From: Pseudomonadota bacterium
GTDB lineage: Bacteria > Pseudomonadota > Gammaproteobacteria > Burkholderiales > Burkholderiaceae
DNA length: 37,163 nt
Assembly: GCA_029777935.1 (NCBI GenBank)
Contig: JAKORH010000074.1
Coordinates: 1-37,163, forward strand
Direction of reading: 5' to 3'
The stretch's first letter is position 1, and every line of letters begins with the position of its first letter. The notes beneath the pieces were generated by a model that was not told the origin of the DNA, searched no databases, and saw only the letters and a program-made list of their open reading frames with translations. Below, one piece after another: positions 1 to 37,163 of the stretch. The position numbers and the translations under genes are program-made.

Positions 1-2
1 CG

Positions 3-1142
3 CCGGCCGCGTCGGAATTCGGCGCGCCGGAATCCGTGCTCGCGTGGGCGCGCGAGAACTTCGACCAGCTCGACCGGTTGCCGCACGAGGCCGAGGCTGC
101 AGCGGCGCTGGCGCGTCTGGCCGACTGGACCGAGCGCGAGTACACGCGCTGCAGCGCGCATCTGGCGCAGCGGCGCGCGCGCGGCTGCGTGCGCGAGTGC
201 CATGGTGACCTGCATCTGGGCAACATCGTGCTGCTCGGCGGCGAGCCGACGTTGTTCGACGCGATCGAGTTCAATCCGGCGCTGCGCTGGATCGACGTGA
301 TCAGCGATCTGGCGTTCGCGTTCATGGATCTCGTCGACCACGGCCTCACCCCGTTCGCGTGGCGGCTGCTGGACCGCTATCTGCAGGCGACCGGCGACTA
401 CGACGGCGTCGACCTGCTGCGCTTCTTCGCGGTGTACCGCGCGCTGGTGCGCGCCAAGGTCGTGCGCATCCGCGCCGAGCAGCCCGATGTGGGCGACGAT
501 GAGCGCGCCGAACTGCGGACGCGCACTGCGCGCTGCGTCCGGCTCGCCGAGTCGCTCGCGCAGGCGCCGGCCGGACCGCTGCTCGCGATCACATTCGGCC
601 TGTCGGGCGCCGGCAAGACCACGGTCGCGGGCGCGCTACTCGAGCGGCTCGGCGCGGTGAGGGTGCGCTCCGACATCGAGCGCAAGCGCCTGTTCGGCAT
701 CGACGAGACGCGGCGGATGACGGGCGAGTCGCTGGCGCAGTTGTATGCGCCGGAAGCCACGCGCGCCACGTACGCGCGGATCGCCGAGGTCGCGCGCGCG
801 ATCGTCGCCGCCGGCCATCCGGCGCTGGTCGACGCCGCGTTCCTGAAGCGCGCCGAACGCGACGAGTTCCGCGCGCTGGCGCGCGAACTCGGCACCCGCT
901 TCGTGCTGATCGAGTGCGCTGCTGCGCCCGACGTGCTGCGCGCGCGCGTGGCCCGGCGCATGGAGCAAGCGTCCGACGTGTCCGACGCCACCGTGGCCGT
1001 GCTGGAACGCCAGCTCGAAACCCACGAGCCGGTCGGCGCCGACGAGCGCGCCGACACGATCACGATCGCCACCGACGTCGATGCAGAGGCGCTGGCCGCG
1101 CGCTGCGTGGAGGTGGCACGGCAACTGGCGCGTGCGCCATGA
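3..1142 (+). CDS. APH-like kinase fused to P-loop kinase (5' partial)
   Basis: The frame is open from base 3, so the gene begins upstream of the window and the GTG at 36 is probably internal. The first part has an aminoglycoside-phosphotransferase fold: ECHGDLHLGN near base 200 is the catalytic loop, and FDAIEFNP near base 260 carries the second metal-binding Asp. The second part starts with a Walker A loop, GLSGAGKTT, near base 600, followed by a small kinase domain. This layout matches the bifunctional 'aminoglycoside phosphotransferase/ATP-binding protein' family (COG2187 plus COG0645 types), whose substrate is unknown to me; antibiotic resistance should not be assumed. The stop overlaps the next gene's ATG (ATGA), so the two are probably translationally coupled. 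A stand-alone relative of the first domain lies at 33270-34310. Confidence 0.85.
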   Translation, partial: PAASEFGAPESVLAWARENFDQLDRLPHEAEAAAALARLADWTEREYTRCSAHLAQRRARGCVRECHGDLHLGNIVLLGGEPTLFDAIEFNPALRWIDVISDLAFAFMDLVDHGLTPFAWRLLDRYLQATGDYDGVDLLRFFAVYRALVRAKVVRIRAEQPDVGDDERAELRTRTARCVRLAESLAQAPAGPLLAITFGLSGAGKTTVAGALLERLGAVRVRSDIERKRLFGIDETRRMTGESLAQLYAPEATRATYARIAEVARAIVAAGHPALVDAAFLKRAERDEFRALARELGTRFVLIECAAAPDVLRARVARRMEQASDVSDATVAVLERQLETHEPVGADERADTITIATDVDAEALAARCVEVARQLARAP

Positions 1143-2161
1143 GCGCGTCGGGCCGCCCCAAGCGCGAATCCCCGAGCGCGCAGCGCGAGGGCGGTCCAGT
1201 GACCGAACGCACGATCGATGTCTGCAACGGCGACGCCGACGGGCTGTGCGCGCTGCATCAACTGCGGCTGGCGCAGCCGGCGCGGTCCGAGCTCGTCACG
1301 GGGCTGAAGCGCGAGATCGATCTGCTGGCGCGCGTGGACGCGGGCGCGGAGGCGAGCATCACCGTGCTCGACATCGCGCTGGCGCGTAACCGCGCCGCGC
1401 TTGACCGCCTGCTCGCGCGCGGCGCGCACGTGCGGTGGTTCGATCATCACGGGTCGGGCGGTCTTCCGGCGCACCCGAATTTCGAGGCGCACATCGATAC
1501 CGCCCCCGACGTGTGCACCAGCCTGATCGTCGACCGCGTACTCGCCGGCCGCTACGCTCATTGGGCGATCGCCGCCGCGTTCGGAGACAACCTGATCGGC
1601 GTGGCGAACGCGCGCGCCGCCGCGCTGGGACTGCCGGCCGAGGCGACCGCGCGACTGCGCGCGCTCGGCGAGGCGCTGAACTACAACAGCTACGGCGACA
1701 CCGAGTCCGATGTGCTGATCCATCCGCGCGATCTATACCCGCGGCTGGCGGCGTTCGCTGATCCGTTTGATTTCGCGCGCGCCGACCCGATCGTCGCCGA
1801 ACTCGTCGCACGCCGTGCGCAGGACCTGGCGCAGGCGGTGGCGCTGCCTCCGCTGGCGGCCAGCGAGCGCGGCGCGGTGTACGCGCTGCCCGACGCGGCG
1901 TGGTGCCGGCGCGTGCTCGGCGCCTTCGCGCACGATCTGGCCAACTCGCACCCGCAGCGCGCGCATGCGGTGCTGAAGGACAACGGCGACGGCACGTACG
2001 CGGTCAGCCTGCGCGCGCCGCAGTCCTCGAAGCGCGGCGCCGACGCGTTCGCGCGGCGCTTCGGCGGCGGCGGACGCAGCGGGGCGGCCGGCATCGATCG
2101 GCTGCCGGCCTCGGAACGTGAATCGTTCGCGGCAGCCTTTCTCGACGCGGTCTGGCGCTAG
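1139..2161 (+). CDS. DHH family phosphoesterase
   Basis: A 340-residue protein whose ATG at 1139 overlaps the upstream stop; GTG at 1199 is an alternative start that would drop a basic 20-residue lead. It shows DHH motif I (NGDADG, near residue 29), a later DIAL segment (motif II), the signature DHH in WFDHHGSG, and a C-terminal DHHA1-like glycine loop (GGGGRSGAAG). DHH/DHHA1 enzymes are Mn-dependent phosphoesterases that cleave short oligonucleotides, cyclic dinucleotides or pAp; the sequence does not show which. Coupling to the APH/P-loop kinase suggests a shared nucleotide-related role, but that is inference. The family call is safe, the substrate open. Confidence 0.85.
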   Translation: MSASGRPKRESPSAQREGGPVTERTIDVCNGDADGLCALHQLRLAQPARSELVTGLKREIDLLARVDAGAEASITVLDIALARNRAALDRLLARGAHVRWFDHHGSGGLPAHPNFEAHIDTAPDVCTSLIVDRVLAGRYAHWAIAAAFGDNLIGVANARAAALGLPAEATARLRALGEALNYNSYGDTESDVLIHPRDLYPRLAAFADPFDFARADPIVAELVARRAQDLAQAVALPPLAASERGAVYALPDAAWCRRVLGAFAHDLANSHPQRAHAVLKDNGDGTYAVSLRAPQSSKRGADAFARRFGGGGRSGAAGIDRLPASERESFAAAFLDAVWR

Positions 2162-2208
2162 CCCGCTCCGGCTGTTGCCGCTGTGCATCGGGATTTGCCC
2201 GGATCGCG

Positions 2209-2222
2209 TTGACCAGCGTCAA
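2209..2222. promoter_or_regulatory. FNR/FixK-type box upstream of the usp gene
   Basis: TTGACcagcGTCAA is a perfect 5-4-5 palindrome that fits the FNR/Dnr/FixK operator pattern TTGAY-N4-RTCAA. It lies in the 188-base gap between the DHH gene and the universal stress gene, 127 bases before the ATG at 2350. The likely binder is one of the two Crp/Fnr proteins encoded here (3778 and 28751). Confidence 0.7.
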
Positions 2223-2349
2223 GGGATCTCTTGCGCGATCTTGGATTCGCTGCGGATCGAGCGCAGATTTGGTGTCGAGAGCGAACAAGAATAAGTCTGC
2301 AAGCCGCACACTGGCGCTCCCGCTCGAACGTCGTGACTCGAGTGCGCTT

Positions 2350-3249
2350 ATGAGAATCCTGATCCCCGTCGACGGCAGCCGGCTGGCCCAGGATGCAGTC
2401 GAATTCGTCGCCGGCCGCTCCTCCCTGGTCGGTACCGCCCCCCATGTCGTACTGGTCAACGCGCAACTGCCGCTGTCGTCGCAGGCCGAGCGCATCATCG
2501 GCCGTGCGACGGCGCGCGGCATCCACCACGAGCAGGCGCTGAAGATCGCGCAGCCGGCGCTCGACCGGCTCGACCGAGCGGGCCTCGCACCGCAGCTCAA
2601 GGTGGCGATGGGCAGCCCGGCCGAGGCGATCGCGCGCGCAGCCGACGCCGGCCGAGCCGACCTGATCGTGATGGGTTCGCACGGCAGGAGCGGGATGAAG
2701 CGCGCGCTGCTCGGGTCGGTTGCCTACGGCGTATTGGCGCGCACGAACGTGCCGGTGCTGCTGCTGCGGGGAAGTGCGGTGCCGAAGCGCGATTCGCTGC
2801 GGGTGGCGATTGCGCTCGACGGCAGCCGGCTCGGGCTGCAGGCGGTGAAGTACGCGTTGCGCCACCTCGAGATGTTCGGCGCGCAGCCGTCGTTCGCGCT
2901 GGTGCACGTCGCGTCCGATCTGGTGATCCCGTTCGCCGGCGACATCGCGGGCGGGACGGCGATCGCGTTCACGCCGCAGCAGATCGAGGACATGCGCGAC
3001 GCGGCGTTCGAGGCGGCGTTCGGGCCCGCGCGCCGGCTGATGCGGCGCGCGCAGGTGCCGTTCACCGAAGTGAAACTGACCGGCGTGGCCGGCGACGAGA
3101 TCGCCGCCTACGCGCGCCGGCACGCGGACCTGACGCTGCTGGGTTCGCACGGCTACGGCGCGGTGCGCGCCGCGGTGCTGGGCTCGGTCGCGCAGCGCGT
3201 AGCGGCGCGCGGAACGACGCCGCTGCTGATCGTGCGGCCGCGCCGTTGA
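2350..3249 (+). CDS. Tandem universal stress protein (UspA family)
   Basis: A 299-residue protein with two UspA domains. Each begins with a strand-D-G-S motif (ILIPVDGSRLA; VAIALDGSRLG) and ends with the ATP-binding signature G-x2-G-x9-GS (GSHG...LGS near residues 113 and 275). Both copies therefore look competent for ATP binding. The ATG at 2350 is chosen because the domain begins directly at it; an in-frame start at 2209 would add 47 non-conserved residues and fall on the FNR-type box. Tandem Usps are typical of hypoxia and stationary-phase regulons. The host-attachment gene follows after 14 bases, probably in one transcript. Confidence 0.9.
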   Translation: MRILIPVDGSRLAQDAVEFVAGRSSLVGTAPHVVLVNAQLPLSSQAERIIGRATARGIHHEQALKIAQPALDRLDRAGLAPQLKVAMGSPAEAIARAADAGRADLIVMGSHGRSGMKRALLGSVAYGVLARTNVPVLLLRGSAVPKRDSLRVAIALDGSRLGLQAVKYALRHLEMFGAQPSFALVHVASDLVIPFAGDIAGGTAIAFTPQQIEDMRDAAFEAAFGPARRLMRRAQVPFTEVKLTGVAGDEIAAYARRHADLTLLGSHGYGAVRAAVLGSVAQRVAARGTTPLLIVRPRR

Positions 3250-3263
3250 AACGGAGCATGGAC

Positions 3264-3716
3264 ATGACGAAGCGAAACTGGATCGTGGTAGCCAACGGAT
3301 CGCAGGCCGCGCTGTACAGCCGCGATCCCGACGAAGAGGGATTTCGGCTCGCGCTGGAGCGCCAGTTCGAGCACCCTCAGGGCCGTAGCAAGGGAATGGA
3401 ACTGGCGACCGACCGGCCGGGCGCGGTGCGCGGACACGGCAGCGACAGCGCGCAGTACGTGCCGCGTGTCGATCCGAAGCGCAACGAGATGGAGCACTTC
3501 GCGCAGCGCCTGGCCGACGAGCTGGACGGCCTGCAGCGCGCGCAGAGGCTGGCGCGGCTGACGCTGGTGGCGTCCAACCCGTTTCTCGGCCTGTTGCGCG
3601 CGCGGCTGCCGGACGCGGTGCGCGACGCCGTCGAGGCGCAGGTCGCGCACGACTACACGGCGCTCGGCGAGCGCGAGCTGACTGAACGCCTGGCGGCCGC
3701 CACGGCGCAGACGTGA
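3264..3716 (+). CDS. Host attachment family protein
   Basis: A 150-residue protein resembling the 'host attachment protein' family (PF10116). Typical features are the TKRNWIVVANGSQAALY opening, a central GRSKGMELATDRPG stretch with basic and small residues, and a C-terminal segment (LVASNPFLGLLR) like that of release-factor-1-like folds. The family name comes from plant-associated bacteria, but the fold suggests an RNA- or ribosome-linked role, unproven. ATG at 3264 is preferred because ACGGAG at 3251 is correctly spaced from it; ATG 3258 is too close to that site. Probably cotranscribed with the usp gene. Confidence 0.8.
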   Translation: MTKRNWIVVANGSQAALYSRDPDEEGFRLALERQFEHPQGRSKGMELATDRPGAVRGHGSDSAQYVPRVDPKRNEMEHFAQRLADELDGLQRAQRLARLTLVASNPFLGLLRARLPDAVRDAVEAQVAHDYTALGERELTERLAAATAQT

Positions 3717-3777
3717 TGACGATCGCTCGCGCCGGCGGCAAGCGCATCCGGGAGATTCGAACGAAAAGGACAACATC

Positions 3778-4647
3778 ATGCTGCTCTCCAATGGCATCGA
3801 GCTTTCGGACCTGGCAGTGGAGGAGGCCGAGGCGACCGCGCCGTCGCGAATCGGCCTGCCGGTGATCGGCGCGCGTACCTTGCTCGCCGATGTGCTGCGG
3901 ATGCTCGGCTACCCGGCCGCGCAGAAGCTGCCGGTCATGCAACACACCTTCACCAACCGCCGCGTGCATCGCGGCCAGTCGCTGCTGCTGTCGGGGCAGC
4001 CATTCGAGCACCTGTATCTCGTGCTGTCGGGCAGCTTCAAGAGCACGCTGCACGAGGCCGACGGCTCGCAGCAAATCGTCGCGTTTCCGATGCGCGGTGA
4101 CCTGATCGGGCTGGATGCGAGCCAGTCCGGCCGCTACCCGGTGACGGTCGCGGCGCTGGAGGAATCCAACGTCGCGATGATCCCGCAGCGCGAACTGGTC
4201 GAACTGGTGCTGACCTGCCCGGTGCTCGAGGATGCGTTCATGAAGTCGGTCAGCGCCGAGCTGATGCGCACCTACCAGGCGATGCGCGCGATGGGCGCGC
4301 TCGGCGCCGAGGCGAGGCTCGCGCGTTTCCTGCACGACCTCGGCCAGCGGATGGCGCGCTTCGGCTTCTCGCCGCGCGCCTTTCGGCTGACCATGACGCG
4401 TTCGGACATCGCGAGCTATCTCGGCCTGTCGATCGAAACCGTCAGCCGCGCGTTCACGTCGCTCGCGACCCGCGGCCTGATCGAGGTCAGCCGCCGCAGC
4501 GTCCGCATAGCCGACGCGGTGCGCCTGGCGCACGCGGAGGAATTCGAGCCGCACAGCCTGCAGTTGCAGATCCACGAACACGCGCAGGGCGCGAAACCGG
4601 CGCGTCCCGTCGGCTTGCCGCCGCCGAAGCTGAAGCTCGTGAATTGA
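3778..4647 (+). CDS. Crp/Fnr family transcription regulator (copy 1)
   Basis: A 289-residue regulator with a cyclic-nucleotide-binding-like beta-roll (about residues 55-150), a dimerisation helix and a Crp-type winged helix (about 200-245). The recognition helix reads IETVSRAFT, keeping the E-x2-S-R pattern (E220, S223, R224) that FNR uses to read TTGAT half sites. The only cysteine is C147, so the N-terminal [4Fe-4S] ligands of true FNR are absent. It is therefore closer in type to FixK or Dnr, and oxygen sensing must come from elsewhere or from another ligand. A good AAAGGA precedes the ATG. It is clearly paralogous to the protein at 28751-29584. Expected targets are the TTGAY-N4-RTCAA boxes in this window. 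Confidence 0.9.
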   Translation: MLLSNGIELSDLAVEEAEATAPSRIGLPVIGARTLLADVLRMLGYPAAQKLPVMQHTFTNRRVHRGQSLLLSGQPFEHLYLVLSGSFKSTLHEADGSQQIVAFPMRGDLIGLDASQSGRYPVTVAALEESNVAMIPQRELVELVLTCPVLEDAFMKSVSAELMRTYQAMRAMGALGAEARLARFLHDLGQRMARFGFSPRAFRLTMTRSDIASYLGLSIETVSRAFTSLATRGLIEVSRRSVRIADAVRLAHAEEFEPHSLQLQIHEHAQGAKPARPVGLPPPKLKLVN

Positions 4648-4680
4648 CGCGCTCGAGCCCGAAACTGGAAAGGAACCTCG

Positions 4681-4911
4681 ATGATCAGCCACGTGCCGGA
4701 CGTCGGCGCACCCGACCCCGAGAAGAAGACTTCGCCGATCCTCGACGAGGACGAGATCGAGGAGGCCTCGCTCGACCTCGAACTCGAAAGCGGCGTGTGC
4801 GTCTACAACGGCGTCGCGTATCCGATCGGCCAGTGGGTGCGCAGCGGATCGGAAGTGCTGCACTGTGAAGAGCGCGGCCTGTGGGTGCGCCGTACCGAAT
4901 TGCCGGCGTAG
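4681..4911 (+). CDS. Small acidic conserved-type hypothetical protein
   Basis: A 76-residue protein preceded by AAAGGAA, 33 bases after the Crp/Fnr gene, so probably in the same transcript. The N-terminal half is very acidic (DEDEIEEASLDLELE). The C-terminal half has a compact pattern, VCVYNGVAYPIGQWVRSG, then CEERGLWVRR, with two cysteines. I do not recognise the family. It ends 40 bases before the convergent hibernation-factor gene; a 12-base palindrome, CACATCGATGTG, lies in between at 4914-4925. Confidence 0.65.
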   Translation: MISHVPDVGAPDPEKKTSPILDEDEIEEASLDLELESGVCVYNGVAYPIGQWVRSGSEVLHCEERGLWVRRTELPA

Positions 4912-4951
4912 CTCACATCGATGTGCACTTGCGGCTCGATCATGCGCGGCG

Positions 4952-5497
4952 TCACATCAGCTTGTGCTTGCCGACGCTGACGCGCTTGGCCTGCGGCCCC
5001 TCCGCAGCGGCCTCCTCGATGAACTGCACCGGGGTGCCGGGCGCCAGCGCGTCGAACGGCGGCGTCACGACGTTCTCGCGGCTGAAATACAGCTCGCGGC
5101 CGTCGGCGGTCTGGATGAAGCCGCAGCCGTCGGCGGCGAAGACGCGCGCGACCGTGCCGTGCTGCGGCACTTCGTGCAGCTTGACGTCGCCGCGCTGCTC
5201 GCGAATGTTCTCCTCGAGCCGGCGCCGGGCCGCGTCGAACGCGTCGCGCACCGCCACGTGCACGTCCTCGTCGTGATCGAGATTGACCGCGACCTCATGG
5301 CCGGGCACGCGCACGTCGATTCGCACGGAGAAATGGTGTCCTTGCTGGTGGTGCCGCCGGGTTTCTTCGACCGTCACGCGGCAACTGATGATCCGGGGAT
5401 GGAACCGCTCGAGCTTCCCGGCTTGCTTGCGGATGTCCGCCTCGAGCGCGGACGAACGTTCGAATCCGCGCATCGTGATCTGAAGTGGAACTTGCAT
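4952..5497 (-). CDS. HPF/RaiA-type ribosome hibernation factor with cold-shock domain
   Basis: A 181-residue fusion. Residues 1 to about 105 resemble the HPF/RaiA (S30AE) fold (LQITMRGFE, then HHFSVRIDVRVPGHEV and DVHVAVRDAFDAARRRLEE), which binds the 30S decoding centre in idle ribosomes. Residues about 112-181 form a cold-shock/OB domain (GTVARVFAADGCGFI, ELYFSREN) with RNP-like aromatic residues. The start at 5497 is supported by AAGGAAGGAAGG about seven bases upstream. This suggests a ribosome-preserving factor used in growth arrest. It is the last gene of the leftward cluster starting at 7215. Confidence 0.88.
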   Translation of the reverse strand: MQVPLQITMRGFERSSALEADIRKQAGKLERFHPRIISCRVTVEETRRHHQQGHHFSVRIDVRVPGHEVAVNLDHDEDVHVAVRDAFDAARRRLEENIREQRGDVKLHEVPQHGTVARVFAADGCGFIQTADGRELYFSRENVVTPPFDALAPGTPVQFIEEAAAEGPQAKRVSVGKHKLM

Positions 5498-5604
5498 TGC
5501 TGGCCTTCCTTCCTTGCTTTCGTCGACTCGCGCAGGGCGCGCACGCACGCTGCGCCGAGGTTGCCGCAGCCTGTGACCGCGACGCGCAGTCGCATGGCCT
5601 CACC

Positions 5605-6099
5605 TCAGCGGGTCCAGGTCACCCGCAGCAGGTTCTCTTCTTTGTTGTAGCGGTATTCCAGTTCACCCCCGTAAGCGGCGTGCACGGCCTCGCCGATGTC
5701 GCGCGCCAAGTGCGTGTCGGTGGTGGTGATCAGCACGGCGCCATCGACATCCTCGATCGCCATGATGCGTTCGAGCGGATGCTCGGCCTTCTCGTGCTCC
5801 TCGCGATTGCGCGACAGGTGCAGGATGTCGTCGCGGTGATCGGCGAGGAACGCGCCCTTCAGAGTGACGAAACCGGCCGGAAAGTGGTCGTGGATGCGGT
5901 GGCACGCGGGACACGTTTCTTCATGCGCCCCTGCCGGCGCCGGCAACCAGCGCCAGCGGCCCTCGTGGTATACGGCGCCGCACTGCGGGCAGCGAGTCGG
6001 CTCGGGCAGCTTTCTCTTCGACTTGTAGCTGTCATGGACCAGTTCGTCGCGCAATTCATCCCTTCTGAGCGGACGCCAGCCGTCGCGTGTCGCTTTCAT
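5605..6099 (-). CDS. BCAM0308-type zinc-ribbon protein
   Basis: A 164-residue soluble protein with two CxxC knuckles (RCPQCGAVY and CPACHRIH, near residues 38 and 65), which suggest a zinc ribbon. The C-terminal half (HLSRNREEHEKAEHPLERIMAIED, then a beta-rich end) looks like an NMD3-like RNA-binding fold. I recall this as the BCAM0308 family, named after a member of the low-oxygen-activated locus of Burkholderia cenocepacia; its function is unknown. It sits between DUF504 and the hibernation factor on the same strand, which fits a translation- or RNA-related role. Confidence 0.8.
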   Translation of the reverse strand: MKATRDGWRPLRRDELRDELVHDSYKSKRKLPEPTRCPQCGAVYHEGRWRWLPAPAGAHEETCPACHRIHDHFPAGFVTLKGAFLADHRDDILHLSRNREEHEKAEHPLERIMAIEDVDGAVLITTTDTHLARDIGEAVHAAYGGELEYRYNKEENLLRVTWTR

Positions 6100-6169
6100 G
6101 TCGCTGTCCTTCGTCGCTTCTGCTGCGATTCCAAAATAGTCGCGTCCGCAGCCCGACAGATGACTCCGA

Positions 6170-6439
6170 TCAGGTCGGGGGCTTGGTCCGCCCGCGCTGC
6201 CAGATCAGTTCGCCGTTGCGATAGACCTCGCGCACCCGATGCAGCGGCACGTCGTGCGTCGACCCATCGGCTTCGACCGCGATGAACGAGAAACGGTTGC
6301 CCGGCTCGAACGCGACGCGCGCAAACGGGACGCGCACGGTGCGGCGGCGCACGCGATCGTGGTAGCCGATCTCGAATTGCGCGCGGCCGAACTCCGGATC
6401 CCAGCGGATCCGGTCGAGCAGCTTGTCAATCGGCATCAT
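6170..6439 (-). CDS. DUF504 (MJ1316-like RNA-end) protein
   Basis: An 89-residue protein with the whole DUF504/MJ1316 domain: LLDRIRWDPEFG at the N-terminus, IGYHDRVRRR in the middle and VPLHRVREVYRNGELIWQR at the end. The family has been linked to recognition of RNA cyclic-phosphate ends, largely by domain association. Its ATG overlaps the stop of the primase-polymerase gene by four bases, so the two should be translationally coupled. A function in RNA-end processing together with the upstream primase-polymerase is inference. Confidence 0.88.
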   Translation of the reverse strand: MMPIDKLLDRIRWDPEFGRAQFEIGYHDRVRRRTVRVPFARVAFEPGNRFSFIAVEADGSTHDVPLHRVREVYRNGELIWQRGRTKPPT

Positions 6440-7215
6440 CCGCGCTCGTGCAGCCGCGCGATGCTCTGCACCACCTGCGCCACCTCGTCATCCGGCAACG
6501 GCGGGCGGCAGCGCACGCGGTTCCACGCCAGCAGCAATTCGAGCGCGACCTGCGGTTCGACACCGTGCCACAGCAGATGTCCGGTCAGCGACGCGAGCGT
6601 CGAGTTGCGCTCGCCTTCGGCCACGCCCGCGCGCACGAGGTCGCGCCAGTGCCCGGGCCCGTGGCCGCCGCGCGCGGCGGCGCGCGTCAGGTCGAACCAC
6701 CAGGGCGGCAGCAGCGCGAGAGGCACGTCGTCCGGCCCGCGTCCGGACGCCCACGCGTAGCGGCGTCCGCTCGGATGCACCGAGGGCGGCGCGACCACGC
6801 AGCCGCCTTCGCCGCGCAGGTCGATGCCGGGCCGCAGGCCCACCCGGTTGTGCAGCGGCGGCTGTGCGTGCGCGAAGTACAGGTGCCGTCCGCCGCCGCC
6901 GGTGATCGCCTCGGGCGTGCGCGGCAGCGCGCCGTACTGCTGCTCGATCGCAGCCGCGCTTTGCAGCCCGCCGTGCTGCGCGTCGATGTCGATGACCGCG
7001 AGCTGCGACACTGCACCGGTCACGATGCCGACGTTCGCGTTCGGCCAGCGCGCGAACCACGCGGCGATTTCGTCGGCGCCGGCGCGGCGCTGCTGGAATT
7101 GCTGCCACGCCACCAGCGGGCGCTTGCCGCGCGGCTCGATGGGAATCACCGACCAGCCGCGCGCCGCGTAGGCGAGCGCCGACGCGTAGACTTCGTGTGT
7201 GCTGCGCGCGGTCAT
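6436..7215 (-). CDS. Primase-polymerase with PriCT domain
   Basis: A 259-residue protein starting at ATG 7215 behind GGAAA. It opens with YAARGWSVIPIEPRGKRPLVAW, the usual start of the bifunctional primase/polymerase (prim-pol) domain. It keeps the metal-binding pair in VIDIDAQHG, the GGGGRHLYF loop, and the PGIDLRGEGG...APPSVHPSG block. The last ~70 residues form a PriCT-like helical domain (GERNSTLASLTGHLLWHG...). Such proteins usually occur in plasmids or prophages beside a helicase. Here there is none, and the partner genes concern RNA and ribosomes. An in-frame extension to 7563 exists but overlaps ftsH and is not conserved-looking. Confidence 0.85.
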   Translation of the reverse strand: MTARSTHEVYASALAYAARGWSVIPIEPRGKRPLVAWQQFQQRRAGADEIAAWFARWPNANVGIVTGAVSQLAVIDIDAQHGGLQSAAAIEQQYGALPRTPEAITGGGGRHLYFAHAQPPLHNRVGLRPGIDLRGEGGCVVAPPSVHPSGRRYAWASGRGPDDVPLALLPPWWFDLTRAAARGGHGPGHWRDLVRAGVAEGERNSTLASLTGHLLWHGVEPQVALELLLAWNRVRCRPPLPDDEVAQVVQSIARLHERG

Positions 7216-7544
7216 CGTTTCCGGCGGCAGTCGAAGGAGTTTGCCGTCGCTCGCAGGATATCCGCATCTGCGCGCCGCGTGGATTCGATTGCCGCCGCGC
7301 CGACTCACGCTGCGCCGGGACGGAAGCGATGGCCGCCGGAACTCGATCTCCGGCGCCCAGTCGAACCTTGCGAAAGCGGGCGCGCGGTCGCGCGAGTTCG
7401 AGCGTCGCTTGACGTTCGTGCCAGGAGCCACGCGATGCCTGCGAGGATGCCGCGTGCCCGGATCGACCGTCGGCGAGTGGCGCGGCACGGCGTGCCGCCA
7501 GCCAGATGGCACCGCGCGGCCGGCTGAACGGCGTGGGAGCGGCG
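7216..7544. other. Divergent gap, primase-polymerase / ftsH
   Basis: This 329-base gap must hold both divergent promoters. I found no FNR-type palindrome in it. A TTGACG hexamer at about 7410 could be a -35 element for the ftsH side, with no convincing -10. The gap also contains a 30-codon ORF behind a strong Shine-Dalgarno sequence (7435-7527, listed separately). Confidence 0.4.
7435..7527 (+). CDS. Possible 30-residue Arg-rich leader ORF before ftsH
   Basis: The ATG at 7435 follows AGGAG with seven-base spacing and opens a 30-codon frame ending at TGA 7525-7527, 17 bases before the chosen ftsH ATG. The predicted peptide is very basic (MPARMPRARIDRRRVARHG...). It may be a leader peptide or a chance ORF in GC-rich DNA; only the start signal and position favour it. 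Confidence 0.25.
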   Translation: MPARMPRARIDRRRVARHGVPPARWHRAAG

Positions 7545-9422
7545 ATGCTCGAACGGAAGACACACTTCAACGTCGCATACCTGATCTTCGCGATCCTCGC
7601 GGTGCTGCTGCTGCAGAACCTGTGGACCGGTTACCGCACGATCGAGCCGCTGCCGTACAGCGACTTCATCGCACAGCTCGAGGCGGGCAACGTCGAGGCG
7701 ATCGCGGTCGGCGCCAACCAGATCCAGGGCACGCTGAAGAAGCCGCTGGCCGACGGGCGCAGGCAGTTCGTCACCACGCGTGTCGACCCGCGGCTGGCCA
7801 GCGACCTCGAGAAGTACCACGTCAAGTTCACCGGCGTGGTCGAGAACACGCTCTTCAAGGACCTGCTCGCCTGGGTCGTGCCGACGTTGATCTTCTTCGG
7901 CATCTGGTTCTTCTTCGTGCGCCGGATGCAGGAACGCGGCGGCATCGGACCCGGATTGCTGTCGATCGGCAAGAGCAAGGCCAAGGTGTACGTCGAGACC
8001 GACGTCAAGGTGACGTTCGGCGACGTGGCGGGTGTCGACGAAGCGAAGGACGAGCTGCGCGAAGTGGTCGGCTTCCTGAAGGACCCGCAGAAATACGGAC
8101 GGCTCGGCGCGCGCGTGCCGAAGGGCGTGCTGCTGGTCGGTTCGCCGGGCACTGGCAAGACGCTGCTGGCGCGCGCCGTGGCGGGCGAGGCGAGCGTGCC
8201 GTTCTTCTCGATCAACGGTTCCGAGTTCGTCGAGATGTTCGTCGGCGTCGGCGCCGCGCGCGTGCGCGACCTGTTCGAGGAAGGACGCAAGAAGGCACCG
8301 GCGATCATCTTCATCGACGAGATCGACGCGCTCGGCCGCGCGCGCGGCGCGTTCAGCCTCGGCGGCCATGACGAGAAGGAGCAGACGCTGAACCAGCTAC
8401 TGGCGGAGCTGGACGGATTCGATCCGCGCGTGGGGCTGGTGCTGATCGCGGCGACCAACCGGCCCGAGGTACTCGACCCGGCACTGCTGCGCGCCGGCCG
8501 CTTCGACCGCCAGGTGCTGGTCGACCGGCCCGACCGCGTCGGCCGCGTGCAGATCCTGCGGGTGCACGTGCGCAAGATCAGGGTCGAGCCGAAGCTCGAC
8601 CTCGACCAGATCGCCGCGCTGACGCCCGGGTTCTCCGGCGCCGATCTCGCCAATCTCGTGAACGAGGCGGCGTTGCAGGCGACCAGGCGCGGGCGCGATG
8701 TGGTCGATCAGGAGGATTTCACGCTGGCGATCGAGCGCATCGTCACCGGGCTGGAGAAGCGCAGCCGGCTGCTCAACTCGAAAGAGCGCGCGGTGGTGGC
8801 ACACCACGAAATGGGGCACGCGCTGGTCGCGCTCGCACTGCCCGCCACCGATCCGGTGCAGAAGGTATCGATCATCCCGCGCGGCATCGGCGCGCTCGGT
8901 TACACGCTGCAACGGCCGACCGAGGACCGCTACCTGATGGCGCGCAGCGAGCTGGAGAACCGCATGGCCGTGCTGCTCGGCGGCCGCGCGGCCGAGCAGC
9001 TCGTGTTCGACGAGCTGTCGACCGGCGCTGCCGACGACCTGGCCAAGGCGAGCGAGATCGCGCGCGCGCTGGTGGCGCGCTACGGCATGGATGCCACGCT
9101 CGGGCCGGTGGTGTACGAGACCGAGCGGCAGAAGTTCCTGCAGATCGACGCGCTGGTGCAGCCGCGCCACGAATACTCGGAGCAGACCGCGCGCGAGATC
9201 GATCTGGCCACCCGCGCGCTGGTCGAAGCGGCACTGGCCAAGGCGCTCGCCATCCTGACGCGCAAGCGCGCGCAGCTCGAGCGCGGCGCGCAGCTTCTGC
9301 TCGAGCGCGAGACGCTGACCGAGCAGGATCTGAAGGCGCTGGTCGCGCCGGCGCCGGCGGCGCGGCCCGAGGGTGCGACCGATGGTGCGACTGCCGAACG
9401 AGTCGCGGCGGAGGCGCACTGA
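7545..9422 (+). CDS. ftsH: FtsH-type membrane AAA+ zinc protease
   Basis: A 625-residue protein from ATG 7545 behind GGGAG; an in-frame ATG at 7506 would add 13 residues. Two membrane segments (about residues 9-26 and 110-130) frame a periplasmic domain. The AAA+ module has Walker A GSPGTGKT (199-206), Walker B IIFIDEID and the second region of homology [18 protein letters not shown]. The zinc site is HEMGH (421-425), with Met where housekeeping FtsH usually has Ala. The enzyme extracts and degrades membrane and regulatory proteins. Lack of the usual rlmE/folP neighbours and the stress-gene context suggest an accessory copy rather than the essential one. Confidence 0.92.
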
Positions 9423-9480
9423 TACTGCGGCCTTCAGATGCATCGTTGGCCGACCGCCGAACTTCGCCGCCGCGCTGGCG

Positions 9481-10260
9481 TTAGCTGCGAACTTCCTCGA
9501 GAAAGCGGGTGGCCGCCTGCTGCAGCAGCATCCAGTCGAAGCCGAAGACGAGCGCCCGGTAGCCACGGTCGAGCATCTGCTTCGCCTGCGCGGGCGTGCG
9601 CGCCACTCCGCCGAGGGGTACCTTGCTGCGCAGGATTCCGGCTTCCGCCTCGGCAACCGCCGCCATGAAATTCGGGTGCTCGAACTGACCCGGGATGCCG
9701 AGAGACATCGCGAGATCTCCCGGCCCGATGAAGGCGAGATCCACACCGGGTGCGGACATGATTTCGTCGATGTTCCGCACCGCTTCGGGGTGCTCGATCG
9801 TCACGATCGCGAGCACGCCGTCGTTGGCAGTGTCGATGTAGTCGCGCATCGTCTGACCCCAGCGCATTGGCGCGTAGAACGGGCCCCACAGGCGCTCGCC
9901 GGCAGGCGGATAGCGCGTCGCGCACACGGCGGACTCGGCTTGCGCGCGCGTGCAGATCATCGGAAAGACGATGCCCAGGGCGCCGAGGTCCAGCGCCGGC
10001 TTCGCCTGCCAGGGATGCGACCACGGCAGGCGGACCCAGGGCACCGTCTGCGTGCCGGCCGTCGCGACGATCATCGCGTGCGCCGAAGCCGCGTCGATCG
10101 GCCCGTGTTCCATGTCGATGATCAGCCAGTCGACGCCGGCGCCCGCGAGCGCCTGCACGGTCTGGATGCTGGGCACGGTCGCGATCAGGCCGAACGACGG
10201 CTGGCCTGCCGCCAGCGCTTGCTTCAACCGATCGAGGCTGCCGGTCGATATCTCGGCCAT
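9481..10260 (-). CDS. HpcH/HpaI family aldolase
   Basis: A 259-residue class II (metal-dependent) pyruvate aldolase of the HpcH/HpaI family. Visible landmarks are DMEHGPID (catalytic His and Asp region), WVRLPW (pyruvate-binding Arg), TIEHPEAV (metal-binding Glu) and FIGPGDLAMSLG (metal-binding Asp). The family cleaves 4-hydroxy-2-oxo acids to pyruvate plus an aldehyde; the exact substrate cannot be read. It faces ftsH tail to tail, with 58 bases between them, and lies behind the anti-sigma gene on the same strand (50-base gap). The start at 10260 removes a long non-conserved extension. Confidence 0.9.
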   Translation of the reverse strand: MAEISTGSLDRLKQALAAGQPSFGLIATVPSIQTVQALAGAGVDWLIIDMEHGPIDAASAHAMIVATAGTQTVPWVRLPWSHPWQAKPALDLGALGIVFPMICTRAQAESAVCATRYPPAGERLWGPFYAPMRWGQTMRDYIDTANDGVLAIVTIEHPEAVRNIDEIMSAPGVDLAFIGPGDLAMSLGIPGQFEHPNFMAAVAEAEAGILRSKVPLGGVARTPAQAKQMLDRGYRALVFGFDWMLLQQAATRFLEEVRS

Positions 10261-10310
10261 TGATCGCTTTCGTGTGCAGACGGATGCAAGGCTCGCGCGA
10301 TGTGCCGTCC

Positions 10311-11087
10311 TCACTTGCCTTCCCGCGACCCGAGCAGCTTCGCGAGATCGGTCAGCTCGGGCCGGTTCAGATCCGACACCAGCCAATAGCTCATGCCGTC
10401 GCGTGCGAAGTGCAGCAGGTTGTAGCCATTGCGCGCGGTGCCAGTCAGCGATTGCTCCGCGCGCGCGGGCTGCACCAGCACGTCGATCATGTGCAGCCGC
10501 CGCTTGTAGACGAGCACCGCCGCGCGCTCGCCGCCGATGACGTCGACGCGCGCGCCGGCGAGCTCGAAGCCGCTGCCCGAATAGTCATGCACCGGCGGCG
10601 AGAACCCGAGCCGCGCGGAAAGCCACGGCTTGACGGCGTGCTGGTCGGAGGATGCGACGTCGATCAGCCGCTCGCCGACCACCGCGCGCACATGGCTCGC
10701 GAATGCATCGCGCTCGAGCGGGTCGGGCGGCGTCGGGCGCAGGATTGCGAAGGTCAGCAGCGCCGCGAGTGCCGCCGACGCGGTGCTAAAGCCGGCCACG
10801 CGAACCCACTCGGTGCGCAGCCACTCGAAGCGCCTGCGCCCGGGCAGTCGCGCGAGCTCGGCCTGCGGCGCGCGCGCGATCGCCGCGACGCGGTCGCGCA
10901 GCGCGGCCGGCGCCGCGTGGTACTCGGCGCCGCCGCGGATCGTGGCCGACAGCGCGCGCAGCACGTCGAGCTTCGCGCGCGCGGCTGCATCGTCGGCGAG
11001 ATGGCGCTCGAGCTCGACGCAGGTCGCCGCGTCGAGCTCGCCGTCGACATACGGCTGCAGCATCTTCAGCGCTTCATCCTTCCTCAT
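10311..11087 (-). CDS. Anti-sigma factor (membrane)
   Basis: A 258-residue protein overlapping the upstream sigma gene by four bases (ATGA), the classic sigma/anti-sigma arrangement. The N-terminus (LQPYVDGELDAATCVELERHLADD) follows the anti-sigma helical pattern, but the full HxxxCxxC zinc motif is missing; only one Cys is visible there. A single membrane segment lies at about residues 95-115, followed by a ~140-residue periplasmic part (VHDYSGSGFELAGARVDVIGG...). It probably holds the partner sigma at the membrane until a periplasmic signal. The lost zinc motif argues against direct thiol redox sensing. Confidence 0.85.
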   Translation of the reverse strand: MRKDEALKMLQPYVDGELDAATCVELERHLADDAAARAKLDVLRALSATIRGGAEYHAAPAALRDRVAAIARAPQAELARLPGRRRFEWLRTEWVRVAGFSTASAALAALLTFAILRPTPPDPLERDAFASHVRAVVGERLIDVASSDQHAVKPWLSARLGFSPPVHDYSGSGFELAGARVDVIGGERAAVLVYKRRLHMIDVLVQPARAEQSLTGTARNGYNLLHFARDGMSYWLVSDLNRPELTDLAKLLGSREGK

Positions 11088-11650
11088 CGTCTGACTGCTC
11101 CCGATTCGGCGTGCGCCGACAGCAGCTGGAAAGATTGTGCGAGCAGCCGCCGTGCACGCGCCAGGCGCGACATCACGGTCCCGATCGGCGCGCCGGTCAC
11201 GCGCGCGATGTCGCGATAGCTCAAGTCCTCCAGCTCGCGCAGCAGCAGCGTCTCCCGAAAGGCCGCCGGCAGCGCGGCGATCGCGTCGTTGACCACCTTG
11301 CGGTCGAGCTTCTGCAGCGCCAGCGCCTCTGGGTCGGGCTCGCTTTCGTCGGCCAGCAGATCGTCGCGCTCGCGCTCGTCGAGCGACGCGCCGATCTCGG
11401 CCGAGCGGTTGGCGCGCAGCCACGAATACGCGGCATTGCGCACGATCGCGAGCAGCCACGGGCGCGCGTCCGCACCGCGCAGGTCGCCGATCGACCGGTA
11501 TGCGCGCAGGCAGGCGTCCTGCACCACGTCGCGCGCGTCGTGCTCGTTGCCGGTCAGCCAGCGCGCGAGGTTATAGGCCGCGCTCAAATGCGGCAGCACC
11601 GCGCTTTCGAATCGTCCGCTGCGTTCGTCCATGGTGTTCGTCCATGGCAT
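11084..11650 (-). CDS. ECF sigma factor, canonical type
   Basis: A 188-residue (182 if started at 11632) sigma-70 ECF factor. Region 2 reads YNLARWLTGNEHDARDVVQDACLRAYRS, with the normal acidic DARDVVQD core-contact motif. Region 4 reads LLLRELEDLSYRDIARVTGAPIGTVMSRLARARRLL. Neither ATG has an ideally placed Shine-Dalgarno; AGGAGG lies about 15 bases before 11650. It is coupled to the anti-sigma gene and probably autoregulates from the gap to its right, where a GGGAATAA element occurs on this strand. Confidence 0.88.
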   Translation of the reverse strand: MPWTNTMDERSGRFESAVLPHLSAAYNLARWLTGNEHDARDVVQDACLRAYRSIGDLRGADARPWLLAIVRNAAYSWLRANRSAEIGASLDERERDDLLADESEPDPEALALQKLDRKVVNDAIAALPAAFRETLLLRELEDLSYRDIARVTGAPIGTVMSRLARARRLLAQSFQLLSAHAESGAVRR

Positions 11651-11870
11651 TCGTCCACGCTCGCTCCTCCTGACGCGCGACGGAACCGGCGCGGTCGCGA
11701 CCTGCGATTGCCCGTCATGTCGTCGTCATATGCGCCGCCAACGATATCGCGCGCGCGGCCGGACGAACTGGTCGTTGGTAACGGGACACGCACACAGGCG
11801 ATGGCGCCGGCAGCCGCGACAGCCCCGGCGGATTGATTGTGCGGCAGTTTGCGGGCATGGTCATCCTGCA

Positions 11871-11900
11871 TGACTCGATTGCGCGCCGCTTTATTCCCGG
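11871..11900 (-). promoter_or_regulatory. Candidate ECF promoter, leftward
   Basis: On the minus strand CCGGGAATAAAG is followed about 14 bases later by CGAGTCA. This resembles the GGGAAT-type -35 plus GTC-containing -10 of some ECF promoters. It would transcribe the sigma/anti-sigma operon with a leader of roughly 200 bases. Confidence 0.3.
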
Positions 11901-11976
11901 TCGAGACCCCTGGGTCGACCCGCATTTCGGAAGCAGCGCAGGCAACCTCGACCGGCCTGCCGCAACCGCGCTAAGG

Positions 11977-12010
11977 CCGGGAATAGCACCGCCCGGATTC
12001 AGGTCGGGAG
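11977..12010 (+). promoter_or_regulatory. Candidate ECF promoter, rightward
   Basis: CCGGGAATAGC at about 11977 carries the same GGGAATA core as the leftward element, followed by AGGTCGGG near 12001. The spacing to the ATG at 12045 would leave a leader of about 30 bases. It suggests that the two divergent sigma genes share one sigma specificity. Confidence 0.3.
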
Positions 12011-12044
12011 TGCAGGGCTGTCACCGCGGCCCGGAGGTGCACGT

Positions 12045-12662
12045 ATGTGGCAGACGATCGGCGCAACGGCAGCGCATTCGCCGGACACCGCCACGGATTC
12101 GAGAGCAGCGATGGGCGAGATCACCGAACTCCTGCATCGTCTGAATGCGGGCGATGCGCAGGCGCGCGACGAGCTGTTCGCGGCGCTGTATCGCGAGCTA
12201 CGGCGGCTCGCGCACGCGCGGCTTGTCCGCAACGAGACGATCACGCTGCTCGACACTACCTCGCTGGTGCACGAGGCGTACGTGAAGCTCAGCAACGCGG
12301 GTGAGCTCGCGTTCGCCGATCGCGGCCATTTCCTGGCCTACGCGGCCAAGGTCATGCGCTCGATCGTAGTGGACGAGGTCCGCAAGCGCCACACCGATCA
12401 GCGCGGCGGCGAAGCCGAGAAGATCGAGCTCGACACCGCGGTGGCCGACGCGGTGGCGCACGACGACGCGCAGATCCTGCGGGTGCACGAAGCGCTGAAC
12501 GACCTTTCCGCGCTCGACGAGCGGCTGGCGAGCGTGGTGGAGATGCGCTTCTTCGCCGGGCTGTCCGAGGCCGAGATCGCCGATGCGCTCGGAGTGACGG
12601 AGCGCACCGTGCGGCGCGACTGGGACAAGGCGCGCACCGTGCTGTTCTCGGCGTTGAGCTGA
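12045..12662 (+). CDS. ECF-like sigma factor of kinase-coupled type
   Basis: A 205-residue sigma factor (Sigma70_ECF/TIGR02999 type) starting at ATG 12045 behind GGAGG; ATG 12111 is a shorter option. Region 4 reads FFAGLSEAEIADALGVTERTVRRDWDKAR. In region 2.2 the usual acidic core-contact motif is replaced by LDTTSLVHEAY (D70-T71-T72-S73), so hydroxyl residues stand where ordinary ECF factors have Asp/Glu. In the known EcfP/PknT pair of Vibrio, such a factor becomes active when a threonine here is phosphorylated. The next gene, six bases on, is a Ser/Thr kinase, which supports the same logic. Confidence 0.88.
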   Translation: MWQTIGATAAHSPDTATDSRAAMGEITELLHRLNAGDAQARDELFAALYRELRRLAHARLVRNETITLLDTTSLVHEAYVKLSNAGELAFADRGHFLAYAAKVMRSIVVDEVRKRHTDQRGGEAEKIELDTAVADAVAHDDAQILRVHEALNDLSALDERLASVVEMRFFAGLSEAEIADALGVTERTVRRDWDKARTVLFSALS

Positions 12663-12667
12663 GCGGG

Positions 12668-15391
12668 ATGAAGATCGCCCCCGAGCACTGGCCCGCGGTG
12701 TCGGAACTGCTCGACGAGGCGCTCGATCTGCCGAGCGAGGAGGCCCGGCGCGAGTGGCTGCGCGGCCTGCCCCCGCATGCGCGCCCGTTTAGCGACACGC
12801 TGGAGCAACTGCTGCGAGATCACGCGCACGTGCAGACCGGCGACTTTCTCGCCAAGCCCGCGGCGGCCGCGCGGCTTGGGGCGCGACGGAACGAAGCCGT
12901 GGTCGAAGGCGCCGGCCGCATCATCGGCCCCTACCGCCTGCTGCACGAGCTCGGCCGCGGCGGCATGGGCAGCGTCTGGCTCGCCGAGCGCGTCGACGGC
13001 CTGCTCAAGCGCGCGGTCGCACTGAAGCTGCCGCATCCGGGACTCGCCGCACGCGGTCTTGCCGAGCGGCTGGCGCGCGAGCGCGACATCCTGGCCGCGC
13101 TCGCGCACCCGCACATCGCGCGCCTGTACGACGCCGGCGTCACCGCCGACGGCCAGCCGTACATCTCGCTCGAATACATCGAAGGCCGCACGATCGTCGA
13201 GGACTGCGACGCGCAGCGGCGCGACGTGCGCGCGCGCATCGAACTGTTCCTGCAGGTGCTCGACGCGGTCCAGTACGCGCACGCGCATCTGGTGATCCAC
13301 CGCGATCTGAAGCCGTCGAACGTGCTGGTCGATGCGCAGGGGCAGGTCAAGCTGCTCGACTTCGGCGTGGCCAAGCTGATGATCGACGGCCGGGGCGAAG
13401 TGACCGAGCTGACGCTCGACGCCGGCGCCGCGCTCACGCCCGACTACGCGTCGCCCGAGCAGATCCTGGGCAAGCCGCTGTCAACGGCGAGCGACGTGTA
13501 CTCGCTCGGAGTGCTGCTGTACCAGTTGTTGACCGGTGCGCGCCCGTACCGGCTGTTGCGTCAGGGGGGCGCGTCGCTCGCGCAGGCGATCGCGGGCGTG
13601 GACATTCCGCGTCCGAGCGCTGCGATCGCCGGCGACGAGCCGGCCGCCGCGGCGCGCGGCGCCACCGCGCGGCAACTGGCGCGCGCGTTGCGCGGCGATC
13701 TGGACACGATCGTGCTCAAGGCGCTGAAGGCGCAACCGGAGCAGCGCTACGAAAGCGTCGAAGCGCTGCGCGCGGATTTGCAGCGGCATCTGAAAGGCGA
13801 ACCGATCCGGGCGCGGCCGGAGTCGCGCCTGTACGTGCTGGGCAAGTTCGTCGCCCGCAACCGGCTTGCGGTTGCGGGCGCGGCAGCAAGCGTGCTTGCC
13901 GTCCTCATCGCGGCGGTGGGCTACGCAATCCAAGCGCAGGTCGCTGCGCGCGAGCGGGACTACGCGCAGGCCCAGGCCGATCGCAGCGATGCGACCGCAC
14001 GCTTCATGAACGACTTGCTGGTCGAAGCCGCGCAGTCGCAGCGCCCGATCAGTGTGAACGAGTTGCTAGCGCGCAGCGAAAAGCTGATCGCCGACAGCTA
14101 CCGCGACGATCCGAATCATCGGGCTGCGATTTTCGAGATGCTCGCCAACTACTACCGAATGGCCGGCGGCACGTCTAAGGCCGCGGACTTGATAGCGCGG
14201 GCGATTGCTGCCGCCCGGGGAGCAGCGGATCCCGCGCTACTCGACCAACTGCGCTGTACGCAAGCTTTCGTGAATTCATTGCTCGGCCGGGTCGACGAGG
14301 CCAAGTCCGAGCTGGAGTCGATCCTGGGCGGAACGATCCGCGATCCTCGCCACCGCGTCACCTGCACGCTCTACCGCAGCTCTATAGCGCAGAACAACGG
14401 CGATAAGGCGGCTGCGCTGAGGTACGCGCAGCAGGCGCAGCAGGCACTCCGCGCGGCCAAGCTGCACCTGCCCGAGGTCGAGGCCGAGGTTCTCGGCGCG
14501 CTGGGTACCGCGTACAAGGACAACGGCCGCTACGCCGACGCGGAGACGCACTTCGCCGAATCGCTGCAAAGGTACGCAGAGCTCGGGCGCGGCCGTGGTC
14601 ACAACGCGCAGTCGGTGCGCAACAACCTCGCCCTGTTGCGGCTCGAAGCTGGCATCCCGCGAGCCGCACTTTCGATGCTGGACGAGATCCTGTCGATCGG
14701 CCGGGAGGAACAGTCCACAGCACCGCCGCCGCTTTACATGCTGGTGAATCGGGCGGCCGTGTTGCAGCTTGTCGGTCGCTACGATGAAGCGGTGGTCGCA
14801 GCGAAGTCCGTGCTCGAGCTCGCCCGCGAACGCGGCAACGACGAGCTTGCCGTCGGCGCCCTGTTGACGCTCGAAGCAGTGGCCAAAGACTGCGGCGACC
14901 TGTCCGAAGCTGAGCGACTCTTTGCTCAGGCGCAGGCGATCACCGACGCTCGTCTTGCTCCGAGCTCGCGCAGTGCGATGCGAACCCGCTTGGCGCGCGG
15001 CCTCCTGGATCTCGCCTTGGGCAAGCCGCAGGCTGCCTATGCGAGCTTCGACGTCGCACTTCGGTCGCCGAGCACCTTGCCTGGAACGGTGGTTGCTCTG
15101 ATCGGGCGCGCCGATGCGCAGCGCGGCCTGGGCCGGTTCGATGCGGCGCTCGACGATGCGCGGCGCGCGGTGTCGATGGCCGAGATGCTGCGGAGCATGA
15201 ACAGCCATTCGGTCCTGATCGGCTGCGCCTGGCTCGCGGTCGGCCAGGTCTTGAACGCGCGGGGCGACAGTGATGGTGCCGCGCGGGCGCTCGAAACAGC
15301 GATCGAACACTTGTCGCAAACGGTCGAGCCCGCTCAGGTACAACTCGTCACGGCACGCCGGCTGTTGGAACGCCTGCACTCGCCTTCCTGA
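12668..15391 (+). CDS. Membrane Ser/Thr protein kinase with repeat-rich C-terminus
   Basis: A 907-residue protein. After an ~85-residue lead come the kinase landmarks: glycine loop GRGGMGSVW (97-104), catalytic K120 in VALKL, HRDLKPSN (211-218), DFG (231-233) and DYASPEQ in the activation segment. A membrane helix lies at about 397-420. The ~480 residues beyond it are helical, with TPR-like units such as ALGTAYKDNGRYADAETHFAESLQRY and repeated 'RYDEAV', 'RFDAAL' patterns, probably a periplasmic sensing or scaffold part. It starts only five bases after the sigma gene, so sigma and kinase are surely cotranscribed; the sigma is the likely substrate. Confidence 0.92.
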   Translation: MKIAPEHWPAVSELLDEALDLPSEEARREWLRGLPPHARPFSDTLEQLLRDHAHVQTGDFLAKPAAAARLGARRNEAVVEGAGRIIGPYRLLHELGRGGMGSVWLAERVDGLLKRAVALKLPHPGLAARGLAERLARERDILAALAHPHIARLYDAGVTADGQPYISLEYIEGRTIVEDCDAQRRDVRARIELFLQVLDAVQYAHAHLVIHRDLKPSNVLVDAQGQVKLLDFGVAKLMIDGRGEVTELTLDAGAALTPDYASPEQILGKPLSTASDVYSLGVLLYQLLTGARPYRLLRQGGASLAQAIAGVDIPRPSAAIAGDEPAAAARGATARQLARALRGDLDTIVLKALKAQPEQRYESVEALRADLQRHLKGEPIRARPESRLYVLGKFVARNRLAVAGAAASVLAVLIAAVGYAIQAQVAARERDYAQAQADRSDATARFMNDLLVEAAQSQRPISVNELLARSEKLIADSYRDDPNHRAAIFEMLANYYRMAGGTSKAADLIARAIAAARGAADPALLDQLRCTQAFVNSLLGRVDEAKSELESILGGTIRDPRHRVTCTLYRSSIAQNNGDKAAALRYAQQAQQALRAAKLHLPEVEAEVLGALGTAYKDNGRYADAETHFAESLQRYAELGRGRGHNAQSVRNNLALLRLEAGIPRAALSMLDEILSIGREEQSTAPPPLYMLVNRAAVLQLVGRYDEAVVAAKSVLELARERGNDELAVGALLTLEAVAKDCGDLSEAERLFAQAQAITDARLAPSSRSAMRTRLARGLLDLALGKPQAAYASFDVALRSPSTLPGTVVALIGRADAQRGLGRFDAALDDARRAVSMAEMLRSMNSHSVLIGCAWLAVGQVLNARGDSDGAARALETAIEHLSQTVEPAQVQLVTARRLLERLHSPS

Positions 15392-15600
15392 GCCGCGCGG
15401 CGACGCGTCTCGGCTCTCGCCGCGCGGCGCGCGGATTCACGCTTCGGCGCCTGTCGAATATTCACGCCGCCACGCGCCGCGTTGCATGTCCTGTGCGCCG
15501 GCGGCGCTCCGTTTCATCCGGTACAGCGGTTGACTGACGCTGGTGAACGCGCTCCGGCGCTTACTGCGCCGGGCGCACCAACCGAATGAAAGGAGTTGCC

Positions 15601-16110
15601 ATGAAACACGCCTTGAATCTCACCGCCACCGCGCTGGCGGCAATGCTCGCCGCGGCGAGCGCAAGCACGTACGCGCAGACCGCCGCGACGAAGACGCGCG
15701 CCGAAGTCCGCGCGGAGTTGACCGATGCGCTGCGCAGCGGCGACATCAGCACCGGCGAAGGCAGCAGGATGCTCAACGAGATGTATCCGGACCGCTTTCC
15801 GCAGCACGAAGCTGCGACCGGCAAGACGCGCGCGCAGGTGCAGGCCGAACTGGCCGATGCGCTGCGCAGCGGTGAGCTGATCGGGGGCGAATCCGGCCGC
15901 ACGCTGTACGAGAGCAACCCGGCCGCGTTTTCACCCCGGACGTTGGCCGCTGGCAAGACCCGCGAGCAAGTCAAGGCGGAGCTGGCCGAGGCGCTTCGCA
16001 CCGGTGACGCTCTTGCCGGCGAAGGAGGGCGGAAGCTGAACGAAATCTATCCCGCCTTGTATCCGCAGGCGCCGACGTACGCGGATCTTCGCGCACGCGC
16101 AGGCCGCTGA
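15601..16110 (+). CDS. DUF4148 secreted protein with three repeats
   Basis: A 169-residue protein behind AAAGGAG. Residues 1-25 are a Sec signal peptide ending at about TYAQ. The mature part is three similar ~45-residue units, each opening with TR-x-[EQ]-V-[RQK]-A-EL-[TA]-[DE]-AL-R-[ST]-G and closing with an N-E-x-[YN]-P type turn. This is the DUF4148 pattern common in Burkholderiales; family members usually carry one or two copies. Function unknown; the protein is probably periplasmic. The 209-base gap before it shows no FNR-type box. Confidence 0.85.
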   Translation: MKHALNLTATALAAMLAAASASTYAQTAATKTRAEVRAELTDALRSGDISTGEGSRMLNEMYPDRFPQHEAATGKTRAQVQAELADALRSGELIGGESGRTLYESNPAAFSPRTLAAGKTREQVKAELAEALRTGDALAGEGGRKLNEIYPALYPQAPTYADLRARAGR

Positions 16111-16297
16111 AGCCATCGGTCGCATGTGGCGGTGACGGCGGATCGGCGGCCGGTCCGCGGGCAGCGCTGTCATCCGCTTTCGCTCGGGTGCCGACGCTCG
16201 ACGCGAATGTCCGGTTTGCGTCAGCCGTCTCGTTTCATCGACTGAGGCAGGCGGTTCGACGCGCGACCGCCGTCTCGCGGATGAAAGGGAGGAAGCC

Positions 16298-17830
16298 ATG
16301 AGGATTCGTCGCGCCGTGCCATGGTCGTTCGCGCTTTCCACGCTTGCAGCTTCGATCAGTCTCGCGCAGGTCGATCCGGGAGTGCGCGGCGGCGCACCCG
16401 GCGGCGGCGCGCCGCTGCCGGGGCTGACGCCGATCGAACTGGAAATCTTCAACGAAGGCGTGCAGCGCTTCATTCAGCTCGAAGCGGTGTGCGACAGCTG
16501 CGCCGACCTCGTGCTCGGGTCGTTCACCGATCCCGCCAAGGCCAACTTCGTCACGCATACGAATTCGGCCGGGCTCGGCGCGCGCTTCAACGGCGATCAG
16601 TGCTCGGTGTGCCACAACCAGCCGGCGCTCGGCGGCTCGGGCGGCTTCATGGTGCCGAATCCGCAGGACGGGCCCGGCAACTACCGGCCGCCCGAGAATC
16701 CGATGTTCGATCTGATCCCGCACCGCAAGGGCGCGACCAATCGCGTGCCGTCGTTCATCCAGCAGTACGGGCCGATCCGCGAAGTGCGCTTCGCGCGCAA
16801 GGCGGACGGCACGCCCGACGGCGGCGTGCACCAGCTCTTCACCGTCGTCGGCCGAGCCGACGTGGGCACGACCAATTGCACCAACGCCGTGCTGCCGCCG
16901 ATCGACTTCGAAACCGAATTCAAGCGCGGCAATACGCGCTTCCGCATTCCGCTGCAGCTCTACGGGCTCGGCATCATCGACAGCATCCAGGACCGCGAGA
17001 TCCTCGTGCGGCACAACGCGACCGCCGCGTTGCGCAGCCAGCTCGGCATCACCGGCGTCCCGAACCGCAGCGGCAACGACGGCACGATCACGCGCTTCGG
17101 CTGGAAGGCGCAGAACAAGTCGCTGACGCTGTTCGCGACCGAGGCCTACAACGTCGAGATGGGCGTCACCAACGACGTATTCCCGCAGGCGACCGACGAG
17201 GCCGCGGCCTGCAACGTCGGCAAGAGCGAGCCCAACGACATCACGCGCACCGACCCGGACGACACGCGCAATCAGAGCTACTTCAACCCGAAGCACATCC
17301 TGCCTGACTGGCTGCAGTTCGCGATGTTGATGCGCTTCCTCGATGCGCCGAAGCCGGTCGCGCTGAGCGCGAGCGCCAGGCGCGGCCAGCAGTTATTCGG
17401 CACCGGACCCGACAACCCCGGCGTCGGCTGCGTGGCCTGCCATACCGCGCAGATGGTCACGCCGCCGCAGAGCGAGACCAAGGCGCTGCAAAGCCTGACC
17501 GCGAACCTCTACTCGGACCTGCTGATCCATCACATGGGCCAGCGCCTGGCCGACGACATCACGCAGGGCCTGGCCACCGGCGACATGTTCCGCACCACGC
17601 CGCTGTGGGGCGTGGGGCAGCGCTTCTTCTTCCTGCACGACGGGCGCACCAGCGATCTGCTGCAGGCGATCCAGGCGCACGCCGCGCGGGCCGCGGTCTG
17701 CGATAGCAGCGCGAGCACGAACGGCGGATCGTGCTACGGGCCTTCCGAAGCGAATGCCGTGATCGGCAACTTCAACGCGCTCGGACCGAGAGATCAGCAG
17801 TCGATCCTCGACTTCCTGCGGTCGTTGTGA
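16298..17830 (+). CDS. Di-haem oxidoreductase (DHOR/DUF1111 family)
   Basis: A 510-residue exported protein with a signal peptide (about 1-24, ending SISLAQ). Two c-type haem sites are visible, CSVCH (102-106) and CVACH (378-382), and the late block FRTTPLWGVGQRFFFLHDGRTSDLLQAI is typical of DHOR/'thiol oxidoreductase' proteins, related to MauG and di-haem peroxidases. It acts in the periplasm, with unknown substrate. The imelysin-type iron-uptake genes that often accompany DHOR are absent here. Its upstream gap (16111-16297) holds no clear operator. Confidence 0.9.
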   Translation: MRIRRAVPWSFALSTLAASISLAQVDPGVRGGAPGGGAPLPGLTPIELEIFNEGVQRFIQLEAVCDSCADLVLGSFTDPAKANFVTHTNSAGLGARFNGDQCSVCHNQPALGGSGGFMVPNPQDGPGNYRPPENPMFDLIPHRKGATNRVPSFIQQYGPIREVRFARKADGTPDGGVHQLFTVVGRADVGTTNCTNAVLPPIDFETEFKRGNTRFRIPLQLYGLGIIDSIQDREILVRHNATAALRSQLGITGVPNRSGNDGTITRFGWKAQNKSLTLFATEAYNVEMGVTNDVFPQATDEAAACNVGKSEPNDITRTDPDDTRNQSYFNPKHILPDWLQFAMLMRFLDAPKPVALSASARRGQQLFGTGPDNPGVGCVACHTAQMVTPPQSETKALQSLTANLYSDLLIHHMGQRLADDITQGLATGDMFRTTPLWGVGQRFFFLHDGRTSDLLQAIQAHAARAAVCDSSASTNGGSCYGPSEANAVIGNFNALGPRDQQSILDFLRSL

Positions 17831-18029
17831 AGCCGTACCGGCTCGCACCGCGTCGCCGGGGCGCGAAGTTCGCAAGTGTCGACGAAGCAGACGCCGCGCT
17901 CCCGCACTTGCGCGTCCCACTGACCGGTTGCGGGCACGGAACCCGTTCTCTTCCATGGCCGCAACTTATTGAAACCCGATCCCCGCCGGCTGCAACACAG
18001 GGTGGGCACTTTCGACAAGGAGTACCGAC

Positions 18030-18314
18030 ATGAATCCCGGTCACGAACCCATGCGCGATGCGCGATTGAGCCTCTCCGGAATCCTGCGCGCGGGCGCCGC
18101 CGTCGGCGCGGTGATCGCGCTGCTTGCCGCCGTCGTGTTGTCCAGAGGCCTACCCGACACGGAGGATGCGATCGGCGCACGCGACATCGGCGCAGCGGTC
18201 GCCGCCACGCCGAGCACGTCGGCCGCCGCGCCGGCGCTCGCGCCGGCACTCGAATATTCCGGCGCGATCGGGCACTACTCCGACGAGCCAGCCGAGCCGG
18301 CGCCGACGTTCTGA
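18030..18314 (+). CDS. Small single-pass membrane protein, unknown
   Basis: A 94-residue protein behind AAGGAG with good spacing. One hydrophobic helix (about residues 17-39, ILRAGAAVGAVIALLAAVVL) is followed by an Ala/Pro-rich, probably periplasmic tail ending in acidic and proline residues (YSDEPAEPAPTF). No family recognised. It lies 199 bases after the di-haem oxidoreductase and runs straight into the purU remnant. Confidence 0.55.
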   Translation: MNPGHEPMRDARLSLSGILRAGAAVGAVIALLAAVVLSRGLPDTEDAIGARDIGAAVAATPSTSAAAPALAPALEYSGAIGHYSDEPAEPAPTF

Positions 18315-18318
18315 TCCT

Positions 18319-19092
18319 TGCGCGGGCCGCGATGGATACGGCGGCGCGCCGCGGCGCGTGTTCATGCGCACGGTGCTGGCCGCCCGGCCGCTCCTTGAAC
18401 GCGGCATCGGCCCGGCCCGGCTGCGCGCCGAATTCGCACCGGTCGCGCGCAGCTTCGCGCTGGACTGGTCGCTCGGGGACTCGGCGTTTCGCAAGCGCGT
18501 CGTCGTGCTGGTGAGCCGGCGCAATCACTGCCTCGTCGACCTGCTGTACCGCCGATGCGCGGGAGAACTCGACTTCGACCTGCCGTGCGTGATCGGCAGT
18601 CATCCCGATCTGCGCGCCGATGTCGAAGTGCACGGCGTGCCGTTCCATTACATTCGGGTTCCGCGTGGCGAAGCGGGCAGGCAGGCGGCGTTCGCCGAGA
18701 TCGAGAGGCTGTTCTTCGCCTAGGGCGCGGACGCGATGGTGCTCGCGCGCTACATGCAGATCCTGCCCGCGGCGCTGGCGCGCCGGCCGCCTGGCCGCAT
18801 CGTCAACATCCATCACGGCTTTCTGCCGGGCTTCGCCGGCGCACGACCGTATCGCCAGGCGTTCGAGCGCGGCGTGAAACTGATCGGCGCGACCAGCCAC
18901 TACGTGACCGGGGAACTCGACGAAGGTCCGATCATCGAGCAGGACGCCATCCGCATCGATCACGGCCGCACCGAGGACGGCCTGGCCCGCTGCGGGCGCG
19001 ACCTCGAGCGGACCGTGCTGGCGCGCGCGTTGCGCTATCACCTCGAAGACCGCGTCCTGCTCGACGTCCGCCGCACGGTCGTTTTCCGCTGA
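18319..19092 (+). pseudogene. purU: Formyltetrahydrofolate deformylase remnant
   Basis: The C-terminal ~250 residues of PurU are recognisable: FALDWSLGD, RVVVLVSRRNHCLVDLLYR, VIGSHPDLR, the hydrolase core [36 protein letters not shown] and DEGPIIEQD. An in-frame TAG at 18721-18723 interrupts the frame between EIERLFFA and [12 protein letters not shown]. The N-terminal ACT domain (about 80 residues) is missing, with no room for it before the upstream gene. Two independent defects argue for true decay rather than a sequencing slip. PurU normally hydrolyses 10-formyl-THF to formate and THF. Confidence 0.85.
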
Positions 19093-19126
19093 AGCATGGC
19101 CGCGAACATCGCGATGCCCAGTGCGA

Positions 19127-19492
19127 TCAGGCCGCCACGTGCAGCTTGCCCGACATGCCTTCGTGTCCTTCGCCGCAGAAGATGTCGCACAGGAAGTCGA
19201 ACGTGCCGGTCTTGTCCGGCTGCACGCGCAGGCGCGCGACCTGGCCCGGGATGATGTCGGTGCGAATGTTCCAGTCTGGCACGTTGAAGCCCATCACGAC
19301 TTCGGGTGCGGTGAACTCGAGCACGACCGGCTCGCCGAGCTTGAGCGTGATGTCGTTGGGCAGGAACACGAACTTGCGCGCGACGACCTTAATCACGCGC
19401 TCCGGCTGCTGCGCGCGCAGCAGCACCGGCCCGAAGCCCGCGGTCGCCAGCGCGACCGCGCCCAGCACCAGCTCGCGTCGCCTGAGGTTCAT
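19127..19492 (-). CDS. CuA-like cupredoxin, Tat or Sec exported
   Basis: A 121-residue protein with an N-terminal export signal (RRRELVLGAVALATAGF, possibly twin-arginine). The fold resembles cytochrome oxidase subunit II: PEVVMGFNVPDWNIRTDIIPG corresponds to the first ligand strand, and CDIFCGEGHEGM keeps the Cx3Cx3HxxM ligand loop (C102, C106, H110, M113). The first histidine ligand of true CuA is replaced by M67. It is probably a soluble periplasmic copper electron carrier or copper-binding protein. It starts four bases after the metallophosphoesterase stop, hence one operon. Confidence 0.82.
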   Translation of the reverse strand: MNLRRRELVLGAVALATAGFGPVLLRAQQPERVIKVVARKFVFLPNDITLKLGEPVVLEFTAPEVVMGFNVPDWNIRTDIIPGQVARLRVQPDKTGTFDFLCDIFCGEGHEGMSGKLHVAA

Positions 19493-19496
19493 CGCT

Positions 19497-20393
19497 TCAC
19501 CCCTGCGCGAGCGCCAGTTCTTTCAGCGCGAGCTTCTGCGGCGGTTCGGCGTCGATCTCGCGGAATCCCAGCCCGCGATACGGATGCGCGGGATCCCAGC
19601 GCACCGGATCGCGCTTCGGCTGCGAGCCCGGCGCCGGCAGCGGAAACATCAGCGACTTCGCCGCATGGTGCGCGATGTGCTGCGTCATGTGATGGTGTTC
19701 CTGGTGGATGTGGCCGTAGAACACCGTCACGTTGCGGTAGGGCAGCAGCAGCTCGACCGCCTGCGCGCCGTCGCGCGTGGCCCAGTCCCATTGCGGATAC
19801 AGATCGAACAGCGGCCGGTGCGTGAGCACGACGATCGGCGCGTCCCGATCGAGCCGGTCCAGCTCCGCCTTCAGCCAGGCGAGCTGCTCGTCGCCGATGC
19901 GCGCGGCCGGATCCGATACGTTGTCGAGCGTGATGAAGTGCACGCCCTTGTGGTCGAACGTGTAGCGGGTGGGGCCGAAGAACTCCGACCACGCCTGCCC
20001 GCGGTCGAGCCCCGCGTCGTGCTCACCCGGCATGAAATGGACGTTGCCGTTCTTCAGTCCGGCGACGATCTCCTTGAACTGCGCCAGCCGCCGGCGGCGT
20101 TCGGCCGGATCGTCGGTCGCGTGCGTGAGGTCGCCGGTGAAGACGATGAAGTCCGGCTGTACAGCAAGCGCGTTCACCGCCTCGATGGCCTTCGGCAGCG
20201 TCCCGGCGGCGTCGGGGTTGACGACCGGTCCGTTGAAGCCCCAGTGGCTGTCCGAAAGCTGGACGAAGTAGAAGTCCTGCGGCGCCGTCCCTGCGCCGGC
20301 GCCGGTGGCACAGCCTGCCAGCGCGGATGAGAAGACGACGCCGCCGAATCCGGCGAGGCGAAGGAACTGCCTGCGATCGATGGGTGCGGGCAC
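19497..20393 (-). CDS. Tat-exported metallophosphoesterase, possible lipoprotein
   Basis: A 298-residue protein. GTG at 20393 is chosen because AAGGAG precedes it by six bases and it puts DRRQFLRLAGFGG at the N-terminus, a good twin-arginine signal; LAGC at the end of the signal could be a lipobox. The calcineurin-like metal motifs are present: QLSDSHWG (D-x-H), VFTGDLTHA (GD-x2), PGEHDAG (G-[NE]-H-[DE], with Glu in place of Asn), VVLTHRPLF and FYGHIHQEHHH (GH-x-H). Substrate unknown. It is cotranscribed with the cupredoxin; a periplasmic redox or phosphate role is possible but not shown. Confidence 0.87.
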   Translation of the reverse strand: MPAPIDRRQFLRLAGFGGVVFSSALAGCATGAGAGTAPQDFYFVQLSDSHWGFNGPVVNPDAAGTLPKAIEAVNALAVQPDFIVFTGDLTHATDDPAERRRRLAQFKEIVAGLKNGNVHFMPGEHDAGLDRGQAWSEFFGPTRYTFDHKGVHFITLDNVSDPAARIGDEQLAWLKAELDRLDRDAPIVVLTHRPLFDLYPQWDWATRDGAQAVELLLPYRNVTVFYGHIHQEHHHMTQHIAHHAAKSLMFPLPAPGSQPKRDPVRWDPAHPYRGLGFREIDAEPPQKLALKELALAQG

Positions 20394-20585
20394 GCTGCTC
20401 TCCTTGTCGCGGGTTGGGTCGCTCTGTTGCGCGGCCATGTCTGCATGACTGCGCCTGGCGTCGCGATATTCCCGCCAGGGTTGCGCCGATGCGCGAACCG
20501 CGACCGCGGCCGGGACGCGTGCGGCCCTCACCCCGGCAATACGTGACCCCGGTCGCGCAATGGCGCGACGGCGGCTGTATCCGCA

Positions 20586-20603
20586 GCCGGCCCGCGGGCC
20601 GGC
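20586..20603. repeat. Perfect 18-base palindrome
   Basis: GCCGGCCCGCGGGCCGGC is a perfect palindrome in the 229-base gap between the metallophosphoesterase start and the enoyl-CoA hydratase stop. It could form a stem just past the hydratase gene, but there is no T-run, so an intrinsic terminator is not established. Confidence 0.4.
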
Positions 20604-20622
20604 GATCGAGGCAGGCGCGTTC

Positions 20623-21384
20623 TTACAGCCGCGACTTCGCGAACCCGCGCACGCGCTGCTGCGTGTCGGCATCCGCGAACATCGCGGCGGCGGCGTGCCG
20701 CTCCGCTTCGAGTGCGGTGGCGAGGCGATCGCCGACCTGCGCGGTCAGCGCGCGCTTCAGCCGCGCGATCGCGCCGGCCGACCGCGCGGCGACCGTATGC
20801 GCGAGTTCCAGCGCGGCCGGCAGCATCTGCTCCACTGCTACCACGCGATTGACGAGGCCGAGCCGCGCGAGCGCGTGTGCGTCGTGGCGCTCGCCGAGCA
20901 CGATCAGCTCCATCGCGCGCTGGTGGCCGAGCGCCTGCGGCAGCAGGTGCGTGACGCCGCCGGTGACGAAGTGGCCGAGTGCCATCTCGGGAAAGAACGC
21001 GACGAGGCTGTCGGCGGCGACCACGAGGTCGCAGTTCAGCAGCCACTCGAGCCCGCCGCCGACCGCGTAGCCGTGCGCGGCGGCGATCACCAGCCGGTCG
21101 CCGAACATGAGGTCGCGCGTGATTTGCTGGATGCGGTCGACGTGCTCGGCGATCGACGCGGCGTCGTGTGCCTGCTCGTCGAATTCCTTCAGGTCGTCGC
21201 CGGCGCAGAACGCTCGGCCGGCGCCGGTCAGCACGATGGCGCGCGCTGCGCGGTCGGCCTGGGCTTGCGCGAGCGCGGCGTGCAGATCGACCATCAGCGC
21301 GCCGCTGATGGCGTTCAGCCGCTCGGGGCGGTTCAGCGTGACGACGCGGACCGGACCGTCATTGGAGAGAGTGACATAGCTCAT
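20623..21384 (-). CDS. Enoyl-CoA hydratase/isomerase family protein
   Basis: A 253-residue crotonase-fold protein. GAGRAFCAGDDLKEF forms the first oxyanion-hole strand, and AAHGYAVGGGLEWLLNCDLVVAAD the second. The catalytic Glu of classical hydratases (usually in the GGG-E-L region or E144-like site) has an equivalent in GGGLEWLLNCD, and FFPEMALGHF replaces the usual FxxPEVxLG segment. Its ATG overlaps the ligase stop (ATGA). It is probably paired with the ligase in degradation or activation of an unsaturated acid; the substrate is not readable. Confidence 0.87.
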   Translation of the reverse strand: MSYVTLSNDGPVRVVTLNRPERLNAISGALMVDLHAALAQAQADRAARAIVLTGAGRAFCAGDDLKEFDEQAHDAASIAEHVDRIQQITRDLMFGDRLVIAAAHGYAVGGGLEWLLNCDLVVAADSLVAFFPEMALGHFVTGGVTHLLPQALGHQRAMELIVLGERHDAHALARLGLVNRVVAVEQMLPAALELAHTVAARSAGAIARLKRALTAQVGDRLATALEAERHAAAAMFADADTQQRVRGFAKSRL

Positions 21385-22973
21385 GGTTTCGCTTTCACGG
21401 TGGTTTCGCGGTCCCAGGTATCGGCGGTGACGCCCTGCTCGCGCAGGCGGAATTTCTCGATCTTGTCGGTCGGCGTCTTCGGCAGCGCGTCGACGAAGCG
21501 CACGTAGCGCGGCAGCATGAAGCGCGCGAGCCTGCCTTCGCACCACTCGATGAGCTGCGCGGCGGCGAGTTGCGCACCCGCGCGTGGCACGACCGCCGCC
21601 ATCACATCTTCCTCTGTCATCTCGCTCGGCACGCCGTACACCGCGCAGGCCAGCACGTCGGGGTGCGACTCGAGTGCCTGCTCGACTTCGGCGGCGGAGA
21701 TGTTCTCGCCGCGCCTGCGCACCATGTCCTTGCGCCGGCCGACGAAGTACAGGTAGCCGTCGGCGTCGCGTTTCAGCAGATCGCCGGTGTGGAACCACAG
21801 ATGCCGGAATGCCGCCAGCGTGGCCTCCGGCATGCCGTAGTAGCCGTCCATGATCAGCCCCGGCTCGCGCGCGCGCAGGCACAGCTCGCCCGGCGTGCCG
21901 AGCGGAACTTCGAAGCCGTCCTCGTCCTGCAGGCTGATGTCGAACGACCCGATCGGCTTGCCGCAGGAGCCCGCGCGGCGCGGCTCGTCGAGCGGCGTGT
22001 AGATCATCGCGCCGGCCTCGGTCAGCCCGTACAACTCGACCAGCCGGCAACCGAAGCGTGCTTCGAACCGCGGCGCCCAGTCGGGCAGCGGCACGCCCCA
22101 GCCCAGGCGCGCGCGATGGTCGCGGTCGCGCTTCGAGGCCGGCTGCTTCCACAGCATCGTCAACGTGGCGCCCATGAAGTCGAACACGGTCGCACGCAGC
22201 GCGCGCACCTCGTCCCAGTAGCGCGACGCGCTGAAGCGCTGTCCGATCGCCGCCACCGCGCGCAGCAGCAGTGCCGGCACCACCGTCATCACGGTCGCGT
22301 CGAGGTGGAACAGCGGATACGGGCAGTACAGCACGTCGTCGCTGCGCAGTCCCAGGCCCTCGATCGCGAGTTGCCCGTGGCCGAGCACGAAGCGGTGCGG
22401 AATGATCGCCGCCTTGGAGCGGCCGGTCGTGCCCGACGTGTAAAGCAGCAGGCACGGCTCGTTCGCGCAGATCGGCGGTTGCGGTTCGACGATCACCAGC
22501 GCACCGGCGCGCAACTGCGCGAACGGCAACGTCGGCTGCACGCAGCGCGCGCTGCTGTCGCCGAGCAGCACGACCTGCTCGACCTGCGCGAGGCGCGCGG
22601 AGACTTCCGCGAACCGCGGCATCAGGTCGGCGTGGACGACGATCAACCGACTGCGGACGAGGTCGATCGCATCGGCGAGCAGCGCGCCGCGAAACGAAGT
22701 GTTCACCGGCACGGCGACCGCTCCCAGCCGGGCGAGCGCAAACCACAACGCGACGAACGCGATGCAGTTCGGCAGCAGCAGGCTCACGTGTTCGCCGCGC
22801 GCCACGCCGAGCCGCTGCAATCCGGCCGCGAGGCGATCGGCCTCCTCGTCGATGGCGCGATAACTCCATTCGCCCTGCATCATGCGGATGAACGGACGCT
22901 CGGGCACCTCGTGCGCCGCGCGGCGCAACTCGGCACCGAGCGATTCGAACGCGCGGCTGTCGTGTGTCGTCAT
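21381..22973 (-). CDS. Acyl-CoA ligase (AMP-binding family)
   Basis: A 530-residue ANL-superfamily ligase. The P-loop is LLYTSGTTGRSKAAI, the adenine motif LYGLTEAGAMIYTP, and the hinge and C-terminal motifs WFHTGDLLKRDADGYLYFVGRRKDMVRRRGENISAAEVE and TPTDKIEKFRLRE (catalytic Lys). Overall it resembles the crotonobetaine/carnitine-CoA ligase group (CaiC-like), though specificity is uncertain. Start at ATG 22973; longer in-frame extensions have no conserved look. It shares a 217-base gap with the divergent PAS kinase; the FNR-type box there is 122 bases from this start. Confidence 0.88.
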   Translation of the reverse strand: MTTHDSRAFESLGAELRRAAHEVPERPFIRMMQGEWSYRAIDEEADRLAAGLQRLGVARGEHVSLLLPNCIAFVALWFALARLGAVAVPVNTSFRGALLADAIDLVRSRLIVVHADLMPRFAEVSARLAQVEQVVLLGDSSARCVQPTLPFAQLRAGALVIVEPQPPICANEPCLLLYTSGTTGRSKAAIIPHRFVLGHGQLAIEGLGLRSDDVLYCPYPLFHLDATVMTVVPALLLRAVAAIGQRFSASRYWDEVRALRATVFDFMGATLTMLWKQPASKRDRDHRARLGWGVPLPDWAPRFEARFGCRLVELYGLTEAGAMIYTPLDEPRRAGSCGKPIGSFDISLQDEDGFEVPLGTPGELCLRAREPGLIMDGYYGMPEATLAAFRHLWFHTGDLLKRDADGYLYFVGRRKDMVRRRGENISAAEVEQALESHPDVLACAVYGVPSEMTEEDVMAAVVPRAGAQLAAAQLIEWCEGRLARFMLPRYVRFVDALPKTPTDKIEKFRLREQGVTADTWDRETTVKAKP

Positions 22974-23094
22974 GAGGCGATGGTATCCCGCCTCGGATGC
23001 CGCCGAGGCGCCTCTACGAGGAGCAAGTCTCGGCGCCGAACTCGTCCGGCGCAGGTCAAGCACGGACAGTCGGATGCGATGGACGCCGGTCGCG

Positions 23095-23108
23095 TTGATC
23101 GGGGTCAA
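23095..23108. promoter_or_regulatory. FNR/FixK-type box upstream of the PAS kinase
   Basis: TTGATcgggGTCAA matches TTGAT-N4-ATCAA with one change. It lies 82 bases before the kinase ATG and 121 bases from the divergent ligase ATG. Binding of a Crp/Fnr protein here would give feedback onto the two-component system. Confidence 0.68.
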
Positions 23109-23190
23109 CGCTGCGCAGCGATGCGCCCTTACCGTTGGGCGAGGAATTCGAGCCGGCAGCAAATCGAACCGGCAATTCGTGCATCGGCCA

Positions 23191-26100
23191 ATGCAAGCAG
23201 CGCGGATCAACCTGCAGGAGCACCCGTTTCAAAGGCTGCTCGATGCGGCCGCCGACGCGATGCTGGTGGCTGACGCGGACGGCACGATCGTCGCCGCCAA
23301 CGCAGCGGCGGCGCGGCTCTTCGGCTGCGACCCGCAGGCGCTGCTGCAGGCCGCGGTGGAAGAACTGATGCCGGAGCGCTACCGCGCCGCGCATCGCCTC
23401 ATGCGCGCGCGGTACGCGCGCGAGCCTCGCGTGCGCGCGATGGGCAACGCCTACGAGGTGCGCGGCCTGCGCCGCGACGGCACGGAATTCTTCATCGAGG
23501 CGAGCCTGGGTCCGCTCGACCAGGGCCAGGTGCTGGTCACGCTGGTCGATGTGACCGAACGGCGTCGCGCCAGCGACGCATTGCGCAAGTTCGCCCGCGC
23601 GATCGAGCAGACCGCGAGCACGGTCGTGATCACGAATTCCGACGGCGTGATCGAGTACGTGAATCCGCGGTTCGTAGAAACGACCGGCTACGTCGCTGCC
23701 GAGGCGATCGGCCGCAAGCCGAGCCTGGTGAAGTCCGGCCACACGTCCACCGATGAATACCGGCAGTTATGGCGCACGATCATCGGCGGCGGCACCTGGC
23801 GCGGCGAATTCCGTAACCGCCGCAAGGACGGCTCGCTGTACTGGGAGTCGGCGATCATTTCGCCGGTGCGCGACGAGCGCGGCGACATCACGCATTTCGT
23901 CGCCGTCAAGGATGACGTCTCCGCGCACAAGGCGATGGACGCGGCGCTGCGCACGAGCGAGCAGTTGCGGGCGGCCGCATTCAACAGCAGCAGTGTCGGG
24001 ATGGCGCAGATCGATCCGGCCTCGCGGCGCCTCGTCGCCGTGAACCCGGCGCTGTGCCGCATCTGCGGCTACAGCCATGCCGAACTGCTGCAGATGGATG
24101 TCGACCGGCTCAACCACCCGGACGATCGCCTCGATCCGGCGAAGTTCGATGCCTTGCTGCGCGGAGCCGGATACGAGGAGGAGAAGCGCCTGGTGCGCAA
24201 GGACGGGTCCGTCGCGTGGGTCCACGTGTCGGGGAGCGTGGTGCGGGACGCCGACGCGCGTCCCGTGATCGTCGTGGGTGTCGTGCAGGATGTCACCGCG
24301 CGCCGGCAGGCGCAGGAGGCGCTGGCCGCGCGCGAAGCCCGGCAATCGTTCCTCGTGCGCCTGAACGATGGCCTGCGCCGGCTCGACGACCCGCAGCAGA
24401 TCAGCTTCGAGGCGGCGCGGATGCTGGGCGAATTCGTCGGAGCGTCACGGGTCGGTTATGCGGAGGACGACGGCAACGGCGAGACGATCACCGCAGCGCG
24501 CAACTACGCCGCCGGCGTGCCCGCTATCGAGGGTTGCTACCGCTACGACGACTACGGCGCGGCGCTGCTGGCCGATCTCCGGGCGGGTCGCACGAACGTG
24601 CGGCCGGACATCGCCAACGATCCGTCGCTCGCCGCGCAGGAGAAGGCCGCGCACGCGGTGCTGCAGCTCGGAGCGACCGTCAACGTGCCGCTGCTCAAGG
24701 CGCAGCAACTGGTCGCGGTCTTCTTCGTCCACGCCGCGACCGCGCGGGCATGGACGGCCCACGAAGTGGCCCTGTTCGAAGACGTGGCCGAGCGAATCCG
24801 CGCCGACATCGAGCGCGCCCGCGCCGAGGCGGCGCTGCGGACGCGCGAAGGCCAGTTGGGCCTGTTCATCGACCATGCACCGGCCGCACTGGCGATGTTC
24901 GACCCTCAGATGCGCTACCTGGCGGTGAGTCGCCGCTGGCTCGAGGATTACGGCTTGCAGGCACCGGTGCTGGGCCGCTCGCACTACGACGTCTTTCCCG
25001 AGATCGGATCGCGCTGGCGCGAGGTGCACCGCCGCTGCCTCGGCGGCGCAACCGAGCGCTGCGACGAAGACCGCTTCGACCGTGCCGACGGCACGACGCA
25101 ATGGCTGCGGTGGGAAGTCCTGCCATGGCGCGCCGCCACCGGGGCAATCGGCGGCATCGTCATCTTCAGCGAGGACATCACGGAACGGGTACAGGCGCGG
25201 CCGCGATCGAGGAATCCGAAGCGCGCTTCCGCGCCACGTTCGAGCAGGCGGCGGTCGGAATCGCGCATTCCGATCCCGGCGGGCGCTGGCTGCGCGTCAA
25301 CCAGAAGCTGTGCGAGATCACCGGCTACAGCCGCGACGAACTGCTGCAGCGGTCGTTCCAGGACATCACGCACCCCGACGACCTGGCCGCCGACCTGGCG
25401 CTGCTGCAGCGGCTGCTCGCCGGCGAAATCGACCACTACGCCATCGACAAGCGCTGCGTGCGCAAGGACGGCACGACCTACTGGGTCCGGCTGACGGTCT
25501 CGCTGCAACGGCGCTCCGACGGCACGCCCGACTACACGATCGCGGTCATCGAATACATCGACGAGCGCAAGCGGACGGAGCAGGCGCTGCGCCGACTGCG
25601 CGGCGAGATGGAGCAATTGCTCACCGTGCACATCGCGGCCGAAACCGCGGCGGCGATCGCGCACGAATTGAACCAGCCGCTCAACGCCCTGGCCTCGTAT
25701 TGCGAGGCGGCATGGCGCATGCTGCAGTCGGGCAATCCGAAACCGGAAAGGCTGATGCACGCGCTGCGCGAACGCACCGCGCAGGCGCAGCGCGCCGGCC
25801 GGGTCGTGCGCGAGCTGCTCGAGTTCCTGCACCGGCGCGAGGTGACGACCGAGACCGTCGACCTGAATGCCGTCGTGCGCGAGGCGCTGTCGATCGTCGA
25901 GGCCAACGGCTTCGGCGGTTTCCAGGCGGTGGTGAATCTGGAACCGGACCTGAAGCCGGTCCAGGCCAATCGCCTGCAGGTGGAAAAGGTGCTGGTGAAC
26001 CTGCTGCGCAATTCGGTCGAAGCGATGCGCGGCGCCGGTTTTGCGACGCAGGCGATCACGATCTCGATCAGCACCGCAGCCGAACAGCAGATGGCGCTGG

Positions 26101-26306
26101 TGACGGTGCGCGACAGCGGGCCGGGGATGGACGATGCCGTCGCGCGGCGCGTGTTCGATCCGTTCTTCACCACCAAGCCGCAAGGAATCGGCATGGGGCT
26201 GGCGATCAGCCGCGCGCTGGTCGAGGCCAACGGCGGCCGGCTGTGGCTCGAGGAGCCCGCCGCGGGCGGCGCGACGTTTCACTTCACCTTGCCCTTCGCC
26301 ACATGA
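23191..26306 (+). pseudogene. Multi-PAS/GAF FixL-like histidine kinase, frameshifted
   Basis: The coding is intact to about 25196, then continues one frame over to 26306, so one base is missing in the GC run at 25192-25200. Joined, it is ~1,038 residues: PAS1 (about 10-125), PAS2, PAS3, GAF (near 24340-24840), PAS4, PAS5 (after the shift), a HisKA-like box IAHELNQPLNAL with the phospho-His at 25662, and HATPase_c motifs (NLLRNSVEAM, DSGPGMDD, GIGMGLAIS). PAS1 resembles the FixL haem PAS (MPERYRAAH, H68, R74). All catalytic boxes are intact, so a sequencing or assembly error is possible; if real, the sensor is split from its kinase core. Its stop overlaps the response regulator ATG. Confidence 0.85.
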
Positions 26307-26956
26307 CCGCCCCCACCGTGTTCGTGGTCGACGATGACGCGGCGGTGCGCGACGGCCTGGCGCTGCTGCTGGAAACCGCCGGCCTCGCGGTCGAGACGTT
26401 CGACAGTGCCGGGGCCTTTCTGGCCGCGTTCGATCCCGAGCGCCCCGGATGCCTGGTGCTGGACGTGCAGATGCCCGGCAGGACCGGGCCGGAACTGCAG
26501 GCGGAGATGAATCGGCGCGGCCTGCGGCTGCCGGTCATCTTCCTGACCGCGCACGGCGACATTCCGACCACCGTGCAGGCGATGAAGGGCGGCGCGGTCG
26601 ATTTCCTCACCAAGCCCATCGACGCGCCGCTTCTGCTGGAGCGCGTGAAACAGGCACTCGAACGCGACGGCCGGCAGCGCGAAGCCGAGGCGGCCAGGCG
26701 TGCGGCGCGCTCTGTGATCGCCGGCCTGACCGGGCGCGAACGGGACGTGCTCGCGCTTGCCGTGGCCGGGCTGCCGAACAAGGAAATCGCGCAGCGGCTC
26801 GGGATCAGCTATCGCACGGTCGAAGTTCACCGCTCGCGCATCCTGCTGAAGACCGGCGCCTCGACGTTGTTGGGCCTGGCGCAGCTCGCGCATGAAGGCG
26901 GGCTCGAGTTCGGTCCGGCCGAGGCGTCGCATCCGCCCGGGTATGAAGCGCATTGA
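26303..26956 (+). CDS. FixJ-like response regulator
   Basis: A 217-residue regulator. The receiver has VDDD at the start, phospho-acceptor D54 in LVLDVQMPG, T82 and K104, at the same positions as in FixJ. The output is a LuxR/NarL-type HTH whose core, AGLPNKEIAQRLGISYRTVEVHRSR, closely recalls FixJ. ATG 26303 overlaps the kinase stop (ATGA), so the HK and RR form one operon. It is expected to be phosphorylated by the upstream kinase and to activate downstream genes, plausibly the Crp/Fnr gene at 28751 as FixJ activates fixK. Confidence 0.92.
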   Translation: MTAPTVFVVDDDAAVRDGLALLLETAGLAVETFDSAGAFLAAFDPERPGCLVLDVQMPGRTGPELQAEMNRRGLRLPVIFLTAHGDIPTTVQAMKGGAVDFLTKPIDAPLLLERVKQALERDGRQREAEAARRAARSVIAGLTGRERDVLALAVAGLPNKEIAQRLGISYRTVEVHRSRILLKTGASTLLGLAQLAHEGGLEFGPAEASHPPGYEAH

Positions 26957-27353
26957 CTGCATGTGTCTTGCCGCTGCCACTCACGTTGAAGCGTTATGAG
27001 TCGACACGTACGTGGCGGCCGGAATTTTGTGCGCCGTGTCGCTCTGCTGCAATGGTGGCCAGATGAGGATTCGGTGGACATCGCCGCATCGTCCGGCTGC
27101 CGGTGCATTCCTGTGCGCGACGGGCCGCCCCAGAACGCGCGAAGTGTCGCGGGAGGATTGTGTAGATGAATTCAGCTTGTATCGCGACGCAGGCCGGGCC
27201 GGCACCGAACGCGCACGCTTGGTCGATCGGAGTCGGATTCGCACCCGACGCGGGCGAAGCCGCGCCGGTTTGCGCGAGCCTGCCATGTACGCGCCGCGGT
27301 GCTCCGCCCGAAATGCAGACCGCGTTCGAGCGCCAGCGCGGCCGGGTGAGCTG
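26957..27353. other. Gap between FixJ-like gene and diguanylate cyclase
   Basis: This 397-base stretch holds no FNR-type palindrome and no clear terminator. The upstream half is relatively AT-richer (for example GGAATTTTGTGCG near 27022), so a promoter for the diguanylate cyclase/Crp pair is plausible here. The right half contains a 62-codon ORF (27166-27354) behind GGGAGG. Confidence 0.35.
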
Positions 27354-27354
27354 A
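27166..27354 (+). CDS. Possible 62-residue protein preceding the diguanylate cyclase
   Basis: The ATG at 27166 lies about 10 bases after GGGAGG, and the stop TGA (27352-27354) shares its A with the ATG of the diguanylate cyclase (TGATG), the usual look of translational coupling. The peptide has three Cys (CIA, VCASLPC) and no recognisable domain. Codon usage is less biased than in neighbours. It may be a small coupled protein, a leader, or a chance ORF. Confidence 0.35.
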   Translation: MNSACIATQAGPAPNAHAWSIGVGFAPDAGEAAPVCASLPCTRRGAPPEMQTAFERQRGRVS

Positions 27355-28754
27355 TGACGTCGATCGAAGTGCGGTCAGGCGACGGCGGCGCGGCGCTCCG
27401 GAACGTCGAAGGCGAGACCCAGCGCGCCGTGCTGCTGGCCGATGCGGGCGGTCGGATTCTGTTCTGCAGTGCGCTGCAGTCGCCGCTGTGGACGCAACTG
27501 ACGGTCGATCGGATGTTCGTCGGACCGGACGGCCATGTGGTGTTCTGCCGCGACCAGCAGCCGCCGCTGACCGATCGGCTCGCCGAGGAGCTGGTGGGCG
27601 TCGACGTCGAAGCGCTGCTGCCAGGTCTCGGGTTCCGGCGCTGTGTTCGCGAATGCAGCGACGGGGACCGCCGCGAACACACGGCCTGCGCGGAAACGAA
27701 CGTCGGCGACGTTCACGTCGCCGCGACGATCCGTCGCCTGCCGAGCCCGATGTTGCCGCTGTTCGCGGTCGACGTGTCGCTGCGCAGGGCCAGAGGTGGC
27801 CGCAACGGCGGGCTGCCGGCGCTCGCGCTGGCACTGGAGTGCTCGGCCGATGCGCTGCTGCTGACCGACATCGACGGCGTGATCCAGCACGTGAACCCGG
27901 CGTTCGAATCGATGACCGGCTATGCGCGCGTCGAGACGATCGGCCGCACGCCGGCCGTCCTCCTGAACTCGGGGCACCAGTCGCGCGACTTCTACCGTGC
28001 GTTGTGGGATGCGCTGCGCGGCGGCAACGAGTTTCGCGGCACGTTCGTGAACCGGCGCAGAGACGGCGAGATCTTCCACGAGGAGGAAACCATTCGTCCG
28101 CTGTTCGACACGCAAGGTTCGATCACGCACTTCATGTCGGTCGGCCGCGACGTGAGCGGCCGCGTGCGGCTGATTGAGCGGCTGACGCACGCCGCCACGC
28201 ACGACGCGCTGACCGACCTGCCGAACCGCGCGTTGTTCCACGACCGGCTGGCGCAGGCGCTGCGCCACGCGGAGCGCGGCGGCGAGTCGTTTGCCGTGGT
28301 GATCGTCGATATCGACCGCTTCAAGGCGATCAACGACGCGTACGGGCACGCGGCCGGCGACGCGATCATTCGCGCGGTGGCGGCGCGGCTGCAGGCGAGC
28401 GTGCGCGCGGCCGACACCGTGGCGCGCCTCGGTGGCGACGAATTCGGCCTGCTGCTGCTGGACCAGCACGGCGCGGCGGGCACCGAGCGGGCGCTGGCGA
28501 AGATCGTGCACGCGTTCGCCTCGCCGCTGACGATCGGTGCGCATCGATTCGCGCTGACGGTGAGCATCGGCGCGGCGCTGTCGCCGGCGGGTGCGCCGGA
28601 CCTGCAGGCCCTGTTCGAACGCGCCGACCGCGCGATGTACGCAGTCAAGCGCGCGGGCGGCAGCGGCTGCCGGATCGATAGCGGCGAGCGCTCCGCCGCA
28701 AGACGAGCGGCGGCCGGCGCCGAAGTGGGGACCGCCGACACGGTGCCGGCGTGA
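27354..28754 (+). CDS. PAS-GGDEF diguanylate cyclase
   Basis: A 466-residue protein. An N-terminal ~155-residue PAS-like domain of unclear type is followed by a clear PAS (about 165-280: ALLLTDIDGVIQHVNPAFESMTGY, then EFRGTFVNRRRDGEIFHEE). The GGDEF domain has DALTDLPNRALFHDRL, IDIDRFKAINDAYGHAAGD and the intact active site GGDEF (360-364). An RxxD inhibitory site (R351-D354) sits five residues before it, so it should make c-di-GMP with product feedback. No EAL domain. Its stop overlaps the GTG start of the Crp/Fnr gene, tying c-di-GMP synthesis to that regulator. Confidence 0.9.
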   Translation: MTSIEVRSGDGGAALRNVEGETQRAVLLADAGGRILFCSALQSPLWTQLTVDRMFVGPDGHVVFCRDQQPPLTDRLAEELVGVDVEALLPGLGFRRCVRECSDGDRREHTACAETNVGDVHVAATIRRLPSPMLPLFAVDVSLRRARGGRNGGLPALALALECSADALLLTDIDGVIQHVNPAFESMTGYARVETIGRTPAVLLNSGHQSRDFYRALWDALRGGNEFRGTFVNRRRDGEIFHEEETIRPLFDTQGSITHFMSVGRDVSGRVRLIERLTHAATHDALTDLPNRALFHDRLAQALRHAERGGESFAVVIVDIDRFKAINDAYGHAAGDAIIRAVAARLQASVRAADTVARLGGDEFGLLLLDQHGAAGTERALAKIVHAFASPLTIGAHRFALTVSIGAALSPAGAPDLQALFERADRAMYAVKRAGGSGCRIDSGERSAARRAAAGAEVGTADTVPA

Positions 28755-29584
28755 CGCTGTCCGGCCTCGCGCTTACGGGCGATACGCGCCTGCACCTGCC
28801 GGAAATCAGCGCGCAATCGACGCTGGCCGACCTGCTGAAGCTGCTCGGCCATGCGCCGCTCGATGCAGGGGTGCCCGAGCGTCGCTTCGCCAACCGCCGT
28901 GTGCACCGCGGCCATTGTCTGGTCCATGCGAACCAGCCGCTGGAGAGCCTGTATGTCGTGCTGTCGGGCAGCTTCAAGTGCACGCTCATCGAGGCCGATG
29001 GCTCAGAGCAGGTGGTCGCGTTCCCGATGCGCGGCGACCTGATCGGGCTCGACGCGATCCGCGGCGCGAGCTACCCGGCCACGATCACGGCGCTGGAAGA
29101 GGCCAATGTCGCGGCGATTCCGTATCCGGAGCTGGCAGCGCTGGCGCGGCTGTGTCCGTACCTCGAGCGCGCCCTGATGGCGTCGGTCAGCGCCGAGTTG
29201 ATGCGCGGCTACCAGGTGATGCGCGCGATCGGCGTGCTCGGCGCGGAAGCGCGGGTCGCGCATTTCCTGCACGGGTTCGGCGCGCGCGTGGCGCGCTTCG
29301 GATTCTCCGCGCGCGCACTGCGGCTGCCGATGTCGCGCGCCGACATCGCGAGCTACCTCGGCATGTCGATCGAGGCGGTCTGCCGCGCGTTCACGGCGCT
29401 CGCTGCGCGCGGGCTGATCGAGGTGCGCCGGCGCAGCATCCGTGTGCTCGATCAGCAACGGCTCGGCCGCCTGCTCGACGTCGAGCCGCGCAGTGCGGCG
29501 AGTCCGGCCACGCGCCAGCGCGCTCCCGCGGCGATCGCGGTCGAAGCGCCGCTGCGGCGCCGGGCCAGCGGCGGCCTTGCCTGA
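28751..29584 (+). CDS. Crp/Fnr family transcription regulator (copy 2)
   Basis: A 277-residue paralogue of the regulator at 3778, with nearly identical blocks (LSGSFKCTLIEADGSEQVVAF; RGDLIGLDA). The start is GTG 28751, overlapping the cyclase stop (GTGA). It has no cysteine before residue 56, so the FNR iron-sulphur cluster ligands are absent; Cys occur at 56, 77, 135 and 211. The recognition helix reads IEAVCRAFT: E208 and R212 keep the FNR pattern, but Ser is replaced by C211. It occupies the place of fixK in a FixLJ-K-like order. The C-terminal ~45 residues are basic and low complexity. Confidence 0.9.
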   Translation: MTLSGLALTGDTRLHLPEISAQSTLADLLKLLGHAPLDAGVPERRFANRRVHRGHCLVHANQPLESLYVVLSGSFKCTLIEADGSEQVVAFPMRGDLIGLDAIRGASYPATITALEEANVAAIPYPELAALARLCPYLERALMASVSAELMRGYQVMRAIGVLGAEARVAHFLHGFGARVARFGFSARALRLPMSRADIASYLGMSIEAVCRAFTALAARGLIEVRRRSIRVLDQQRLGRLLDVEPRSAASPATRQRAPAAIAVEAPLRRRASGGLA

Positions 29585-29622
29585 CGCGATCCTCTCAGGA
29601 CCGAGCAACGCCAGCATGAGGT

Positions 29623-29690
29623 GTCATGCCCGCGAAAGCGGGCATCCAGCAGATGCGACATCGCTGAATTCCCGCTTGCGCGGGAATGAC
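29623..29690. repeat. REP-like element, copy 1
   Basis: 68 bases: one hairpin (GTCATGCCCGCgaaaGCGGGCATCCAG) and a second (GAATTCCCGCttgcGCGGGAATGAC), with the outer ends GTCAT/ATGAC inverted. A close copy lies at 35119-35190. Both are intergenic. Confidence 0.75.
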
Positions 29691-29781
29691 GCCGGGGCTC
29701 GACTCAGTCCGCGCCGCGACGAACCAACGGCGACCCGCGTGTCGCGTCGATCGTCCATTCGCTCCGCAATTCGCGCGTGCG

Positions 29782-29795
29782 TTGGCCTGCGTCAA
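29782..29795. promoter_or_regulatory. FNR/FixK-type box upstream of the CBS gene
   Basis: TTGGCctgcGTCAA has one mismatch (G for A in the left half) to TTGAY-N4-RTCAA. It lies 57 bases before the ATG at 29853, a distance compatible with activation from about -41.5. Confidence 0.55.
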
Positions 29796-29852
29796 TGCGG
29801 CACACGCCGGCCCCGCGAACATTTGCGCAGCGGGCCCGTGAAGGAGTGGAAC

Positions 29853-30320
29853 ATGCGCATCGGCGAAATCTGCACGCGTGAAGTGGTCTACTGCGAACGC
29901 CACACCGGCATCGTCGAGGTGGCGCAGCTGATGCGGCGTCACCATGTCGGCGACGTGATCGTGGCCGATGCCGTCGGCGACACGCTGCGGCCGGTCGGCA
30001 TCGTGACCGATCGCGACCTGGCGGTCGAGGTGCTCGCGCAACGGGCCGACCCTGACGCGCTCACCGCACACGACCTGATGAGCCAGGACCTCGAGCTGGT
30101 CCGCGAAGGCGAGCACGTCTACGACGCGATCGTGCGCATGCGCGAGCACGGCGTCAGCCGCCTGCCGGTGATCGACGAGTGCGATGCCCTGATCGGCGTG
30201 CTGACCGCCGACGACGTGAACGAATTCCTCGCCGAGGAGCTGACCCTGGTCGCCGGCATCGTTCCGCGCCAGATCGCGCACGAGAAGACGGCGCGCTCGG
30301 CGCCCGACATCACGATCTGA
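29853..30320 (+). CDS. Two-CBS-domain protein
   Basis: A 155-residue protein behind AAGGAG (six-base spacing). CBS1 spans about residues 5-68 (ICTREVVYCERHTGIVEVAQLMRR...VGIVTDRDLAVEVLA) and CBS2 about 73-132 (LMSQDLELVREGEHVYDAIVRMREHGVSRLPVID...GVLTADDVNEFL). Paired CBS domains bind adenosine nucleotides or NAD-type ligands and act as energy sensors; no catalytic domain is attached. The FNR-type box just upstream places it among the putative low-oxygen genes. Confidence 0.9.
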   Translation: MRIGEICTREVVYCERHTGIVEVAQLMRRHHVGDVIVADAVGDTLRPVGIVTDRDLAVEVLAQRADPDALTAHDLMSQDLELVREGEHVYDAIVRMREHGVSRLPVIDECDALIGVLTADDVNEFLAEELTLVAGIVPRQIAHEKTARSAPDITI

Positions 30321-30327
30321 GCCGCGC

Positions 30328-30639
30328 TCAGTGGTCTTCGATGCGCGGCCGCTGCTCCTCGGCCGGCTCCTGCGTGTCAGGATCGATCCAGTCCGCGATG
30401 CCGATCTCGTCCTCGGCTTCCTGCAGCGTTTCGCCGGGCTCGGCTGCCGATTCCTCGGTGTGCATCATGTCGGCCAGTGCGTCCTCGAACGCAGCGAACG
30501 GCCCCGTTTCGCGCTTGCCGTCTTCCGAGGTCCAGTAGTAGCCGTCGGGGTGCTGCACGATGCGCGTCGTATCGGCGTCGGCGGCCGGCTCGAGCGGCGG
30601 TGCCGGGTGCCGCAGGCGGGTTCTGCGTTTCGTCGTCAT
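30328..30639 (-). CDS. Small acidic protein of unknown function
   Basis: A 103-residue, strongly acidic protein. The central VQHPDGYYWTSEDGKRETGPFAAFEDALADMM looks like a small conserved fold in which a GYYW-x-DG hairpin is followed by 'GPF...EDALADM'. The tail is rich in Glu/Asp. No function recognised. The start at 30639 is chosen because the conserved-looking part follows and the longer frame overlaps pncB. A perfect FNR-type palindrome is centred about 64 bases upstream. Confidence 0.65.
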   Translation of the reverse strand: MTTKRRTRLRHPAPPLEPAADADTTRIVQHPDGYYWTSEDGKRETGPFAAFEDALADMMHTEESAAEPGETLQEAEDEIGIADWIDPDTQEPAEEQRPRIEDH

Positions 30640-30696
30640 GATCGATGGGCTTCGTCTCAGTTCAATTTCACCGTACTCGCCGCACACTCTGCACGC

Positions 30697-30710
30697 TTGA
30701 CCCGAGTCAA
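30697..30710. promoter_or_regulatory. FNR/FixK-type box upstream of the small acidic gene
   Basis: TTGACccgaGTCAA is a perfect 5-4-5 palindrome. It lies 57 bases from the ATG at 30639 and covers the stop codon of pncB, so it serves the small acidic gene although pncB is upstream on the same strand. Confidence 0.68.
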
Positions 30711-32068
30711 TCGCGCTCCGGCCGCGTGCGGCGATCCACTTCGTCGGCCAGCGCGCGCAGCGCGCGCGAAACGCTGACCTCGTAGTGCGCTGCCGGCGCA
30801 TCGAGCTCGCGCAGCGATTCCGGCAGCAATGCGAGCTGCGCCCGCGCGTACGCGCGGATGTCGGACAGCGCCGGCAACGGCGCCACCAGCTCTCCATCGC
30901 GCAGCAGCGGCACCAGTAAGGGCGTGCCGGGCTGTGCATCGCCTTCGAGCGACAGCACGTCGTGCGCAAAGCGCCCCTGCGCGTCGAGCGTGCGGAACAC
31001 CTGCTTGCGCCCCGGCCACGAGGCCTTGCCTTCGGAGCGCTTGCGCCGGCCCTGGTGCGCGTACTCGGCGAGCTTGTAGGCGCAATCGAGGAACGGTGCG
31101 TCCGCCGACGTGTTCATGCGCGTGCCGACGCCGTACGCGTCGATCGGCGCGCCCTGCGCGACCAGATCGCGCAGCCGGTACTCGTCGAGGTTGCCGCTGG
31201 CGAAGATCTGCGCGCGCGCGAGCCCGCCTTCGTCGAGGATGCGGCGCACGCGCCGCGCGTGCTCGGCGAGGTCGCCGCTGTCGATGCGCACGCCGCGGAT
31301 CGCGATGCCTTCCGCGGCAAGCTGGCGCGCGACCGCGACCACCTTGCGCGCCCCGGCCTCGGTGTCGTAGGTGTCGATCAGCAGCGTGGCGTTGTTGGGC
31401 TGCGCGCGCGCGAACTGCAGGAACGAGGCCGCCTCGTCGTCGTGCGCCTGCACGAACGAGTGCGCCATCGTGCCGAACACCGGGATGCCGAACCGTTGAC
31501 CGGCGAGCGCGGTCGCGGTGCCGGTGAAGCCGGCGATGTAGCTGGCGCGCGCCGACAGCAGCCCGGCTTCGGCGCCGTGCGCGCGCCGCAGGCCGAAGTC
31601 GATCAGCGCCTTGTCTCCGGCGGCGAGCACGCAGCGCGCAGCCTTGGTCGCGACCGTGGTCGCGTAGTGCAGCAGGTTCATCACGCGGCTTTCGACGAGC
31701 TGCGCCTCGCGCATCGGCGCGGTGATGCGCACCAGCGGCTCGTCGGCGAACACGATCGTGCCTTCCGGCACCGCGTGCAGATCGCCGGTGAAACGCAGGC
31801 CCTCCAGCGAAGCGAGGAAATCGCCGGTGAACAGCCGCGTAGCCGCCAGCCACTCGAGATCGGCGCGCGTGAAAGCGAGATCGCGCAGGAATTCGACCAC
31901 CTGCGCCAAGCCCGCCGCCATCAGGAAGCTCCTCTCGGCCGGCAGCTTGCGCACGTAGAGCTCGAACACCGCCGTGTCGTTCATGCCGGTGGCCGCGTAG
32001 GCCTGCAGCATCGTCAGCTCGTACAGGTCGGTCAGCAGCGCGCTGGATTCGGCGGGCGGCGCGGTCAT
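30707..32068 (-). CDS. pncB: Nicotinate phosphoribosyltransferase
   Basis: A 453-residue enzyme of the NAPRTase family, converting nicotinate, PRPP and ATP to nicotinate mononucleotide in the Preiss-Handler NAD salvage route. Landmarks: LLTDLYELTMLQAY at the N-terminus, GLRRAHGAEAGL, GTMAHSFVQAHDDE (the phosphorylated His region), LLIDTYDTEAG, VRIDSGDLAEHARRVRRILD, IFASGNLDEY and YGVGTRMNTS. Length fits the shorter, bacterial/archaeal-type group. It is divergent from prs, the gene supplying its co-substrate, with a shared FNR-like box between them. Confidence 0.93.
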   Translation of the reverse strand: MTAPPAESSALLTDLYELTMLQAYAATGMNDTAVFELYVRKLPAERSFLMAAGLAQVVEFLRDLAFTRADLEWLAATRLFTGDFLASLEGLRFTGDLHAVPEGTIVFADEPLVRITAPMREAQLVESRVMNLLHYATTVATKAARCVLAAGDKALIDFGLRRAHGAEAGLLSARASYIAGFTGTATALAGQRFGIPVFGTMAHSFVQAHDDEAASFLQFARAQPNNATLLIDTYDTEAGARKVVAVARQLAAEGIAIRGVRIDSGDLAEHARRVRRILDEGGLARAQIFASGNLDEYRLRDLVAQGAPIDAYGVGTRMNTSADAPFLDCAYKLAEYAHQGRRKRSEGKASWPGRKQVFRTLDAQGRFAHDVLSLEGDAQPGTPLLVPLLRDGELVAPLPALSDIRAYARAQLALLPESLRELDAPAAHYEVSVSRALRALADEVDRRTRPERD

Positions 32069-32119
32069 TGCGGTCCTATGCTCTCGATGGCTGACATTTC
32101 CACCACGAGATTACTCGCG

Positions 32120-32133
32120 TTGACCGCCCTCAA
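32120..32133. promoter_or_regulatory. FNR/FixK-like box between pncB and prs
   Basis: TTGACcgccCTCAA matches TTGAY-N4-RTCAA except for one base in the right half. It is the only such element in the 100-base divergent gap, 51 bases from the pncB ATG and 35 from the prs ATG. Confidence 0.55.
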
Positions 32134-32168
32134 TGGCCGGACCCGCGGCGGCGGTAGCGTCAAACCGA

Positions 32169-33122
32169 ATGCAAGCAGTGAGACTGTTCGCGCTGAACGC
32201 CACGCATGACCTGGGCGGCCGCGTGGCCGCTGCGCTCGGGCGCGCGCTCGATGCGCACGAGGAGCGCGAGTTCGAGGACGGCGAGCACAAGGCGCGCCCG
32301 CTGGTCGACGTACGCGGAAAGGACGCGTACGTGATCCAGAGCACGCACGGCGATCCGCAGGCAAGCGCCAACGACAAGCTGATGCGGCTGCTGCTGTTCG
32401 CCGCCTGCCTGCGCGATCACGGCGCCGCGCGCGTGACCGCGGTGGTGCCGTATCTCGCCTATGCGCGCAAGGACCGGCAGACCAAGCCGCGCGATCCGGT
32501 CGCCACGCGCTACGTGGCGCAACTCGTCGAGGCCGCCGGCATCGGCGCGATCGCCGCGCTCGAAGTGCACAACGTGGCGGCGTTCCAGAACGCGTTCCGC
32601 ATCCCGACGTTGCACGTCGAGGCGGCACCGCTCTTCATGGAGCGCGCGGCCGCGTTGGCGCGCGAGGGCCCGCTCGCGGTCGTCTCGCCCGATCCCGGAG
32701 GTGTCAAGCGCGCGCAGCTCTTTCGCGAGGCGCTCGAAGCCCGGCTCGGGCAACCGCTCGGCGCCGCGTATCTGGAGAAGCGGCGCAGCGCCGGCGTGGT
32801 GTCGGGGTCGCTGATTGCCGGCGACGTTCGCGGCGCGACCGTACTGCTGTACGACGACCTGATCAGCACCGGCGGCACGATGGTGCGCGCCGCCGAGACG
32901 TGCCTGGCCGCCGGCGCGACGCGCGTATTGGCGCTCGCCGCGCACGGCCTGTTCAACCCCGGCGCCAACGCGGCGGTGCTGCACCCGGCTTTCGCCGGCA
33001 CCATCGTCAGCGACAGCGTGCCGCCATTCCGCCTCGACGCCACAGCGCGTGCGCACGTCGAAATGGTCGATTGCGCGCAGCTGCTGGCGCAGGCGATCCG
33101 GACGCTGATGGCGGAAGACTGA
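32169..33122 (+). CDS. prs: Ribose-phosphate pyrophosphokinase, divergent paralogue
   Basis: A 317-residue PRPP synthetase-family protein. Present are FEDGEHKARP (in place of the usual FxDGE), a PYLAYARKDRQTKPRDPVATR block, the SPDPGGVKRAQLF segment and the PRPP-binding loop VLLYDDLISTGGTM. The usual RQDRK segment is altered to KDRQTKPRDP, so this is not the housekeeping enzyme but one of the shorter, divergent relatives. It would make PRPP from ribose-5-phosphate and ATP for the adjacent NAPRTase. The start at 32169 is chosen because the fold begins at once (MQAVRLFALNATHDLG). Confidence 0.88.
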   Translation: MQAVRLFALNATHDLGGRVAAALGRALDAHEEREFEDGEHKARPLVDVRGKDAYVIQSTHGDPQASANDKLMRLLLFAACLRDHGAARVTAVVPYLAYARKDRQTKPRDPVATRYVAQLVEAAGIGAIAALEVHNVAAFQNAFRIPTLHVEAAPLFMERAAALAREGPLAVVSPDPGGVKRAQLFREALEARLGQPLGAAYLEKRRSAGVVSGSLIAGDVRGATVLLYDDLISTGGTMVRAAETCLAAGATRVLALAAHGLFNPGANAAVLHPAFAGTIVSDSVPPFRLDATARAHVEMVDCAQLLAQAIRTLMAED

Positions 33123-33147
33123 GCCGGCAAAGATGCGCGCACTGCTT

Positions 33148-33225
33148 CCCTCACCCTCGGTCCCTCTCCCGGAGGGAGAGGGAAGCAAAGCCCCTCTCCC
33201 TCCGGGAGAGGGGTTGGGGTGAGGG
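33148..33225. terminator. Double hairpin repeat between convergent genes
   Basis: CCCTCACCC...CCCTCTCCCggaGGGAGAGGG, then CCCCTCTCCCtccGGGAGAGGGG...GGGTGAGGG: two hairpins inside an outer inverted repeat, just past the prs stop and before the convergent kinase stop. It resembles widespread REP-like elements and could act as a bidirectional terminator; there is no clear T-run. Confidence 0.55.
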
Positions 33226-33269
33226 ACGATGTCCGTCGTACGCTGTGACGGCCTGATCGCGCGATCGAA

Positions 33270-34310
33270 CTACTGCCGCCCGAACGAAGCGCACGCTTCA
33301 TGCGCCGCACGCAGATACGCGCGCGCCCGCGGCAGCCAGCGCGCGCCGTCGCGCGGGTCGGGCTCGAGCAGGTGGGCGACCGCCAGCCGGGCGCGCAGGC
33401 AGGCGCGCAGCGCGGTGTAGAAGCCGGTCAGCGTGGGCGGTACATCGTCACCCAGGCGCGCAGCGATCGGCGCATGCAGCGCGGCGCCGACCCAGGGTGC
33501 GCCGAGCAGCGCGCATTCGAGTCCGAGGAACGCGATCTCGTCGGCCCAGTCGACCAGCCGCAGCTCGCGGTTGAACTCGAGGCAGTCGATCACGCGCGGG
33601 GGATCGGTCAGGCACACGTGCTCGGGCCGCAGATCGCCGTGACCCTCGATCACGCGTCCCGCGGCCACGCGCGCCGCGAGCAGTTCGCGCCGTTGCTCGA
33701 GGAAGCGCCGGATCGCCGCATCGATCGCCGCCAGTTCGGTCGCAGCGAGCGCGAAGCGCGGCAGGCGCAGCACGTCCATGTTCTGTTCGTGCTCGTGCGC
33801 GAGCAGCGCCAGGTCTTCCGCGGCAGTGATGCCGGCGCGCGGCGCCGATGCATAGAACTCGGCCAGTATTTCCGCCAGAGGCGCCAGATCGCGCGCCTCG
33901 AGCCGGCGCGCGGGGATCAGTGCGTCGAGCATGCGTCCGGCCGGCAGCCGTCTCATCCGCACCAGCCAGTCGACGACCGTACCTGCGCCGCCGAGCGCGA
34001 GGGCGCCGTCGGAGGCGCGCGTCAGCGGCACCACGTCGAGATACACGTCGGGTGCCAGGCGCCGGTTCAGCTCGACTTCGGCGCGGCAATGCCTCTCGCG
34101 TGCCGCGAGCGTGCTGAAGTCGAGAAACGGATAACGCACCGGACGCTTGAGCTTGTAGGCCTCGGCGTCGGTCAGGAACACGTACGACATGTGCGTCTCG
34201 CGCACGTCGACGCGCGCCTCCGTCGCGTACGCCGAAGGGCGGCGCAGGAACGCGACCTTGTCGTCGAGGCACGGCTCGGCCGCGGGCGTTCGTGGCTCCG
34301 CTGCGTTCAT
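33270..34310 (-). CDS. APH-like kinase (COG2187 type)
   Basis: A 346-residue stand-alone aminoglycoside-phosphotransferase-like protein. Landmarks are [28 protein letters not shown] (start of the fold, nucleotide side), the catalytic loop [15 protein letters not shown] and the metal loop [12 protein letters not shown]. It is of the same type as the N-terminal part of the partial fusion at the window start, but lacks the P-loop kinase. Substrate unknown; resistance should not be assumed. Its ATG overlaps the slipin stop by four bases. Confidence 0.85.
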
Positions 34311-35068
34311 GAACCGCGCTTGCCGAACAGCGCGTCGAACGAACTGCTCGGCAGCGGAAACACGATGGTCGAGCTCTTGTCGCCGGCGATCTGCGTCAGC
34401 GTCTGCAGGTAGCGCAACTGCATCGCCTCGGGCTGCTGCGCCAGCATGCGCGCCGCCTCGAGCAGGGTGGCCGAAGCCTGCTTCTCGCCCTCGGCGTGGA
34501 TCACCTTGGCGCGCCGCTCGCGCTCGGCTTCGGCCTGGCGCGCGATCGCACGCACCATCGTTTCGTTCAGATCCACGTGCTTGATCTCGACATTGGTCAC
34601 CTTGATGCCCCAGGCATCGGTCTGCGCGTCGAGGATGCGCTGCACGTCGAGGTTCAGACGCTCGCGCTCGCTCAGCAGTTCGTCCAGTTCGTGCTTGCCG
34701 AGCACCGCGCGCAGCGTGGTCTGCGACAGTTGACTCGTCGCGACCAGATACTTCTCGACCTGGATCACCGCCCTCTGCGGATCGACCACGCGGAAGTACA
34801 CCACCGCGCTGACCTTGACCGACACGTTGTCGCGCGTGACCACGTCCTGGGCCGGCACGTCCATCGTGACGATGCGCAGGTCGACGCGCTGCATCTTCTG
34901 GATGCCGGGCACGAGGATGATCAGCCCCGGCCCCTTGACGCGCCAGAAGCGGCCGAGCAGGAAGATCACGCCGCGCTCGTACTCGTACAGCACGCGCAGC
35001 GACGAGGCGACGAGCAGCGCCACCAGGATCACCACGGTGGCGATTCCGAACGGCAGGTCGGCGATCAT
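34307..35068 (-). CDS. Slipin (SPFH/Band 7 membrane protein)
   Basis: A 253-residue stomatin-like protein. An N-terminal membrane hairpin ([18 protein letters not shown]) is followed by [38 protein letters not shown] and [24 protein letters not shown], the slipin/stomatin signature. A helical C-terminus follows ([26 protein letters not shown]). Slipins form membrane microdomains and are classically paired with a long NfeD protease, which is the next gene upstream here. A REP-like element separates the two genes. Confidence 0.92.
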
Positions 35069-35118
35069 CTTTGGCTCCTCATTGCACTTGCCGATTGTTC
35101 CGGTGCCTCCGCCCGGGT

Positions 35119-35190
35119 GTCATGCCCGCGAACGCGGGCATCCAGCCGGTCTCGCTTGGTTCATTGAATTCCCGCTTGCGCGGGAATGAC
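35119..35190. repeat. REP-like element, copy 2
   Basis: 72 bases closely matching the element at 29623-29690: GTCATGCCCGCgaacGCGGGCATCCAG, then GAATTCCCGCttgcGCGGGAATGAC. It sits between nfeD and the slipin gene, where it might partly uncouple their expression. Confidence 0.75.
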
Positions 35191-35217
35191 ACCGCAGCAT
35201 GCCTTTCGCCGTGAGCT

Positions 35218-36615
35218 TCAATGCTCCACCTGCACCACCAGCGTCAGCCCATCGAGCGCCTGCACCTTCACGCGCGCGCCGACATCGAGCGGCTGCGCGC
35301 CGCGCACGCGCCAGAGCTCGCCGTGCACGCGCGCCCAGGTTTCGTTGCCGCTGGCTTCGACCACCTCGCCGGTCGCGCCGACCAGTTCCTCGCGCCCGGC
35401 GACCACCGGCCGCGAGCGCGCGCGCGCCACCAGCGTGGCGATGCCGAACACGACCAGCGCGCTCGTCGCTGCCATGCCGAAGATGAACCACAGCGGCACG
35501 CCGAAGCCGGGCACCTGCACGTCGATCAGCAGCACGCCACCCAGCACCAGCGCGATGATGCCGCCGACTCCGAGCACACCGAAGCTGCCGATGAACGCCT
35601 CCGCGATCAGCAGCCCCATGCCGAGCGCGATCAGGCCGACGCCGGCCCAGTTCACGGGCATCAGGTGGAACGCGTACAGCGCCAGCAGCAGGCAGATCGC
35701 GCCTGCCACGCCGGGCAGCACGAAACCGGGGCTGGTGAATTCGTACAGCAGCCCGTAGATGCCGATCATCATCAGCAGCACGGCCACCGTGGGGTTGGCC
35801 AGCAGCGCGAGCAGCTTGTAGCGCCAGTCCGGCACGAGCTTCTCGACCTGCGCGCCGGCGGTGTTCAGCACGACCTTGCCGCCGGACACGGTCACCGTGC
35901 GGCTGTCGATCGATTGGAGCAGCGCGGGAACGTCGGGCGCGATCAGGTCGATCACATGCTCCTTCAGCGCCTCCGTCGAGGAGAGGCTTTGCGCGTGCCG
36001 CACCGCCTGCTCGGCGAAATCGGCATTGCGGCCGCGCAGGACCGCGAGTCCGCGGATGTACGCGGCCGCGTCGTTGATGACCTTGGCCGTCATCGCGTCG
36101 ACGGTGGCGGGCTCTTCACGCCGGGCTTCGCCCTTGCCCGCCTTGCCGGACTTGCCCTTGGCCTCCGACTTGCCGGGCTGCGGAGCGATCGGCTCGGGCC
36201 GCTCGCCGCCGATGCCGATCGAAACCGGCGTGGCCGCGCCGAGGTTGGTCGCCGGCGCCATGGCGGCAATGTGGCTCGCGTACAGGATGTAAGTGCCGGC
36301 ACTGGCCGCGCGCGCCCCCTCCGGCGCGACATAGGTGATCACCGGCACGGACGAGGCGAGGATGGCCTTGATGATCTCGCGCATCGACGTGTCGAGCCCG
36401 CCCGGCGTGTCCATCCGCAGAATGATCGCCTGCATGTGGCCTGTCGCCGCGCGGTCGATCGAGCGTTTGACCAGATCGGACGTCTGCGGGCCGATGATGC
36501 CGTCGATCTCCACCTGCAGCACGCGTGGCGACTCGGCCCGCGCGACGAGCCCGCACGCGAGCAGCGCGACCGCGGCGAGCGCGCGCATCGATCGCAACCA
36601 TTCGATCCGAGCCAT
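35218..36615 (-). CDS. NfeD membrane protein with ClpP-like serine protease domain
   Basis: A 465-residue long-form NfeD. A signal peptide (about 1-27, MARIEWLRSMRALAAVALLACGLVARA) leads into a ClpP-class protease domain. APEGARAASAGTYIL carries the nucleophilic Ser and AMTAKVIND a candidate catalytic Lys, as in archaeal 1510-N. A Lys/Gly-rich insert (SEAKGKSGKAGKGEARR) interrupts the domain. Four to five membrane helices follow (from about 275), then a C-terminal OB-fold NfeD domain. With slipin it would act in membrane protein quality control. Start at 36615 because it gives the signal peptide. Confidence 0.9.
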   Translation of the reverse strand: MARIEWLRSMRALAAVALLACGLVARAESPRVLQVEIDGIIGPQTSDLVKRSIDRAATGHMQAIILRMDTPGGLDTSMREIIKAILASSVPVITYVAPEGARAASAGTYILYASHIAAMAPATNLGAATPVSIGIGGERPEPIAPQPGKSEAKGKSGKAGKGEARREEPATVDAMTAKVINDAAAYIRGLAVLRGRNADFAEQAVRHAQSLSSTEALKEHVIDLIAPDVPALLQSIDSRTVTVSGGKVVLNTAGAQVEKLVPDWRYKLLALLANPTVAVLLMMIGIYGLLYEFTSPGFVLPGVAGAICLLLALYAFHLMPVNWAGVGLIALGMGLLIAEAFIGSFGVLGVGGIIALVLGGVLLIDVQVPGFGVPLWFIFGMAATSALVVFGIATLVARARSRPVVAGREELVGATGEVVEASGNETWARVHGELWRVRGAQPLDVGARVKVQALDGLTLVVQVEH

Positions 36616-36694
36616 GGTCGACGCTGGTCCAGACACCGGTTGCCGCCGCCTTGCGTATCCCGGTGATACGTCAGGAGCCGGCGGGTTCCGCTCG

Positions 36695-36708
36695 TTGATG
36701 GCCGTCAG
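36695..36708. promoter_or_regulatory. Weak FNR-like element between nfeD and the ACP-headed gene
   Basis: TTGATggccGTCAG deviates by two bases from TTGAT-N4-ATCAA. It lies in the 142-base divergent gap, 79 bases from the nfeD ATG and 49 from the ATG at 36758. Only its position relative to the stronger boxes makes it worth listing. Confidence 0.3.
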
Positions 36709-36757
36709 TGTGGCGCACATGTTTTCGTGCGGCAATCGGTCGCGGCGGGCGCGTACC

Positions 36758-37163
36758 ATGGCGCCATCCCGCTTTCACATGCTCGAACCGATTCCGGCCG
36801 CGACCGTGCCGGCAGGCGTGCCGGACGACGAGCGTGTGTCGCAGCGGCTGCTGGCGCTGATCGCCGCGCTGCTGGCGCAAATGCGCGGCGCGCCGGTCGC
36901 GGTGCGGCTCGATCAGCGGCTCGACGTCGATCTCGGCGTCGACAGCCTGGCGCGCGTCGAGCTCGGCCTGCGGATCGAGCGCGAATTCGGCGTGCGGCTG
37001 CGCGACGATGCGCTGCTCGCTGCCGACACGCCGCGCGGCCTGCGCGACGCCATCGTCGCCGCCGGCGCCGCTGCGCCTTGCGCCGCCGCGCCTGCGATGG
37101 CGCTGCCGGCGATTGCCGGCGCGCCCGACGATGCGGCCACGCTGCTCGACGTGCTGGCGTGGC
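36758..37163 (+). CDS. Acyl carrier-type domain protein (3' partial)
   Basis: The frame is open from ATG 36758 to the window end (135 codons) without a stop. Residues about 25-100 form a phosphopantetheine-attachment domain: RLDVDLGVDSLARVELGLRIEREFGVRL, with S63 in the DSL motif as the likely prosthetic-group site. An Ala/Pro-rich linker then leads into DDAATLLDVLAW, which looks like the opening of an AMP-binding (acyl-adenylating) domain. The full gene is therefore probably a multidomain ACP/acyl-AMP ligase of lipid or polyketide type. ATG at 36779 is an alternative start. Confidence 0.75.
   Translation, partial: MAPSRFHMLEPIPAATVPAGVPDDERVSQRLLALIAALLAQMRGAPVAVRLDQRLDVDLGVDSLARVELGLRIEREFGVRLRDDALLAADTPRGLRDAIVAAGAAAPCAAAPAMALPAIAGAPDDAATLLDVLAW

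Follow-up and report, generated by a model that had tools for sequence, protein, structure and literature searches.

FNR/FixK-type boxes mark a putative low-oxygen regulon in a stress gene island of a Burkholderiaceae bacterium

FNR/FixK-type boxes in the window

Do the FNR/FixK-like palindromes scattered over this stretch of Burkholderiaceae DNA (37,163 nucleotides, hereafter called the window) serve as operators, and if so, for which regulators and which signal? An earlier note had listed five 14-base elements fitting TTGAY-N4-RTCAA with no more than one mismatch, and had read them as the marks of a putative low-oxygen regulon. All five were found where they had been placed. Those at 2209 and 30697 are perfect, as had been claimed; the one at 23095, which had not been counted as perfect, is perfect too, which brings the perfect boxes to three. 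A sixth intergenic box, at 36695, had been overlooked.

The three perfect matches compare with a mean of 0.02 in 100 shuffled sequences, and the seven matches with at most one mismatch compare with 1.0 expected (100 shuffles, largest value 4). With the same tolerance, the spacers N2, N3, N5 and N6 gave no match in the window and the reversed pattern gave one. Six of the seven matches are centred between genes, and according to the hand-set gene list underlying this test, intergenic DNA makes up 9.6% of the window (binomial p about 5e-6). The remaining one-mismatch match (22633) lies within the coding sequence of an acyl-CoA ligase and runs against the previous statement that there is no box inside 9481-22973. 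That one match in seven falls in coding sequence could be taken to indicate palindromes arisen by chance, but the excess over shuffled sequences, the spacing specificity, the placement between genes and the conservation described below already contradict this explanation, whose probability we consider negligible. Chance palindromes are ruled out: the boxes in the window are real and occur above chance level.

Layout of the island and conservation of the boxes

A scan of genome contigs for relatives yielded five loci, including only one close relative (G001); in an order-level sample two of 399 members matched at E 1e-45, namely G001 itself and one that was 41% identical. Compared with this one relative, four of the six boxes could be aligned, one lies in the same gap without alignment, and one, in front of the CBS gene, is without counterpart.

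Box 1 (2209..2222, TTGACCAGCGTCAA, perfect) aligns with TTGATCGGGGTCAA at C147:5949 in G001. It is located upstream of the gene for a universal stress protein with two Usp stretches (usp, 2350..3249, + strand, start at about 2350), which heads an apparent operon with the genes of a baeRF/Host_attach family protein (3258..3716, +; matched in G001 by no more than a short remnant) and of crp1, a Crp/Fnr-family regulator (3778..4647, +). On the minus strand there follow genes for a ribosome hibernation-type (S30AE) protein with a cold-shock domain (4952..5473; a Pfam assignment, the NCBIfam match being below cut-off) and for an lxa_BCAM0308 family protein (5605..6054; NCBIfam equivalog NF040826.1, 216.2 bits, cut-off 100). 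The gene for an FtsH-type protease (7506..9422, +) is the last conserved gene of this left arm.

The block at 9423..20580 has no counterpart at the same place in G001. It encodes an HpcH aldolase, ECF sigma factors, a Ser/Thr kinase with TPR (the best match elsewhere in G001 is just 46% identical), a di-haem oxidoreductase, a cupredoxin and a phosphoesterase, and is free of all six intergenic boxes, which is no more than weakly unexpected (about 0.04). As a sign of mobile borders, direct repeats of at least 14 bases were sought, and none was detected within either border region of the block, the borders being searched separately and not against each other. The earlier picture of two arms with an unrelated middle is supported by the arms being contiguous in G001; its borders were off, as the missing block spans about 9.4-20.6 kb and not 9.5-23.0 kb. 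The genes for an enoyl-CoA hydratase and the acyl-CoA ligase (20623..22973, -), which had been assigned to the unrelated middle, are conserved in G001 and belong to the island.

The divergent gap between the acyl-CoA ligase gene (-) and the gene for a PAS/GAF histidine kinase (23191..26306, +) contains box 2 (23095..23108, TTGATCGGGGTCAA, perfect); the G001 gap also has a perfect box (C147:17270), with no base-by-base alignment between the two. From the kinase gene a second apparent box-started operon runs on the plus strand through the genes of a FixJ/StyR-type LuxR response regulator (26303..26956) and a PAS-GGDEF protein (27012..28754) to crp2, another Crp/Fnr-family regulator (28751..29584). 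Box 3 (29782..29795, TTGGCCTGCGTCAA, one mismatch) is upstream of the gene for a CBS-domain protein (29853..30320, +); this box lacks a counterpart in G001, and all that was detected there of a CBS-like gene is a 3' piece. Box 4 (30697..30710, TTGACCCGAGTCAA, perfect; identical in G001 at C147:22035) is upstream of the gene for a small acidic protein (30328..30639, -), which is conserved (82% identity in G001) and has one weak plasmid relative, and overlaps the final bases of pncB (nicotinate phosphoribosyltransferase, 30707..32068, -). Box 5 (32120..32133, TTGACCGCCCTCAA, one mismatch), kept in G001 (C147:23463), lies in the divergent gap between pncB and prs (ribose-phosphate pyrophosphokinase, 32178..33122, +; the GTG start at 32178 follows from alignment with G001). 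Box 6 (36695..36708, TTGATGGCCGTCAG, one mismatch) is upstream of nfeD (-), in front of the genes for SPFH/band-7 and NfeD-type membrane proteins (34307..36588, -), and aligns with TTGACGGCCATCAG at C147:27860. No RNA family was found in the window at gathering scores.

The motif in the genome of the nearest relative

The genome-wide scan was performed on G001, the nearest relative of the window's genome. There, 33 perfect sites were found versus 4 for the reversed pattern, with none for spacer N5 and six for N3, and 29 of the 33 lie outside gene calls made in this analysis. For G001 this rules out a motif at background level in coding DNA, the outcome that the earlier note had named as refuting its reading. 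The boxed genes include hemN together with the gene of a four-Cys Fnr, and genes for NorB, a c552-type cytochrome, a NiFe hydrogenase, COX1, a P-type ATPase, Usp and DksA/TraR; downstream of several other sites are genes without an obvious oxygen link or without a Pfam match.

Promoter geometry

Activation from -41.5 (class II) implies a -10-like hexamer, NANNNT, 29-30 bases past the box centre. In G001 such a hexamer is present at +29/+30 for 21 of the 29 testable sites (22 of 36 gene sides); other offsets give 2.3 gene sides on average and 6 at most. In the window the geometry was found at four of the six boxes, or four of nine gene sides against a background rate of 0.053 (p about 8e-4), the hexamers at +29 being TACCGT on the kinase side of box 2, GAACAT at box 3, TACGGT at box 4 (TAGGTT in G001) and TAGCGT, the same in G001, on the prs side of box 5. 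Thus, of the pncB/prs pair that had been placed behind the box at 32120, prs has the promoter geometry; the pncB side lacks it and gives no support for box 5 as a pncB promoter.

The boxes failing the test are those of usp and nfeD. At box 1 no -10-like hexamer was found at +29/+30 in the window or in G001; at box 6 the window has TGACGT at +29, which does not fit NANNNT, and the G001 copy has TAACGT. At some promoters, these two in particular, the boxes might therefore be repressor sites or activator sites that work from a distance (class I or by looping), as the hexamer is missing for usp in both genomes and for nfeD in the window. Given the class II geometry at most testable G001 sites and at four window boxes, we consider this unlikely. 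Our preferred reading is that the six intergenic boxes are probably operators for dimers of the FNR family (FNR/FixK/DNR-type), which would turn on an island for stress and persistence at low oxygen. Centred near -41.5, such a dimer would contact RNA polymerase and activate the operon headed by the PAS kinase gene as well as prs, the CBS gene and the gene for the small acidic protein; usp and nfeD would probably be activated in the same way.

Regulators and sensors

The FNR cysteine cluster CxxCx5C was not found in crp1 (one Cys) or crp2 (four scattered Cys), which rules out both as classical FeS Fnr proteins; the G001 protein encoded beside hemN has Cys 20, 23, 29 and 122. With the Fnr model PRK11161, crp1 and crp2 score 141.6 and 131.1 bits (cut-off 228), and with the NCBIfam model of Caulobacter FixK 83 and 75.5 bits (cut-off 300), below cut-off in every case. 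The best solved relative of crp2 is an FNR type regulator. The ExxSR recognition helix is present in crp1 (IETVSR), in both G001 orthologues and in most close relatives; window crp2 has ExxCR, with the Cys at what we take to be the position of FNR Ser212. This altered helix (IEAVCR), and the canonical Fnr that adjoins hemN in G001 and has its own box, would fit boxes used by the chromosomal four-Cys Fnr only, crp1 and crp2 being mere Fnr targets that bind other sites. With ExxSR kept in crp1 of both genomes, in G001 crp2 and in most close relatives, this explanation seems rather improbable. According to the reading that we prefer, the boxes would most likely be common to a canonical [4Fe-4S] Fnr encoded elsewhere (in G001 beside hemN), crp1 and crp2. 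Since crp1 and crp2 are the distal genes of apparent box-started operons, the boxes would then build a feed-forward or self-amplifying loop.

The FixL/FixJ-like pair may feed crp2. The first PAS domain of the kinase is FixL-like, with the haem His aligned, presumably as the proximal ligand. The distal Arg of FixL is not present; a Tyr stands in that column. The best solved relatives of the adjoining response regulator are 1yio, which we take to be StyR (E 1.5e-54), and FixJ 5xso (E 3e-42). The kinase reading frame is not intact: its domains are split over two frames, with the break near 25.2 kb, possibly by sequencing error. In G001 the sensor slot is occupied by a HisKA_3 kinase and a LuxR-type regulator in place of the FixL/FixJ-like pair.

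These features also bear on the signal. The boxes could be FNR-family operators responding mainly, via crp1 and crp2, to nitric oxide (DNR/NnrR-like) or redox state, and to oxygen indirectly. Such a scheme would agree with the missing Cys cluster, with norB among the boxed G001 genes, with the G001 sensor not being FixL/FixJ-like and with the near-identity of FNR, FixK and DNR sites (PMC2908626). The wider G001 box set (hemN/Fnr, hydrogenase, cytochromes, COX1, P-type ATPase, Usp), however, reads as an oxygen regulon, and the window sensor has a FixL-like PAS domain; we therefore regard a nitric oxide or redox signal as decidedly unlikely. The motif excess in G001, the promoter geometry and several classic anaerobic targets support the putative low-oxygen regulon. 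What the sequences themselves show is the spacing of the boxes, their placement and conservation, the enrichment throughout the G001 genome and the -10 geometry; that the boxes activate and do not repress, that they respond to oxygen and which protein binds them we infer.

As a tentative, possible extension, the island might be a self-contained, swappable low-oxygen amplifier, in which crp1 and crp2, as a subfamily of FNR-like regulators devoid of the FeS cysteines, end two box-started operons and re-use the box of the chromosomal Fnr. The upstream sensor slot would have been exchanged between lineages (a FixL/FixJ-like pair with GGDEF in the window, the HisKA_3 kinase and LuxR-type regulator in G001), the box staying unchanged, and different signals could then act through a single promoter code.

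Comparison with known systems

In work on alphaproteobacterial FNR, FixK and DNR core regulons (PMC2908626), the three share a near-identical target sequence; FixL, FixJ and a CBS-domain protein are among the predicted FixK targets, and Usp, P-type ATPase, HemN, cytochrome oxidase and DnaK suppressor among the predicted FNR targets. These are largely the kinds of genes boxed in the window and G001, but in another class, and the window's boxes are instead gathered in one island. By term search, the main text of that paper has no nicotinate phosphoribosyltransferase or ribose-phosphate entry.

The low-oxygen-activated lxa locus of Burkholderia, to which the content of the island had been likened, comprises about 50 genes, six of them for Usps, according to PMC6127331. 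Compared by description, both have Usp and regulators in one island with a member of the BCAM0308 family, and the likeness is supported by one gene, the lxa_BCAM0308 equivalog. The window is nevertheless a different locus: among its scanned ORFs there is one two-domain Usp ORF, and Pfam detected no Hsp20. In Herbaspirillum seropedicae, also a Betaproteobacterium, PMC5934665 describes several Fnr paralogues (Fnr1/Fnr3) with common promoters and two uspA genes as direct, co-activated targets. Paralogues and usp targets resemble the situation in the window, but the Herbaspirillum proteins are described there as Fnr orthologues, whereas crp1 and crp2 have no Cys cluster.

Anaeroboxes precede hsp20 in R. 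leguminosarum (PMC11784457). S. fredii plasmid pSF45436d, with 33 boxes versus 0 reversed over 201 kb, has perfect ones in front of hsp20 and in three gaps (CBS/prs, usp/groL and ppsA/glk), and also the pair of usp and a 'host attachment protein' gene. These rhizobial FnrN/FixK-boxed stress genes differ from the window in gene order and class. A Cupriavidus plasmid island (L068) has usp, ftsH and pncB close together and perfect boxes before usp and hsp20, although at up to one mismatch its reversed-pattern matches (7) equal the motif matches (7). Another Cupriavidus plasmid island (L072) has a BCAM0308-like gene, ftsH, pncB and four perfect boxes; neither contains a close crp1 or crp2 match. 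An Azospirillum island (L069) with the same kinds of genes as the window has no perfect box and five with one mismatch, and the neighbourhood of the acidic gene in Ideonella (L070) none and three, respectively. Around pncB of Burkholderia stagnalis (L067) the only window proteins represented are pncB and a weak hpcH match, with one one-mismatch box.

Taken together, the conservation of the boxes in G001 and the lxa_BCAM0308 equivalog mark this as a putative low-oxygen stress island that belongs to a known kind. It is a fresh example of a well-known bacterial control circuit, not a new kind of system.

Its boxes appear to be true operators that a reader without tools recognised in raw sequence. 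The paired FNR paralogues, together with exchanged sensors feeding one operator, offer a simple testable case. In a little-known lineage, the island ties an FNR-type promoter code to persistence genes: usp, the BCAM0308 family gene, a hibernation factor, CBS, pncB/prs and SPFH/NfeD.

Putative operators in the window

Without mismatch, the FNR/FixK-type motif TTGAY-N4-RTCAA occurs three times in the window, at 2209, 23095 and 30697 (boxes are named by their start coordinates), with a mean of 0.02 in shuffled sequences. When one mismatch was allowed, 22633, 29782, 32120 and 36695 brought the number to seven (shuffle mean 1.0, largest 4); at this stringency the reversed pattern, used as control motif, gave one match, and spacers of N2, N3, N5 and N6 gave none in the window. 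Six of the seven matches are centred in intergenic DNA, which by a hand-set gene list makes up 9.6% of the window (p ~5e-6), and the remaining one, 22633, is within the acyl-CoA ligase gene. All five sites proposed in the earlier note (2209, 23095, 29782, 30697 and 32120) were thus recovered; 23095 proved better than stated, having no mismatch, 36695 had been overlooked, and the coding match at 22633 contradicts the statement that no box falls in the middle block (9481-22973).

The genes were named by Pfam and NCBIfam. The left arm begins, in order, with an AAA_33 kinase gene, a DHHA1-like gene, usp, a baeRF/host-attachment gene and crp1, which encodes one of two Crp/Fnr-family regulators (3778..4647, + strand). 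These are followed by a hibernation-factor/cold-shock fusion, the lxa_BCAM0308 equivalog (216 bits, NCBIfam cut-off 100) and MJ1316 and primase-polymerase genes, all on the minus strand, then by ftsH, a block of unrelated genes, and enoyl-CoA hydratase and acyl-CoA ligase genes (-). The right arm continues with a PAS/GAF histidine kinase, a LuxR-type response regulator, a PAS-GGDEF gene, crp2 (28751..29584, +) and a CBS gene, and ends with a small acidic gene (30328..30639, -), pncB (-), prs and SPFH/NfeD genes (-). In the fusion (4952-5473) an S30AE hibernation-factor domain is joined to a cold-shock domain in one protein, and at 6170-7563 the MJ1316-domain gene adjoins the primase-polymerase gene within the stress island, an arrangement conserved in the nearest relative. 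The gene at 33270-34310 has no Pfam or NCBIfam match, and its relatives in Azospirillum and S. fredii islands are 43-45% identical. Just upstream of box 29782, a palindromic, repeat-like stretch, cccgcgaaagcgggcatcc ... ttcccgcttgcgcgggaatgac, occupies 29620-29690; we take it to be like the dispersed palindromes of proteobacteria.

Comparison with the nearest relative

A scan of genome contigs yielded five loci, of which one was close (L001; crp2 81%). It belongs to G001, a metagenome bin (Pseudomonadota bacterium all_maxbin.099) whose aligned blocks share ~76-87% identity with the window. There the left arm (usp, crp1, hibernation factor, BCAM0308, primase, ftsH) directly abuts the enoyl-CoA hydratase and acyl-CoA ligase genes, the window interval from 9359 to 20581 being matched by 14803 to 14822 in G001; the unrelated block is therefore 9.4-20.6 kb, and without it the arms are contiguous. 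An ECF sigma/anti-sigma pair and another ECF sigma lie at 10311-15391 in this block, which is absent from G001, next to a TPR-repeat Ser/Thr kinase; elsewhere in G001 the kinase has a relative of just 46% identity.

Four boxes could be aligned base to base with sites in G001: 2209 with 5949, 30697 with 22035, 32120 with 23463 and 36695 with 27860. All 14 bases of box 30697 are identical although its flanks have diverged, and box 32120 is kept together with its TAGCGT hexamer. In box 36695 both sides have changed with the palindrome kept; here the flanks are likewise conserved. Box 23095 and G001 17270 share the gap between acyl-CoA ligase and sensor kinase, with no alignment between the boxes, and box 29782 has no counterpart in G001, where only a 3' piece of a CBS-like gene is present.

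The earlier note had held that occurrence of the motif at background level elsewhere in the genome would speak against a regulon. This was checked on G001 in place of the window genome, and 33 perfect sites were found as compared with 4 of the reversed pattern. The altered spacers gave 0 (N5, control 4) and 6 (N3, control 9). Our codon-based gene calling, for which the window served as training set, placed 29 of the 33 sites outside genes. Among the other four, the site at 17270 of C147, the contig with the counterpart island, falls where the acyl-CoA ligase call was wrongly extended, ligase homology ending before the site. A second lies within a weak call of 74 residues; a third, in the 3' end of a ThiF gene, immediately precedes a usp gene; and the fourth is inside an HD-domain gene. 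Among the genes beside these sites are hemN and, in divergent orientation, one for a Crp/Fnr protein that carries Cys at 20, 23, 29 and 122; NorB, a c552-type cytochrome, a multihaem cytochrome, a cytochrome b with ferredoxin domains and COX1; NiFe hydrogenase small subunit, a hydrogenase protease, a P-type ATPase, NqrA and a DksA/TraR zinc finger; and two Usp genes (L012; one syntenic with the window usp). Others have no obvious link (a solute-binding protein, wax-ester synthase, DAHP synthase and more), and several lack a Pfam match. The motif outnumbered the reversed pattern in 67 of 67 members of the G001 family examined, in some by small margins (7 vs 6, 8 vs 7), so the box code itself is ordinary in this group. 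The AAA_33 gene is cut by the left edge of the window (position 1), and its start in G001 has a perfect box (C147:3238); a seventh box is therefore predicted just beyond that edge.

Promoter geometry

Hexamers of the form NANNNT were scored at each distance from the box centre. The sites used were the 29 of G001 that have, on a suitable strand, a gene start within 250 bases (four of the 33 had none and were left out). A sharp peak appeared at +29/+30, where 21 of the 29 sites had the hexamer, on 22 of 36 gene sides; other offsets averaged 2.3 gene sides and never exceeded 6. A box with its centre at -41.5, as in the class II arrangement of FNR, would put the -10 element here. In the window, four of nine gene sides have it (background 0.053; p ~8e-4): TACCGT from 23095 towards the kinase, GAACAT from 29782 towards CBS, TACGGT from 30697 towards the acidic gene and TAGCGT from 32120 towards prs. 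At the nfeD box the hexamer is absent in the window and present in G001. The usp box has none at +29/+30 in either genome, so the usp promoter may work differently.

Regulators and sensor slot

The two regulators are paralogues of each other (60%). The closest solved structure to crp2 is an FNR type regulator, and both proteins score under the NCBIfam Fnr and FixK cut-offs. None of the FNR cysteines is in place in crp1 or crp2, nor was CxxCx5-7C found near the N terminus in any of the 19 other listed relatives at at least 55% identity (P0001, P0006-P0023), two of which are short and possibly incomplete. The recognition helix reads ExxSR in crp1 and in the G001 crp2 orthologue, and ExxCR in the window crp2 (IEAVCR, Cys replacing Ser); the metagenome relative P0023 also has Cys there.

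The domains of the PAS/GAF histidine kinase (23191-26306) are split over two frames, the break near 25.2 kb being either a real mutation or an assembly error. Its first PAS matches FixL; the haem His is aligned, and Tyr stands where FixL has its distal Arg. For the response regulator, the matches were 1yio and FixJ. Ahead of crp2 the window (23191-28754) has a FixL/FixJ-like two-component slot with GGDEF, whereas in G001 (L051:17304-19472) the slot is occupied by a PAS/HisKA_3 kinase together with a LuxR-type regulator only 30% identical to that of the window. The gap ahead of this exchanged slot has a perfect box in both. Since crp1 and crp2 are the final genes of apparent operons starting at a box, gene order suggests feed-forward or self-amplification through them.

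Known counterparts

FNR, FixK and DNR sites are near-identical; in Alphaproteobacteria, the core regulons of these proteins contain genes for Usp, FixL/FixJ, CBS, Hsp20, HemN, P-type ATPase, oxidase and DnaK suppressor (PMC2908626). Other papers report that Fnr1/Fnr3 of Herbaspirillum directly target two uspA genes (PMC5934665), that low oxygen induces fixK through FixLJ in B. dolosa (PMC5234846), that uspA adjoins anr2 in B. cenocepacia H111, both mattering for anoxic survival (PMC9104464), and that a rhizobial sHSP has an anaerobox and is FnrN-driven (PMC11784457).

Boxed islands of like content were found on S. fredii pSF45436d (L071; 8 perfect boxes in 31 kb), on a C. oxalaticus plasmid (4 in 41 kb) and on a plasmid of Cupriavidus sp. 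USMAHM13 (3 in 31 kb, including those before usp and hsp20), where, with one mismatch allowed, motif and reversed control are level at 7 each. The box set of pSF45436d is exceptionally dense, the whole plasmid having 33 perfect boxes in 201 kb and none of the reversed pattern. In contrast, no perfect box is present in an Azospirillum island whose genes, of the same kinds as in the window, include hibernation factor, BCAM0308, pncB, prs, Usp and Crp/Fnr; this counts against the association.

Among the records found, there was no earlier description of the stress island of the window. Judged from sequence, the boxes are very probably genuine operators, of a type already known, within a stress island; we infer a low-oxygen response, a binding protein and activation at the boxes. 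Unusual in this island are its two FNR-like paralogues, which lack FeS cysteines, and the exchanged sensor slot.
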